A stretch of 64,000 nt of DNA. Source: Paenacidovorax monticola (GTDB lineage Bacteria > Pseudomonadota > Gammaproteobacteria > Burkholderiales > Burkholderiaceae_C). Of the stretch, positions 1-64,000 are shown one piece after another. Both the position numbers and the translations under genes were made by a program. The stretch covers positions 4,526,001 through 4,590,000 of the forward strand of contig NZ_CP060790.1 of the NCBI RefSeq assembly GCF_014489595.1, written 5' to 3'. Under the pieces are notes generated by a model, which was not told where the DNA came from, searched no databases, and saw only the letters and a program-made list of their open reading frames with translations. How positions within the stretch are numbered: position 1 is the first letter of the stretch; every line of letters begins with the position of its first letter.

Positions 1-587
1 GCGAAGATCAGCACCTGCAGGATGGCGGGGCCCCAGGCGCCCTTGTACATGTCGCCCACCGAGCGGCCGAGCTGGTCGGCCATGACGATCAGCACCAGGG
101 ACGGCGGCACCAGCTGCGTGATGGTGCCCGACGCGGCCAGCACGCCCGTGGAGTAGCGCATGTTGTAGCCGTAGCGCATCATCACGGGCAGCGAGATCAT
201 GGCCATGGCGATCACCTGGCCGGCCACGGTGCCGGTGATGGCGCCGAGGATGAAACCCACGATGATGACCGAATAGCCCAGGCCGCCGCGCACGGGGCCG
301 AAGAGCTGGCCCATGGAGTCGAGCATGTCCTCCGCGAGGCCGCACTTCTCCAGCACGGCGCCCATCAGCGTGAAGAACGGAATGGCCAGCAGCAGGTCAT
401 TCGAGAGGATGCCGAACATGTTGATCGGCAGGTTGGACATGAAGTTGGCGGGGAACCAACCCATCTCGATGGCGAAGAAGCCGCTGAACAGGCCAAGGGC
501 CGCGAGTGAAAACGCGACCGGGAAGCCGATCAGCATGATCACGATCAGCCCCGTGAACATGATCGGGGCGAAGTTTTCCATGTGCAT
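1..587 (-). CDS. dctM: TRAP transporter large permease, DctM (partial)
   Basis: Large membrane subunit of a tripartite ATP-independent periplasmic transporter, which imports carboxylate-type solutes using an ion gradient. About 195 N-terminal residues are visible; the rest lies off the left edge. The translation starts MENFAP (ATG at 581) or MHMENF (ATG at 587, preferred because an AGGA lies about 10 nt upstream). It shows repeated hydrophobic segments and stretches typical of DctM, such as LLLAIPFFTLMGAVLEKCG and GAITGTVAG, followed by SGTITQLVPPS. It lies 42 nt downstream of the small permease gene in the same direction, so the two are co-transcribed. The substrate cannot be told from the sequence. 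Confidence 0.92.
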   Translation of the reverse strand, partial: MHMENFAPIMFTGLIVIMLIGFPVAFSLAALGLFSGFFAIEMGWFPANFMSNLPINMFGILSNDLLLAIPFFTLMGAVLEKCGLAEDMLDSMGQLFGPVRGGLGYSVIIVGFILGAITGTVAGQVIAMAMISLPVMMRYGYNMRYSTGVLAASGTITQLVPPSLVLIVMADQLGRSVGDMYKGAWGPAILQVLIF

Positions 588-629
588 TCTGGTGTCGTCC
601 TGGAGAAGTCGGAGAGGGCAGGGCCGGGC

Positions 630-1169
630 TTACTGCACCGGCTTCTCGTAGTGCGTATCCATCTGGTATCGGCCGCTCAGGTAGGCCACGCGCTTGATGA
701 TCTCGGCCACGCCTTGCAGGAACATGGCGCCGAAACCCAGGGGCAGCAGCAGCCCCGCGGGCCAGCGGATCAGGCCGCCGATGTTGCCCGACATCTCCTT
801 GGTCACGAACATGTTCCAGAAGAAGGGAGCCGTGAGCCAGGTCAGCAGCCCCATCACGGGCAGCAGGAAGAAGATGAGGCCGAACAGGTCCACGAGCACC
901 GGGCCCTTGCCGCGCAGCTTGCCGTAGATGATGTCCACGCGCACATGCTCGTTGAGCTTGAGCACCAGGGGGGCGCCCAGCATCACGATGGTGCCGAACA
1001 GGTACCACTGGATCTCGAGCCAGGCGTTGGAACTCAGGTCGAGGCCGTAGCGCGTGAAGGCGTTGCCTGCAGAAATGACGGCGGCGGCGAGCACGGCCCA
1101 TCCTGCGACCTTGCTGAGCTTGGTGGAAATCCAGTCCACGCCCAGGGCCAGTTTGAGGAGTCCTGACAC
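630..1169 (-). CDS. dctQ: TRAP transporter small permease, DctQ
   Basis: Small membrane subunit of the TRAP transporter, 179 residues with four predicted membrane segments, the usual size and topology for DctQ. A conserved-looking stretch is WLEIQWYLFGTIVMLGAP followed by HVRVDIIYG, which matches the family pattern of E.Q.....W..F.G......H.R.D. The start is a GTG at 1169 preceded by AAGGAG. A substrate-binding dctP gene, often found just upstream, is absent here: the next gene upstream on this strand is a transcriptional regulator. Confidence 0.93.
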   Translation of the reverse strand: MSGLLKLALGVDWISTKLSKVAGWAVLAAAVISAGNAFTRYGLDLSSNAWLEIQWYLFGTIVMLGAPLVLKLNEHVRVDIIYGKLRGKGPVLVDLFGLIFFLLPVMGLLTWLTAPFFWNMFVTKEMSGNIGGLIRWPAGLLLPLGFGAMFLQGVAEIIKRVAYLSGRYQMDTHYEKPVQ

Positions 1170-1199
1170 GGTTTGTCTCCTTATGGGAATAGTAAAGAG

Positions 1200-1218
1200 G
1201 GCCCAAGGGTCTTGGGCC
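1200..1218 (-). promoter_or_regulatory. Hairpin upstream of dctQ
   Basis: Perfect 8-bp inverted repeat GGCCCAAG / CTTGGGCC with a 3-nt loop, 31 nt upstream of the dctQ GTG. It could end transcripts from the upstream regulator gene or act in the dctQ leader. There is no clear T run. Confidence 0.35.
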
Positions 1219-1371
1219 GGGGGGAGAAAGGGGTCGACGGATTACAACGCATCGTACGCCCCCCCTGCTGAAAAAAGGCTGACGCGGGCGGTTGGGGTTT
1301 TCCTCAGGTCTTTTCGCATGGCGCAATGCCATGCGGGGCCTGCCTGCACCCGGCGAGGCGGCCGGCCCGCT

Positions 1372-2499
1372 TCAGCGGGCGCCGCCCGGGTGGCGCCTGG
1401 CGCGGAAAGTCCACCAGGGTAGAACGCGGCTCATCGCGAGCACCTGGCCGCAGTGCATGGGGGCGTAGCCCGGCATGGCCTCCATCTGCTGCTGCCATGT
1501 GGCGGTCTGTAGCAGATCGCGCAGCGCCCGCATGGCGGGCTGCTCCAGCGTGGACTTGAGGCAGGCCAGGTGGTAGCGCTCGTGCACCAGCGGCACGAAG
1601 TCCAGGCCGCGCGCGCGCGCGGCCAGCTCGATCCCCATGCCCACGTCCGCCACGCCCGCGGCCACGGCCTGTGCCACGGCCGTGTGTGAAGGCTCGTCGT
1701 GCTCGTAGCCCGCGAGGTCCCCGGGGGCCAGCTCTGCCTGGGCCAGCAGGTCGCCCAGCAGCACGCGCGTGCCGGAGCCCAGGGGGCGGCTCACGAAGCG
1801 CGCCCGGGTACGGGCCACGTCCTGCAGCGAGCGCAGGCCCAGCGGATTGCCGGGCGCCACGATCAAGCCCTGCGTGCGGCGCGCGAAACCGATCACCTTG
1901 TGCAGGCCGGGCTGCAGCAGCGGGCGGTAGGTCCGGGCCGCCTGCGACTCGGCCGCGGGCTGCTCCAGCGTGTGGAAGCCCGCGATAGTGCAACGCCCCT
2001 CGTTCAGCGCGCGGATCGCGTCCACGCTGCCCGTGAAGCGGATGTCCAGATGCAGCGCCCCGCTTTGCCCGGACAGCCCCGGCTGCGCCGCATGGGAGCG
2101 CAGCGCGGCCAGCGCGTCATCGTGGCTGGCATACACGGTGAGCACATGCGCGCCCGGGTCGAAGGCCACGGCGAAGGCGCGTTCGAGGTCGGCGCGCAGC
2201 GCCTCGATCTGCGGCGCCAGGCGCGCCTGGGCCTGGCGCTCGGCCCACAGCAGCTTGGTGCCGAACTCGCTGAGCTGGGCCGACTGGCCCTTGCCCCAGA
2301 CGATGAGTTCGCTGCCGAGTTGCTCTTCCCAGCGCTTGAGCGCACCCCAGACATGGCGGTACGACAGGCCCAGCGCACGCGCCGCGCCCGAGATCGACCC
2401 CTGCCGGGCCACGGCTTCGAGCATCTCGGGCAAGGGGTTGCGGACCAGCGCGTCGCCGGCATCGCGGCTCAAGGTGTAGTGGAGTTGGACCCTATGCAC
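1372..2499 (-). CDS. ModE-type HTH regulator fused to a PBP-like substrate-binding domain
   Basis: Transcription factor of 375 residues. Residues about 20-90 form a LysR/ModE-like winged helix (GSISGAARALGLSYRHVWGA). Residues about 120-360 resemble a periplasmic-binding-protein fold of the MolR/ModA-like ligand-sensing type (PLGSGTRVLLGD, DVGMGIELAARA). It is divergent from the tungstate transporter tupBCA with a 63-bp gap, so it most likely senses an oxyanion or molybdenum cofactor and controls tup expression; that role is inferred. It starts at GTG 2499 with a weak ribosome site. The stop lies inside a small CCCGC/GCGGG hairpin. Confidence 0.82.
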   Translation of the reverse strand: MHRVQLHYTLSRDAGDALVRNPLPEMLEAVARQGSISGAARALGLSYRHVWGALKRWEEQLGSELIVWGKGQSAQLSEFGTKLLWAERQAQARLAPQIEALRADLERAFAVAFDPGAHVLTVYASHDDALAALRSHAAQPGLSGQSGALHLDIRFTGSVDAIRALNEGRCTIAGFHTLEQPAAESQAARTYRPLLQPGLHKVIGFARRTQGLIVAPGNPLGLRSLQDVARTRARFVSRPLGSGTRVLLGDLLAQAELAPGDLAGYEHDEPSHTAVAQAVAAGVADVGMGIELAARARGLDFVPLVHERYHLACLKSTLEQPAMRALRDLLQTATWQQQMEAMPGYAPMHCGQVLAMSRVLPWWTFRARRHPGGAR

Positions 2500-2562
2500 G
2501 GGATTTCATATGGCTGGACATTGCGTGGCTGCCTACGATAGCCGATCCCATCGCCCGCTCTC

Positions 2563-3303
2563 ATGTCCACCGTCTCCGAATCCGTTTCCGTCGCCCTGCA
2601 ACTCATCACCTCGGCCGATCCTGGGCTGTGGGCCATCGTGGGGCGGTCCCTGGCCGTGAGCGCCACCGCTTGCGCGCTGTCCTGCGGCCTGGGGCTGGTG
2701 CTGGGCGGCTGGCTGGGCGTGGCGCGCTTTGCGGGGCGCGGCGGCGTGCTCGCGGTGCTCAACACGCTGCTGGCCGTGCCCTCGGTGGTCGTGGGTCTGG
2801 CCGTATACCTGCTGCTGTCGCGCAGCGGCCCCTGGGGCGGCCTGGGCTGGCTGTTCACGTTCAAGGCCATGGTGTTCGCGCAGGCCCTCCTGGTGCTGCC
2901 CGTGGTGACGGCGCTCACGCGCCAGGTCGTGGAGGATGCCGAGCGATCGCACGGCGAGCAACTGCGCTCGCTGGGCGCGGGCACGCTGCAGCGCAGCCTG
3001 ATGCTGGCCTGGGACGAGCGCTATGCGCTGCTCACGGTGCTCATCGCCTCGTTCGGACGGGCGATCTCGGAGGTGGGGGCCGTCATGATCGTGGGTGGCA
3101 ACATCGACGGCTTCACGCGCGTGATGACCACGGCCATCGCGCTCGAAACCAGCAAGGGCGACCTGCCGCTGGCCCTGGCGCTGGGCCTGGTGCTGCTCGC
3201 GGTGGTGCTCGCGCTCAATGTCTTCATCGCGCTGCTGCGCCGCTGGCGCGAGCAGGTCGATGGCGCCGCCTTCGGCACGGCAGCGCCCGGGGTAGCAGCG
3301 TGA
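2563..3303 (+). CDS. tupB: Tungstate ABC transporter permease, TupB
   Basis: Inner-membrane permease of the high-affinity tungstate importer, 246 residues with five or six hydrophobic segments. The cytoplasmic EAA-like loop that contacts the ATPase is visible near residues 160-185 (FGRAISEVGAVMIVGGNI), a hallmark of the TupB/ModB/CysTW permease family. It is first in the tupBCA operon; its TGA overlaps the GTG of tupC by the GTGA arrangement, implying translational coupling. The assignment to tungstate rather than molybdate comes from the TupA protein of the same operon and from the presence of a separate modABC set. Confidence 0.9.
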   Translation: MSTVSESVSVALQLITSADPGLWAIVGRSLAVSATACALSCGLGLVLGGWLGVARFAGRGGVLAVLNTLLAVPSVVVGLAVYLLLSRSGPWGGLGWLFTFKAMVFAQALLVLPVVTALTRQVVEDAERSHGEQLRSLGAGTLQRSLMLAWDERYALLTVLIASFGRAISEVGAVMIVGGNIDGFTRVMTTAIALETSKGDLPLALALGLVLLAVVLALNVFIALLRRWREQVDGAAFGTAAPGVAA

Positions 3304-4097
3304 ACGCCGTGCTGCGCCCGCGTTCGGCCCCGCAGGGCGACCGCTGCGGTCCCGAGTCCGCCATCGACGTGGCGCCGGCCCCGGCCGGCACGCTGTTCGA
3401 CCTGCGGGGGGTGGATGTGCGCTACGGCCGCGTGTCCGCGCTCACCGGAGTGCAACTGCGCGTGGCGGTGGGCGAGCGCGTGGCGCTGGTCGGCGCCAAC
3501 GGCAGCGGCAAGAGCACGCTGCTGCGCGTGCTGCACGGCCTCGTGCCGCCCACGGCGGGGCAGGTGCACAGCGACGCGGGCCAGCGCCAGGCCATGCTCT
3601 TCCAGCGCCCGCACATGCTGCGCACGAGCGCGCTCAACAACGTGGCGCTGGGCCTGTGGCTGCGCCGCGTGCGCTGGTCGCAGGCGCGGCTGCAGGCGCT
3701 GGTGGCGCTGCAGCGCGTGGGCCTGCAGGATGTGGCGCAGCAGAACGCGCGCACGCTCTCGGGCGGGCAGCAGCAGCGCCTGGCGCTGGCGCGTGCCTGG
3801 GCGCTGCGGCCCGACGTGCTGCTGCTCGACGAGCCCACGGCCAGCCTCGATCCCCACGCCAAGCGCGAGGTGGAGGCACTCATGGGCGACTTCGCGGCGG
3901 GCCACGGGGCCGCGGGGCCGCACCTGCCCGTGACCATGGTGTTCTCCAGCCACAACCTGGGCCAGGTCAAGCGCTTGGCCAGCCGCGTGGTCTACCTGGA
4001 GCATGGCCGCGCGCTGGCCGATCTGCCCGTGCACGATTTCTTCAATGGCCCCCTGCCGGAGGCCGCCCGATTGTTCGTCAAAGGAGAGCTGGTGTGA
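3300..4097 (+). CDS. tupC: Tungstate ABC transporter ATPase, TupC
   Basis: ATP-binding subunit, 265 residues, starting at GTG 3300 inside the tupB stop. The Walker A motif is GANGSGKST near residue 65, the ABC signature is LSGGQQQRLALARA, and Walker B with the catalytic Glu is VLLLDEPTASLD. The H-loop is SSHNLGQ. There is an extra N-terminal stretch of about 30 Pro/Ala/Arg-rich residues before the first beta strand. The gene overlaps tupA by the same GTGA arrangement, so all three tup genes are translationally coupled. Confidence 0.92.
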   Translation: MNAVLRPRSAPQGDRCGPESAIDVAPAPAGTLFDLRGVDVRYGRVSALTGVQLRVAVGERVALVGANGSGKSTLLRVLHGLVPPTAGQVHSDAGQRQAMLFQRPHMLRTSALNNVALGLWLRRVRWSQARLQALVALQRVGLQDVAQQNARTLSGGQQQRLALARAWALRPDVLLLDEPTASLDPHAKREVEALMGDFAAGHGAAGPHLPVTMVFSSHNLGQVKRLASRVVYLEHGRALADLPVHDFFNGPLPEAARLFVKGELV

Positions 4098-4921
4098 AAA
4101 GTTTTGAGTATTTCAAGGCCCAGGCGCTTGTCCATATGGTGCTGGCAGCTACTCTTTTCGTAGCGTATGGCGCCGTATCCGCGCAGTCCATCACCATGGC
4201 GTCGACCACCTCCACCGAGCAATCGGGCCTGTTTGGCCACCTGCTGCCCGAGTTCAAGAAGGCCAGCGGCATCGACCTCAAGGTCGTGGCCGTGGGCACG
4301 GGGCAGGCGCTCGACATGGCGCGCCGGGGCGATGCCGACGTGCTGTTCGTGCACGACCAGGCGGCCGAGGAGAAGTTCGTGGCCGACGGCTGGGGCGTGA
4401 AGCGCTACCCCGTGATGTACAACGACTTCATCCTCGTCGGCCCCAAGGCCGACCCGGCGGGCACCAAGGGCCAGGACATCGTGGGGGCGCTGCAGAAGAT
4501 CGCCGCCACGAACACCGCCTTCATCTCGCGCGGCGACAAGAGCGGCACGCATGCGGCGGAGCTGCGCTACTGGAAGCTGGCCAGCGCCGACGCGGCCAAG
4601 GGCGGCGGCTACAAGGAGTGCGGCTGCGGCATGGGGCCGGCGCTCAACATCGCAGCCTCCAGCGGCGCTTATGTGCTGGCCGACCGCGGCACCTGGCTCA
4701 ACTTCAAGAACCGCGCCGATCTGGCCATCCTTGTAGAGGGCGACAAGCGGCTCTTCAACCAGTACGGCGCGATGGTCGTAAACCCCGCCAGGCATGCGCA
4801 CGTGAAGGCGCGGGAGGCGCAGAAGTTCGTGGACTGGGTGGTGTCGCCCGCCGGGCAGGGTGTGATCGCCGCGTACAGGATCAACGGCGAGCAACTGTTC
4901 TTCCCGAATGCCGCGCAGTGA
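4094..4921 (+). CDS. tupA: Tungstate-binding periplasmic protein, TupA
   Basis: Periplasmic receptor for tungstate, 275 residues, starting at GTG 4094 overlapping the tupC stop. The mature part opens with ITMASTTSTEQSGLF, carrying the TTTS-like oxyanion loop of TupA proteins. Further family landmarks are FISRGDKSGTHAAE and NQYGAMVVNP. An N-terminal signal peptide of about 31 residues ends VSA-Q. Most of that signal peptide is encoded by one copy (4121-4166) of a two-hairpin repeat found six times in this window, so the hydrophobic core LVHMVLAATLFVAYG is repeat-derived or has converged on it. Confidence 0.93.
   Translation: MKSFEYFKAQALVHMVLAATLFVAYGAVSAQSITMASTTSTEQSGLFGHLLPEFKKASGIDLKVVAVGTGQALDMARRGDADVLFVHDQAAEEKFVADGWGVKRYPVMYNDFILVGPKADPAGTKGQDIVGALQKIAATNTAFISRGDKSGTHAAELRYWKLASADAAKGGGYKECGCGMGPALNIAASSGAYVLADRGTWLNFKNRADLAILVEGDKRLFNQYGAMVVNPARHAHVKAREAQKFVDWVVSPAGQGVIAAYRINGEQLFFPNAAQ
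4121..4166 (+). repeat. Two-hairpin repeat, copy A (inside tupA)
   Basis: Copy of a roughly 45-nt repeat. The core begins GCGCTTGTCC at 4124, has AGCT exactly at core position 24, and is followed by a second stem GCTAC / GTAGC (7-nt loop). It lies in frame within the TupA signal peptide. Confidence 0.75.
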
Positions 4922-4980
4922 GCGGGCGGCTGTCCTGGCGCGGCGGCCGGGCTTGGGCGCGCCCTGAGGCGCTGGAAGCC

Positions 4981-6684
4981 TCAAGCCGAATCGTCGTCCC
5001 GCCGGTGGCTGCTGCGCCAGATGGCGCGCACCAGCCACAGGCCGCAGACCACGGCCCCGAAGAAGCCCAGGAACCCGAAGGCCGGCAGTCCGAACAGCGT
5101 GGGGCCGCCGCGCACGGTCATCACGATGGATGAGCCCACGATGAGCGCCGCGATCACCAGCGCCATCGCGAGCCGGTTGGCGGCGCGGTCGATCTGGTCG
5201 CCCACGCGCTTGAGGTGCGCGACCTCGATGCCCACCTGCAGCCGGCCGCGCCGCGCGTTGCGCATGAGCCGGCCCAGGTCCTCGGGCAGGCGCTCGGCGG
5301 TGGACAGCAGCTGGCGCAGGGTTTGCCAGGAGCGCCGCGCCACGGCGCGCGGCGCATAGCGCTGCTGCGCCACCTCGCGCAGCAGCGGCAGGGCCTCGGC
5401 GGCCATGTGGAACTCGGGGTCCAGGTTGCGGCCCATGCCTTCGAGCGAGATGAAGGCCTTGATGAGCAGGGCCAGGTCGGGCGGCAGGCCCAGCCGGTGC
5501 TCGCGCAGGATGGCCGTCACGTCGGCCAGCATCTGCCCGAGGTTGAGCTGGGCCAGCGGCACGCCGTGGTACTGGTCCACGAAGGCCTCGATCTCGGTCT
5601 CGAGCTGCCCGGGCTGCACGCCGTGCTCGTCGCCCGCCCAGTCCAGCAGCACCTCGGCCACCGTGTGGGGCTGGCCCTCGACCAGGCCCAGCAGCAGGTG
5701 CAGCAGCTCCGAGCGGCGGCGCTGCGACAGGCGGCCGACCATGCCGAAGTCGATGAAGGCGATGCCGTTGCCCGGCAGGTAGAACACGTTGCCGGGATGC
5801 GGGTCGGCATGGAAGATGCCGTCCCGCACGATCATCTGCAGCACGGCACGCGCGCCGCGCCGCGCGAGCACCGCACGGTCGAAGCCGGCCTCGTGCGTGA
5901 GCCGGTCGAGCTGCCCGCCGGGCACGCCCTGCACGCAGTCCTGCACGTTCACGCGCTCGCCCGTGTGCTGCCAGTGCACGCGCGGAATGACGATGTGGGG
6001 CAGCGCCGCCATGTTCTGCGCGATGCGTTCGGCATGGCGGCATTCGGCGGCCAGGTTGAGTTCGCGGCGCAGCGAGCGCGCGAATTCGCGCACGAGCTGC
6101 TGCGGGTGGTAGGGCTTGAGGGCCGGCAGCTCGGTCTCGGCCAGGGCGGCCAGGCGCCCGAGCAGGCGCAGGTCGGCTTCGATCACGTCGGTGATGCCTG
6201 GGCGGCGGATCTTCACCACGACCTCGCTGCCGTCGTGCAGCTGCGCGCGGTGTACCTGGGCGATGGAGGCGGCCGCGAGCGGCTCGGTGTCGAAGCGCGC
6301 GAAGACAGCCTCGGGCTCGCCGCCCAGGTCATCGCGCAACTGGGGCCGCAGGCTGTCGAGCGGCACGGCGGGCACCTGGCTGTGGAGTTTCTCGAGTTCG
6401 GCAATCCATTCGGGGCCGAACAGGTCGGCGCGGCCCGCGAGGATCTGGCCGAACTTCACGAACGTGGGGCCCAGTTCCTCTAGCGCCAGGCGCACCTGGG
6501 CGGGCGGCTCCACGCGGGCGAGGTCGGCCGCGTGCTCCCACTTGAGCATGTGGCCCGCGCGTTCGAGCCGGTCGGCCAGGCCCAGGCGGCGCACGGTGTC
6601 GCCGAAGCCGTGGCGGATGAGCACGCCCAGGATCTCCTGCAGGCGGCCCAGGTCGCGTGCGGTGCCAAGGGTCTCGATCAGCAT
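4981..6684 (-). CDS. ABC1/UbiB-family atypical kinase
   Basis: Atypical protein-kinase-like ATPase of 567 residues related to UbiB, the membrane-bound helper of ubiquinone biosynthesis. The family-specific KxGQ motif is seen as FVKFGQ near residue 98. The Ala-rich nucleotide loop is AAASIAQVHRA, the catalytic segment is FHADPHPGNVF and the metal-binding motif is IAFIDFGMVG. Two C-terminal hydrophobic segments (ALVIAALIVGSSIVM and LFGLPAFGFLGFFGAVVCGL) fit the tail anchor of UbiB. It stands alone, convergent with tupA; no other ubiquinone genes are nearby, so it may be a UbiB paralogue rather than UbiB itself. Confidence 0.85.
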   Translation of the reverse strand: MLIETLGTARDLGRLQEILGVLIRHGFGDTVRRLGLADRLERAGHMLKWEHAADLARVEPPAQVRLALEELGPTFVKFGQILAGRADLFGPEWIAELEKLHSQVPAVPLDSLRPQLRDDLGGEPEAVFARFDTEPLAAASIAQVHRAQLHDGSEVVVKIRRPGITDVIEADLRLLGRLAALAETELPALKPYHPQQLVREFARSLRRELNLAAECRHAERIAQNMAALPHIVIPRVHWQHTGERVNVQDCVQGVPGGQLDRLTHEAGFDRAVLARRGARAVLQMIVRDGIFHADPHPGNVFYLPGNGIAFIDFGMVGRLSQRRRSELLHLLLGLVEGQPHTVAEVLLDWAGDEHGVQPGQLETEIEAFVDQYHGVPLAQLNLGQMLADVTAILREHRLGLPPDLALLIKAFISLEGMGRNLDPEFHMAAEALPLLREVAQQRYAPRAVARRSWQTLRQLLSTAERLPEDLGRLMRNARRGRLQVGIEVAHLKRVGDQIDRAANRLAMALVIAALIVGSSIVMTVRGGPTLFGLPAFGFLGFFGAVVCGLWLVRAIWRSSHRRDDDSA

Positions 6685-6724
6685 GGCTTCATGATAGCCC
6701 GCCGGACGCGGTGGAGTTCCGGGA

Positions 6725-7815
6725 TCAGTCGAGCAGCGCCACGCCCTTGACCTGGGCGAACACCGGCAGGCCCGGCGCCAATGCCAGGGCCGTGGCCGAG
6801 CGCTGGGTGACGCGCGCCAGCAGCGGCGTGCCGCCCGCGTCCAGGGCCACCATCACCTGGCCGGGGCCGTCCTCGCGCAGCGCGGTGACGCGCGCGGGCA
6901 CGATGTTGAGGATGCTCGTGCCGCTCTGGTGCGCGAGCGTGAGGCTCACGTCGCGTGCCTGCACGCGCAGGCGCACCGGCTGGCCGACGGGGCGCTCCTG
7001 CGCGCTCACGAGCTGCAGCTGGCCGCCCGGGAAATGCACGGTGGTCAGGTGGTCCGCCGTGTCGTGCCCGGCCACGGTGCCGGCCACCACGGTGGCTGCC
7101 GTGTCGCCTTGGGCCAGTGGCAGATCGAGCCGCGCCATCAGCGCCTGCGTTGGGCCGGCGGCCACCACCTGGCCCGCGCGCAGCAGCACCAGATGGTGCG
7201 CCAGGCGCGCCACCTCGTCGTGCGCGTGGCTCACGTAGACCACGGGAATGTCGAGCGTGCGTTGCAGGCGCTCGAGGTAGGGCAGCACCTCGGCCTTGCG
7301 CGGTGCGTCGAGTGCGGCGAGCGGCTCGTCCATGAGCAGCAGCGCGGGGCTGGCCGCGAGCGCGCGCGCGATCGCCACGCGCTGGCGCTCGCCGCCCGAG
7401 AGCGTGGCCGGGGCGCGGTCCATCAGGGCGCCGAGGCCCAGCAGCTCCACGGCCTGTTCGAGCGGCACGCGCCGCCGCGCGGGGGGCACGCGGCGCAGCC
7501 CGTACTCGACGTTGCCGCGCACGCTCAGGTGCGCGAACAGGCTCGCCTCCTGGAACACGTAGCCCAGCGCGCGCTGGTGCGTCGGGCGCCACAGGCCCTG
7601 GGCCTCATCCTGCCAGACCTCGCCGTTCACGGCCACGCGGCCGGTCCGGCGTTCCGGCGCGCGCTCCAGGCCCGCCAGGGCGCGCAGGCAGGTGGTCTTG
7701 CCGCAGCCCGAGGGCCGAACAGCGCGGACACGCCGCGCCCGGGCAGCTGGAGGTGCACGTCAAGCGTGAACGCGGGGCGCTGCACGCGCAGGCGGGCTTC
7801 GATCTGGGGGGTCAT
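6725..7815 (-). CDS. modC: Molybdate ABC transporter ATPase, ModC (frameshifted in this sequence)
   Basis: ATPase of the molybdate importer. It starts at ATG 7815, overlapping the modB stop (ATGA). The first roughly 35 residues are in one frame and the rest in another. The break falls inside Walker A at the ggg run 7712-7714: one extra base restores [10 protein letters not shown] and a 363-residue ModC. After the break come [11 protein letters not shown] (Q loop), [28 protein letters not shown] and a C-terminal TOBE/Mop domain ([19 protein letters not shown]), all normal for ModC. Because the coding sequence is otherwise intact, a base-calling error is more likely than a true pseudogene. Confidence 0.88.
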
Positions 7816-8489
7816 GCGCGCGGCTCCCGGGGCTGCAGCCAGTGCAGCGCCAGCAGCACAAGGAACGAGAACACCACCATGCCGCCTGCGAGCCAGTGGG
7901 CCTGGGTGTACTCGAGCGCTTCCACGTGGTCGTAGATCTGCACCGAGACCACGCGCGTCACGCCCGGGATGTTGCCGCCGAGCATGAGCACCACGCCGAA
8001 TTCGCCCACGGTGTGCGCGAAGCTCAGCACCGCCGCCGTGATGAAGCCCGGCCGCGCGAGCGGCAGCGCCACGCTGAAGAAGCGGTCCAGCGGCCCCGCG
8101 CCCAGCGTGGCGGCGGCTTCGAGCGGGTGCGCGCCCAGCGCCTCGAACGCGCGCTGCAGCGGCTGCACGGCAAAGGGCATGGAATAGATCAGCGAGCCCA
8201 CCACGAGGCCCGGAAACGTGAAGGGCAGGGTGCCCAGTCCCAGGGCCTGGGTGAGCTGCCCCAGCGGGCCGTGCGGCCCGAGCGTGACGAGCAGGTAGAA
8301 GCCGATCACCGTGGGCGGCAGCACCAGCGGCAGCGCCACCACGGCGCCCACGGGGCCGCGCCAGCGCGAGCGCGTGTGCGCGAGCCACCAGGCCAGTGGC
8401 GTGCACAGCACCAGCAGCAGCGCCGTCGTCACCGACGCGAGCTTGAGCGTCAGTGCGATGGCGGCAAGGTCTTCACCGGAAAAGGGCAT
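7812..8489 (-). CDS. modB: Molybdate ABC transporter permease, ModB
   Basis: Inner-membrane permease of the molybdate importer, 225 residues with about five membrane segments. The permease EAA-type loop is visible as [20 protein letters not shown] near residue 165, and the early [14 protein letters not shown] stretch is typical of ModB. It is encoded between modA and modC on the same strand, overlaps modC by 4 nt, and is separated from modA by 163 nt that contain a degraded copy of an intergenic repeat. Confidence 0.94.
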
Positions 8490-8575
8490 GCGGGGCAGTC
8501 AGGGACAGGGAGCGGGCAGGCAATCTTCTCAGCTTTTCATGGCGCTATTCGCGTTACCCGTGGCGGAGGAAACTG

Positions 8576-8650
8576 GCGTGCCCCAGGCCAGGGCCGCTCC
8601 GCCGCGCTGACGGCGTCCCGCTCCCGCGCAGCGCCTCAAGGGGTGTCTGC
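8576..8650 (-). repeat. Truncated copy of the long intergenic repeat
   Basis: The modA-modB spacer shows, in the same order, several blocks shared with the reverse complement of the element at 58335-58455: GCCCCAG, AGGGCCGC, CCGCCGCGCTG, CCCGCG and CAGCGCCTCA followed by GGGG. The inner hairpin of the full element is missing. This looks like an internally deleted remnant. Confidence 0.6.
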
Positions 8651-8652
8651 TT

Positions 8653-10335
<1,683 letters not shown>

Positions 10336-11439
10336 CTATTCCCTGGCGCCCAGCTTGCGGTAGACCGTGGCACGGCTGATGCCCAGCGCGCGGGCGGCCT
10401 CTGCCACGTTGCCGCGCGCGTCCTGCACGGCCTGGCGGATCAGGGCCGTCTCGGCGGCGCGCAGGGGGGCGGTGCCGGATGGCGGCAGCACCAGCGTGGT
10501 CGTGGCCTGCTCGGGCAGCAGGGCCAGCCCCTGCAGGCGCAGGCCGGACCAGACGGGCAGCGCGATGGGGGCGGCGCTGCCGCGGCGCGCGGCGTCGAAC
10601 AGCATGCCCCAGGGCAGGGCCAGCAGTTCGTCGCAGTGCAGGCGGCTGCCGGGCGTCTGCAGGGGCTGTGGCAGCAACTGGCGTGCCATGCCATTGCTGC
10701 CGACGACATAGCCGTCCGCGTCGAGCGTGAGCAGCCCGTCGCCCTCATGGCCGAGGGCGCAGCCGGGCCAGTTCAGGCGCAGCAGCAGCGCGTGCGGGGT
10801 CTGCAGCAGCAGGGCGTCCTCCATGGCGCGCGCCGAGCGCGCCACGAGGTGGCGCAGCTCGGGCCGCTCTGGCACGTCCACGCCCGTCAGGTCGAGCATG
10901 CCGATGCACTCGCCCTGGGGGCCAAAGAGCGGCGCGCCCGCGCAGCTGTAGCCCTGGTTGTCGTCGAAGAAATGCTCGCCCCGGTGCAGCCACACGGGCT
11001 GCAGCTCCGTCAGCGCCGCGCCGATGGCCGTGGTGCCCACGGCCGCTTCCGACAGGTCGATGCCCACGCGGCCGATGGCGCGGGCGCGTGGATCGCCGTG
11101 GCCCTGCGCGCCCTGCACATCCACCACCGTGCCGCGCGCATCGGTCAGGATGGCGAAGTAGCGCATGCCCGCGATGGCGCGCGCGAGCTGCTCCAGCACC
11201 GGCCGCGCCGCGCGCAGCAGCGTGCGGCTGTGCTCCTGCACCTGGCGCAGGCGGGGGGCGCTCACGGCGTCGAACACCACGCGCTGTCCTGGACGTTGGC
11301 CCGCGGCCAGGCAGCGCTGCCAGGAGCGCGTGATCCAGGGTTCGATGCCGGCGTGCAGGGGAGCGCCCCCGCCCAGCAAGGCGTGGCGTGCATGGGCGAT
11401 CTGGCTGCTGCGGTGGCTGGATGGCGGCGCTGCGGACAT
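10336..11439 (-). CDS. GAF-domain, Fis-type HTH transcriptional regulator (AcoR-like, no AAA+ domain)
   Basis: Regulator of 367 residues from ATG 11439, which is preceded by AGGGAG. An AcoR-like N-terminus (WQRCLAAGQRP) leads into a GAF sensor domain at about 70-230 (GIDLSEAAVGTTAIGAAL, SCAGAPLFGPQGECIGMLDL). A PAS-like region follows, and a C-terminal Fis helix-turn-helix (GNVAEAARALGISRATVYRKL). The sigma-54-activating AAA+ domain usually found between them is missing, so it must act on ordinary promoters or by repression. It is divergent from the molybdenum hydroxylase operon and is its likely regulator. A 14-bp near-palindrome lies in the shared promoter region. Confidence 0.85.
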   Translation of the reverse strand: MSAAPPSSHRSSQIAHARHALLGGGAPLHAGIEPWITRSWQRCLAAGQRPGQRVVFDAVSAPRLRQVQEHSRTLLRAARPVLEQLARAIAGMRYFAILTDARGTVVDVQGAQGHGDPRARAIGRVGIDLSEAAVGTTAIGAALTELQPVWLHRGEHFFDDNQGYSCAGAPLFGPQGECIGMLDLTGVDVPERPELRHLVARSARAMEDALLLQTPHALLLRLNWPGCALGHEGDGLLTLDADGYVVGSNGMARQLLPQPLQTPGSRLHCDELLALPWGMLFDAARRGSAAPIALPVWSGLRLQGLALLPEQATTTLVLPPSGTAPLRAAETALIRQAVQDARGNVAEAARALGISRATVYRKLGARE

Positions 11440-11513
11440 GGGTACTCCCTGGGGCGGCTTCGGCGCGCGGCGGGCGTGACGGGGATGGGATGCATGGTGC
11501 ACGCACGGTGCGC

Positions 11514-11527
11514 TGCAACATGTTTCA
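11514..11527. promoter_or_regulatory. Candidate operator in the regulator/hydroxylase divergent promoter
   Basis: TGCAACATGTTTCA, a 14-bp near-palindrome with one mismatched base pair. It sits between the Fis-type regulator and the hydroxylase small-subunit gene. Dyads of this kind are bound by Fis-type HTH dimers; which protein binds here is inferred. Confidence 0.4.
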
Positions 11528-11560
11528 TTTTGAGAATATCCCGCGCACGCTGCGCGCAAT

Positions 11561-11576
11561 CTAGGGTTCTCCCTAG
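11561..11576. promoter_or_regulatory. CTAGGG inverted repeat upstream of the hydroxylase operon
   Basis: Perfect 6-bp dyad CTAGGG-TTCT-CCCTAG, 73 nt upstream of the small-subunit ATG. It could be an operator or a short leader hairpin. No recognisable sigma-70 or sigma-54 promoter was identified next to it. Confidence 0.35.
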
Positions 11577-11648
11577 GGAGGGACCAAGGGGGCGGGAACA
11601 AGATGGCGAGTGCGAATCCAGCCATCACCTTGCCAAGGAGACAGCGAG

Positions 11649-12119
<471 letters not shown>

Positions 12120-12135
12120 ACCAAGGAGAACCGCC

Positions 12136-14523
<2,388 letters not shown>

Positions 14524-14534
14524 GGAGAGCCGCC

Positions 14535-15323
14535 ATGTATGCATTCACCTACGAACGCCCCTCCACCGCCGCCGCCGCCGCCCAACTGGCGGACGCGGGC
14601 GGCAAGCTGCTCGCGGGCGGGCAAAGCCTGCTGCCCTCCATGCGCCTGCGGCTGTCCAACCCGGGCCAGGTCGTGGACCTGGGCGGCGTGGCCGAACTCG
14701 CCGGCATCCGCCGCGAGGGCAACGCGCTTGTGATCGGCGCCATGACGCGCCATGCCGATGTGGCGGAGAGCGCCGAAGTCCGGGCCGCCATCCCCGCGCT
14801 GGCGCAGCTTGCGGCCGGCATCGGCGACCGGCAGGTGCGCGCGCGTGGCACGCTGGGCGGCTCGGTGGCCAACAACGATCCTGCCGCCTGCTACCCCAGC
14901 GCCGTGCTGGGCCTCTCCGCCACTGTGGTCACCACCAAGCGCCAGATCGCGGCCGACGACTTCTTCCTCGGCATGTACACCACGGCGCTGGAGGAGGGCG
15001 AGCTGATCAAGGAGATCCGCTTTCCCATTCCCAGGAAGGCTGCCTACCTCAAGTTCAAGCAGCCGGCCTCGCGCTTTGCCCTGGTGGGGGTGTTCGTCGC
15101 GCAGACCGACGCGGGCGTGCGCGTGGCCGTCACGGGCGCGGCCAGCTGCGTGTTCCGCCACGCGGGGCTGGAGGCGGCGCTGAACCAGAGCTTCACGCCC
15201 CAGGCCGCGGCGGGCGTGAAGATCGACGCGAGCGACCTCAACAGTGACCTGCATGCGAGCGCGGCCTACCGTGCCCAGCTCATCAGCGTGCAGGCACAAC
15301 GCGCCGTCGCGCAGATGGCGTGA
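14535..15323 (+). CDS. Molybdenum hydroxylase FAD-binding subunit (CoxM-like)
   Basis: Flavoprotein subunit of the hydroxylase, 262 residues from ATG 14535, preceded by AAGGAG. The FAD-binding motif AGGQSLLPSM lies near residue 32, and GTLGGSVANNDPA near residue 110; both are typical of CoxM/XdhB-like proteins. The C-terminal CO-dehydrogenase flavoprotein domain follows. Gene order here is small-large-medium, unlike the medium-small-large order of the classic cox cluster. Confidence 0.94.
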   Translation: MYAFTYERPSTAAAAAQLADAGGKLLAGGQSLLPSMRLRLSNPGQVVDLGGVAELAGIRREGNALVIGAMTRHADVAESAEVRAAIPALAQLAAGIGDRQVRARGTLGGSVANNDPAACYPSAVLGLSATVVTTKRQIAADDFFLGMYTTALEEGELIKEIRFPIPRKAAYLKFKQPASRFALVGVFVAQTDAGVRVAVTGAASCVFRHAGLEAALNQSFTPQAAAGVKIDASDLNSDLHASAAYRAQLISVQAQRAVAQMA

Positions 15324-15351
15324 CGTTTCGCGCTTTGGATTTTTTTCGGCT

Positions 15352-15396
15352 CTGGTGCTTTTCCGCCAAGCGCCAGAAGCTATGAATTGAGTAGCA
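15352..15396 (+). repeat. Two-hairpin repeat, copy B (abuts the MoxR start codon)
   Basis: Core from 15355 (GTGCTTTTCC) with AGCT at core position 24. First stem TGGTGCTT/AAGCGCCA, second stem GCTA/TAGC. It ends directly before ATG 15397, so the usual Shine-Dalgarno position is occupied by the repeat. Confidence 0.75.
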
Positions 15397-16320
15397 ATGA
15401 GCGAGTCCTTCCCGGTCCCTGGCTCCATCGATGCGCTGGTTCAGGCCTTGCAGCGCGAGGGCTACTACGCCGACAGGCGTCTGGCCACGGCCGCCTTTCT
15501 CGCGCTCCGGCTGCAGCGTCCGCTGCTGCTCGAAGGCGAGCCCGGCGTGGGCAAGACCGCGCTTGCGCAGACCCTGGCGCGCGTGCTGGGGCGCGAACTC
15601 ATCCGCCTGCAGTGCTACGACGGCATGGAGCAGCGCGAGGCGCTCTACGAATGGAACTACGCCGCGCAGCTGCTGCACATGCGCGCGGCCGAGGGCCTGG
15701 GCGGCACCCAGAACGTGGAACGCGTGGAGCGCGAGGTGTACGACAGCCGCTACCTGATCCGCCGTCCGTTGCTGCAGGCGCTGCAGGCGCCGACACCTGG
15801 CGCGGTGCTGCTCATCGACGAGGTGGACCGCGCCGACGAGCCCTTCGAGGCCTTCCTGCTCGAGTACCTGGGCGAGTACCAGGTCAGCATTCCCGAGGTG
15901 GGCACGGTGCGCGCCGAGGCCACGCCCATCACCATCCTCACCAGCAACCGCACGCGCGACCTGCACGACGCCGTGAAGCGCCGCTGCCTGTACCACTGGC
16001 TCGACTACCCAGAGCGCGAACGCGAACTCGCCATCGTGCGCGCCCAGGTGCCGCAGGCAGGCGAGGCGCTCTCGGCCCAGGTGGCGCAATTCGTCGCACG
16101 GCTGCGCAGCCAGCCGTTCGCCAATGCCTTCCAGCGCGCGCCGGGCATTGCCGAGAGCGTGGAATGGGCCAAGGCCCTCGTCGCGCTCGACACGCTGGTG
16201 GTGGACCCCGAGATGGCCGTGGACACGGCGGGCATTTTGTTCAAGCAGCGCGAGGACGTGGCGGCGCTCACGCACGAGCTGGCCGCGCAGTTGCTGGCCC
16301 CCGAGCCAGAGGCGGCCTGA
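15397..16320 (+). CDS. MoxR-family AAA+ ATPase (CoxD-like)
   Basis: AAA+ chaperone-like ATPase of 307 residues that, with the VWA protein encoded next, is thought to insert or mature the metal centre of molybdenum hydroxylases (CoxD role). Walker A is GEPGVGKTAL near residue 47, Walker B is VLLIDEVDRADE, and the sensor-1 region is ILTSNRTRDL. The start ATG 15397 has no Shine-Dalgarno; the 45 nt before it are copy B of the two-hairpin repeat. Only one base separates its TGA from the next gene's ATG. Confidence 0.9.
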   Translation: MSESFPVPGSIDALVQALQREGYYADRRLATAAFLALRLQRPLLLEGEPGVGKTALAQTLARVLGRELIRLQCYDGMEQREALYEWNYAAQLLHMRAAEGLGGTQNVERVEREVYDSRYLIRRPLLQALQAPTPGAVLLIDEVDRADEPFEAFLLEYLGEYQVSIPEVGTVRAEATPITILTSNRTRDLHDAVKRRCLYHWLDYPERERELAIVRAQVPQAGEALSAQVAQFVARLRSQPFANAFQRAPGIAESVEWAKALVALDTLVVDPEMAVDTAGILFKQREDVAALTHELAAQLLAPEPEAA

Positions 16321-16321
16321 G

Positions 16322-17545
16322 ATGGCAACCGCTCCCGTGGCCAGTGCCGGCGGCGCCCTGCTGGGCGATGCGCGCGCGGGCAAGCTCGCAGACAACCTCA
16401 CGGGTTTTGGCCGCACGCTGCGCCGCGCGGGTGTGCGCGTGGATGCGGCGCGCATGGCGCTCGCGCAGCAGGCCGCGCTGATCGTGGGCGTGGAGCGGGC
16501 CGACCTGGCCGCCGCGCTCGAGGCCGTGCTCGTGGGCCGCGAGCAGGACCGGCTCGTGTTCCGTGAGCTGTTCGATGCCTATTTCCGCAACCCCGACGTG
16601 GCGCAGAAGCTGCTCGCGCAGATGCTGCCCAGCGCCCCTGCCAAGGCCGCGCCGCGCCACCGCCCGCGTGTGAGCGAGGCACTGGCGCCGGTGCGCGCGG
16701 CGCGCAACGCGCCGCCGCGCGAGGAACAGAAGATCGACTTCGACGCCGCCATGACGGCCAGCGACGCACAGCGCCTGCGACATGCCGATTTCAACCAGCT
16801 CAGCGCGAGCGAGTACCGCCTGGTGGAACGTCTGGCGCGCGACATTCCGCTGCCCCTGCCCACCTATGCCGCGCGCCGCACACAGCCCGGTCCGCGCGGC
16901 GCGCGCGTGCACTGGGGCAGCGCCATGCGCCGGGCCGCGCGCACGGGCGGCGAACTGCTGGAGCTGCCGCTGCTTGCGCGGCGCGAGCAGCCACTGCCGC
17001 TGCTCGTGCTGGTGGACGTGTCGGGCTCCATGGAGCGCTATGCGCGCCTGTTGCTGGCCTTTCTGCACGCCGCCACGGCGCCCGGGCAAGGGCGCAGGCT
17101 GCGGCGCGACGTGTTCGCGTTCGGCACGGGGCTCACCGATCTCACGCCGGCCTTCCGCCATGCCGACACCGATGCCATGCTCACGCAGGCGGGCCAGGCC
17201 ATTGCCGACTTCGCCGGCGGCACGCGCATGGGTGAGGCGCTGGCGCAGTTGCGCGAGCAGCACGCGCGCCGCCTCGTGGGCCGGCGCACGCTGGTGCTGC
17301 TCGTGAGCGACGGGCTCGATACGGGCGAGCCGGAGCCCTTGGAGCGCGAACTGGCCTGGCTGCGCCGGCGCAGCGCGCGCCTGCTGTGGCTCAACCCGCT
17401 GCTGCGCTTCGCGGGCTACGCCCCCACGGCGCGCGGCGCGGCCGCGCTCCACCGCCAGGCTCACGCCATGCTGGCCGTGCACAACCTGGAGCGGCTGCAG
17501 GATCTGGCCGCCAGCCTCGCACGGCTGATGCAGCCCGCGCGGTGA
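16322..17545 (+). CDS. VWA-domain protein (CoxE-like)
   Basis: Partner of the MoxR ATPase, 407 residues from ATG 16322. The N-terminal half is the CoxE/YehP-type helical region. The C-terminal half is a von Willebrand A domain with an intact metal-ion-dependent adhesion site: DVSGSM near residue 235, GGTRMGEAL, and VSDGLDTGE. In known systems CoxD and CoxE act together on the apo-hydroxylase; the same is inferred here from gene order. Confidence 0.88.
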   Translation: MATAPVASAGGALLGDARAGKLADNLTGFGRTLRRAGVRVDAARMALAQQAALIVGVERADLAAALEAVLVGREQDRLVFRELFDAYFRNPDVAQKLLAQMLPSAPAKAAPRHRPRVSEALAPVRAARNAPPREEQKIDFDAAMTASDAQRLRHADFNQLSASEYRLVERLARDIPLPLPTYAARRTQPGPRGARVHWGSAMRRAARTGGELLELPLLARREQPLPLLVLVDVSGSMERYARLLLAFLHAATAPGQGRRLRRDVFAFGTGLTDLTPAFRHADTDAMLTQAGQAIADFAGGTRMGEALAQLREQHARRLVGRRTLVLLVSDGLDTGEPEPLERELAWLRRRSARLLWLNPLLRFAGYAPTARGAAALHRQAHAMLAVHNLERLQDLAASLARLMQPAR

Positions 17546-17571
17546 CGCACTACAGACAAGGAGGAACCACC

Positions 17572-18186
17572 ATGGAAATGCAAGCCAGCCGCCCCTTGGC
17601 CGTCAGCCAGCAGCAGGCCTGGGACGCGCTCAACGACCCCGAGGTGCTGAAAGCCTGCATCCCCGGCTGCGACAAGGTCGAGGCCACGGGCGAGAACCAG
17701 TACGCCGTGGGCATGGCACTCAAGATCGGGCCCGTATCCGCCAAGTTCGCGGGCAAGATCACGCTGTCGGACATCGCTCCGCCGCACAGCTACACCATCG
17801 CCTTTGACGGGCAGGGCGGCGTGGCGGGCTTCGGCAAGGGCCAGGCCCAGGTGCGGCTCGAAGAGCTGCCGCCCGACGCGCTGGGCCAGCCCTGCTGCGA
17901 GCTGCACTACCAGGTGCAGGCCCAGGTGGGCGGCAAGATCGCACAGCTGGGCCAGCGCCTCATCGATGGCGCGGCCAAGGGCATGGCCGAGGACTTCTTC
18001 AAGCGCTTCGACGAGGAAATGCGCAGCCGCCATCCGCGTGCCGAGCCGCCGGCTCCCGGCGCATCCGAGGCTGGAGCGCCGGAGGCGGCCGATGCCGCCG
18101 AGGCCCCCGCGCCCGGCGGCATCCCCGTATGGGTCTGGGTGGTACTGGCCGCTGTCATCGTGGCGGCGGCGTACGCCCTGCTGTAG
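17572..18186 (+). CDS. CoxG-like membrane-anchored SRPBCC protein
   Basis: Protein of 204 residues. Residues 1-150 form a START/SRPBCC fold of the CoxG (carbon monoxide dehydrogenase subunit G) type, with the family stretch DPEVLKACIPGCDKVE and PVSAKFAGKI. A Pro/Ala/Glu-rich linker follows, then a C-terminal membrane helix (VWVWVVLAAVIVAAAYALL). CoxG-type proteins anchor the hydroxylase to the membrane so electrons can reach quinone. RBS AAGGAGG upstream of ATG 17572. Confidence 0.9.
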   Translation: MEMQASRPLAVSQQQAWDALNDPEVLKACIPGCDKVEATGENQYAVGMALKIGPVSAKFAGKITLSDIAPPHSYTIAFDGQGGVAGFGKGQAQVRLEELPPDALGQPCCELHYQVQAQVGGKIAQLGQRLIDGAAKGMAEDFFKRFDEEMRSRHPRAEPPAPGASEAGAPEAADAAEAPAPGGIPVWVWVVLAAVIVAAAYALL

Positions 18187-18239
18187 GGCTTTTCCGGGCT
18201 CTTTCCGCTGCTGCAACAGGCTCTCGCGAGAATACGACC

Positions 18240-19312
18240 ATGGAAAACCTCGACGTCATGGTGCTGCGCACGCTGCTGGGCTGGCGGCGTGCGGGCCAGC
18301 GCGCGCTGCTGGCCACGGTGGTGCACACCTGGGGCTCCTCGCCCCGGCCCGTGGGCTCCATCATGGCGCTGAGCGAGACTGGTGCCGTGGTCGGCTCGGT
18401 GTCGGGCGGCTGCATCGAGGACGATCTGATCGACCGCTTCACGCGCGCCTACGCATCCGCGCAGGGCGAGGACCGCGGCGAGACGCATACCATTCCCAGC
18501 GGCCCGCCGCAGTTCACCAAGTACGGCGTGAGCGCCGACGAGGCGCACCGCTTCGGCCTGCCCTGCGGAGGCACGCTGGAGCTGCTGCTGGAGTTCGATC
18601 CCGATGCGGACCACCTGGCCACGCTGGTGGAATGGCTGGAGGCGGGCCGCCTGGTGCAGCGCAGCGTGCAGCTTGCCACGGGCGCCGCCGCGCTGGCGCC
18701 GGCCGAGGTGCCCGAGGCCCTGAGCGTGGATGGGCAGCGGCTCGTGAGCACCTTCGGCCCCGAATACCGCATGCTGCTCATCGGCGCGGGCAGATCTCGG
18801 AATACCTGGCCACCATGGCGCTGTTCAGCGGCTTCTCCGTCACGGTGTGCGACCCGCGCGAGGAATACCGGGGCCACTGGAACGTGCCCGGCGCGCGCGT
18901 GGTGAACGACATGCCCGACGACGTGGTCGCGGCCTTCCGCCCCGACCGGCGCAGCTGCGTGGTGGCGCTCACCCATGACCCCAAGCTCGACGACCTGGCC
19001 CTGCTGGAGGCGCTGAACAGCCCCGCGTTCTACGTGGGCGGCATCGGGTCGCGGCGCAACAACGCGGCGCGGCATGCACGCATGATGGAGCACTTCGGCC
19101 AGACCGAGGCGAGCCTTGCGCGGCTGCGCGGCCCGCTGGGCATCTACATCGGCAGCAAGACGCCGCCCGAGATCGCCGTGAGCATCATGGCCGAGGTGCT
19201 GGCCGTGAAGAATGGCGTGACCCTGCCACGCGACATGGCCGTGGCCCAGGCCAAGGACGCCTACGAGGCGCCCCGGGCGCCCGAAGGCCCCGTGTGCGGC
19301 ACGCGGGCCTGA
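18240..19312 (+). CDS. XdhC/CoxF-family maturation protein (frameshifted in this sequence)
   Basis: Molybdenum-cofactor sulfuration/insertion factor for the hydroxylase. The N-terminal XdhC/CoxI domain (TWGSSPRPVGSIMA, SVSGGCIEDDLI) and the C-terminal Rossmann domain (GSRRNNAARHARMMEH, GIYIGSKTPPEIAVSI) lie in different frames. The break is near 18787-18791: one extra C turns GAGR into GAGQISEYLATMAL and gives a normal 357-residue protein. Last gene of the hydroxylase operon. Treated as intact with a probable base-calling error. Confidence 0.88.
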
Positions 19313-19316
19313 ATCG

Positions 19317-19709
19317 TCACGCCGGATCGGCGTGGAAGGTCTTGCTGGCGATCCTCCAGCCGCTCTCGGTCTTGAGCAGCACGAAGTAGTCGGTGAAGGT
19401 CACGCCGCCGTGCATGAGCGTGATGCGTGCGCTCGCGGCCGTGCCGTGGATGTCCAGCGCGTCGATGCTGCGGCGGCGCTGGGCCTCGTCCGGGGCCGGC
19501 TGCCCCTTGAAGCGCTGGCAGTACACATCGAGCGTCCACGAGGTGAGCGGCCCGCCGCGCACGCTCTCGATGCGCGCCGTGGGCAGGAAGGCCGCGCGCA
19601 TGTGCTCGGCGTCGTCCTCGGCGTGGCCGCGCATGTACAGCGCGAGCGGCACGCGCGCGGCAGCCTCTTCGGGGTGGGTGGTCAGGCGGTCGGTGGTGGT
19701 GGCAGGCAT
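19317..19709 (-). CDS. NTF2-like (SnoaL/lumazine-binding type) protein
   Basis: Small cytoplasmic protein of 130 residues with the NTF2-like cone fold signature: an early helix (ALYMRGHAEDDAEHMRAAF), a central DIHGTAASARITL strand pair and a terminal WRIASKTFHAD. It resembles the putative lumazine-binding family. No enzyme activity can be assigned. It is convergent with the XdhC gene with only four bases between stop codons. Confidence 0.75.
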   Translation of the reverse strand: MPATTTDRLTTHPEEAAARVPLALYMRGHAEDDAEHMRAAFLPTARIESVRGGPLTSWTLDVYCQRFKGQPAPDEAQRRRSIDALDIHGTAASARITLMHGGVTFTDYFVLLKTESGWRIASKTFHADPA

Positions 19710-19934
19710 GCGCAGGTGTCTCCAGCGTGGATCAAGCTGTGCATCCTAGGACGCTGCGGGCGCCCCATTAGATCGCCTGCGGTTGCGACTGTTTCAGCCT
19801 GGGCGGGGGAATTCGGAGGGGTGTGAAGTTGTCCGGGGGATCGGTAAAGCCTGGGTAAATCTCCAGCCGCTCCCGGGAGCCGCGCCGGACGGCTGGCTAC
19901 CATACGGCAAGGCTTCACTTCGCCGCGTCCGACC

Positions 19935-21413
19935 ATGCACCGTTCTCCCCCTTCCGTTGTCCGCTCCGTTTCCTCAGCGCTCCATGAGCGGGGACGGGCC
20001 CGGTGGTGGGTCGTGCTGGCACTGGCTGCCCTGGCGCTGGCTGCGGCGGGCGGGTGGTGGTGGCAAAAGCGTGCGGTGCCCGAGGACGGCGCCACAGGCC
20101 CGCAGGCCGGGGCCTCCGCGCCCGGCGCGCGCCGGGGGCCGGGCGGCGGCGCGGCACGCTTCAGCGCGGGCGGCCAGGTGCAGCCCGTGTCGGCCGGCGT
20201 GGTGCGGCGCCAGGACATGCGGGTGCAGGTCCAGGCCATCGGCACGATGAGCGCGCGCGCGACGGCCGTGGTGCGCACCAAGGTGAGTGGCGAGCTCAAG
20301 GCCCTGCGCTTCAAGGAGGGCGACGAGGTCAAGGCCGGCCAGGTGCTGGCCGAGATCGACCCGCGCAGCTACCAGGCCACGCTGAACCAGATGCAGGGCA
20401 CCCTGCTGCGCGACCAGGCGCTGCTCCGGAATGCGCGCCTCGACCTGCAGCGCTACCAGGAGCTCAAGGCCCAGGACTCGATCGCCGGCCAGCAGGTGGA
20501 CACCCAGGCCGCGCTGGTACGCCAGTACGAAGGCACGGTGGCGGCCGACCAGGCCCAGGTCGACGCCGCCAGGCTGCAGCTGGACTACACGCGCGTGACG
20601 GCACCCATCGCCGGCCGGCTCGGCCTGCGCCAGGCCGACCTGGGCAACGTGGTGAATCCCGCCGACGCGAACGGCATCGTCACCATCACGCAGGTGCGGC
20701 CCATCGATGCGCTGTTCTCCGTACCCGAGGCGCATCTGGCGCAGATACGGCAGCGGCTCGCCGAGGGCGTGGCGCTGCCCGTCGAGCTGTGGGACCGTGA
20801 ACTCAAGCAGCGCCTCGCACGGGGGCGTCTGGGCGCGCTGGACAACGCCATCGACACCACCACGGGCACCATCAAGGTCAAGGCGGCCTTCGCCAACGAG
20901 GACGGCGCGCTGTACCCCAACCAGTTCGTGAACGTGAAGCTGCAGGTCAGCCTGCTGGAGAACGTGCTCACCGTGCCCGCCACGGCGGTGCAGAACAACT
21001 ACGTGTACCTGGTACAGCAGGACGGCACGGTGACGCAGCGGCGCATCCGCGTGGGCGTGGCCGACGGCGGCCGCGTGAGCGTGGAGGGCGACCTGTCCGA
21101 GGGCGACCAGGTGGTGACCGACGGCATCGACCGCCTGCGCGAGGGCGCGAAAGTGGCGGTGATCGACTCCGGCGCCGCGTCCAAGGCCGATCAGGCCGCG
21201 CAGGAGGCGGGCCAGCGGCGGGCGGCGTTCATGAAGAACCTCACGCCCGAACAGCGCGAGAAGCTCGGCAAGATGTCGCCCGACGAGCGCCGCGCCTTCA
21301 TTCGCGGGCTGCGCGCGCAGCAGGGCGCGGACGCAGCCGCGGGCGCGGCCAGCGGCGCCCCGGCGCCCGCCGCGCGCCCCGCGTCGGCCCCGGCCTCCGC
21401 CGCATCGCGCTGA
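19935..21413 (+). CDS. mdtA: RND efflux periplasmic adaptor, MdtA-like
   Basis: Membrane-fusion protein of a tripartite drug exporter, 492 residues. One N-terminal membrane anchor (VVLALAALALAAAGGWWW) is followed by the biotinyl-lipoyl half-motifs (KEGDEVKAGQVLAEIDP), an alpha-helical hairpin, and the barrel domains. The C-terminus is longer than in E. coli MdtA and rich in Ala/Pro, with a charged segment (KNLTPEQREKLGKMSPDERR). First gene of mdtABC plus outer-membrane factor. The 225-nt region upstream shows no operator I can name. Confidence 0.9.
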   Translation: MHRSPPSVVRSVSSALHERGRARWWVVLALAALALAAAGGWWWQKRAVPEDGATGPQAGASAPGARRGPGGGAARFSAGGQVQPVSAGVVRRQDMRVQVQAIGTMSARATAVVRTKVSGELKALRFKEGDEVKAGQVLAEIDPRSYQATLNQMQGTLLRDQALLRNARLDLQRYQELKAQDSIAGQQVDTQAALVRQYEGTVAADQAQVDAARLQLDYTRVTAPIAGRLGLRQADLGNVVNPADANGIVTITQVRPIDALFSVPEAHLAQIRQRLAEGVALPVELWDRELKQRLARGRLGALDNAIDTTTGTIKVKAAFANEDGALYPNQFVNVKLQVSLLENVLTVPATAVQNNYVYLVQQDGTVTQRRIRVGVADGGRVSVEGDLSEGDQVVTDGIDRLREGAKVAVIDSGAASKADQAAQEAGQRRAAFMKNLTPEQREKLGKMSPDERRAFIRGLRAQQGADAAAGAASGAPAPAARPASAPASAASR

Positions 21414-21446
21414 GCGGCCGCCATCCCTTCAGGCCCGGCCCGTGCC

Positions 21447-24400
21447 ATGAACCTGTCGCGCATCTTCATCCTGCGGCCCATCGCCACCTCGCTGCTGATG
21501 GTGGCCATCCTCATCGCGGGCGTGCTCGCGTACCGGCTGCTGCCCATCTCGGCCCTGCCCGAGGTGGACTACCCCACCATCCAGGTCACCACGCTGTACC
21601 CGGGCGCGAGCCCCGACGTGATGACCTCGAACGTCACGGCACCGCTGGAGCGCCAGTTCGGCCAGATGCCGGGGCTCAGCCAGATGTCGTCCACCAGCTC
21701 GGGCGGCGCCTCGGTCATCACGCTGCGCTTCGCGCTCGACGTGGCCATGGACGTGGCCGAGCAGCAGGTGCAGGCCGCCATCAACGCGGGCGCCAACCTG
21801 TTGCCCAGCGACCTGCCCATGCCGCCGCTCTACAGCAAGGTGAACCCGGCGGACGCGCCCATCCTCACGTTGGCCATCACCTCGCCCTCGCTGCCCGTGA
21901 TCCGCGTGAACGACCTTGTGGAGAACCGCCTGGCACCCAAGCTATCGCAGGTCAACGGCGTGGGGCTGGTGGCCATCGCGGGCGGACGCAGGCCGGCCGT
22001 GCGCATCCAGGCCAACCCCGTGGCGCTGGCCGCGCTGGGCATGACGCTGGACGACGTGCGCACATCAATAGCCGCCGCCAACGTCAAGCAGGCCAAGGGC
22101 GGCTTCGACGGGCCCGCGCGCGCCTCGACCATCGACGCCAACGACCAGCTGCAGTCGGCGCAGGAGTATCGCGACCTCATCATTGCCTACAAGAACGGCA
22201 ACCCCGTGCGCCTGTCGTCGGTCGCCGAGACCGTGGACGACGCCGAGAACACGCGCCTGGCCGCCTGGGCGGGCACGCCCGAGAGCGGCTCCAAGGCCGG
22301 GGTGATCCTCAACATCCGGCGCCAGCCCGGCGCCAATGTGATCGAGACCGTGGACCGCATCCGCGCGCTGCTGCCGCAACTGCAGGCCACGCTGCCGGCC
22401 TCGCTCGATGTGCAGGTGCTCACCGACCGCACGGTGACCATCCGCGCCTCGGTCAAGGACATGCAGGCCGAGCTGATGCTGGCCATTGCGCTCGTGGTGG
22501 CGGTGATCTTCGTGTTTTTGCGCAGCGCATCGGCCACGCTGATCCCGAGCTTCGCCGTGCCGCTGTCGCTGGTGGGCACCTTCGGCGTGATGTACCTGAT
22601 GGGGTTCTCGATCAACAACCTCACACTCATGGCGCTCACCATCTCCACGGGCTTCGTGGTGGACGACGCCATCGTGATGATCGAGAACATCGCGCGCTAC
22701 GTGGAGCGGGGCGAGCCGCCGCTCGCGGCCGCGCTCAAGGGGGCCCAGCAGATCGGCTTCACCATCATCTCGCTGACCATCTCGCTGATCGCGGTGCTCA
22801 TCCCGCTGCTGTTCATGGGCGACGTGGTGGGCCGGCTGTTCCATGAGTTCGCCATCACCATGGCCGTGGCCATCCTCATCTCGGCCGTGGTCTCGCTCAC
22901 GCTCACGCCCATGCTGTGCGCGCGGCTGCTCAAGCACACGCCTGAGGAGAGCCACGGGCGCCTGTACCAGGCCACGGGCCATTTCTTCGAGCGCACCATC
23001 GCGCGCTACGGGCGCATGCTGGGCTGGGTGCTGGACCACAGGCGCCTCACCTGGCTGGTGTTCCTCGCCACGCTGGCGCTCACGGTGGTGCTCTACCTCG
23101 CGGTGCCCAAGGGCTTCTTCCCCGACCAGGACACGGGCACGCTGCAGGCCACGACGGAGGCCGACCAGTCGATCTCGTTCTCCGCCATGGCCGAGCGCCA
23201 GCAGCAGGTGGCCGAGCGCATCCTGCGCGACCCGGCCGTGCAGAGCGTGTCGTCCTTCATCGGCGTGGACGGCACCAACACCACGCTCAATACGGGCCGC
23301 CTGCAGATCGACCTCAAGCCCCATGGCCAGCGCGACCGCATGCCCGTGGTGCTGCGCCGGCTGGCCGACGAGACGGCCGACCTGCCGGGCATCCGCCTGT
23401 ACGCCCAGCCCGTGCAGGACCTGACCATCGAGGACCGCGTGGCGCGCACCCAGTACCAGCTGCTGCTGTCCTCGCCCGACATGGAGCAGCTGCAGCGCAG
23501 CACCGCCGACCTGCTGCAGCGCCTGCGCGCGGCGCCCGAGCTGGCCGACGTGGCGAGCGACTTGCAGAGCCAGGGCCGCCAGGCCTATGTGCAGATCGAC
23601 CGGGCCCAGGCCAGCCGCCTGGGCGTGACGGTGGCGGGTATCGACACGGCGTTGTACAACGCGTTCGGCCAGCGCCTCATCTCGACCATCTTCACGCAGT
23701 CCAACCAGTACCGCGTGGTGCTCGAGGTGGCGCCGCAGTTCAAGATCGGTCCCGAGGCGCTGGCCAGCATCCATGTGCCGTCCAGCGCGGGGGCACCGGT
23801 TCCGCTGTCGTCCGTGGCGCGCATCGAGGAGCGCAGCGTGCCGCTGGCCGTGAACCACGTGGGCCAGCTGCCCGCGGCCACGGTCTCGTTCAACACCGCG
23901 CCCGGCGTGTCGCTGGGGCACGCGGTGCGCGCCATCGAGCAGGCGCACCAAGCTTCACGTGAGGCGGCGCAGATGCCGCTGTCCGTGGAGATGAGCTTCC
24001 AGGGCGCCGCGCTGGCGTTCCAGGCCTCGCTCACGAACACGCTGCTGCTCATCCTGGCTGCCGTGGTCACCATGTACATCGTGCTGGGCGTGCTGTACGA
24101 GAGCACGGTGCATCCCGTCACCATCCTGTCCACGCTGCCCTCGGCGGGTGTGGGGGCGTTGCTCGCGCTGCTGGTGGGGGCCTGGACATTGACGTCATCG
24201 CCATCATCGGCATCGTGCTGCTGATCGGCATCGTGAAGAAGAACGCGATCATGATGATCGACTTCGCGCTGGACGCGCAGCGTGAACAGGGGCTGGGGGC
24301 GCGCGATGCGATCTACCAGGCCTGCCTGCTGCGCTTTCGCCCCATCCTCATGACTACGCTGGCGGCACTGCTGGGCGCGCTGCCGCTGATGCTCGGCACG

Positions 24401-24559
24401 GGCGTGGGCAGCGAGCTGCGGCATCCGCTGGGGGTGACGATGGTGGGTGGGTTGATCCTGAGCCAGTTGCTCACGCTGTTCACCACGCCGGTGATCTACC
24501 TGACGTTTGAGAACTGGGCGCAGCGGTGGCGCGCGAAGCGTGGGGTGAAAAATGCCTGA
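21447..24559 (+). CDS. mdtB: RND efflux pump, MdtB-like (frameshifted in this sequence)
   Basis: Inner-membrane proton-driven multidrug pump, 1037 residues when corrected. N-terminal [22 protein letters not shown] and the mid-protein [13 protein letters not shown] (TM4 proton-relay Asp residues) are RND/HAE1 hallmarks. The frame breaks at the G run 24176-24180: one more G gives [19 protein letters not shown], joining the last roughly 120 residues ([12 protein letters not shown]...). In E. coli MdtB pairs with MdtC in a heterotrimer; the same is expected here. Copy C of the two-hairpin repeat starts at its stop codon. Confidence 0.9.
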
Positions 24560-24603
24560 AGCGCTTTTACCACCTGCGCTGGTAGCTATCATTTCTGATG
24601 GCT
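24557..24603 (+). repeat. Two-hairpin repeat, copy C (mdtB-mdtC spacer)
   Basis: Core from 24561 (GCGCTTTTAC) with GCGC at positions 16-19 and AGCT at 24. Second stem GCTATCA/TGATGGC. It starts at the mdtB stop codon and fills half of the 96-nt gap before mdtC. Confidence 0.8.
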
Positions 24604-24655
24604 GCTTGGTGCCAGTGGCCTGCAGTACCGCCACCGGGGCGCGAAGGGGGGCGCG

Positions 24656-27600
24656 GTGAGCCTCTCCACCCCCTTCATCCACCGCCCCATCGCCACGATG
24701 CTGCTCACGCTCGGCCTGGCGCTGGCCGGTGCCGTGTCGTTCTTCCTGCTGCCCGTGGCACCGCTGCCGCAGGTGGACTACCCCACCATCTCGGTCTCGG
24801 CCAGCCTGCCCGGCGCGAGCCCCGACACCATGGCCGCCACGGTGGCCACGCCGCTAGAACGCTCGCTGGGCGCGATCGCGGGCGTGAACGAGATCACGTC
24901 GAGTTCCACGCTGGGCAACACGCGCATCACGCTGCAGTTCGATCTGAGCCGCGACGTGGACGGCGCCGCGCGCGACGTGCAGGCCGCCATCAACGCCGCG
25001 CGCACCCTGCTGCCCACGGGCATGCCCAGCAACCCGACCTACCGCAAGGTGAACCCGGCCGATTCGCCGATCATGATCCTGGCGCTCACGTCCGACGCGC
25101 TCACGCGCGGGCAGATGTACGACGCGGCCTCCACGGTGCTGGCGCAGAAGCTTTCGCAGGTCGAGGGCGTGGGGCAGGCCTCCATCAGCGGCGGCGCGCT
25201 GCCCGCGGTGCGCGTGGAGCTTGATCCGGTGCGCCTGGCGGCCAACGGCATCTCGCTGGAGCAGGTGCGTTCGGCCATCACCAGCACCAACGCCAACCGG
25301 CCGCTGGGCGCGGTGGAGCGCGAGGACCATTACTGGCAGGTGGGCACGAACGACCAGGCCCGCGTGGCGGCCGACTACGCGCCGCTCGTGCTGCGCTGGA
25401 ACAACGGCAACGCCGTGCGCCTGTCCGACGTGGCCGACGTGGTCGATTCGGTGCAGGACGTGCGCAACTACGGCGTGGCCAACGGCAAGCCCGCCATCCT
25501 GCTGCAGGTGTACAAGCAGCCGGGCGCCAACATCCTGGAGGCCGTGGAGCGTGTTCGCGCCATGCTGCCGCAGCTCAAGGCGTCCATCCCGGCGGCCATC
25601 GACATCACCATCGTCTCCGACCGCACGCCCACGCTGCGCGCCTCGCTGGTCGAGGTGGAGCGCGCCCTGGCGCTGGCCGTGGGGCTGGTGATCCTCGTGG
25701 TGTTCCTGTTCCTGCGCAACGCCCGCGCCACGCTCATCCCCAGCGTGGCCGTGCCCGCGTCGCTGGCGGGCACCTTCGGCGTGATGTACCTGGCGGGCTA
25801 CACGCTCGACAACCTCTCGCTCATGGCGCTCACCGTGGTCACGGGCTTCGTCGTGGACGACGCCATCGTCGTTCTCGAGAACATCATGCGCCACATGGAG
25901 CGCGGCCAGGGCGCGCTGCAGGCGGCGCTCGAAGGCTCGCGCGAGATCGGCTTCACCGTGGTGTCCATGAGCCTGTCGCTGATCGCGGTGTTCCTGCCGA
26001 TCTGGTTCATGGGCGGCATCGTGGGGCGGTTCTTCCGCGAGTTCGCCATCGTCATGTCGGCGGCCATCCTCGTGTCGATGGTGGTGTCCCTCACCACCAC
26101 GCCCATGATGTGCGCCCACCTGCTGCGCCAGCCGCTGCAGCCCCGGCAGCGCTCGCGACTGTCGCGCCTGCTCGATGCCGGCGCCGCGCGCGCGCTGCGC
26201 GGCTACCGCCGCAGCCTGGCGTGGTGCCTGCGTCACCAGCCCGTGCTGTTGCTCGCGCTCGCGGGCGTGGTGGCGCTCAATGTGCACCTGTACGTGGCCA
26301 TCGACAAGGGCTTCATGCCCGAGCAGGACACGGGCCGCGTCATGGGCTTCATCCGCGCGGACCAGGCCACGTCGTACCAGGCCATGGAGCAGCGGCTCAA
26401 GCGCTTCCTGGCGATCGTGCAGCAGGACCCGGCCGTGGAGCATGTGACGGGCTTCACGGGTGGCGGCCAGCGCAACGCCGCCATGATGTTCATGTCGCTC
26501 AAGCCCCTGGCGGAACGCAAGCTGTCGTCCGAGCAGGTGATCGAGCGGCTGCGCCAGCAGCTCAAGGACGAGCCCGGCGCGCGCCTGTTCATGGTGCCGC
26601 AGCGCGACATCCGCATCGGCGGGCGGCAGAGCAACTCGGCCTACGACTACACGCTGCAGGCCGACGACATCCAGGACCTGCGCACCTGGGAGCCGCGCAT
26701 CCGCCAGGTGATGGCGCAACTGCCCGAGCTGGAGGACGTGAACAGCGACGTGCAGGACTATGGCCTGCAGACCTCGCTGGTCATCGACCGCGACGCGGCC
26801 ACGCGCCTGGGCCTCACGGTGGCGCAGATCGATGCCACGCTGAATGACGCCTTCGGCCAGCGGCAGGTGGGCGTGATCTACAACCCGCTCAACCAGTACC
26901 GCGTGGTCATGGAGGCCGCGCCGCGCTACCTGCAGGATCCGGAGACGCTGCGCGGCTTCTTCTTCGTCAACAGCCGGGGCGAGCGGGTGCCCCTCACGGC
27001 CTTCGCGCGCATCACGCAGACCAACACGCCGCTGGCCGTGAACCATGAGCGCGGCACGCCCGCGAGCACCGTGAGCTTCAGCCTGGCGCCGGGCGTGTCG
27101 CTGTCGCAGGCCACCGACGCCATCCACAACGCCTTGGCCGAACTGGGTGTGCCCGTGTCGATCCGGGGCAGCTTCAGCGGCACGGCGGGCGCGTTCCAGC
27201 AGGCGCTGGCGGGCCAGCCGCTGCTCATCCTCGCGGCCATGGTCACCATCTACCTCGTGCTGGGCATGCTCTACGAGAGCCTGCTGCACCCGCTCACCAT
27301 CCTGTCCACGCTGCCCTCGGCGGGCGTGGGCGCGCTGCTGGCGCTGATGCTGTTCAAGACCGAGTTCTCGCTGATCGCGCTCATCGGCGTGATCCTGCTC
27401 ATCGGCATCGTGAAGAAGAACGCGATCATGATGATCGACTTCGCGCTCGTGCGGCAGCGCCACGGCCATGCATCGGCGGCGCAATCCATCTACCGCGCCT
27501 GCAGCCTGCGCCTGCGGCCCATCCTCATGACCACCCTGGCCGCCATCTTCGGCGCGCTGCCCCTGGCCCTGGGCCGGGGCGATGGCGCCGAACTGCGCCA

Positions 27601-27768
27601 GCCGCTCGGCATCGCCGTGGTGGGCGGCCTGCTCGTGAGCCAGGTGCTCACGCTCTACACCACCCCTGTGGTGTACGTGGTGCTCGACCGGCTGCGCGCG
27701 CGCGTGGTGCGCCGGCGCCGCGCCCCCCCCAGCCGCCGGCCGCGCCGGTGCTCCAAGGAGACCATTGA
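24656..27768 (+). CDS. mdtC: RND efflux pump, MdtC-like (C-terminal frameshift in this sequence)
   Basis: Second RND pump subunit, starting at GTG 24656 (AAGGGGGG upstream). TM4 [13 protein letters not shown] and [15 protein letters not shown] are intact. In the given sequence the frame runs on into the outer-membrane gene. One extra C in the eight-C run 27723-27730 would instead end it ...[18 protein letters not shown] with a TGA (27766-27768) overlapping the next ATG as TGATG. That gives 1037 residues, the same length as MdtB. The corrected end is used here. Confidence 0.87.
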
Positions 27769-29207
27769 TGCCCTGGACCCTCCCGATCCGCCGGGCCCGC
27801 CCCTTCGCCCTGTTGGCGCCCCTGGCGCTGCTGGCGGCCTGTTCCACGCAGCCGCCCTACGAGCGTCCGGCACTGGAGGTGCCCGAAGCCTTCAAGGAAG
27901 GCGTGGCCGGCAGCAGCGTATGGCAGGCTGCCCAGCCCATGGACAGCGTGCCCGATGCCTGGTGGACGCTGTTCAACGATCCGGCGCTCGACACGCTGCA
28001 GCAGCAGGCGCAGGACGCCAATCAGAACATCGCGCTCTCCGTGGCGCGCCTGCGGGCCGCGCGCGCGGCCGTGGGCAGCAGCCGTGCCCAGCTGCTGCCC
28101 ACGCTGGGCGCCAACGCGGGCGCCACGCGCGCGCGCAGCGGTACCGCGGCGGACGGCTCGGCCGTGCTGGCCACGAACGCGTCGGTGGGCCTGTCGGCAG
28201 GCTGGGAGCTGGACCTGTGGGGGCGGCTCTCGGGCGGGGTGGATGCCGCGCGTGCCAGCGCCCAGGCCAGTGCCGATGACCTGGCGGCACTGCGCCTGTC
28301 GGTGCAGGCCACGGTCGCGCAGACTTACTTTTCGCTGCGCACGGCCGAAGCGCAGGGCCGGCTGCTGCGCGAGACGCTGGACGCCTACCAGCGCAGCTGG
28401 GACCTCACGCGCAACCGCTACCGCGCGGGCGTGGCCTCGTCGGCCGACGTGGCCCAGGCCGAGGCGCAGTACAAGTCCACCCAGGCGCAGCTCATCGAGT
28501 CCGAGACCAGCCGCGCCCAGCTTGAACATGCGCTCGCGGCCCTCGCAGGCCGCGCGCCCGCTGCGTTCAGCCTGCCCCCCACGGCCGAGCTGCCGCCGCC
28601 GCCGCCCGTGCCTGCACAACTGCCCTCGCGCCTGCTGGAGCGCCGTCCCGACATCGCCGCCGCCGAGCGCCGCGTGGCGGCGGCCAACGCGCAGGTGGGC
28701 GTGGCGCGCGCGGCGTTCTTCCCATCCATCACGCTCTCGGCCTCGGCGGGCTACCGGGGCTCGTCGATCGGCAATCTGCTGAGCGCACCCAATCTGGTCT
28801 GGTCGCTGGGACCGGCGCTGGCCGCCTCGCTGTTTGATGGCGGGGCGCGCACGGCGGCCGTGGAGTCGGCCCGCGCAGCGCAGGACCAGGCCGCGGCCAC
28901 CTACCGCCAGACGGTGATCACGGCGCTGCAGGAGGTGGAGGACAGCCTCGTCGCGGGCGCTGCGCTGGAGCGCGAGCAGGCCGTGCAGGCCGAGGCCGTG
29001 GCGGCCGCCCAGCGGGCGCTCGAGGTGGTGAGCAACCAGTACCGCGCGGGCACGGTGGCCTACCTCAACGTGCTGAGCGCGCAGGCCACGGTGCTGTCGG
29101 CCCAGCGCAGTCTCATCGACGTGCGCAACCGGCGCCTGGCAGCGGTCACCACGCTGCTGAAGAACGTGGCGGGGCGCTGGAGCGCGGTCGAGCAGGCCCC
29201 GGGCTGA
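27768..29207 (+). CDS. Outer-membrane efflux lipoprotein (NodT/OprM family)
   Basis: Outer-membrane channel of the RND exporter, 479 residues from ATG 27768 (AAGGAG 7 nt upstream). A lipoprotein signal ends in LLAAC, so Cys22-24 would be lipidated. The TolC-like repeat structure is seen as paired coiled helices ([38 protein letters not shown]). The strong RBS sits inside the end of mdtC. A TTG three bases earlier is unlikely to be the start. Confidence 0.93.
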
Positions 29208-29214
29208 ATGCGGC

Positions 29215-29589
29215 CTAGGCGGCGTCGCCGAGGTCAAACGCCTCGCGCAGCGCCTCGCCGAACGCGGCCGAGCCGCTGAGCGACAGCGTGACGGTCGTGC
29301 GGCCGCCGCCGGGCGCGGCCTCGGCGTCCAGGTACCCGCGCGTGGCGTCATAGGCGAGGCGCAGCGGCGTGCCGTCCTCGGCCTGGGCCTGCAGGTCATA
29401 GTCCCAGTCGCCGCCGTCCTCGCATGGGCCCTGCCGGCCCGCGAACGTACGGTGGGCCCAGGCCAACACGCGCGCGATCTCGGCGTGCAGCGCGCCCAGG
29501 CGCTCGGGCCGCACCGACGCCATCGCGTCCCAGGTGCCGGTGCCTTCGGCGTCTTCGCTGTAGTCGAAATCGAGGTAGTCCAGGGTCAT
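29215..29589 (-). CDS. Acidic conserved hypothetical protein
   Basis: Small acidic protein of 124 residues starting MTLDYLDFDYSED (ATG 29589); an in-frame extension to 29736 is possible but reads as low-quality sequence. It has an aromatic/acidic N-terminus, a helix with WAHRTFAG, a DWDYDLQAQ strand and a C-terminal LSLSGSAAFGEALREAF. No family recognised and no signal peptide or membrane segment. It is convergent with the efflux operon and divergent from the orphan ABC ATPase. Confidence 0.65.
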   Translation of the reverse strand: MTLDYLDFDYSEDAEGTGTWDAMASVRPERLGALHAEIARVLAWAHRTFAGRQGPCEDGGDWDYDLQAQAEDGTPLRLAYDATRGYLDAEAAPGGGRTTVTLSLSGSAAFGEALREAFDLGDAA

Positions 29590-29693
29590 GGGGTGGGAGG
29601 GGCTGCGGTCGGGTGGGCATTGTCGGGCATGGGCAGGCCCGGAGGCCCTACACTGCGCGCCCGGAAGCTCTTCACTCGACACGGACGATACCG

Positions 29694-30332
29694 ATGCCCC
29701 CCGATACGACGCTGCTGCAGGTGCACGACCTCGCATTCGCCCACCCGGGGCGCCCGCTGTGGTCGGGCTGGTCGCACGAATGGAGCGCGGGCCTGGGCCT
29801 GGTGCGCGGCGGCGACGGATCGGGCAAGACCACGTTCTTGCGCCTGCTCGCGGGGCAGCAGCGGCCCGAGCGCGGGCGCTTCGTGCTGGGCGGGGCGGAC
29901 CTGGCCGGGCAGCCCGAGGCCTACCGGCGCCAGGTGTTCTGGATGGACCCGCGCGCGCCCAGCCTGCCTGCGCGGGAAGGGCTCACGCCAGGCCAGTGGC
30001 TGCAATCCCTGCCGGCCGCCTATCCCGGATGGAGCGGTGCAGCGCTGCGTTCGCACGCCGATGGCTGGGAGCTCGCGCCGCACCAGGACAAGCCGTTCCA
30101 TGCGCTCTCGACCGGCACGCAGCGCAAGTTCTTCATGGCGGCGGCCCTGGCCAGCGGTGCGCCGCTCACGCTGATCGACGAGCCCGTGGCGGGGCTCGAC
30201 AAGCCCTCCATCCGGTACCTGCAGCAGGCGCTGGACGCGCTGGCCGGCGCGCAGGACCGCCTGGTGCTCGTCGCGCACTACGAGGCACTGCCCGGTGTGG
30301 CCTGGCGTAGCACGCTGGATTTGCCGGACTGA
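29694..30332 (+). CDS. Orphan ABC-type ATPase
   Basis: ATP-binding protein of 212 residues, shorter than most transporter ATPases. Walker A is GGDGSGKTT near residue 43, the signature is weak (LSTGTQRKFFMAAAL), and Walker B is LTLIDEPVAGLD. The switch His is in LVAHYEALPG. No permease or binding protein is adjacent, so the partner is unknown. The modified signature (LSTGTQ instead of LSGGQ) is also seen in CcmA- and YbbA-like outliers. Confidence 0.75.
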   Translation: MPPDTTLLQVHDLAFAHPGRPLWSGWSHEWSAGLGLVRGGDGSGKTTFLRLLAGQQRPERGRFVLGGADLAGQPEAYRRQVFWMDPRAPSLPAREGLTPGQWLQSLPAAYPGWSGAALRSHADGWELAPHQDKPFHALSTGTQRKFFMAAALASGAPLTLIDEPVAGLDKPSIRYLQQALDALAGAQDRLVLVAHYEALPGVAWRSTLDLPD

Positions 30333-30373
30333 CAGACATACACTGCAGCCTTTCCCACCCCGCAGGTAGCCCC

Positions 30374-30999
30374 ATGGATGCCCTGGCCTTCGCCCCCCTC
30401 TCGGTGCTGATCGCGCTCACGCCCGGCCCCAACAACTTCTGTGCGCTCAACAACGGCATGCGCGCTGGCGTGGGCAAGGCGCTGTGGGCCACCTGGGGCC
30501 GCGTGGCGGCGTTCGCGATCTTTCTCACCGTGTCGGCCGTGGGCCTGGGGCCATGCTGCTGGCCTCCGAGGCGGCGTTCACGGCCGTCAAATGGGTGGGC
30601 GCGGTCTACCTGTTCTGGCTTGGCTGGAAGGCATGGCAGAGCCGTGACTTCAGCGGCTTCGACCAGATCGACGAGGCCGCCGCACCGCGCCAGGCCTGGT
30701 CGGTGCGCCGGCTGATCGCGCAGGAGTTCGGCCTGGCCATCACCAACCCCAAGGCCATCATCCTGTTCGCGGCCATCTTTCCGCAGTTCATCGACCCCAC
30801 CAAACCCACGGCCCACCAGTTCCTGGTGCTGGGCTCGATCTACCTGTGCAGCGAGTTCGTGTCGTCGGCGGTCTATGCATCGGGTGGGCGCCAGATCCGC
30901 CGCTGGATCCGCACACCGCGCGGCGCGCTGCGCCTGAACAAGGCCACGGGCGGCATCTTCATGGGCGCGGGCGGGCTGCTGCTCACGGCCCAGCGCTGA
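30374..30999 (+). CDS. LysE/RhtB-family amino-acid exporter (frameshifted in this sequence)
   Basis: Inner-membrane exporter of the LysE superfamily. The first 59 residues contain the family start ALTPGPNNFCALNNGMRAG. The rest is in another frame (AVKWVGAVYLFWLGWKAW, ITNPKAIILFAAIFPQFI). One extra G in the run 30547-30550 gives SAVGLGAMLLASEAAF and a continuous 208-residue protein of normal length with about six membrane segments. The substrate is unknown. Confidence 0.86.
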
Positions 31000-31014
31000 G
31001 CGCGTCGACATTCC

Positions 31015-31045
31015 CCCACCGTGCTGCCTCTGGCAGCACGGTGGG
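31015..31045 (+). terminator. Strong hairpin after the LysE-family gene
   Basis: Perfect 14-bp stem beginning CCCACCGTGCTGCC with a 3-nt TCT loop, 15 nt after the exporter stop. No T run follows, so it is either a transcript-stabilising hairpin or a non-canonical terminator. The remainder of 31046-31270 shows only a CACTCGAGTG palindrome at 31251-31260. Confidence 0.55.
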
Positions 31046-31270
31046 TGTGCCGGGTCCGGTTGGGTCGCCTCGTAGCCCAAGCCCAGCCGTCTTCTCTCTG
31101 CTTCGCCGGAGTCCGCACTTGCCCGAGCGTCCAGTGGAACGCTTGGTCATGAACGGGTGGACGTGCAGTCAAGCTCCAGGGGTTTCGTGCTCCTAGGATC
31201 GCCAGGGCCTGTGCGTCAGCAACGCACGGCATCCCCTGCGTCATTCGCCTCACTCGAGTGCAAGAACACC

Positions 31271-33103
31271 ATGCGTGAATCCTCTTTGGCTATGCGCTCC
31301 AGGGCCGCATGCGCCGGTCTTTTGGCCGGTCCCGTGCGTCTTTTGGATGCCCTGTTTCCCGGCCGTTGGCGCGGCGTTGCCTTGGGAGCCGCTCTGTGCG
31401 TGACGCCATTGCTCGCGTTGGCGCAAAGCTGTGCCGGCTCGGCCAATGCCCGGGGCAACTACATCCTCGGCATGGTGGACGGCACCGCCAGCGCCATGCA
31501 CTGGAACACCGGGCTGGTGTGGTCGCGCTGCTCTGTGGGTCGCGTGTGGAACGGCAGCAGTTGCACGGGGAACGACGATGTGCAGGAATGGAACACCTGG
31601 GCCGAGACGCGAAGGCTGCTGCCGAAGAGCTTCACGGGTCAGGAGCATTGGGGCCTGTCCGCTGGCTTTGCGCAAGATCTGCTGGCCAGCGGCGCTTGGC
31701 GCCTCCCCTATCTGGAGGAGCTGAAAGGGCTCACGGACGGTTGCGCTCCAGAGCCCAAGATCAACCGCGAGGTGTTCTGGGTCCAGCAGAATTTCGAGAA
31801 CTACTGGACGGCGTCGGTCAACAGCTTCGGCGATGGTGTCGCCTATGCCCTGCACTTCTACATCGGGATATATAACGGGTACCCGCGCAGCAATGCACAG
31901 AACCCGCGCACCTTTTCGGCCCGCATGGTGCGGGGTGGACAAGCCTTTGCGACCTTGCCGGCCCATCCCGCGCAGGTCGCTGGCACTGGCGTGCAGACCA
32001 GCTTCGCGGCCGTCACGGTGCAGGCGACTGCGGCTGGACAGGCCTGGGGCGGCGCACGCATCGAGGGACAGGGCAACCCCCAGTTCCGGGTCAACGGCGG
32101 TGCCTGGGTCACCGAGGCCATTGTTCGCAGCGGCGACCAGATTGCGGTGCGCGTGACGGCACCCATGGAGCTGGGCCAACGCTACACGGCCACGCTGCGG
32201 CTGCGCAGCGGTCTGACCACAGGTACGTCACCCAACGGCGAGAACCCTGCCGGCGAAGCCACGGCCGTGCAGGAGACCCGCAGCGACTTCGTGGTGGAGG
32301 CTGCGACCGTTCCGGGTATCCCCCTGGGGCTGTCCGCCGTGGGGGGCGATGGCTGGGCCGCGCTGGAGATATCCCCGCCTGCCGATGATGGCGGCACGGC
32401 TATCCTCCGCTACGAGGCCGAGGCCGCACCCCAGCCGTCCGGCGCGGTCACCACCGCGAGCTGCGATGGTGTCCGATGCACCGTCGGCAGCCTGGCCAAT
32501 GACACGGACTATCTGTTGCGCGTGCGTGCTGTCAACGCAGTGGGGGCCGGCCCGTGGAGTGCGCCCGCCGCCGCCACGCCGCGGATGGGCCACCCCGCCG
32601 TGCCCTTGCCGGAGGGGGCGGGCTCGGCCGCGGTGGTCATCACTGGCCAGCCTCCCGGCTGCACGCTGACTCAATTGCGCTTTGACGGAGCCGCCACGGC
32701 GGGCATCGCTCTGCCGGCCGGTGCCCGGCTGCCCCACGGGGTGATGCGTTTCGCCGTCAGCGGCTGCGCGGGCGCGAGCCTGCGCGTGAGCGTCACCTAC
32801 CCCACTTCGCTGAAGGGGCTGCAACTGCGTAAATGGGGGCCGCCACGGCCCGGTGCGCAGCCTGCCTGGTTCCCCAACGGCGCCACCTTGAGTGCCGATG
32901 GGCGCACGGTCAACTGGCAGATCGACGACGATGGGGCGGGCGACAACGACAGCTCGACGCCGGGTTCCATCGTGGACCCCTTCGCGCCCATGGCGCTGCC
33001 GTCCTCCACGCAGTCCATTCCCGCACTGAGCCCCTGGGGGTTGGCGCTGCTCACGGCTCTGGCCGCGCTGCTCGGCTGGCGACGCAGGTCGTACCGGGGC
33101 TGA
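31271..33103 (+). CDS. Exported Lcl/DUF1566 - fibronectin-like - choice-of-anchor U protein with IPTL-CTERM
   Basis: Exported protein of 610 residues (ATG 31271; ATG 31292 also possible). The order is a long signal peptide ending LALAQ; an Lcl/DUF1566-type domain (WNTGLVWSRCSVGRVWNG, ASGAWRLPYLEELKGL, YWTASVN) at about 55-225; a beta-rich segment; a fibronectin-III-like domain with GIPLGLSAVGGDGWAALEI; and a choice-of-anchor-U-type domain (CTLTQLRFDG, VTYPTSLKGLQLRKWG, PGSIVDPFAP). The C-terminal sorting tail is IPALSPWG, a hydrophobic helix and WRRRS, a variant of IPTLxxWG-CTERM cleaved by exosortase H. Base composition is slightly less GC-rich than its neighbours. Confidence 0.83.
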   Translation: MRESSLAMRSRAACAGLLAGPVRLLDALFPGRWRGVALGAALCVTPLLALAQSCAGSANARGNYILGMVDGTASAMHWNTGLVWSRCSVGRVWNGSSCTGNDDVQEWNTWAETRRLLPKSFTGQEHWGLSAGFAQDLLASGAWRLPYLEELKGLTDGCAPEPKINREVFWVQQNFENYWTASVNSFGDGVAYALHFYIGIYNGYPRSNAQNPRTFSARMVRGGQAFATLPAHPAQVAGTGVQTSFAAVTVQATAAGQAWGGARIEGQGNPQFRVNGGAWVTEAIVRSGDQIAVRVTAPMELGQRYTATLRLRSGLTTGTSPNGENPAGEATAVQETRSDFVVEAATVPGIPLGLSAVGGDGWAALEISPPADDGGTAILRYEAEAAPQPSGAVTTASCDGVRCTVGSLANDTDYLLRVRAVNAVGAGPWSAPAAATPRMGHPAVPLPEGAGSAAVVITGQPPGCTLTQLRFDGAATAGIALPAGARLPHGVMRFAVSGCAGASLRVSVTYPTSLKGLQLRKWGPPRPGAQPAWFPNGATLSADGRTVNWQIDDDGAGDNDSSTPGSIVDPFAPMALPSSTQSIPALSPWGLALLTALAALLGWRRRSYRG

Positions 33104-33183
33104 GATAGCGTGGAGAGCCACGGTCCTTGTGCGGAAACCTTCTGGAGCCATGAAGGGAAGAGCGGATCCAGCAGGCAGGCCGG

Positions 33184-33996
33184 TCACATGCCCTTGAACA
33201 GGTGCACGTACAGCCGGCTCACGGACAGCCGTTCGGGTCGTTCGCGTAGCTGCAGGTGCAGGCGCCCAGCCTCGTCGCGCTCGGCCAGGGCAATGGCACT
33301 GGCACGCACCACGGTGCCCCGGTGCACCTGCCAGAACACGGTGGGGTCCAACTGGGCCAAAAGCTCCTTGAGCGGGGTGCGGATCAGGTACTCCTGCGTG
33401 GCGGTGAGCACGCGCAGGTACTTGTCGGCCGCCTCCACGTAGATCACATCGGCCACCGGCACCATGTGGATCTGCGTGCCCTGGCTGGCCTGGATGACTT
33501 CGAGCCGGGGCGGAGGCATTGCCGCCGCACCCAGGCCCGGCGCGGCCAGCAGTGCGCGCAGCTGGGCCAGGGTGGCGTCCAGGTTGGCGCCTGACTCGGT
33601 AGCTGCCCGCGCTTGCGGGGAAAGCGCCGCACGCAGTTTCTGCACGGTTCTTTGCAGACGGGCGGCCTGTACGGGCTTCAGCAGGTAGTCCATGGCCTGC
33701 GCCTCGAAGGCCTGCACGGCGTACTGGTCGTAGGCCGTGACGAACACGAGCGCCGGGAACGGCGCCTCGGCGGGCCAGGCATCGGCCAGCTCGGCCGCCG
33801 CGTCCAGGCCGCTCTGGCCGGGCATGCGGATGTCGAAGAACAGCACCTCGGGCCGCAGCGCGAGGGCCTGCTGCACCGCGCTGAGCCCGTCGCCCACGGT
33901 GGCGGCAACGCGAAGCTCGGGCCAGGCGCGGGCCAGCTCGTGCTGGAGCGCGGCGGCCAGCAGCGGTTCATCCTCGGCGATCAGTGCTGTCGGCAT
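33184..33996 (-). CDS. LytTR-family response regulator
   Basis: Two-component response regulator of 270 residues. The receiver domain has EDE near residue 8, the phospho-acceptor Asp in FFDIRMPGQSG and the Lys in YLLKPVQ. After a long Ala-rich linker comes a LytTR DNA-binding domain (VIYVEAADKYLRVLT, FWQVHRGTVVRASAI). It overlaps the 3' end of the kinase gene by 29 nt and is its evident partner. Targets are unknown; LytTR regulators often act on cell-surface or peptide-uptake genes. Confidence 0.92.
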   Translation of the reverse strand: MPTALIAEDEPLLAAALQHELARAWPELRVAATVGDGLSAVQQALALRPEVLFFDIRMPGQSGLDAAAELADAWPAEAPFPALVFVTAYDQYAVQAFEAQAMDYLLKPVQAARLQRTVQKLRAALSPQARAATESGANLDATLAQLRALLAAPGLGAAAMPPPRLEVIQASQGTQIHMVPVADVIYVEAADKYLRVLTATQEYLIRTPLKELLAQLDPTVFWQVHRGTVVRASAIALAERDEAGRLHLQLRERPERLSVSRLYVHLFKGM

Positions 33997-35044
33997 GGGT
34001 CTTCCATGGAAAAGTGACGATGGCGCTGGTTCCGCCTGCGCTGCCAGCTATCAATTCAAGGGTGCCGGCGGTGCCGTACAGCGTGGCCAGCCGCTCGCGC
34101 ACCTGCTGCAGGCCGAAGTGGGTGCCGGGTTGGCGGGCGGCATGCGCCGGGACACCGCCGTGTAGCCCAGCGCCCGTGTCGTGCACGCTGAGCTGCACGC
34201 GCGCGCCATCTTGAAGCAGCCGGGCCTGCACGTCGATGCGCCCGCCCGCGATCTGTGGCTCCAGCCCGTGGTGGATGGCGTTCTCCACCAGCGGCTGCAG
34301 CAGCAGCGGCGGCACGAGCGCGCCGTGCAGCGCCTCGGGCAGGTCGAACCCATAGGCCAGGCGCGGCCCCATGCGCACGGCCATGAGTTCCAGGTAGTCG
34401 GCCAGCCGCGCGAACTCGTCGGCCAGCGGGTGCTGGATGCGGCGCGACGCGGCGAGCGTGGCGCGCAGGTAGGCGATGAGGCGGTCCAGCATGTGCTGCG
34501 CGCGGTCCGGGTCGGTGGCGATGAGCACGCGCAGGTTGGCCAGCGTGTTGAACAGCATGTGCGGCTCGAGCTGCGTCTCCAGCAGGCGCAGCTGGGCCTC
34601 GGTGGCCTGGCTGTGCGCCTCGGCCATGCGGGCTTCGAGCCATGCGCTCTTGCCCCGGTTGTAGAAGTAGTAGGTACCCGCCGTGCCCGCGAGCAGCGTG
34701 ATGCCAATCGAGATGCGCAGCTGCGTGCCGTCCGACGTCCAGGTGGACAGGCCCGTCCACTGGTCCGCCAGGGCGGTGCCGGCCACGTAGCCCAGCACCA
34801 TGCCCCCGGCGGGCAGGGCCAGCCCGGGCCAGCCCGTGGGCCAGCCGGTCTGTGCGCTGGAGGGGAACAGGTGGCGCCCGATGTCGATGAGCGCCCAGGT
34901 CAGCGTGCCGATGGCCAGCGAATACTTGAGCGGAATGTCGTAGGCTTGCTCGGGCCGGAAGGCGTACTGGATGGCCGAGATCGCCAGGCAGAAGGCCAGG
35001 GTCTGCAGCAGGTGCCGCAGCTTGTCGATCCAGTCGATGCGCAT
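33968..35044 (-). CDS. LytS/AlgZ-type sensor histidine kinase
   Basis: Membrane histidine kinase of 358 residues from ATG 35044. Four N-terminal hydrophobic segments are followed by a His_kinase (PF06580-type) domain whose phospho-acceptor is the His of LEPHMLFNTLANL. The ATPase N-box is PLVENAIHHGLEPQI, with G motifs in LSVHDTGAGLHG and GTHFGLQQVRERL. The last strand of the ATPase domain (LELIAGSAGGTSAIVTF) is encoded by copy D of the two-hairpin repeat. Transcribed with the LytTR regulator and preceded by a 2TM gene. Confidence 0.9.
   Translation of the reverse strand: MRIDWIDKLRHLLQTLAFCLAISAIQYAFRPEQAYDIPLKYSLAIGTLTWALIDIGRHLFPSSAQTGWPTGWPGLALPAGGMVLGYVAGTALADQWTGLSTWTSDGTQLRISIGITLLAGTAGTYYFYNRGKSAWLEARMAEAHSQATEAQLRLLETQLEPHMLFNTLANLRVLIATDPDRAQHMLDRLIAYLRATLAASRRIQHPLADEFARLADYLELMAVRMGPRLAYGFDLPEALHGALVPPLLLQPLVENAIHHGLEPQIAGGRIDVQARLLQDGARVQLSVHDTGAGLHGGVPAHAARQPGTHFGLQQVRERLATLYGTAGTLELIAGSAGGTSAIVTFPWKTHADSTDRRG
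34021..34061 (+). repeat. Two-hairpin repeat, copy D (inside the LytS-type kinase)
   Basis: Core from 34023 (GCGCTGGTTCCGCC) with GCGC at 16-19, AGCT at 24 and then ATCAATTCAA. It is antisense to, and translated as, the last strand of the kinase ATPase domain. Confidence 0.65.
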
Positions 35045-35060
35045 GGTGGGCCGGCGGGGC

Positions 35061-35356
35061 TCAGCGGCCCTGGCGTTCACGCAGCAGCCGTTCGCGCTCG
35101 CGCCGCACCATGCGCTCGCGCAGACCGCTGCCCGTGCCCAGCACGAAGACCGACACGCCGTGCAGCGCCAGCCCAGGCCCCAGCCCAGCAGCGGAAACAC
35201 CGACCAGGGCCGCTGGCCCCAGCCATAGCGCGAGAAGGCGAACACGGCCAGGTTGACGACCACGTAGACCAGCGCGTGCATGTACCAGCCCAGCTTGGCG
35301 CCCGCGCGCTTGCGCGCCAGCCGTTCGATGTCGTCGTCGGGGATCATGGCCGTCAT
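35061..35356 (-). CDS. 2TM-domain protein 1 (frameshifted in this sequence)
   Basis: Small membrane protein with two helices (2TM domain): [20 protein letters not shown], then VYVVVNLAVFAF and a second helix. The frame breaks at the ccc run 35172-35174. One extra base gives GLGLALHGVSVFVLGTGSG and RERMVRRERERLLRERQGR, a 98-residue protein. It closely matches the paralogue at 36349-36635 on the other side of the hydrolase gene. 2TM modules often sit in or beside LytS-type kinases, as here (16 nt upstream of the kinase). Start is ATG 35356 or 35347. Confidence 0.78.
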
Positions 35357-35357
35357 T

Positions 35358-36334
35358 CTAGGCAGCCGGCCTGCAGGCTTGCACGGCGGCCTGTATGCCG
35401 GCGGGATCAAGGACGAGGCCGACGTGGCCCACGCCCGGCACCACGGTGACAGGGGCTGCGCCGCCGGGCGGCGCGAACAGCGGGCCGTAGGCATCGGCAT
35501 CGAACAACTCGTCGCTGTCGCCCACCAGCACCTGCACGCGGCCCGAGGCCTGACGGATGTCGCCACGGTAGTCCTCGTGCGGGCGGAAGTTCATGGCGAG
35601 CGCGAACCCATACTCCGGTGTGAGCTGCGCGCGCGCCCGCTCGTCGAGCGCGAAGGCGAGCACCGGCAGGTGGTTCCAGCGCGTGATGCCCAGGCCGTTC
35701 AGCCAGGCCAGTGCGATGGTGCGTGGTAGGCCCACGGCGGCCCAGGCGCGGCCGGCGGGCTTGGCGGTAGGCGCATCTTGGTGCAGGAACGGGGCCAGCA
35801 GCACGTAGCGCTCGAACAGCGCGCCGTGCTCACTGGCGGCGAAGCGCAGCGCGAAGCCCCCGCCGGACGAGAATCCCAACAGCGTCTGCGGACCCGGGTG
35901 CGGCTCGGCACGCAGAAAGTCCCCACGTCATGTTCAAGCTGGCCTATGTAGCCGATCCGCCCGCGCATCCCCGAGCCTCCGTGGCCCCGAAGGTCGAGGG
36001 TCGCCACGGTGAAGCCGGCCTCCGCCAGGGCTTGGGCGAGCGCGTGCATGGACGCACCGTGCCCCGCCGATCCATGCACCAGCACCACGCGGCGTTTGCC
36101 CGCCAGCGGGTCAGCCGGCGCGTAGTGGCGCCAAGCAAGCGCGGTGCCGTCGCGGGCGGTGTAATGCCGCAGTGCAGGCAAGGAGGTGTAGTCCACCTGG
36201 ACGAAGGGGGTGTTGATGCTGGCAAGAGGCATCGGGGCGTGCGGGCCGCCGAAGACCAGGGTGCCGAGCAAGGTGGCCGCCGTGCCCAGGGTCAGGAGTC
36301 CCAGAGTGGTGGCCCAGGTGGCAGCAGCAGTCAT
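35358..36334 (-). CDS. Alpha/beta hydrolase (frameshifted in this sequence)
   Basis: Membrane-anchored alpha/beta hydrolase. An N-terminal hydrophobic helix (LGLLTLGTAATLLGTLVF) leads into the oxyanion stretch VVLVHGSAGHG, then TLDLRGHGGS and the nucleophile elbow GFSSGGG. A later acid/His region is LVGDSDELFD and VPGVGHVGL. The frame breaks at the C run 35921-35924; one more base gives HDVGDFLRAEPHPGPQTLLG and a 325-residue protein. It sits between two 2TM genes in the LytS/LytTR operon. The substrate is unknown. Confidence 0.82.
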
Positions 36335-36348
36335 GGAGAAATCCCGGC

Positions 36349-36635
36349 TCAGGGCTGTCGTGCGGTGATGCGCTCGCGCTCGGTGCGGACCATGCGCTCG
36401 AACAGCCCCCGCCGCCGGTGAACACGAACACGGCCAGGCCGTGTACCGCGAGCCCCAGGCCCCAGCCCAGGGCCGGGAACAGGGCCCAGTGGCGTCCGCT
36501 GGCGGCGGACAGGACGGCCAGCAGCAGGTTGACGAACAGGTAGACGGTGGCGTGGATGAACCAGCCGAGCTTGGCTCCCGCGCGCTTGCGGGCCAGGCGG
36601 TCGATGGGGTCTTCGTGGGCAGGGTGGTCGGTCAT
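36349..36635 (-). CDS. 2TM-domain protein 2 (frameshifted in this sequence)
   Basis: Paralogue of the 2TM protein at 35061-35356: [20 protein letters not shown], two membrane helices ([12 protein letters not shown] and [14 protein letters not shown]) and a basic tail. The frame breaks at the C run 36406-36410; one extra base gives [18 protein letters not shown] and a 95-residue protein. 14 nt upstream of the hydrolase gene in the same operon. Confidence 0.78.
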
Positions 36636-36680
36636 GACGTGGCTCCGTGGAATGGCCGGAAAGGGAAAGGAGAGGGTGGC

Positions 36681-37091
36681 TCAGAGCCAGCCGAGCTGGG
36701 TGCCCAGCCAGTGGCCCAGCAGGCGGCTGGGCAGCAGCGTGAAGAAGCCCGCGATCACGCAGGCGCCCAGGTAGAGGCGCTGCATCATCTGGCGGTGGCC
36801 CGCGATGTTGCCGCGCAGCAGGTGGCGGAACGCCAGGAACAGCATGCCCAGCGTGACCGGGATCAGCAGGTGGATGGGGCCGAAGCCGGCCCAGCGCGGG
36901 CCCTGGCTGCCCTGGATGAACAGGGCCGAGATGGCGGCCAGGACCATGAGGGTGACCCAGGCGTAGCCCGCGGCGCGGTGCAGGCGCGGGCGCTGGGCCC
37001 CGCGCCGGCGCGCCCAGAGCGCGACGGGGCCCAGCACGGTGGCGGCCAGCGCGGCGCTGGCGTGGATGGCGATGGCGGGGGTGATGGTCAT
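36681..37091 (-). CDS. DUF2306-like predicted membrane protein
   Basis: Integral membrane protein of 136 residues with four hydrophobic segments, starting [12 protein letters not shown] at ATG 37091 (GGAGA upstream). Conserved-looking features are [20 protein letters not shown] and [28 protein letters not shown], as in DUF2306/YozB-type proteins. It is the first gene of the minus-strand operon ending in the LytTR regulator, and divergent from uppP. The biochemical role is unknown. Confidence 0.78.
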
Positions 37092-37295
37092 GGCAGTCTC
37101 CGGTGCGGCGATGGACGGGACTGTGCCCGCCGCGTGCGGCACGGGCCAGCGCCTTGCGACGAACCGCAGATCGGCGGCGCGAAACGCCGCCGGGGCGGCG
37201 CGGACGGCGGCCGATGGCGGCGGTGTTGCATCGGGGTACCGCCGCGCGCACGGGATAATTCCGCCTTTCAACTGCCCATCTTTCTAAGGACGCGC

Positions 37296-38122
37296 GTGGA
37301 TATCGTTTTGCTGCTGAAGGCCGCCATCATGGGCGTGGTCGAGGGATTGACCGAGTTTTTGCCCATTTCCTCCACCGGCCATCTGATCCTGGCGGGCTCG
37401 CTGCTCGGCTTCGACGACGCCAAGGCCAAGGTGTTCGACATCGCGATCCAGACCGGCGCCATCTTCGCCGTGGTGCTCGTGTACTGGCAGAAGATCCGCG
37501 CCACGCTCGTGGCCCTGCCGAGCCAGCGCCAGGCGCAGCGCTTCGCGCTCAACGTGATCGTGGGGTTCCTGCCGGCCGTGGTGCTGGCGCTGATCTTCGG
37601 CAAGCTCATCAAGGCGCACCTGTTCACGCCCGTGGTGGTGGCCAGCACCTTCATCCTGGGGGCTTCGTGATCCTGTGGGCCGAGCGGCGGACTGCCGCGG
37701 CCACGCGCGTGCACTCGGTGGACGACATGACCGTGGTCGACGCGCTCAAGGTCGGCCTCGTGCAGTGCCTGGCCATGGTGCCCGGCACGAGCCGCAGTGG
37801 CGCCACCATCATCGGCGGCATGCTGATGGGGCTGTCGCGCCAGGCGGCCACCGACTTCTCGTTCTTCCTGGCCATTCCCACGCTGATCGGCGCGGGCGTG
37901 TACAGCCTGTACAAGGAGCGCGCGCTGCTCTCTGCGGCGGATATCCCGCTGTTCGCCACGGGGCTGGTCTTCTCCTTCGTGAGCGCCTGGCTGTGCGTGC
38001 GCTGGCTGCTGCGCTATATCGGCACGCACAGTTTTGTTCCGTTTGCTTATTACCGCATCGTCTTTGGCGTGGTGGTCCTCGCGACGGCCTGGACGGGCGT
38101 GGTGAGCTGGAGCGGCGGCTAG
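37296..38122 (+). CDS. uppP: Undecaprenyl-diphosphatase, UppP/BacA (frameshifted in this sequence)
   Basis: Membrane enzyme that recycles the cell-wall lipid carrier by removing a phosphate from undecaprenyl diphosphate. GTG 37296 follows TAAGGA. Motif 1 is [20 protein letters not shown] and motif 2 is [14 protein letters not shown]. The two halves are in different frames, split at the G run 37658-37662; one more G gives [15 protein letters not shown] and a normal 275-residue UppP. A broken copy of so useful a gene argues for a sequence error. Confidence 0.92.
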
Positions 38123-38291
38123 GCAGGTCTGGCCGAGGGGCCCTTTATCCACGCGGGCTGGGGCAAAAGCCAGTGCGCGTTTGGCGGGAAAGATGCTAAG
38201 CTGGCCGGCACTATTCCAAGTCGGCCGGCCCTGCAGCACGCGGACACGCCCAGGGGCCGCTGGCCACAACGGTGCGAGGGGTTCCCACTGC

Positions 38292-39625
38292 ATGCTGCCA
38301 CATGAGCTATCGCTGGTCCTGCCGGCCCTCGCTTCGGGGAGCGGGCCGCATCCGCATGCTCCACCCGAGGAGGTGCTGGCGATGCTGACCCGCAACGTGG
38401 GGGCCACGGTCGCCGTGTTCAACCGTCAGCTCGTGCTGGTCTATGCCAACGAAGAATACGGGCGCTGGTTCGGTGCCCTTCCGTCGCGGCTTATCGGCAA
38501 GACGCTGGTCGAGTTGTATGGCGCCGCCGACTGCACGCGCTTCATGCCCTTCGTGGAGCGGGTGCTCAAGGGCGAGCGCATCCAGTACGAGCGCCTGGTC
38601 CCCAACCCCGAGGGGTTCCAGGAGTGGCGCACCATCTGCCTCACGCCCCTGCGCGACGCGGGGGCGAGGTCGAGGGCTTCGTGACCACCGCCCTCGGCGT
38701 GCACGAGCTACAGGTCACCATGAGCGCGCTGCGTGCGGCCAACCAGCGCCTGTCCTCGCACATGGACAACAGCCCCCTGGCGGTCCTGGAGCTGGACGAC
38801 CGGCTGCACCTGCTGCACTGCTCGCGCCGGGCCATCCAGCTCATGGGCTGGCGTGTCGACGAGCCGCTCGTGGGGCGCTCGCTGATGGATCTGCTGGGCT
38901 CCCAGGCCGCCGATCCGCACCTGGCCGATGCACTGCATCGCCTGCAGGCCGGCCAGGAATCGCAGAACCGCGCGGAAACCTGCTTCCGGCAGCGCGACGG
39001 GGCGGAAGTGCACTGCGAGTGGTTCAATTCGGCGCTGACCGATGCGACCGGCCGCGTCACGTCGATCATGGCGCTGGTGCAGGACGTGTCCGCCAAGATC
39101 CAGATCGCGCGCCAGCAGCACTATCTGGCCCAGCACGATTCGCTCACGGGCCTGTTCAACCGGGCCGCCTTCCATGACCGGCTGGAGCGCGCGCTGGAGC
39201 GTGCGCAGCGGCATACGGGCAAGGTGGCGCTGCTGTTCATCGACCTCGACGGCTTCAAGCGCGTGAACGACGAGGAAGGGCACCGTGCCGGCGATGAGGT
39301 GCTGCGCATCGTGGCCCAGCGCCTGGTGCACGCCGTGCGCGAGCACGACACCGTGGCGCGCCTGGGGGGCGACGAGTTCCTGGTGATGCTCGACACCGAC
39401 GTGACCCACGAGGTGCCCCGTGCGATCGGCCAGCGCATCATCGACGCGCTGTGCCAGCCCATGGTGGTCGATGGGCGCCCCCTGGCGGTGGGCGCCAGCA
39501 TCGGCGTGGCCATGCACCCCCCGCTCGATGGCAGCATCGACGTGCTGATGGGGCGTGCCGACCAGGCCATGTACATGGCCAAGCGCACCGGCAAGGGGCG
39601 CCTGGCCTACGCCGAGCCGGCGTGA
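38292..39625 (+). CDS. PAS-PAS-GGDEF diguanylate cyclase (frameshifted in this sequence)
   Basis: Makes the second messenger cyclic di-GMP. The order is PAS 1 (VAVFNRQLVLVYANEEYGRWFG), PAS 2 (ELDDRLHLLHCSRRAIQLMG) and a GGDEF domain with RLGGDEFLVM. A product-inhibition site, REHD, lies five residues before GGDEF. No membrane segment, so it acts in the cytoplasm. The frame breaks at the G run 38660-38664; one more G gives RDAGGEVEGFVTTALG and 444 residues. Start uncertain: ATG 38292 is used, but ATG 38382 has a better ribosome site (GAGGAGG). Confidence 0.87.
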
Positions 39626-39636
39626 CGGCACGCCGG
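39617..39636. terminator. Hairpin over the diguanylate cyclase stop codon
   Basis: Perfect 8-bp stem CCGGCGTG / CACGCCGG with a 4-nt loop, overlapping the TGA at 39623-39625. It lies between convergent genes and has no T run. A terminator is possible. Confidence 0.4.
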
Positions 39637-39652
39637 GCCCGGTCCCGGGAGT

Positions 39653-41119
39653 TCAGGGCAGGCGGATGCTCTGCTCGAAGCGGAAGAAGTTCGTGGGGTC
39701 GTACAGCGCCTTCACGGCCTGCAGCTCGGGGTAGGCATCGCCCCAGTACGCCTGGGCGAAATCCTGCAGGCGGCGGTCCGGGTAGTTCTGGTACACGTGG
39801 CCGTTGAGGAAGGGCTGGGCCAGCTGCATGAAGCCGTCGAGCCAGGCCTCGGTCTGCGCGCGTTCCTCGGGCGTGCGCCAGAACACGTCCACCACCAGGT
39901 CGGCGTCGGCATCGCGGTGGATGAAGGCGCTGTCCTTCGCGGGGTAGCGGTTGATGGCGCCGCCATAGGGCTCCAGGTAGGCCATGGACCACGTGTTGGG
40001 CGAGGTCGAGAAGTAGTCGATCAGCCGCTGCCAGTCGGCGCGCGCCAGCGGACGGCTGAAGTAGCCGCAGGCCTTGGTCTCGCAGATGCCGTCGGGCAGG
40101 TTCTCGGGCAGGGAGTAGGGGTGGTCGTCGAGCCAGTTGTTCATGTCCGGGTAGGTGCCCATGCGGTCCACCAGCAACTGGGCGCTCGGGATGGCGAGCA
40201 GCGGCGCGATGGCCTTCAGCCCGTCGTCGCGGCTGCCGCAGAACATGCCCTGCACCATGTAGCAGGGGCTGCCGTTGTGGAAGCCCAGGTTCATCATGTA
40301 GCCCAGCGCATCGGGGGCGCCGGTCTTCATGTAGCGGGCCTGCATCAGCTCGAGCACCTCGGCTGCGTGCGCCGCGTCCCAGCCGATGGACCAGGCCCAC
40401 ACCTGGTCCAGCCGCACCATGCGGTAGGTGACCTGCAGCAGCACGCCGAAATTGCCGCCCGTGCCGCCGCGCATGGCCCAGTACAGGCGCGGGTTCTCGG
40501 TTGCGCTGGCCGTGACGATGGTGCCGCTGGCCAGCGCGACGCGGAACGATTCCACGAGGTCGCTCTGGATGCCGAACATGCGCGAGGTGTAGCCATAGCC
40601 CCCGCCCTGCACGAAGCCACCCACGCACACATTGCCGCAGGCCCCCGTGGGCACATGCCAGCCCGTGTGGTTCATGGCGCCGTTGAAATGGTCGAAATCG
40701 GTGCCGGGGCGCACATGGACGCGGGCCGTGGGCGGGTCCAGCACCACGCCCTGCAGCTCGCTCAGGTCGATCACCATGCCGTCGTTCACCGAGTAGCCGG
40801 CGGTGCTGTGCCCGCCGCTGCGCACGGCCACCCAGAGGTGGTATTTGCGCGCCGCGGCCAGGCATTCCAGCACATCGTTCTCGCAGACGCAGTACACGAT
40901 GATCTGCGGGTAGGCCTGGAAGGCATGGTTGGACTCCTGCCGGTCCTTGTCGTAGTTGGGGTCCGAGGGCAGGACGATGCGCCCCACCAGCCGGGACTCG
41001 AGTTCGGCCAGTGCATCCCAAGGGACGGCGGGGCTGGCGGCGTTGCGGGCGGCCAGTCCGTGCAGATGCGCCACGCGGGCGTCCTTGGCGATACGGGCAG
41101 GGCTCTTGCGATGGGCCAT
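39653..41119 (-). CDS. BBE-type FAD-linked oxidoreductase
   Basis: Berberine-bridge-enzyme-like flavoprotein of 488 residues. The FAD-binding PCMH domain has VRSGGHSTAGYS, whose His is the usual covalent FAD attachment site, and TGACGNVCVGGFVQGGGYG, whose Cys could form the second (6-S-cysteinyl) bond. The C-terminal BBE segment is LYDPTNFFRFEQSI. There is no signal peptide. Family members oxidise sugars, alkaloids or similar alcohols; the substrate here is unknown. RBS GGAGG before ATG 41119. Monocistronic by appearance. Confidence 0.86.
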   Translation of the reverse strand: MAHRKSPARIAKDARVAHLHGLAARNAASPAVPWDALAELESRLVGRIVLPSDPNYDKDRQESNHAFQAYPQIIVYCVCENDVLECLAAARKYHLWVAVRSGGHSTAGYSVNDGMVIDLSELQGVVLDPPTARVHVRPGTDFDHFNGAMNHTGWHVPTGACGNVCVGGFVQGGGYGYTSRMFGIQSDLVESFRVALASGTIVTASATENPRLYWAMRGGTGGNFGVLLQVTYRMVRLDQVWAWSIGWDAAHAAEVLELMQARYMKTGAPDALGYMMNLGFHNGSPCYMVQGMFCGSRDDGLKAIAPLLAIPSAQLLVDRMGTYPDMNNWLDDHPYSLPENLPDGICETKACGYFSRPLARADWQRLIDYFSTSPNTWSMAYLEPYGGAINRYPAKDSAFIHRDADADLVVDVFWRTPEERAQTEAWLDGFMQLAQPFLNGHVYQNYPDRRLQDFAQAYWGDAYPELQAVKALYDPTNFFRFEQSIRLP

Positions 41120-41244
41120 GAACAGTTTCCTCCAATGGATGTGGAACCTCTGTATGTAACCGAGTGTTGCCCTTTTGTCTTGCGGTGTTTGCGCGGGTAG
41201 CGTCCGGCCCCGGGGCCGTGGTGGAGTTTCCGCCGCGGATACCG

Positions 41245-43056
41245 TCAGGACGATGACAGCGCGAGGTCGCCCGTGTTGCGCCGCAGGCAGAACTTGCCGG
41301 CCTGCTTGCCGCTGTACATCGCGGCATCGGCGAGCCTGAGCAGCCCAATGGCGTCGCCGCTGTCGTGGGGGGCGAGGGCATAGCCGATGGTCAGGCCCAC
41401 ATGGACCTGCAAGTCCCCCAGGGCGAAGGGTGAGCGGAACGCGTCGAGCAGCTTCATGCCCAGGTCGTGGGCCTGCTCGGGCTGGCTCAGGTGGGACGTC
41501 ATGACCACGAATTCGTCGCCGCCCAGGCGTGCCACCACGTCCGATTCGCGCACATGGCCCAGCAGGCGGCGCGTGACGGCGACCAGCAGCTCGTCGCCCA
41601 CGTCGTGGCCGTACTGGTCGTTGACGGGCTTGAAGCCGTCAAGGTCGAGCATGTAGACCGCCACGAGATGCTGGGGGCCGCAGCGCAGCAGGCTGTTGCC
41701 CAGCGCCACGTGCAGGCCGCGCCGGTTGGGCAGGCCCGTGAGCGGGTCGGTATGGGCGAGCGAATGCAGCGTGTCGCGCTCGCGGTGTGCATCGATCGCC
41801 GCCAGGTGCAGCGCCCGGCTGCGCAGGCCCAGCACGCGCATGAAGAGCAGCATGTCAATGGTCGCGCCAAGCTGGAACGAATGCATCGTCCAGAAGTTCG
41901 CGGGCAGCCAGCCTTGCACCAGTCCCACCATCACCGCCGCCGCAGCACCATAGGCCAGCCATGCGAACAGCAGGGTGGTGCCCACCGGGTCCTTCTCGCG
42001 CACTCTCCTTAGCGCGGCGGGGATGCTGAGGAGCGAAGGCAAGGGGCCCACCAGGCTCATGAAGGCCGTGGCGCCGCGAGGCTCCAGCCAGTCGAAGGCG
42101 AAGGCCAGGCATACGAGCGTGGTGGCGGCCGCTCCGGCATGCATCATGCGCTGGTAGCTTCTGGGGGTGGAAGGGCTCAGCAAGGTGTAGCCCAGGAAGA
42201 GGAAAGACCCCGCCAGGGCCACCAGTCCCGCCACGATGCCCGCGTGGGCCGCCATCCACACATTGCCGGGCCAGAGGAACTGTGCGCCGATCCCGAAGAA
42301 CTGGAGGGAGAAACCCGTGCTGCCCAGGACGACCAGCGCGTAGTAGGCAAACAGGCGCTCGTGCTGGCTGGCCCACTGGATCAGGCTGTAGATAAGCAGG
42401 CAGAGCGCCAGTCCATTGAGCAGGCCTTGCAGCATCTGCTCGCGCAGGGCCAGGTAGAGTCCGTGGGGCATCTCGCTCACGGTGATGGGGAGGATCATGG
42501 GCCCTTGGGTGCGGATGCGGACCAGCACGTCGTAGCGCTGTCCTGCCTGCAGGTTCAGCAGCATCGCGGGCGTGCGGCTCGACAGGGTCGCCTTGCCGGG
42601 CGGCCGGAGATAACCCAGCAGGGCCTGCTGCAGCACCTGGCCTTCGCGGGTGAGGTAGATGTCCACTTCCTGCAGGGAGCTGTAGCCGATGCTGACGACC
42701 CAGGGGCCGTTCGGCGCGTCGCCTACCTCCAGGGGCAGGCGCAGCCACATCGCCTCCTGGTTGTGCACACCCAGCGAGCCGTTGAGGTTCGCGGGCGGCG
42801 CGAACTGCGCCAGCCGTCCCAGCATGTCCTGCACGCCGAGCCCGAATGTGTCGTCGCCCAGGAGCGTGATGGCCGGCCACGCGTTGAGCACCTGGCGGCC
42901 GGGCTCCAGCACAAGGGGGGGCGACGCATGTGCCGCCGGCAGGCCCAGGCACAGGCACAGCACCAGCAGCAGACGCTGCACCATCCCCACGCCAGCGCCA
43001 CGTCCGGCGCGCCGCAGCCGCGCGAGGGCGAGGAGGAGGCGGCGCCAGGGGATCAT
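41245..43056 (-). CDS. 7TMR-DISM membrane diguanylate cyclase
   Basis: Membrane-bound c-di-GMP synthase of 603 residues. After a signal-like segment (LLLVLCLCLGLPAAHA) comes an extracytoplasmic 7TMR-DISM extracellular domain (about 45-190), seven membrane helices (about 200-390), then a GGDEF domain with [12 protein letters not shown]. The inhibitory site RESD is present five residues before it. Likely senses a periplasmic ligand and passes the signal to the cyclase. The start may be ATG 43056 or an internal site nearer the signal segment. Confidence 0.9.
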   Translation of the reverse strand: MIPWRRLLLALARLRRAGRGAGVGMVQRLLLVLCLCLGLPAAHASPPLVLEPGRQVLNAWPAITLLGDDTFGLGVQDMLGRLAQFAPPANLNGSLGVHNQEAMWLRLPLEVGDAPNGPWVVSIGYSSLQEVDIYLTREGQVLQQALLGYLRPPGKATLSSRTPAMLLNLQAGQRYDVLVRIRTQGPMILPITVSEMPHGLYLALREQMLQGLLNGLALCLLIYSLIQWASQHERLFAYYALVVLGSTGFSLQFFGIGAQFLWPGNVWMAAHAGIVAGLVALAGSFLFLGYTLLSPSTPRSYQRMMHAGAAATTLVCLAFAFDWLEPRGATAFMSLVGPLPSLLSIPAALRRVREKDPVGTTLLFAWLAYGAAAAVMVGLVQGWLPANFWTMHSFQLGATIDMLLFMRVLGLRSRALHLAAIDAHRERDTLHSLAHTDPLTGLPNRRGLHVALGNSLLRCGPQHLVAVYMLDLDGFKPVNDQYGHDVGDELLVAVTRRLLGHVRESDVVARLGGDEFVVMTSHLSQPEQAHDLGMKLLDAFRSPFALGDLQVHVGLTIGYALAPHDSGDAIGLLRLADAAMYSGKQAGKFCLRRNTGDLALSSS

Positions 43057-43068
43057 GGGGCAGGGGGC

Positions 43069-44490
43069 TCATCGCGGAGCGTTGGCCCGCGCCAGGCCCG
43101 GGCTCCAGCTGCCGGCAGTGGTCAGCCGGTCTTCCAGCCGGTTCAGCCAGGCGGGGGCCAGGGGGTCGTCACTCCAGCCGTTGACCACGGCATCCACCTG
43201 GTTGAGCAGGGCCTCGGGCAGCCGCAGCGGGCGCGTCTGGCTCATGAGCACGCGGCTGATGAAGTGGTAGCCCAGCGCCCGCGTGAGCGTGCGCGAGAGG
43301 GAAAAGCGCGGGAACACCCAGCGCACCACGGTGTCGATGCCGCGCGCCAGCAGCAGCACCGACCAGAACAGCAGGCCCGAGGCCAGCGGCATGCGCCGGT
43401 CCAGCCCCAGGTCGCGCGCCGTGTCGCGGCCGCAGAGGTAGCGCGTGAGCGGCACGGGAATGGGCTTGGCCACCGGCCAGGGGATGGCGTCCGCCATGGT
43501 CTGCATGAGCGCGGCGCCCAGGGCGGGCCGGGGATCGGGCGCGATGGCTTCGCTGCGGCCGCGCGCCTGCATGCGCGCGAAGAGGGCCTGCGCCTCGTCC
43601 ATGGTGTGGGCCATCAGCGTGGACTCGATGCCCAGCACATGGCCCACCACGTTCCAGGCATGCAGATAGGCCTCCTCGTCGGCCTGGGGCAGTCCCAGCC
43701 CCAGGCGCCGCAGGCCGCGCAGGAACACGTAGTTGAACGTGAGCAGGGTGTAGGCCTGCTCTTCCTGGTTGCAGGGCAGGCCGCAGCCGGCTACGTCCCA
43801 GCCCCGGGCGAAGAGGGTCTGGTAGAGCGAGGGCCTGGCGGCGGACACGGCCAGTGCGGGCAGGGGCGGGCGCGCGGCCTGCAGGGCCTGTGCGGGCGCG
43901 CCGCGCAGGATGAGGTTGCGGATGGTCGAGTGGATGAGCCGCACCTTGAGGATCTGTGCCACGCCCGCGCCCCGGGGCGCTTCCAGGCCGCCGCGCATCA
44001 TCACCGGGAAGATCATCGCCGCCGTGGAGCGGATGCGGTATTCGGTGTGCTGCTCCAGCTGGCCGGCCGTGTGCAGCACGTCCGCGAGGTCGGGCAGCAC
44101 GTAGCACTCGGGCAGGCTGGAGCAGAACAGCAGGATGCACGAGAGCGCGCCATGGTCCATGAACAGGCGCTCGGCCCGCTGGATCTTCTGCAGGTCGGCC
44201 CAGGGCGGCAGCACCTGGGCCTGCCGCACGTAGTCGGTGAGGGCCTGCGCCGCCTCCTGGCCGAGCACCGTGCTCGGGGCTTGCCAGTGGGCAAGGCTCG
44301 CGTTGTCCGTCCACTCGCCGAACAGCCGGTTCACCTCGGCGATGCGCAGGCATTGCGGCGCATCGTCGCCAGGCCAGCCCTGCGCGGGCCAGTCGCCGAG
44401 GATCCTGGCGATGGTGGCATCGCCCAGCGGATCGGCATGGCGCCGCATGTCCTGCAGGGAAGGATCCGGTGAGGCGGTGGACTGTGTCAT
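43069..44490 (-). CDS. MpaB/DUF2236-family oxygenase-like protein
   Basis: Protein of 473 residues from ATG 44490 (in-frame starts at 44535 and 44547 exist but lie in promoter-like sequence). It carries DUF2236/latex-clearing-protein features: ADPLGDATIARIL, LKVRLIHSTIRN (positions of the conserved Arg/Lys/Thr near the haem in Lcp), CNQEEQAYTLLTFNYVF and HAWNVVGHVLGIE. A C-terminal hydrophobic helix is present (LLFWSVLLLARGIDTVVRW). Family members bind haem b and include rubber-cleaving and mycophenolate-oxidising enzymes; the substrate here is unknown. Confidence 0.78.
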   Translation of the reverse strand: MTQSTASPDPSLQDMRRHADPLGDATIARILGDWPAQGWPGDDAPQCLRIAEVNRLFGEWTDNASLAHWQAPSTVLGQEAAQALTDYVRQAQVLPPWADLQKIQRAERLFMDHGALSCILLFCSSLPECYVLPDLADVLHTAGQLEQHTEYRIRSTAAMIFPVMMRGGLEAPRGAGVAQILKVRLIHSTIRNLILRGAPAQALQAARPPLPALAVSAARPSLYQTLFARGWDVAGCGLPCNQEEQAYTLLTFNYVFLRGLRRLGLGLPQADEEAYLHAWNVVGHVLGIESTLMAHTMDEAQALFARMQARGRSEAIAPDPRPALGAALMQTMADAIPWPVAKPIPVPLTRYLCGRDTARDLGLDRRMPLASGLLFWSVLLLARGIDTVVRWVFPRFSLSRTLTRALGYHFISRVLMSQTRPLRLPEALLNQVDAVVNGWSDDPLAPAWLNRLEDRLTTAGSWSPGLARANAPR

Positions 44491-44591
44491 GGCCGTCGTA
44501 TCGGTTTGTAACAGACCAGTGTAATGGGTGCGCATGAAATCGCGCACCCTTTTTTGGCACGGCCCGCTGCAGCGGAAACGGCCGGTTCAGC

Positions 44592-45404
44592 TCAGGGCGC
44601 GACCGACGCCAGGTTCAGCAGCGACGCCTCGATGGCCGCTGCCGTGGCCAGGGGCTGCTCCATGGGAAACAGGTGGCTGCCGTCGAGGACCATGGTGCGG
44701 CCCTGCGTGATGCGCTGGGTCATGGCCATGCCCACCTGGCGCATCTCGGCGGAGGCGCGTCCGCCGATGAAGGCCACGGGGCAGCGCAGCGGGTGGCGGC
44801 GCAGCAGCGCCCCCAGGTTGTGGGGCAGGGTGTTGTAGATCGCGGTTTCCACGGCCCGGTCGAAGGCCAGCACGCGCTGGCCGTCGTGGTCCGCGAGGCC
44901 GTGCTCGACGTAGTCCTGCAGCACCTGCGGGTGCCAGCGCGCGAAGGCTTTCTTGCGGCGGAAATGCTCCAGGGCCTCCGCGTTGCTGGCCCAGCTGTTG
45001 CGGCGCTGCCGGCTGATCTTGCCGGGCGAGATCGAGCCCACGACCTGCGTGTGCTTGGCCACGCCCAGCGCGTTGGCGCGCCAGCCGCCGATGAGCGGCG
45101 AGTCGATGAGCAGCACGCCGCGCGCGAGCCCGGGGTGCAGCGCGGCGGTCATCACGCTCAGGAAGCCGCCCAGCGAGTGTCCCACGAGGAACACCGGAGC
45201 CCCCTCCCGGCGCACGCGTTCGCCCGCGAAGTCGGCCAACTGCTGCACCAGGTGCGGCCAGTTGTTGGTGACGGGGTAGCGCGGGTCGTGCCCGAAGCGG
45301 TCCACGGCCGAGACGCCGAAGCCGCGCCGATGCAGTTCCTCGAAGAGCAGCCGGTAGGTGCCCGCCGGAAAGCTGTTGGCGTGCGAAAAGACGATGGGGG
45401 TCAT
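44592..45404 (-). CDS. Alpha/beta hydrolase
   Basis: Cytoplasmic alpha/beta-fold hydrolase of 270 residues. The oxyanion region is VFSHANSFPAGTY, the nucleophile elbow is VGHSLGGFLS, and the catalytic His is probably in VLDGSHLFPMEQP. It resembles small esterases or haloperoxidase-like hydrolases. It lies 31 nt downstream of the Anbu gene on the same strand, so they may be co-transcribed. Substrate unknown. Confidence 0.85.
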   Translation of the reverse strand: MTPIVFSHANSFPAGTYRLLFEELHRRGFGVSAVDRFGHDPRYPVTNNWPHLVQQLADFAGERVRREGAPVFLVGHSLGGFLSVMTAALHPGLARGVLLIDSPLIGGWRANALGVAKHTQVVGSISPGKISRQRRNSWASNAEALEHFRRKKAFARWHPQVLQDYVEHGLADHDGQRVLAFDRAVETAIYNTLPHNLGALLRRHPLRCPVAFIGGRASAEMRQVGMAMTQRITQGRTMVLDGSHLFPMEQPLATAAAIEASLLNLASVAP

Positions 45405-45435
45405 GGGGCACGCCGGCGCAGCGGCGCTCCTGGCG

Positions 45436-46263
45436 TCAGATGAGCTTGTCCTGGGGCGTGGTGATCTTCTTGAGCGGCTTGCTGCGCGCGGGGGAAACCT
45501 TGATCGGCACCTCCGTGCTGCCGCCGTCCCAGGCCGGGTCCTCGATGCTGTCGAACACCTGGCGCAGCTTCTGGCCCCAGCTGTCGTGCAGCATGCGGAA
45601 GTAGGGGTTGTTCTCGTCGATGCACACGATCTGGTCGGTGGCAAAGCGGTCCACCTCGTACACCACCAGGTCCAGTGGCAGCCCCACCGAGAGATTGGAC
45701 TTGAGCGTGCTGTCCATCGACACGAGCGCGCACTTGGCCGCCTCGGACAGCGGCGTATCGGGCGTGAGCACGCGGTCCAGCACGGGTTTCCCGTACTTGG
45801 ATTCGCCCACCTGGAAGTAGGGCGTCTCGGAGGTGGCCTCGATGAAGTTGCCGGCCGAATAGACCTGGAACAGGCGCATGCCCTCGCCGCGGATCTGGCC
45901 GCCGAACACGAGCGACACGTTGAAGTCCACGCCCGAGCGCTTGAGCGCCGCGCCGTCGCGCTCGTGCACGTGGCGCACGGCCGCGCCCAGCACGCGCGCG
46001 GCGTCGAACATGCTGCGTGCATTCCAGATGGTGATGGCCTCGCCGTCCTCGCGGTCCTTGACCTGGGTGGTCTGCAGGATCTCGCGCACCGACTGGGAGA
46101 TCGACAGGTTGCCCGCCGACAGCAGCACCATGAAGCGGTCACCCGCCTGTTCGTAGACCATCATCTTGCGGAAGGAACTGATCTGGTCCAGGCCGGCGTT
46201 GGTGCGGGAGTCGGACAGGAACACCAGGCCGGCATTGAGTTTGATGGCGACGCAGTACGTCAT
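45436..46263 (-). CDS. Anbu-type proteasome-like protease
   Basis: Ancestral bacterial proteasome homologue (Anbu/BPH) of 275 residues. It starts MTYCVAIKL; removal of Met exposes Thr as the N-terminal nucleophile. Other family stretches are FLSDSRTNAGLDQISSFRKM, LLSAGNLSISQSV, SLVFGGQIRGEG and VSMDSTLKSNLSVGLPLDL. Anbu is often next to alpha-E, transglutaminase-like and ATP-grasp genes, but none is present here. The downstream neighbour is an alpha/beta hydrolase. Confidence 0.9.
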   Translation of the reverse strand: MTYCVAIKLNAGLVFLSDSRTNAGLDQISSFRKMMVYEQAGDRFMVLLSAGNLSISQSVREILQTTQVKDREDGEAITIWNARSMFDAARVLGAAVRHVHERDGAALKRSGVDFNVSLVFGGQIRGEGMRLFQVYSAGNFIEATSETPYFQVGESKYGKPVLDRVLTPDTPLSEAAKCALVSMDSTLKSNLSVGLPLDLVVYEVDRFATDQIVCIDENNPYFRMLHDSWGQKLRQVFDSIEDPAWDGGSTEVPIKVSPARSKPLKKITTPQDKLI

Positions 46264-46493
46264 GGGGCGAGCAGGAGGGGCAAAAGGACATAAGTGTAGT
46301 GCGCCTGGAACCTTCGGGCCGCAGGGGGCTGGGGCACCTGCAAGGAGCGGGCGCGGATGCCAAAAAGATCACGGCCTTCCCTGGTGAGGCGGGACGGGGA
46401 GGGCATGGGCCTTCCATAATCCGCGGCAGTCCACCTTTTTTCCCACCCCCCCGTGCGCCGGCACCAGACCGCCGCACGCTCCAAGGAGTCCTG

Positions 46494-46970
46494 ATGCACC
46501 CCAATTTCCGCGCTGCCCAACCCACGCTCCCCCTTTCCGCACGGTGGCTGGCCTGGGGCGCCCTGTTTGCCCTGGCACTGGCCGTGTCCGGGCCCGTGGC
46601 GGCGCAGACCAAGGGCCTGGATCCGGCCAAGCCGGGCGTGGCGGTGTACCCCGGGGCCAAGCACGACGCGGCCACGTCCGAATTCCTGCGCACGTCCCTG
46701 CAGGTGGACGGGGCGGCCTACCGCACGGCGGACGATGTGGCCAAGGTGGCCGCGTTCTACAAGGGCCAAGCCGGCGTCCAGGCGATGGGCGATGCCGCCA
46801 AGGACTCGGCGGCCTTCACCGCGGGCTGCAAGGAAGAGTTCAATGCCGTGCTCAAGAAGAAGATCACCACGGGCTGCGCCCTGCAGATCACGGTGCAGCG
46901 CCCCTGGATGGACATGAAGACCGGAAAGATGATGCCCGACACCCTGGTGTCCATCGTCAAGCAGCCCTGA
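46494..46970 (+). CDS. Exported hypothetical protein
   Basis: Periplasmic protein of 158 residues (ATG 46494, AAGGAG upstream). A signal peptide (WLAWGALFALALAVSGPVAAQ) is followed by VAVYPGAKHDAATSEFLRTSL and FYKGQAGVQAMG, then a Cys pair (GCKEEF, GCALQI) that could form a disulfide. It resembles small 'putative secreted' proteins of Burkholderiales with a YPGA motif. Function unknown. Convergent with mutS. Confidence 0.7.
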   Translation: MHPNFRAAQPTLPLSARWLAWGALFALALAVSGPVAAQTKGLDPAKPGVAVYPGAKHDAATSEFLRTSLQVDGAAYRTADDVAKVAAFYKGQAGVQAMGDAAKDSAAFTAGCKEEFNAVLKKKITTGCALQITVQRPWMDMKTGKMMPDTLVSIVKQP

Positions 46971-46985
46971 GGCGGGCGCCGGGAG

Positions 46986-47002
46986 CGGGGCCCTAGGCCC
47001 CG
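46986..47002. terminator. Bidirectional hairpin at the mutS stop codon
   Basis: Stem CGGGGCC / GGCCCCG with a 3-nt loop that is the mutS stop codon itself (46993-46995). It lies between convergent genes. No long T run. Confidence 0.45.
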
Positions 47003-49608
47003 TTCAGCCGCTTGAGCTGGTAGAGCGCGTCGAGCGCCTCGCGCGGGCTCAGGGCGTCGGGGTTGATGGCCGCGAGCGCGGCCTCCACGGGGCTGGCCAC
47101 GGCCATCTCGGGCTCGGGCGGAGGGGCAAACAGGTCCACCTGCAGCTCGTCCTCGCCCGCGCGCTCCTCCAGCGCCGCGAGCGCGTGGCGCGCGTGGTGC
47201 AGCACGGCGGCGGGCATGCCCGCCAGTTTGGCGACCTGGATGCCGTAGCTGCGGCTCGCCGGGCCCGGCTGGATCTCGTGCAGGAACACGATGTCGCTGC
47301 CCGACTCGGTGGCGCTCACATGCATGTTGACCGCATGGCGTGCCTTGGCGGGCAGTTCGGTCAGTTCGAAATAGTGCGTGGCGAACAGCGTGAACGCGCG
47401 CGTGCGGTCGTGCAGCTGCGTGGCGATGCCGCTGGCCAGCGCCAGGCCATCGAAGGTGCTGGTGCCGCGGCCGATCTCGTCCATCAGCACCAGACTGTGC
47501 GGCGTGGCCGCGTGCAGGATCTGCGCGGCCTCGGTCATCTCCAGCATGAAGGTCGATTGCGCGTTGGCCAGGTCGTCGGCGGCGCCGATGCGCGTGTGGA
47601 TGGCGTCGATGGGACCCAGGCGGCAGCTCGTGGCTGGCACGTGGCTGCCCATGCTGGCCAGCAGTACGATGAGCGCCACCTGGCGCATGTAGGTCGATTT
47701 GCCGCCCATGTTGGGGCCGGTGATGATCTGCAGCCGCGTGTTGGCGTTCAGGCGCGTGTGGTTGGCGATGAAGGCGCCGCTCGATGTCTCGGCCAGGCGC
47801 GCCTCCACCACCGGGTGGCGCCCGCCCTCGATCTCGATGCAGGGCTCCTGCACGAACTGCGGGGCGCACCAGTTCAGCGTGAGCGAACGCTCGGCCAGCG
47901 TGCACAGCACATCGAGCGCGGCCAGGGCCTGGGCCAGGCGCGTGAGCGCGGGCACATGGGGCTGGAGTTCGTCCAGCACCTGCTCGTAGAGCCACTTCTC
48001 GCGCGCCAGCGCGCGCTCCTGGGCCGACAGCGCCTTGTCCTCGAAGGCCTTCAGTTCGGGCGTGATGAAGCGTTCGGCGTTCTTGAGCGTCTGGCGGCGG
48101 CGGTAGTCGTCGGGCACGCGGTCGAGGTTGCTGCTCGTGACCTCGATGTAGAAGCCGTGCACCTTGTTGAACTGCACGCGCAGGTTGGCGATGCCGGTGC
48201 GCGCCTTCTCGCGCGTCTCCAGTTCCAGCAGGAAGCTGTCGCAGTTGGTCTGGATGGCGCGCAGCTCGTCCAGCTCGGCGTCGAAGCCGCCCGCGATCAC
48301 GCCGCCGTCGCGCACCAGCGCGGCGGGTTCCTCCAGGATGGCGCGCTGCAGCAGCTCGGCACAGCCGGGCGGTGGCTGCAGGTCGGCGAAGATCTGCGTC
48401 AAGAGTGCCGATGGCGCTTGCCCATTCTGCGCAAGCTGCTCTGCTTTTTGTAGTGTCTTGCCCAGGGCCACGAGTTCGCGCGGGCGCACTTGGCGCAGCG
48501 CGGTGCGTGCCGTGATGCGCTCCACGTCGCTCACGCCCTTGAGCGCGCCGCGCAGCACCTGCCAGGGCGCGGCGCCGGCGCCACCGCCCGCGCGCAACAC
48601 CTCGGTGGCCACGAGGCGCTCGCGCGCGGGGGCGCGGTCGCGCGGGGGCTCCAGCAGCCAAGCCTTGAGCAGGCGGCTGCCCATGCCGGTCATGCAGGTG
48701 TCCAGCAGCGAGAACAGCGTGGGGCTGTCTTCGCCGCGCAGGGTCTTGACGAGTTCGAGGTTGCGCCGCGTGGCCGGAGGCAGGGCGATGAGCGCGTCGT
48801 CGCGCTGCACCTGCACGGTGTGCACGTGGGTGAGCTGGCGGCCCTGCGTGTGCTCGGCGTACGACAGCAGCGCCGCCGTGGCCGCATGGGCCTGGGCCAG
48901 GTCCTGCGCGTCCCAGGCGTTCAGGCTGGCAGCGCCCAGGTGTTCGAGCAGCTTGCGCTCGCCCAGGGCGCTGTCGAACTGCCAGTCGGGCCGGGGGCTG
49001 ATGGGGCAGGTGAAGGCGCCGGACTGGCGCAGCGACTGCAGCTGTTGCTCGAAGCGCTCGGTCACCCCGGCGCTGTAGATGAGTTCACTGGGCGCCACGC
49101 GGGCCAGCCAGGCGCCCAGCTCTTCGCTGGCGCACTCGGCCAGGTACACGCGCCCCTGCGTCACGCTGAGCCAGGCCAGGCCGCAGCGCGCGCGCGGACC
49201 CTGGTGCACGGCCAGCAGCATGGATTCGGCCTTGTCCGACAGCAGCTCGCTGTCGGTGAGCGTGCCGGGCGTGACCACGCGCACCACCTTGCGCTCCACC
49301 GGCCCCTTGGCCGTGGCCACATCGCCCACCTGCTCGGCGATGGCGACCGACTCGCCCATCTTGATGAGTCGGCCCAGGTAGTTTTCCAGCGCATGGAAGG
49401 GCACGCCCGCCATCACTACGGGCCCGCCGCCCGACTGGCCGCGCTGCGTGAGCGTGATGTCCAGCAGCCGCGCGGCCTTCTCGGCGTCCTGCCAGAACAG
49501 CTCGTAGAAATCCCCCATGCGGTAGAAGAGCAGCGTGTCGGGGTGCCCGGCCTTGAGGCTCAGGTACTGCTGCATCATGGGGGTGTGGTGTTCGAACGTG
49601 TCGGACAT
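46993..49608 (-). CDS. mutS: DNA mismatch repair protein MutS
   Basis: Mismatch-recognition ATPase of 871 residues, starting [16 protein letters not shown] (ATG 49608), which matches the normal MutS N-terminus. The mismatch-binding motif is [15 protein letters not shown] (Phe-x-Glu as FYE). The ATPase has [29 protein letters not shown] and [10 protein letters not shown]. Domain lengths are normal, except that [20 protein letters not shown] near residue 390 is encoded by copy E of the two-hairpin repeat, in frame. Convergent with an exported hypothetical and divergent from the c-di-GMP cassette. Confidence 0.97.
48412..48454 (+). repeat. Two-hairpin repeat, copy E (inside mutS)
   Basis: Core from 48414 (GCGCTTGCCC), GCGC at 16-19 and TGCT at position 24, followed by CTGCTTTTTGTAG. 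It lies antisense to mutS, which reads through it in frame. Confidence 0.75.
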
Positions 49609-49737
49609 GCAAGGCGGGGCGGGCAGGCGGATGAGGCGTGGAACTGTAGCAGGCCCGGATGCCCGCCCCGGCATGGGCTGCCCCTGTGGATTTCTCAAAT
49701 TTGTTACGTTTTGACATACTATGCTCTGCACAGGGCC

Positions 49738-49758
49738 GCCCCGGTCGATGACCGGGGC
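49738..49758 (+). promoter_or_regulatory. Leader hairpin between mutS and the GGDEF-EAL gene
   Basis: Perfect 9-bp stem GCCCCGGTC / GACCGGGGC with a GAT loop, followed by GCTCTGTTTCC and then the GGDEF-EAL start 42 nt later. It is preceded by an AT-richer stretch (49691-49726) with promoter-like TTGACA and TACTAT words whose spacing is not canonical. It may be a leader or attenuator hairpin. Confidence 0.4.
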
Positions 49759-49800
49759 GCTCTGTTTCCATGACCAGCGTGAGGTGCCCGAGCCATCGTG

Positions 49801-52320
49801 ATGACGTCCGTGCCGCTGACCGAACCCACTCCGCAGGGCGCGGCTTGCCCTCCCGCGGAAGCCGCGCAGCGCCTGCAGGCGCTGCTGGAGATGCTGCCGC
49901 TGGCCGTTCTGGAGTTTCGGCTGGAGGATGGTGTGCTGGCGCTGGTGTCGGCCAATGCCGCGGCCCGGAGCACGGCGGTGCTGTGCGAGGCGCTGGACAT
50001 GGGCGCCCGCGTGGATGAGGTGTTTTCCGTGCTGGCCGGCACGGCCCTGTCGAAGCTGCTGCACGATGCCGTGCACACCGGCCGGCCCATGCCGGCCTTC
50101 ACGCATGCGGTGCCGTCCACGGACGCGCAGGGCCCCGCCCTGGCCTGGGAAATATCGGCCCGCCGCAGCGCGCCGGGCCTGCTGGCCGTGGTGGTGCGCG
50201 ACATCGCCGACACCGTGGCCCTGGACGGCGCGCGCCAGGAGCTGCGCGAGCAGGTGCACGTGCTGCACGCCATGGAAAGCCTGGCCCAGATGGGGCACTG
50301 GCGCCGGGGCCCTTCCGATCCCGATGGCTTCACGGCCTGGTCGCCCGGTCTGCGCCAGATCGCGGGGCTGGGCGACGAAGAGCCGATGGTCAGCTATGAG
50401 CAGGGGCGCAGCGGCATCCTGCCCGAGGACCTGCCGGCCTTCGTGGCGGCACGCGAGCGCCCCGAGGGCGTGCAGTTGCAGTACCGCTGGCGCAGGCCGG
50501 ACGGCGAGGTGCGCTGGATGCTGTCGCACGTGCGCAAGCCCTCCGAGCACGACAGCGTGCAGATGGAGCTGGGCGTGGTGCGCGACATCACCGACGAGCG
50601 CCGCGTGGCCGAGCGGCTGCGGGACCGGCTGGACTTCATCGAGCGCATCGCCAGCCGCATTCCGGGCTATATCTACCAGTACCGCATCCATCCCGACGGC
50701 CTGGCCGAGGTGCCCTACATCAGCGAGGCCGTGCGCGACCTCATGGGCGTGGAGCCCGCGCAGGCCATGCGCGACTACACCATCATGACGCAGCGCGTGC
50801 TGCCGGAGGACCAGGTCCGGCTGCGCCGCTTCACCGGGGCCGCGCTGCGCGAGATGCAGCCCTGGCAGTGCGAGTACCGGGTGCGCCTGCCCGACGGCAG
50901 CCTGCGCTGGCACATGGCCAGCGTGGTGCCGCACCGCGAGCCCGACGGGTCCGTGCTGTCCCACGGCTTCACCATGGACATCACCGACCGCAAGCGCGCC
51001 GAGCAGGAGATCGAGCGCCTGGCGTTCTACGACGCCCTCACGGGCCTGCCCAACCGGCGCCTGCTGCTGGACCGCCTGCAGCGCGCCGTGGCAAGCTGCC
51101 TGCGCAACCGCCAGCGTGGGGCGCTGCTGTTCATCGACCTCGACAACTTCAAGGACCTCAACGATACCCTGGGCCACGACATGGGAGACCAGCTGCTCTC
51201 CGAAGTGGCCCAGCGCCTGGTGGCGGCCGTGCGCGAGACCGACACGGTGGCGCGCTTCGGGGGCGACGAGTTCGTCGTGATGCTGGAGAGCCTCGCGCCC
51301 GACCCGGCGGAGGCCGCGCTGCAGGCCGAGACCGTGGCGGACAAGCTGCTCGCCCATGTGAACCAGCCCATCGCCCTGGGCGGGCAGCAGCACTACAGCT
51401 CGCCGAGCATCGGCATCGCGCTCTTCGGCGACCAGCGCGTGGGCGTGGACGAGCTGCTCAAGCGCGCCGACCTGGCCATGTACCAGGCCAAGGCCGCCGG
51501 GCGCAACACGCTGCGCTTTTTTGATCCCGGCATGCAGGCCGCCGTGAACGCGCGCCTGCACCTGGAGGCCGACCTGCGCCAGGGCCTGGCGCGCGGCGAG
51601 TTCACCGTGCACTACCAGCCCGTGGTGGACCACCGCGCGCGCCTGGTGGGCGCCGAGGCGCTGGTGCGCTGGCTCCACCCGGTGCGCGGCATGGTGAGCC
51701 CGGGCGACTTCATTCCGCTGGCCGAGCAGACCGGATTCATCCTGCCGCTGGGCCACTTCGTGCTGCGCGCTGCCTGCGAGCAGCTCGTGCGCTGGGCGCA
51801 AAGCCCGGGCACCGAGCACCTGTGCCTGTCCGTCAACGTGAGCGCGCGGCAGTTCCGCCAGCCGGGCTTCGTGGCCGAGGTGCTGGACACGCTGCGCGCA
51901 TGCGGCGCCAACCCGCGTCGGCTCACGCTCGAACTCACCGAAAGCCTGCTGCTGGGAGACATCGAGGACACCATCGCGCGCATGGGGCAGCTCAAGAAGC
52001 AGGGCGTGGGCTTCGCGCTCGACGACTTCGGCACGGGCTATTCGAGCCTGAGCTACCTCAAGCGCCTGCCGCTGGACCAGATCAAGATCGACCAGAGCTT
52101 CGTGCGCGACGTGCTTGCGGACCCCAACGATGCAGCCATCGTGCGCACCATCCTGGCCCTGGCCAAGAGCCTGGACCTGCAGGTGGTGGCCGAAGGCGTG
52201 GAGACGGCGGGGCAGCTCGGCTTTCTGCGGCTGCACGGCTGCGATGGGTTCCAGGGGTATCTGTTTGGCCGGCCGGCTCCGGTGGAGGCATGGGATGAAC
52301 TGTTGTACACGGCGCGGTGA
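49801..52320 (+). CDS. PAS-GGDEF-EAL c-di-GMP turnover protein
   Basis: Cytoplasmic protein of 839 residues with three PAS-like domains (about 20-140, 150-270 and 275-405), then a GGDEF domain ([10 protein letters not shown] near residue 488, with the inhibitory RETD five residues before) and an EAL phosphodiesterase domain (EALVRWLHP near 618, [16 protein letters not shown] near 741). Both catalytic motifs look intact, so it could make and break c-di-GMP. First gene of a three-gene cassette with the hybrid kinase (27 nt) and the HD-GYP protein. GTG 49798 is an alternative start. Confidence 0.92.
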
Positions 52321-52347
52321 ACACGGGTGCGGGCCGGAGGGCCACGC

Positions 52348-55300
52348 ATGAGCGGGGGCGCGCAGCCCCAGGGGCTGGGAGGCGTGATCGACAAGGTGCT
52401 GGCGCGCGACGCGCATTGGCTGCGCGGGCTGGCCGTGGTGCTGCTGGTCGCGCTGCTGGGCGCGTGGCTGGCGGTGCAGGGCGTGGCGCACCTGCGCCAT
52501 GCGCAGCGCGCCGAGGAGCGTGAACGCCTGGTGGGCCAGGCCGCCGACACCCTCCTGAGCCAGACCACGGGTGGGCCGATGCTCGGTGCGGTCACGCTGC
52601 TGGGCCTGAGCGAGCCCGTGCTCAAGGCGCTGGCGCGCGGGCGCATTCCGCCTGACGACCCCGATGCACTCGCGCGGCTGGCGGTGGTGCGCGGGCGCTT
52701 CCTGGTCAGCGGCGTGTACGTGCTCTCGTCCGACGGCACGGTGGTGGCCCACGACACCCAGGGCGAGCGTTCCACGGGCATCAACCTTTCGTTCAGGCCC
52801 TACTTCCAGCAGGCGCTGCGCGGGGCGGTGAGCGTGTACGCGGCGCTGGGCAGCAACACCTACGAGCGCGGCCTGTACTACGCCGCGCCGCTCTATGAGG
52901 GAGACTCGCCCTCGGGTTCCATCATCGGGGTGGTGATGTTCAAGGCCGACTTCGAGGCCTTCGACACCCTGCTCACGCGCAGCGGCATGACCATGCTGCT
53001 GCTGTCGCCCCAGGGCGTGGCGTTCTCGTCCACGCGGCCCGAGTGGAAGTACGCCATGGTGCCGCCGCTCACGCAGGAGCGCATCGACCAGGTGCGCGCG
53101 CTGCGGCAGTTCGGGCGCCATTTCGACAACGGCGTGGCCTCGGCGCTGCCCTTCGCCGCCGATGCGTCCGAGGTCGATGTCAACGGCAGCACCTACGCGA
53201 TCGCGCGCCGGCCCATCGAGTGGTCCGACCCGGGCGGCCCCTGGCAGCTCGTGGCCCTGGACGACCTGAGCGGCCTGGTGCCGCTGGCGCTGCGCTGGCA
53301 GGTGGGGGGCGTGGCGTTCGGCGTCCTCGTGCTGCTGGGACTCATGCTGCTGGACATGCTGCGCAGCCGCGCGCGCATGGCCGCCGCGCTGGAGCGCTTC
53401 CAGGTGCTGGGCGCTGCGCTGGAGAACAGCCCCGTGGCCGTGGTCATCACCGATGACCAGGGGCGCATCGACTGGGTCAACCCCCAGTACGAGCGCAACA
53501 CCGGCTACAGCCTGCAGGAGGCGCGCGGGCGCAAGCCCAACCTGGTGGCGAGCGGCCAGACCCCCACGCACACCTACCGGGAGATGTGGGCCGCGCTGCT
53601 GGCCGGCAAGTCCTGGCGCGGCCAGTTCGTGAACCGGCGCCGCGACGGCAGCATCTACCACGACGAGGCCACGCTCTCGCCCGTGTTCGACAAGAAGGGC
53701 CGCTGCATCGCCATCGTGGGGCTGCAGCAGGATGTGACGGCACGCATCCAGGCGCAGCGGGAACTGGAGCGCCGCGAGCGGCTGCTCAACGACCTGCTGG
53801 AGCAGCAGACGGCGATCTTCGACAACGCCCCGCCCATCCTGTTGGTGTGCGACGGCAAGTTCCGCCAGTTCAACCCGGCCTTCGTGGAGCTCATGGGCGG
53901 GCAGGCGTCCGAGCTGCCCGGCCTGTCCGTCGTGCGGCTGTTCGGCGGGCAGGACGGCTACGAGCGCTTCAACGCCCACGTGGCCCAGCGCCTGGCCGAC
54001 GAGGAGCCCGTGCGCGACGTGTGGACCCTGCAGCGCCTCGACGGCACGACCTTCGAGGCGCGCCTGTCGGGGCGCAGCGTGCAGATTGACGGCTGCGACA
54101 AGGGCTCGATCTGGGTGATCGAGAACGTGACCGAGGCGCGGCGCACCGAGGCCGCCATGCGCGAGGCCAACGAGCGCCTGGAACTCGCCCAGGAGGCGGG
54201 CCGCGTGGGCGTATTCGACGCGGACCCCGTGCACGGCGAAGTGGTGTGGTCCGACAAGCTGCTGGCCATGCTGGGCCTGCCGCCCGGCACCAACCGCCGT
54301 CCCATGGCCGACTGGCTCGCCACCCTGCACCCCGACGACCGCGCGCGCGCCGGGGCCTATTTCCAGGAATGCCTTGCCGGCAGCGGCACCGAGGTGCAGG
54401 ACACCTGGCGCATCGTGCGGCCCGACGGCCAGGCGCGCTGGATCATGTCGTCCGCGCGCATCATGCGCGACGGGCAGGGGCGTGCCGTGCGGGTCGTGGG
54501 CGTGAACGTGGACGTGCACGAGCAAAAGCAGCTCGAGGCGCAGGTGGCCGAGCAGCTCGCGTTCCAGCAGGCACTGCTCGACACCATTCCCGTGCCCGTG
54601 TTCTACAAGGACACCGAGGGCCGCTACCTGGGCACCAACCGCGCTTTCGAGGAGGTCATGGGCCACGAACGCGAGTCGATGATCGGCAAGACGGTGCGCG
54701 AGTTCGACGGCGTGCCGCTCGCGCAGCGCCAGCTGCAGGCCGACGAGGACGAGCGCGTGATCCGCGAGGGCATCACGGTGCGCAAGGAGGCGCAGCGCAT
54801 CTTCCGCGATGGCCAGGTGCACGAGGTTTCGCATTGGTCGCGCGGCTTTCGCAAGCCCGACGGCACGCCGGGCGGGCTCATCGGCACCTTCATCGACATC
54901 TCCGATCAGAAGCGCATCCAGCAGGCGCTGCACGAAGCCAAGGATGGCGCCGACGCGGCCAACCGGGCCAAGAGCGATTTCCTGGCCAACATGAGCCATG
55001 AGATCCGCACGCCGATGAACGCGATCATCGGCATGTCGCACCTGGCGCTCAAGTCGGGCCTGAACGCGCGCCAGCACGACTATGTGAGCAAGATCCAGCA
55101 GGCCGGCCAGCACCTGCTGGGCGTGATCAACGACATCCTGGACTTCTCCAAGATCGAGGCCGGCAAGCTCGAGGTCGAACACCAGCCTTTCGAGATGGAC
55201 CGCATGCTCGAGGGCGTGGCCGACGTGGTGGGCTACAAGGCCAGCGCCAAGGGGCTGGAGCTCGTGCTCGACGTGGCCTCGGACGTGCCGCCCAATCTCG

Positions 55301-57172
55301 TGGGCGATGCGCTGCGGCTGGGTCAGATCCTCATCAACTTCGCCAACAACGCCATCAAGTTCACGGAGGCGGGCGAGATCGACATCGTGGTGCGCGTGCA
55401 GGAGCTCCGGGCGGACGGGGTGGTGCTGCGCTTCGAGGTGCGCGACACGGGCATCGGCCTCACGCCCGAGCAGATGGGGCGGCTGTTCCAGAGCTTCCAG
55501 CAGGCCGACACTTCCACCACGCGGCGCTACGGCGGCACGGGGCTGGGCCTGGCAATCTGCAAGAACCTCGCGCGCCTCATGGGCGGCGACGTGGGGGCCG
55601 AGAGCGTGCATGGCCAGGGCTCGCGCTTCTGGGTCACGCTGCCGCTTGCCTACGGGGCGCCCGCGCCGCGCCGCGAACTGCCTGCCACGGGGCTGCACGG
55701 CGGGCGCGTGCTCGTGGTGGACGACAACCACACGGCGGCCACCGTGCTGTGCGACATGCTGGAGTCGCTGGGCTTCGAGGCCGAGCAGACCCATTCGGGG
55801 GCCGATGCCCTGGTGGCCGTGCGCCGTGCCGTGGAGCAGGGGCGTCCCCACGGGCTGCTGCTGCTCGACTGGCACATGCCGGGCATGGACGGCATCGAAC
55901 TGGCGCGGCGCATCCGCGCGATGGGGATCGGGCAGGTGCCGCAGATGCTCATGATCACGGCCTACGGGCGCGAGGATGTGATGCGCGCGGCGCGCGCGCA
56001 GGGGATCGACACGGTGCTCATCAAGCCCGTGAGCGCCTCGGTACTGTTCGACACGCTGATGCAGCCCATCGAGTACATGGCGCCCCACGCGCCCAACCGG
56101 GCGGGCCTGGACGACCCGCAGCAGCAGGCGCTGCTGGCGCCCGTGCGCGGCGCCTCGGTGCTGCTCGTGGAGGACAACGAGCTGAACCAGCTCGTGGCCG
56201 TGGAACTGCTGCGCGACGCGGGCTTCGCTGTGGATGTGGCGGCCAACGGGCAACTGGCCCTGGACTGCATCGAGCGCAAGGCGTACGACATCGTGCTCAT
56301 GGACATGCAGATGCCCGTGATGGACGGCGAGACCGCCACGCGCCGCCTGCGCGCCCAGCCGCGCCACGCTGACCTGCCCGTGGTGGCCATGACCGCGAAC
56401 GCGCTGGAAGCGGACCGCGAGCGCTGCTTTGCCGCGGGCATGAACGACCACGTGGCCAAGCCCATCGACCCCGCCATGCTGTGGCGCGCGCTGGCGCGCT
56501 GGATCCGCCCCCGGCCGGGGCTGGCGGCGCGCGTGGAGCCGCTCGCACCTTCGGACGCCTCGCCGGCACCGCAGGGGCCGGCCCTGCCGCAGGCCCTGCC
56601 CGGCGTGGACCTGGCCCTGGGCCTGCGGCGTGCGCTGGGCCGGCCGGCGCTCTACGCCGACATGCTGCGGCGCTTCGCGCAGGGCCAGGGCGGGCTGGAG
56701 CGCGAACTGGAAGGCGCCCTGCGCGACGGCGATCTGCTGCGCGCCGAGCGCATGGCCCATACGCTGCGCTCCGTGGCCGCCAACATCGGCGCCGAGCCGC
56801 TGTCGGCCCAGGCCCAGGCGCTGGAACAGGCCCTGCGCGCCCAGGAGGGGCCGGCGCCCCTGCGGGCGCTGCGCGCGGAGCTGCTGCGGCACCTCGCCCC
56901 CTTGCTGGGGCTCTGGAGGCCTGGCGCGATCAGGCGGACGCCGCTGTGCCCGCGCCCACGGCGGCCCCCCGGTGGCGGCCCCCGAGGCGCTGCGCCAGCT
57001 GCGCCGGCTGCTGGTGGACGACGATCCTGCAGCCGCCGAATATTTGCAACAAAATGCTACTATTCTGGAGTCCACGCTCGGGGCCGCCTTTGGCCTGGTG
57101 GAGTCCAGGACCCGGGAGTTCGAATTTGAGCAGGCCCTGGAGGCGATCGACGCCGCCGGGCCAGGATCGTGA
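52348..57172 (+). CDS. Multi-PAS hybrid sensor histidine kinase with two receivers and HPt (frameshifted near 3' end)
   Basis: Very large membrane phosphorelay kinase, 1608 residues when corrected; ATG 52348 follows GGAGG. Order: TM helix (27-47), periplasmic Cache-like sensor, TM helix (about 313-335), four PAS domains (about 350-860), HisKA with [15 protein letters not shown], HATPase ([24 protein letters not shown]), receiver 1 ([13 protein letters not shown]), receiver 2 ([14 protein letters not shown]) and an HPt domain ([13 protein letters not shown]). Two base losses in homopolymers (56907-56910 and 56965-56970) shift the tail; corrected, it ends [20 protein letters not shown]... at 57172. 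Confidence 0.9.
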
Positions 57173-57203
57173 AACCGCGCGCCAAGCCATCCCCAGGAGC
57201 ACC

Positions 57204-58334
57204 ATGGACCACGCCCCGTTTTTCGTCGAGAAGTCGGTGTACGTCGAGAAACCCATTGCCACGGTGCTCGTGGTGGACGACACGCCGGACAACCTGACGC
57301 TGATGGGCGGGCTGCTGCGCGACCACTACCACGTGAAGGTGGCCAACCACGGCGAGAAGGCGCTCAAGATCGCGCAAGGCGACAACCCGCCCGACCTGAT
57401 CCTGCTCGACATCATGATGCCCGGCATCGACGGCTACGAGGTCTGCCGCCGGCTCAAGGCGCATTCGGCCACGCGGGACATTCCGGTGATCTTCCTCACC
57501 GCGCGCTCCGACCCCGACGACGAGCGCCAGGGGCTGGCACTGGGCGCGGTGGACTACATCACCAAGCCCATCAGCCCGCCCATCCTGCTCGCGCGCGTGG
57601 CGACGCACCTGGCGCTCAAGGCCACGGCCGATTTCCTGCGCGACAAGAGCGCCTACCTGGAGCGCGAGGTGGCCCTGCGCACGCTGGAGGTGCAGGCCAT
57701 CCAGGACGTGACCATCATGGCCATGACCTCGCTGGCCGAGACGCGCGACAACGAGACGGGCAACCACATCCGGCGCACCCAGCTCTACGTGCGCGCGCTG
57801 GCCGAGCGGCTGCGCGGCCATCCGCGCTTCGAGCACCTGCTCAACGACCGCATGATCGAACTGCTGTACAAGTCGGCGCCGCTGCACGACATCGGCAAGA
57901 TCGGCATTCCCGACAGCATCCTCCTCAAGCCGGGCAAGCTCACGGTGGAGGAGTTCGAGATCATGAAGACCCACACCACGCTGGGCCGCAACGCCATCGA
58001 GGACGCCGAGCGGCGCCTGGGCATGCGCGTGGCCTTTCTGAGCGTGTCCAAGGAGATCGCCTACAGCCACCAGGAGAAATGGGATGGCTCGGGCTACCCG
58101 GAGGGGCTCGCGGGCGACGAGATTCCGGTGTCGGCGCGGCTCATGGCCGTGGCCGACGTGTACGACGCGCTCATCAGCAAGCGCGTGTACAAGCCCGCGT
58201 TCTCGCACGACCAGGCCTGCGCCACCATCGTGAAGGGGCGGGGCACGCATTTCGACCCGGACATGGTGGATGCCTTCGTCGAGATCGCCGAAGACTTCCG
58301 CAGCATCGCGCAGAAGTACCCCGACCCGGAATAG
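57204..58334 (+). CDS. REC-HD-GYP c-di-GMP phosphodiesterase
   Basis: Response regulator of 376 residues. The receiver (residues about 20-140) has VVDDTPDN, the phospho-Asp in [15 protein letters not shown] and TKPISPP. The HD-GYP domain follows with [41 protein letters not shown] and ADVYDAL, all the metal-binding and GYP residues. It degrades c-di-GMP. It lies 31 nt after the hybrid kinase, whose HPt domain is the natural phosphate donor. Confidence 0.94.
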
Positions 58335-58455
58335 GGGGCTACCCCCTGAGGCGCTGCGCGCCTTCCCCCTTCTCTCGCTGCGCGCTGCTTCGCGGGAAGG
58401 GGGACGACGCCAGCGCGGCGGGGCGGCCCTTGCGCGGCGTCCGCTGGCTGGGGCA
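58335..58455 (+). repeat. Long nested-palindrome intergenic repeat
   Basis: Between the HD-GYP gene and suhB. It holds the dyads GGCGC-TGC-GCGCC, CTTCCCCCTT... with GGGAAGGGGGA, and GCCAGCG...CGCTGGC. Similar long palindromic spacers are familiar from Comamonadaceae genomes (recalled, not searched). A shortened copy lies at 8576-8650. Confidence 0.65.
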
Positions 58456-58513
58456 GCGTTGGTGTCAGGCGCAGTGCCTCGGCACGCCGGGCAGGCCCGC
58501 CGAAACGGGAGGC

Positions 58514-59428
58514 TTATTCGCCGTCGCCGTCGTTGCCGTCCGCGTCAGAGGCCTCGGGCGCGGCTTCTGGCTCGGCGGCATCTTCCTGGGCCTGGCGCAC
58601 GGCGGCCTTGTCGCCGGCTGCCGCGAACTTGCTGTACTTGCCGAGGATGGGCACCAGCTGGCCGTAGATGCGCGGGTTGCCGGCCATGCACTCCTTCTGC
58701 TCCATGAAGTCGGCCTCGCCCGTGAAGTTGCCCACCAGGCCGCCGGCCTCGGTCACCAGCAGCGAGCCGGCCGCCACGTCCCAGATCGACAGGCCCGTCT
58801 CGAAGAAGCCGTCGGTGAAGCCCGCGGCCACATAGGCCAGGTCCAGCGCGGCGGCGCCGGGGCGGCGCAGGCCGGCCGTACGCTGCATCACGTCGGCCAT
58901 GATGGCCATGTAGTTCTTGAAGTTGTCACCCGGGCGGAAGGGGAAGCCCGTGGAGATCAGGCAGTCCTTGAGCTGGGTGCGCTTGGACACGCGGATGCGG
59001 CGCTCGTTCAGGTACGCGCCGCGGCCCTTGGTGGCGGTGAACAGGTCGTTGCGCGTGGGGTCGTAGACCACGGCCTGCTCGACCTTGCCCTTGACGGTGA
59101 GCGCGATGCTCACGCAGTACACGGGAAAGCCGTGGATGAAGTTGGTGGTGCCGTCCAGCGGGTCGATGACCCAGATGAAGTCCGAGTCCTTGGCGCCGTG
59201 CTGGCGGCCGGTCTCTTCCGCGAGGATGCCGTGGCCCGGGTAGGCAGTGAGCAGCGTATCGATGATCGCCTGCTCGGCTGCGTGGTCCACCTCGGTCACG
59301 AAGTCGTTCACCTGCTTTTGCGAGATGCGCACCGATTCCACGTCGAGCGCGGCGCGGTTGATGATGGCGCCGGCGGCGCGAGCGGCCTTGATGGCCACGT
59401 TGAGCATGGGGTGCAGGTTGGACGACAT
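58514..59428 (-). CDS. suhB: Inositol-1-monophosphatase SuhB
   Basis: Magnesium-dependent phosphatase of the inositol monophosphatase family, 304 residues; SuhB also takes part in rRNA transcription antitermination. Metal-site motifs are [19 protein letters not shown] and [15 protein letters not shown]. The C-terminus is extended by about 35 Ala/Glu/Asp-rich residues. It starts at ATG 59428 with little Shine-Dalgarno signal. In E. coli suhB faces trmJ with cysE nearby; the same set occurs here, with one gene inserted. Confidence 0.93.
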
Positions 59429-59447
59429 AAATTGTGGAAGAAGGACA

Positions 59448-59468
59448 AAAGGCCCGCGCGGCGGGCCC
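59448..59468 (-). terminator. Terminator-like hairpin in the suhB leader
   Basis: Stem GGCCCGC / GCGGGCC with a 3-nt loop, then TTTT on the minus strand, ending 20 nt before the suhB ATG. It could be an attenuator or a terminator for upstream transcription. Confidence 0.55.
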
Positions 59469-59543
59469 GAACCGGCGATGCGGCGGGCAGGGGAGGGATT
59501 CTACCCGCTGCGGTGTTTTTCGTCGCCGGGCCGCCCCGGAATG

Positions 59544-59565
59544 AAAAACGGCCCCCTGGGGGCCG
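59544..59565 (-). terminator. Intrinsic terminator after the repeat-domain gene
   Basis: Minus-strand stem CGGCCCCC / GGGGGCCG followed by TTTTT, 38 nt after the stop of the gene at 59603-60555. Canonical rho-independent form. Confidence 0.75.
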
Positions 59566-59602
59566 CGACCCGCTCGGTGGCGGGGGGAAGGGGAGATGGG
59601 CT

Positions 59603-60555
59603 TCAGGGTAGCCGCAGTTGCTGGCGTTCCTCCACGGTCACCTCCTGCACGCGGCTGTCGCCTTGGCTGAACTCCACGCGCAGGGTCTTGCGCACGCGGG
59701 GGCGGGGTCGACGCCGGCAAGGTCGTTGTCCACCCACACGTCCAGCCGCCCGCCCTGCACGCGGCTGCGCAGGCGCGCGGTCACGTCGACCTGGCGGTAG
59801 CCGTCGCCATAGATGGCGCGGTGGATGACGAGCCGGCCGTAGCCCGGGTCGCCGCCGGGGTAGCCGCCCCCGCCGGCGAGCTGCGCGGTGTCCACCCAGC
59901 TCGAATCCGGGTACTCGGCGTAGCGGCCGCCCTGGCCGCGCAGGTGGATGCGCAGCGTCTTGTACTGGCCGGGGGCCGGGTCGCCCGCGAACAGGCGGCT
60001 GTCCACGCGGAAGCCGCGCTCATGGCGCGCGAGCTGGCGGATGCGGTCCGTCACGTCGACGCGGGACTCCTCGGTGCCGTAGGTGGCCTGTTCGACCGGG
60101 CTGTAGTCCTGGCCTTGCCATCCGCTGCCGCCGCCCTGCCAGCCTCCACCGCCTTGCCAGCCGCCGCCGGGCCAGCCGGGGCCCTGGCCCCACTGGCCGC
60201 CGCCGCCCCAGCCCGTGAACTGGGCGCCGTCCACCCAGCTGTACTCGCGGTACTCGAAGCTGCGCACCTGGCCGTCGCGTCCGCGCGCCTGGATCCACAG
60301 GGTCTTGCGCTGGCCCGGGGCCGGGTCGGCGTTGAACAGGTCGTTGGTGAGCTTGAAGCGCTGGTCGCGGCCGACCAGCTGGCGCAGCCGCTGCGTCACG
60401 TCGATGCTGGCCTGTTCCGTGCCGTACACGGCCTGCAGGATCTGGTATTCGCCGTCGTCGCCGCGCTGGGCCCAGCTGGCGGATGAGAGCATCAGCGCGA
60501 ACAGGAACAGCAGCCAATGGCCCAGGGTGCGGGGACTTCGAAGCGGGGTATGCAT
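59603..60555 (-). CDS. Exported protein with three repeated domains and a Gly/Trp linker (frameshifted in this sequence)
   Basis: Periplasmic or surface protein, 317 residues when corrected, with a signal peptide ending SSASWAQ. Three copies of a roughly 65-residue unit follow the pattern YGTEQASIDVTQRLRQL...LFNADPAPGQRKTLWI...SWVDTAQL, at about 30-95, 145-215 and 240-310. The first two are joined by a Gly/Trp/Gln-rich linker (GGWQGGGGWQGGGSGWQ). The unit resembles DUF3395 as I recall it. The frame breaks at the G run 59698-59702; one more base restores RVRKTLRVEFSQGD. RBS GAGGAGG. Function unknown. Confidence 0.75.
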
Positions 60556-60779
60556 GGGGCCTCCTCGTGTGGTTGTGTGGGTGAAACGGCGCCCCCCGGT
60601 CGGGCGGCGGCCTGTGGGCTTAACGCCTGCCGCACGGGCGGCGTGCACAGGGCTCGGTGGCCTGTGCCGGGGTTTTACATCAGGACACAGGGCTCGGCAA
60701 CGCGGGGGCGCTGTCCGTGCCTGCCACCAGCGGCGACAATGGCGGGTTGCCTCCGGGCCCGTTCCTTCCGCCATCCGCC

Positions 60780-61562
60780 ATGCGCACCCGCTTCATCCTC
60801 ATCCATACCAGCCATGCCGGCAACGTCGGCGCCGCCGCCCGCGCCATGAAAACCATGGGCTTCGACGACCTGGTGCTGGTGGCGCCGCGCTGGCCCAACG
60901 TGCTGCGGCGCGAGGAAACCATCCAGCGCGCGAGCGGTGCGCTGGACGTGCTGCACAACGCGCGCATCGTCGAGACGCTGGACGAGGCGCTCGACGGCAT
61001 GACCCACCTGTGCGCCACCGCCATGACGCCGCGCGACTTCGGCCCGCCCACGCGGTCGCCGCGCGGACACTTTGACTTGCTCCTGAAAGGAGAGCTGGGT
61101 GCGCAGAACCAGCAAGCGCCAGGAGGCGATTCAGTCCAAAGGACGGCGCCCGAGGCCGGGGTGGCCTTCCTGTTCGGCTCCGAGCGCTTCGGCATGGCCA
61201 ACGAGGATGTGTACCGCTGCCACGTGGCGCTCTCCATCCCCACCAATCCCGGCTTCGGGTCGCTGAACCTGGGCGCGGCCATCCAGGTCGTCGCCTACGA
61301 ATGGCGCCAGGCCCTGGGCGGCTTCGCGGTGCAGGACGCGCTGCCGACGCCCGACCGCGCCGATGCCGCGCAGGTGGCGGGCATGCTGGGGCATTGGGAG
61401 CAGGCGCTCACGGCCATCGGCTTCCTGGACCCGGCGGCGCCCAAGAAGCTCATGCCGCGCCTGAACCAGCTTTTCAACCGCGCGCAACTCACCCCTGAGG
61501 AAATCCACATCCTGCGCGGTGTTGCCAAGGCCATGCTGCAGGCCGGCGCGCCGAAACGATAG
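60780..61562 (+). CDS. trmJ: tRNA 2'-O-methyltransferase TrmJ
   Basis: SPOUT-family methyltransferase that 2'-O-methylates position 32 of tRNAs, 260 residues. N-terminal RFILIHTSHAGNVGAAARAMKTMG and the SAM-knot motifs FLFGSERFGMANED and SIPTNPGFGSLNLGAAIQVV are typical. Between them, about 15 residues (LLLKGELGAQNQQAPG) are encoded by copy F of the two-hairpin repeat, in frame, where other TrmJ proteins have a short loop. Neighbours suhB and cysE match the E. coli arrangement. Confidence 0.92.
   Translation: MRTRFILIHTSHAGNVGAAARAMKTMGFDDLVLVAPRWPNVLRREETIQRASGALDVLHNARIVETLDEALDGMTHLCATAMTPRDFGPPTRSPRGHFDLLLKGELGAQNQQAPGGDSVQRTAPEAGVAFLFGSERFGMANEDVYRCHVALSIPTNPGFGSLNLGAAIQVVAYEWRQALGGFAVQDALPTPDRADAAQVAGMLGHWEQALTAIGFLDPAAPKKLMPRLNQLFNRAQLTPEEIHILRGVAKAMLQAGAPKR
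61078..61121 (-). repeat. Two-hairpin repeat, copy F (inside trmJ)
   Basis: On the minus strand the core GCGCTTGCTGG starts at 61119, with GCGC at 16-19 and AGCT at 24, then CTCCTTTCAGGAGC. It encodes a loop insert in TrmJ. Confidence 0.78.
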
Positions 61563-61597
61563 ACTGACACGCCATATCGACATAACGACAACAGCCG

Positions 61598-62385
61598 ATG
61601 CTTGCCCGCCTGCGTTCCGACATCCAGTGCATCCTCGACCGCGATCCTGCCGCGCGCAGCACGTGGGAGGTGGTCACCTGTTATCCGGGCCTGCACGCGA
61701 TCTGGCTGCAGCGGCCCGCGCACTGGTGCTGGACGCATGGCTTCAAGTGGCTGGGGCGCTTCATCTCGCATTGCGGCCGCTGGTTCACGGGCATCGAGAT
61801 CCACCCGGGCGCCGAGATCGGCGAGCGCGTGTTCATCGACCACGGCATGGGCGTGGTGATCGGCGAGACGGCTGTCGTGGGCGAGGGCTGCACCATCTAC
61901 CACGGCGTGACGCTGGGCGGCACCTCGCTCTACAAGGGCACCAAGCGCCATCCCACGCTGGGCAAGGACGTGGTGGTGAGCGCCGGCGCCAAGGTGCTGG
62001 GGGCTTCGAGGTGGGCGACGGCGCCAAGATCGGCAGCAATGCCGTGGTCATCAAGCCCGTACCCGCGGGCGCCACCGCCGTGGGCATCCCGGCGCGCATC
62101 ATCCCCTCGAAGGACGGGCACAGCGCCGACGTGACCGAGGCCCAGCCGCAGCAGCGCACCTTCTCGGCCTACGGCGTGACGCAGGAGGACGATCCGCTGT
62201 CGCAGGCCATGCGTGGCCTGATCGACAATGCCTCGTCGCAGGAACACCAGATCGCGCTGCTGTGGCAGGCGATCGAAAAGCTCACCGCCTCGGCCCCCCA
62301 GGCGCCGGCCGACTGCGTGCCCTGCGACGCGGCGCTCAAGGAACAGTTCGAGGCCGCCAAGCTCAACGACCTGCTGGGCAAGTAG
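61598..62385 (+). CDS. cysE: Serine O-acetyltransferase CysE (frameshifted in this sequence)
   Basis: First committed step of cysteine synthesis: acetyl-CoA plus serine gives O-acetylserine. Left-handed beta-helix repeats and the active-site stretch [17 protein letters not shown] are visible, followed by [15 protein letters not shown]. The C-terminus ([23 protein letters not shown]) is in another frame, split at the G run 61999-62003. One more G gives [15 protein letters not shown] and a 262-residue protein of the short CysE type. It follows trmJ by 35 nt. Confidence 0.92.
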
Positions 62386-62390
62386 GCCCT

Positions 62391-62414
62391 GCGGGCGGGG
62401 CGGTAGCCGCCCGC
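62391..62414. terminator. Hairpin between cysE and the alcohol dehydrogenase
   Basis: Stem GCGGGCGG / CCGCCCGC with an 8-nt loop, just after the cysE stop and between convergent genes. No T run; a bidirectional terminator is possible. Confidence 0.45.
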
Positions 62415-62427
62415 CCGCGGTGCGCCG

Positions 62428-63528
62428 TCAGAACGGCCGGATCGCCACCTTGAGCACGTTGTCGCGCTGGTGCGCGAACAGGTCGTAGGCGGCCACGATG
62501 TCGTCCAGCGGAAAATGGTGCGTCACCAGCGCGCCCAGGTCCACACGCCCCGAGGCGATCACGTTCATCAGCCGCCGCATGCGCTCCTTGCCGCCGGGGC
62601 ACAGCGCGGTGACGATGCGGTGGTCGCCCAGGCCGGCGGCAAATGCGTCGAGCGGAATCCGGAGGTCGGTGGAGTACACGCCCAGGCTGGACAGCGTGCC
62701 GCCGGGCTTGAGGATGCGCAGCGCCGACTCGAACGTGCTCTGCAGGCCCAGCGCCTCGATGGAGGCGTCCACGCCGCGCCCGCCCGTGAGCTTCATCACC
62801 TCGTCCACCACGTCGCAGGCCTTGAAGTTCAGCGCCACGTCGGCGCCGAGCCGCCGGGCCATGTCCAGTCGGTGTTCGTTGCCGTCGATGGCGATGATGG
62901 TGGTGGCGCCCTGCAGCCGCGCGCCCGCCGTGGCGCACAGGCCGATGGGCCCCTGCGCGAACACGGCCACCGTGTCGCCGATGCGGATGCCCGCGTTCTC
63001 CGCGCCCTTGAAACCCGTGGACATGATGTCGGGGCACATCAGCACCTGCTCGTCCGTGAGCCCGTCGGGAATGGGCGCGAGGTTGGCCTGCGCATCGGGC
63101 ACCAGCACGTATTCGGCCTGCGTGCCGTCGATGAGGTTGCCGAAGCGCCAGCCCGCCGTGGCCTTGTAGCCGTGGCAGCCGCAGCGGCCGCTGGGGATCA
63201 GGTAGGCGCCGTCCTGCGACGGAAAGCCGTCCTGGCTCGGGTAGGACGTGAAGCTCGGGCAGATGGCCCCGGCAATCACGCGCTGGCCTTCCTGGTATCC
63301 CACCACGGCGCTGCCGAGCTTCTCGATCACGCCCACGGGCTCGTGGCCCACCGTCAGGCCCGGGGCCACGGGGTACTCGCCCTTGAGGATGTGCACATCG
63401 GTGCCGCAGATGGTGGTGGTGGTGATGCGCAGCAGCGCATCGTTGGGGCCCACGTCGGGAATGGGCTTGTCCACCAGTTCGATGCGGCCGGGTTCGATGA
63501 AGGCTGCTGCTTTCATGCGTGTGGGCAT
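62428..63528 (-). CDS. Zinc-dependent NAD(P)-linked alcohol dehydrogenase
   Basis: Medium-chain dehydrogenase of 366 residues. ATG 63528 is chosen because AGGAGG lies 7 nt upstream; MKAAAF at 63516 is an in-frame alternative. The catalytic zinc ligands are in CGTDVHILKGEYPV and GHEPVGVIEKLG, and the nucleotide loop is AQGPIG. The Asp in IAIDGNEHRL favours NAD over NADP. A second zinc-ligand set is reduced (SGRCGCHGY). Most like the Clostridium/Thermoanaerobacter secondary alcohol dehydrogenase group. A 27-bp palindrome lies upstream. Confidence 0.88.
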   Translation of the reverse strand: MPTRMKAAAFIEPGRIELVDKPIPDVGPNDALLRITTTTICGTDVHILKGEYPVAPGLTVGHEPVGVIEKLGSAVVGYQEGQRVIAGAICPSFTSYPSQDGFPSQDGAYLIPSGRCGCHGYKATAGWRFGNLIDGTQAEYVLVPDAQANLAPIPDGLTDEQVLMCPDIMSTGFKGAENAGIRIGDTVAVFAQGPIGLCATAGARLQGATTIIAIDGNEHRLDMARRLGADVALNFKACDVVDEVMKLTGGRGVDASIEALGLQSTFESALRILKPGGTLSSLGVYSTDLRIPLDAFAAGLGDHRIVTALCPGGKERMRRLMNVIASGRVDLGALVTHHFPLDDIVAAYDLFAHQRDNVLKVAIRPF

Positions 63529-63599
63529 GGGAAGACCTCCTCTTTCAAGAGCGTTGAACACACCCCGAGGCTACGCCCGCAGCGCAGCGCGGGCCCTGA

Positions 63600-63626
63600 C
63601 ATACCGCAGCGAATGGGTGCGGTATG
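63600..63626. promoter_or_regulatory. 27-bp palindrome upstream of the alcohol dehydrogenase
   Basis: Perfect arms CATACCGCA and TGCGGTATG with a 9-nt spacer, 72 nt upstream of the dehydrogenase start. It could be an operator for an unlinked regulator or a hairpin ending mog transcripts. Confidence 0.45.
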
Positions 63627-63682
63627 GGCGTGTGGAAGGCTGAAGGAAGGTGGTGGCGGGCACCCGGCCGGCGCCGCGCCGT

Positions 63683-64000
63683 TCAGCGCGCGGGCCGCTG
63701 CGCGTTCTTGGGCCGGAAGGCCTTGCAGACCGCGTCGCGCGTCTCGAGGTAGGGGCCGCCGATGAGGTCGATGCAGTAGGGCACGGCCGCGAAGATGCCG
63801 GGCACGAGCTGGGCGCCCTCGGCGTCCTTGAGTCCCTCCAGCGTCTCGGCGATGGCCTTGGGCTGGCCGGGCAGGTTGATGATGAGGCTGCCGCCCCGGA
63901 TCACGGCCACCTGGCGCGAGAGGATGGCCGTGGGCACGAACTTCAGGCTGATCTGGCGCATCTGCTCGCCAAAGCCCGGGATCTCCTTGTGCGCCACGGC
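63683..64000 (-). CDS. mog: Molybdopterin adenylyltransferase Mog (partial)
   Basis: Activates molybdopterin by adenylation before molybdenum insertion. Only about 105 C-terminal residues are in the window; the start lies off the right edge. Diagnostic stretches are KEIPGFGEQMRQISLKFVPT, AILSRQVAVIRGGSLIINLPG and GQPKAIAETLEGL, followed by VPYCIDLIGGPYLET. It links to the molybdenum genes at the left of the window, although they are not contiguous. Confidence 0.92.
   Translation of the reverse strand, partial: AVAHKEIPGFGEQMRQISLKFVPTAILSRQVAVIRGGSLIINLPGQPKAIAETLEGLKDAEGAQLVPGIFAAVPYCIDLIGGPYLETRDAVCKAFRPKNAQRPAR

Follow-up and report, generated by a model that had tools for sequence, protein, structure and literature searches.

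A dispersed 64-bp palindromic unit in some lineages of Comamonadaceae, a candidate double-stranded DNA recognition site

A stretch of 64,000 nucleotides of the Paenacidovorax monticola chromosome (NZ_CP060790.1, positions 4,526,001 to 4,590,000; hereafter the window) carries a short palindromic repeat at several distant places, which raises the question of what this repeat is and what keeps it there. A first-pass annotation had listed six copies with a gapless 30-nt core and two hairpins, and considered them unlikely to have arisen by chance. All six are present where they had been placed and their cores align without gaps, but the extent of the repeat needs revision, as the full unit comprises 64 bp, and a seventh copy absent from that list was identified (Table 1). 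A chance origin is indeed unlikely: searching for GCGCTTNNNCNNNNNGCGCNNGNAGCTAT with at most three mismatches returned seven matches in the window compared with 0.33 expected from shuffles, and 279 in the genome compared with 28 for the reversed pattern. A scoring matrix of 64 columns, for which 122 copies were taken from two other genera and none from the source genome, recovered the same seven copies as the top seven of the window (23.6-63.3 bits), while the runner-up place scored -18.2 bits and the best place of the reversed window -7.1 bits. Gene calling, which was rough, placed four copies (the seventh, D, E, and F) in predicted ORFs.

Table 1. Copies of the 64-bp unit in the window, scored with the matrix from other genera.
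Copy	Position	Strand	Score (bits)	Context
A	4103..4166	+	39.6	between co-directed predicted genes
B	15334..15397	+	63.3 (best in window)	between co-directed predicted genes (end 15323, start 15397)
C	24540..24603	+	35.3	overlaps stop of predicted gene
Seventh	33585..33648	-	23.6	within predicted ORF
D	34002..34065	+	30.8	within predicted ORF
E	48393..48456	+	38.1	within predicted ORF of opposite strand
F	61077..61140	-	35.9	within predicted ORF

The unit is strongly but unevenly conserved. Alignment of 161 ungapped copies from three genera gave an information content of 53.4 bits, with near-invariant blocks (GCGC, GCGC-N-RGC-AGCTAT and TAG) at fixed spacing, and in 299 pooled copies columns 19, 20, and 62-64 were 95-98% A/T, with hardly any G or C, in genomes of 65-70% G+C. 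Selection on the flanking columns alone yielded 233 places (training copies among them) compared with 3 in reversed sequence; GCGC occupied columns 46-49 in 90-97% of the places chosen in this way, and column 40 carried only 0.05 bit. Since this selection reproduces the uneven conservation, the latter is not an artefact of the search. Individual copies match the consensus at 38.2 of 51 positions on average. Conservation did not peak at the helical period of 10.5 bp (2.4, compared with 6.6 at 12), and neither the window nor eight loci of other copies contained an Rfam match at the gathering score.

The two hairpins of the first-pass annotation survive as palindromes in the consensus, but hardly as conserved base pairing. 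Among the 161 copies, which remained from 172 hits after exclusion of five integron copies of genome G071 and six hits that were not 91 bases long, most pairs of the putative stems were about as frequent as expected if columns varied independently: the first-stem pairs 36-44 and 37-43 were complementary in 87 and 90 copies (85.2 and 85.8 expected), and the second-stem pairs 58-68 and 59-67 in 78 and 76 (85.7 and 80.3 expected). In the 299 pooled copies, five pairs of the first palindrome exceeded expectation (p 0.0005 to 0.04), namely 30-50 (105 vs 84.5), 35-45 (218 vs 203.9), 36-44 (203 vs 189.0), 29-51, and 37-43, so that some hairpin role of the first palindrome is conceivable. Two conserved RNA hairpins are not well supported: the second stem shows no compensatory change and the first a weak excess.

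The expectation that many more copies would be found was borne out, with 306 pattern matches in the source genome and none for the reversed pattern. When 200 genomes from the family were searched, 39 had at least 50 matches, 11 had 10-49, and 150 had fewer than 10, and even congeners differed widely (420 vs 0, 117 vs 1, and 570 vs 110). In 400 kb of G411, matches to the unit were not in excess over reversed sequence. Model and pattern counts conflicted in two genomes, at least 42 vs 4 in G019 and 11 vs 561 in G063; G019 may hold a variant unit or a different hairpin repeat. A named set of 143 copies was assembled from 80 of 119 stretches (138 after removal of those sharing at least 56 of 64 positions), and its variation is biased because the exact pattern used to find it holds some positions of the unit constant.

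We then compared individual sites across genomes. At site J1, 15 of 24 genomes carried a copy (matrix score >20; the source genome by the model), all 15 in the same orientation, and remnants were recognized in G412 and in G017 (17.2 bits), the latter having two matches genome-wide. All eight copies at site J2 share one orientation; those of six genera scored 51-65 bits and two weaker ones 30-31 bits. In Acidovorax, where 30 loci including the reference and a 99% identical genome were sampled, four sites were occupied in 23 of 23, 15 of 15, 11 of 11, and 13 of 15 loci, with one orientation per site. Empty sites had been predicted for relatives, and at these four sites two decayed copies and no clean empty site were found among the loci examined. 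The junction orthologous to that of copy B holds a copy in the same orientation in G003 and G014 and in the opposite one in G008, with none seen at the other junctions compared. In several relatives the genes flanking the unit of the source genome are nearly contiguous, so past spread by insertion is possible.

Copies are mostly intergenic. Counting copies over gaps of at least 40 nt, where one gap can count twice, we found 31 in 98 convergent, 89 in 467 co-directed, and 11 in 148 divergent gaps; 36 of the 172 hits fell within predicted genes, a rough figure because the gene calls come from our own codon-bias script. For the source genome 39 hits were used, the four weakest of the best 43 being dropped, and overlapping palindrome hits on opposite strands were merged into one. 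Between co-directed genes there was no strand preference (40 in the same and 49 in the opposite orientation, p = 0.40). The copies of the G071 integron, beyond which no gene was called and two of which are identical through a duplicated cassette, sit inside cassettes and apart from the CTAAC...TTAGAC-type motifs; an attC site was rejected, as the core sites RYYYAAC and GTTRRRY do not form the ends of the unit there. A replication-linked mark was likewise rejected, with near-random spacing (CV 1.06; 147 of 150 positions listed); counted by hand, 71 copies fell on the leading strand and 76 on the lagging strand, where the GC skew in sampled stretches served to guess the origin and the terminus. 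Scarcity in foreign-looking DNA was seen in G014 only and neither in G071, which showed no trend, nor in the source genome, where copies are if anything commoner in stretches of low G+C (rho -0.53, p 0.017). IHF and DnaA sites, compared at the level of their consensuses, did not fit. One copy used as a query matched 9 of 72,556 plasmid records at E 0.01, an insensitive test because copies are only about half identical. In a viral collection, the exact pattern was found in 38 stretches.

From these sequence patterns, we lean towards the view that the unit is a double-stranded DNA recognition site of about 64 bp for a putative trans-acting factor, limited to some Comamonadaceae lineages. The fixed spacing, the positions tolerating only A/T, the near-independent columns, and the lack of strand preference point in this direction, as do the stable orthologous sites and the copy numbers that are uneven even between congeners. 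One putative protein would read all copies from the DNA, each copy would be retained by selection or a copying bias acting on that copy, and loss of the factor would lead to decay of the set; the bias towards gene 3' ends may simply mark where 64 bp are tolerated. Several observations sit uneasily with such a site. At 64 bp and 53 bits, the unit would make an unusually long single binding site, and its copies depart considerably from the consensus. The copy at site B is inverted in G008, the pooled pair excess would allow the first palindrome to act in part as a hairpin, pairwise identities are spread more widely than in shuffles, and the uneven distribution could also stem from independent bursts of a mobile element that has since fallen silent. 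Nevertheless, up to about 1,000 copies per chromosome of a signal worth about 53 bits, retained at individual places in different genera yet almost missing from congeners, point to a genome-wide reader, and we found none named. Pairs of congeners of which one carries the unit and the other does not (G070/G411 and G013/G379) should make this reader findable by comparison of gene content.

As to what such a reader might do, a chromosome-organising or transcription-boundary protein appears about as likely as a mark for the uptake of self DNA. To our knowledge, uptake signals are known from two families only, and we regard it as a rather speculative idea that the unit belongs to a third, independently evolved system of sequence-specific natural transformation, in Comamonadaceae, read by a pilus- or membrane-borne protein. 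The left A/T step, the palindrome GCGC...GCGC, the core GCGCNRGCAGCTAT, the second A/T step, and TAG would then form a composite uptake site, copies of which would build up and persist via biased uptake and recombination, and loss of the receptor would lead to their genome-wide disappearance. Like DNA uptake sequences, the unit occurs in many copies, in both orientations, each of them kept. We raise this idea because selective transformation has been reported for this clade, in Verminephrobacter and Acidovorax (PMC4212676). It is weakened by the finding that A. temperans took up no DNA of other Acidovorax species (PMC4212676), as these species should share the unit. If this idea is true, the unit could account for the selective transformation reported in symbionts of earthworms and would add a third case.

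A less likely explanation, though one to be taken seriously, is an ancient REP- or MITE-like palindrome whose lost or unrecognised transposase scattered units in the ancestors of these genera, the present copies being old ones under ordinary loss. The defined length of 64 bp, the almost gapless site B of some relatives lacking the unit, the preference for intergenic places and gene 3' ends, which REP elements share, and the strong variation of copy number between and within genera would all suit such an element. Shuffling of the columns gives a slightly narrower spread of pairwise identities (sd 3.5) than the copies show (5.0, 4.4, and 4.1), so the copies are not fully independent draws. However, while the first-pass annotation suggested that the repeat may be a mobile palindrome, present mobility found no support: near-identical copies are rare, and copies of different genera occupy the same places in the same orientation. 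The largest identities within a genome were 46, 51, and 51 of 64, within the range of column shuffles (the five G071 integron copies excluded), with exceptions in the duplicated integron cassettes and one pair sharing 58 of 64 positions in an Acidovorax MAG; families of near-identical copies and, at the four Acidovorax sites, clean empty sites in close relatives, both expected of a MITE, were not found, nor was a recent copy with an empty counterpart from which a target-site duplication could be read. The suggested RAYT link fared no better: the 3327-base locus of the single Y1_Tnp (RAYT-like) gene of the source genome contains no copy, only matches with five mismatches, and Y1_Tnp was not clearly associated with the repeat, being present in 31 of the 37 genomes that had model matches and in 42 of the 63 that had none (p = 0.10); G094 combines 128 pattern matches with no Y1_Tnp. 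Membership in the RAYT-borne REP elements was therefore rejected. Against old, decaying copies also stand the stability of the sites throughout Acidovorax, the scores of the old orthologous copies at J2, which resemble those of others, and the expectation that neutral decay at 65-70% G+C should erase A/T-only columns.

An element acting in RNA at gene 3' ends and read both ways, as a bidirectional terminator or an mRNA stabiliser formed by the first palindrome, seems improbable to us. Copies do favour convergent and 3' positions, those at L023, L044, and L051 resemble A-tract/hairpin/T-tract terminators, covariation around stem 1 is weakly visible, and in an earlier study copies of an Acidovorax ebreus motif lay in 44 convergent, 4 divergent, and 59 co-oriented positions (PMC5217627). 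Yet stem 2 lacks covariation, no conserved T tract follows the hairpin, and one copy separates genes that are direct neighbours in relatives. At 3' ends with and without the unit, canonical terminators lying outside it are equally frequent (co-directed, 9 of 85 vs 53 of 382; convergent, 15 of 54 vs 36 of 142), and an intrinsic terminator replacing canonical ones is not supported, although a few single copies are terminator-like. It is most unlikely that the repeat is a mere by-product, with each site separately co-opted as a promoter, a ribosome binding site, or a terminator, because the same columns are conserved in every gene context, convergent and intra-ORF included, and one common cause is needed, even though CTATAATTT on the gene strand of J1 is kept in 7 of 10 aligned genera and 23 Acidovorax loci and the copy L031 ends in AGGAG immediately before a start codon.

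Returning to the putative recognition site, its motif is one glimpsed earlier in two genomes and left unexplained in the available text of that study (PMC5217627), which was the only precursor met in our literature search; queries with the repeat sequence itself retrieved no paper on it. That text gives GCTTAT(N)5AAGCG for A. ebreus TPSY and ATAGCT(N)22CAAAAG for Polaromonas naphthalenivorans CJ2, with 114 and 125 mostly intergenic copies, respectively (PMC5217627). By our own comparison, the former equals the centre of the unit, GCGCTTATCCATCAAGCGC, and the latter fits its right half read backwards, whereas the portion of the study available describes two short pairs in two genomes, with no unit, boundaries, distribution, or function. 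The BRE of Bordetella is also dispersed, mostly intergenic, about 90 bp long, and reported from Comamonadaceae, but differs, as far as the available description goes, in its average G+C of 69% in Bordetella, its at most 29 copies per genome, and its tandem arrangement (PMC3110155). REP/BIME elements with their RAYT (TnpA_REP) resemble the unit in being short, palindromic, and intergenic, in numbering in the hundreds, and in lying close to the 3' ends of genes, whereas the unit has no adjoining RAYT in the source genome and no clear association with Y1_Tnp, shows little covariation, and keeps its sites across genera. Compared with the USS of Pasteurellaceae and the DUS of Neisseriaceae, the unit is much longer, at 64 bp instead of 9-11 bp (DUS length, PMC4212676), mostly outside genes, and far from its consensus, while it shares with these signals the hundreds to a thousand copies, the occurrence in both orientations, and the A/T-only flanks.

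Six copies of a dispersed repeat had been claimed for the window by the first-pass annotation; their coordinates proved right and their cores align without gaps, and a seventh copy lies on the minus strand (see the table). A chance origin is as unlikely as that annotation supposed, the core pattern matching 7 times in the window versus 0.33 in shuffles and 279 times in the Paenacidovorax monticola genome (G000) versus 28 for the reversed pattern, while a tighter pattern gave 306 matches in this genome and 0 in the control. Because copies were not to be judged by a model built from them, the scoring matrix was trained solely on copies (122) of two other genera. Its top ranks in the window were exactly the seven copies (63.3, 39.6, 38.1, 35.9, 35.3, 30.8, and 23.6 bits), the next place scoring -18.2 bits and the best of the reversed window -7.1 bits.

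A covariance model built from 36 G000 copies returned 172 merged hits in 1.26 Mb, comprising the window, 20 spaced G000 stretches, and 20 stretches each of the relatives G071 and G014. The gapless core described earlier holds, but its length of 30 nt does not: in the 161 ungapped hits used for the logo (five integron copies left out), the unit extends over alignment columns 10-73, i.e., 64 bp carrying 53.4 bits. Its left part consists of a T-rich start, an A/T step (18-21), GSC at about 24-26, and GCGC (31-34), its right part of GCGC (46-49), RGC-AGCTAT (51-59), an A/T step (62-64), and TAG (68-70), with columns 40 and 50 near-random. Among 299 pooled copies from genomes of 65-70% G+C, the share of A or T at columns 19, 20, and 62-64 is 95-98%. 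As an ascertainment control, places were picked by columns 10-30 and 50-73 alone, training copies included; this gave 233 places versus 3 in reversed sequence, with GCGC at 46-49 in 90-97% and only 0.05 bit at column 40. Adjacent columns are conserved so differently that the pattern is not that expected of a decaying repeat.

The expectation of many copies in this genome and other Comamonadaceae was borne out, as 39 of 200 family genomes have at least 50 matches (70 to 1,018), another 11 have 10-49, and 150 have fewer than 10 (controls 0-3). With a looser pattern, 195 genomes of the order outside the family showed no comparable excess (largest 47 in G154, control 90), and a few exceeded their control, e.g., G259 (24 vs. 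3) and G250 (23 vs. 5). Among the matches listed, named contigs are mostly Acidovorax, Ottowia, Comamonas, Paracidovorax, Paenacidovorax, Diaphorobacter, and Giesbergeria, and some MAGs are labelled otherwise, e.g., Rubrivivax or Pseudoxanthomonas. G019 gave 42 covariance-model matches versus only 4 pattern matches and may thus contain a divergent form of the unit or a different hairpin repeat. Congeners differ sharply: 420 versus 0 (G070/G411), 117 versus 1 (G013/G379), and 570 versus 110 (G071/G412); in 400 kb of G411, even weak matches were no commoner than in reversed sequence. The simplest reading is repeated loss. A five-protein tree and a six-protein tree place G017 (2 matches) and G381 (1 match) among genomes rich in copies, with node support for G017 good in the first and poor in the second. 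At the orthologous site J1, G017 retains a remnant of 17.2 bits on the same strand as in G009 and G087 (offset 49 vs. 48), and G412 a more decayed one (0.0 bits). Separate gains are a less simple but possible alternative.

The first-pass annotation had considered a mobile palindrome. The scarcity of near-identical copies and the occupation of orthologous sites in one orientation speak against present mobility. In the copies counted in three genomes, the largest pairwise identities (46, 51, and 51 of 64) lie inside the column-shuffle range, while the spread of identities exceeds shuffles (sd 5.0, 4.4, and 4.1 vs. 3.5). Exceptions are the five integron copies of G071, two of them identical via cassette duplication, and, among copies from named database contigs, a 58/64 pair within a single Acidovorax MAG and an identical pair shared by two MAGs that bear different labels. 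Four sites of one block were compared in 30 Acidovorax loci from 40 genomes searched, the reference and another genome of 99% identity included: J1 was occupied in 23/23, J2 in 15/15, J3 in 11/11 (three at 20-30 bits), and J4 in 13/15, the remaining two (19.2 and -3.1 bits) looking decayed; orientation was constant throughout. Across 24 genomes of several genera, copies scoring above 20 bits occur at J1 in 15 and at J2 in 8, each in a single orientation, the J2 count omitting a weaker G034 match in a stretch aligned to the next gene. At site B, the copy has the same orientation in G003 and G014 and the opposite one in G008. Empty sites were found in part: site B is nearly gapless in G001, G005, G011, and others, but no clean empty Acidovorax site was seen at J1-J4. 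Further relatives have site B gaps of 49 to 343 nt with other sequence; another repeat, of GAGGACGCGAAGG type, occupies the gap in G014, G034, and G018 (L209, L211, L219), accompanied in G014 by a weak copy of the unit. Unrelated repeats are therefore tolerated at this junction. Overall, there is little sign of recent spread.

By a rough in-house gene caller, on which the count inside ORFs depends, 36 of the 172 hits lie inside called ORFs, 131 are intergenic, and 5 have no gene called beyond. Intergenic copies occupy 98 convergent gaps (31 copies), 467 co-directed gaps (89), and 148 divergent gaps (11), a convergent over divergent bias (p = 1.4e-6) that also appears in the published A. ebreus count (PMC5217627). 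Strand is indifferent to co-directed genes (40 same, 49 opposite; p = 0.40), closeness to the stop in long co-directed gaps was not clear (27/43 copies), and canonical terminators at 3' ends were equally common with and without the unit. In G014, four stretches below 0.63 G+C, a cut picked after the table was seen, contain a single copy, versus 75 in the remaining sixteen; two of the four carry a phage integrase or a resolvase. G000 shows the opposite relation (rho -0.53), and G071 no trend.

J1 is not representative of these sites. Its gene strand carries a box resembling a -10 element, kept in 7/10 aligned genera and 23 Acidovorax loci, as if the copy had been co-opted as a promoter. The sister genomes G013 and G379 have equal gap lengths here and align base by base by eye; J1 history thus proceeded partly by point mutation.

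Coordinates of the features discussed
Feature	Location	Remarks
Seventh copy	window, 33585-33648, minus strand	
J1 copy	L035 8162-8252, L317 8868-8958, and relatives	CTATAATTT on gene strand
DUF1010 (PF06231) ORF	L326 1387-1704 (NZ_KJ541071.1)	DUF1010 domain starts with the unit's translation (FQAFLASSAYAASASSYRSCS)
Cassettes similar to those of L326	L257 15900-19300	in the G071 chromosomal integron
Chromosomal integron of G071	L257 15900-20000	integrase-like frame at end, attC-type sites (by eye)
Another dispersed repeat	L317 11197-11278 and 7784-7846	CCTCCTGAGTCGCC...GCGGCGCCTTCCCCC
Sequence after the Y1_Tnp gene of G000	L001 2180-2280	TGTCCCC / TCTGACCCCA type, unrelated to the unit

The two hairpins described for the repeat fared unequally. 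Watson-Crick pairs of the second palindrome are no commoner than independent columns predict (58-68, 78 observed vs. 85.7 expected; 59-67, 76 vs. 80.3). The first shows a weak excess only, at its inner pairs (103 vs. 94.0, 87 vs. 85.2, 90 vs. 85.8) and its two outer pairs (55 vs. 38.2, 86 vs. 70.5); the named-contig copies lack the excess at the outer pairs and show one at pair 36-44 instead (116 vs. 107.0). In the pooled copies, five pairs exceed expectation by 5 to 24% (p 0.0005 to 0.04), part of which may be due to decayed copies with both sides lost. Given this excess, some function as a hairpin is possible for the first palindrome, although its sequence is kept much more strongly than its pairing.

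The DUF1010 ORF of L326 belongs to an integron on an E. coli plasmid and adjoins resistance cassettes. Since its DUF1010 domain begins with the unit's translation, within integron cassettes, this Pfam family may in part represent a translated DNA repeat. Five cassettes of the G071 integron carry the unit, all in one orientation as judged by eye. The other dispersed repeat in the table matches many places in G013, G379, G381, G412, and others.

The centre of the unit corresponds to a spaced motif published for A. ebreus, to which the accessible text assigns no role, and half of it to one of P. naphthalenivorans (PMC5217627). No Rfam match was obtained in the stretches searched. Comparison with the G071 integron ruled out an attC site. 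A REP element borne by a RAYT transposase, a check suggested by the first-pass annotation, was rejected on the tests for copies beside a RAYT-like gene and for co-occurrence with Y1_Tnp. The sequence following the Y1_Tnp gene of G000 is of a type known from another RAYT group. In G014, Y1_Tnp matched 20 times, and several of these matches share the same score, as a multi-copy IS200-type element would give.

We propose that the unit would be recognised as double-stranded DNA, because its columns are nearly independent, its steps tolerate A or T, strand preference is absent, and copies persist site by site. Since hundreds of sites are kept or lost together, we infer a single trans-acting reader for all copies; the search found no candidate protein. 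A signal for uptake of self DNA would be an attractive role, because selective, pilus-dependent transformation is published for V. eiseniae, where it needs type IV pili and largely resists foreign-DNA competition, and because transformation also succeeds in A. temperans and A. facilis (PMC4212676); A. facilis contigs with the unit are among the matches listed. However, A. defluvii-labelled contigs also carry it, yet that study detected no transformation in A. defluvii, and DNA of other Acidovorax species, expected to contain the unit, did not transform A. temperans (PMC4212676). Known uptake sequences, moreover, differ from the unit both in length and in how closely their copies follow the consensus.
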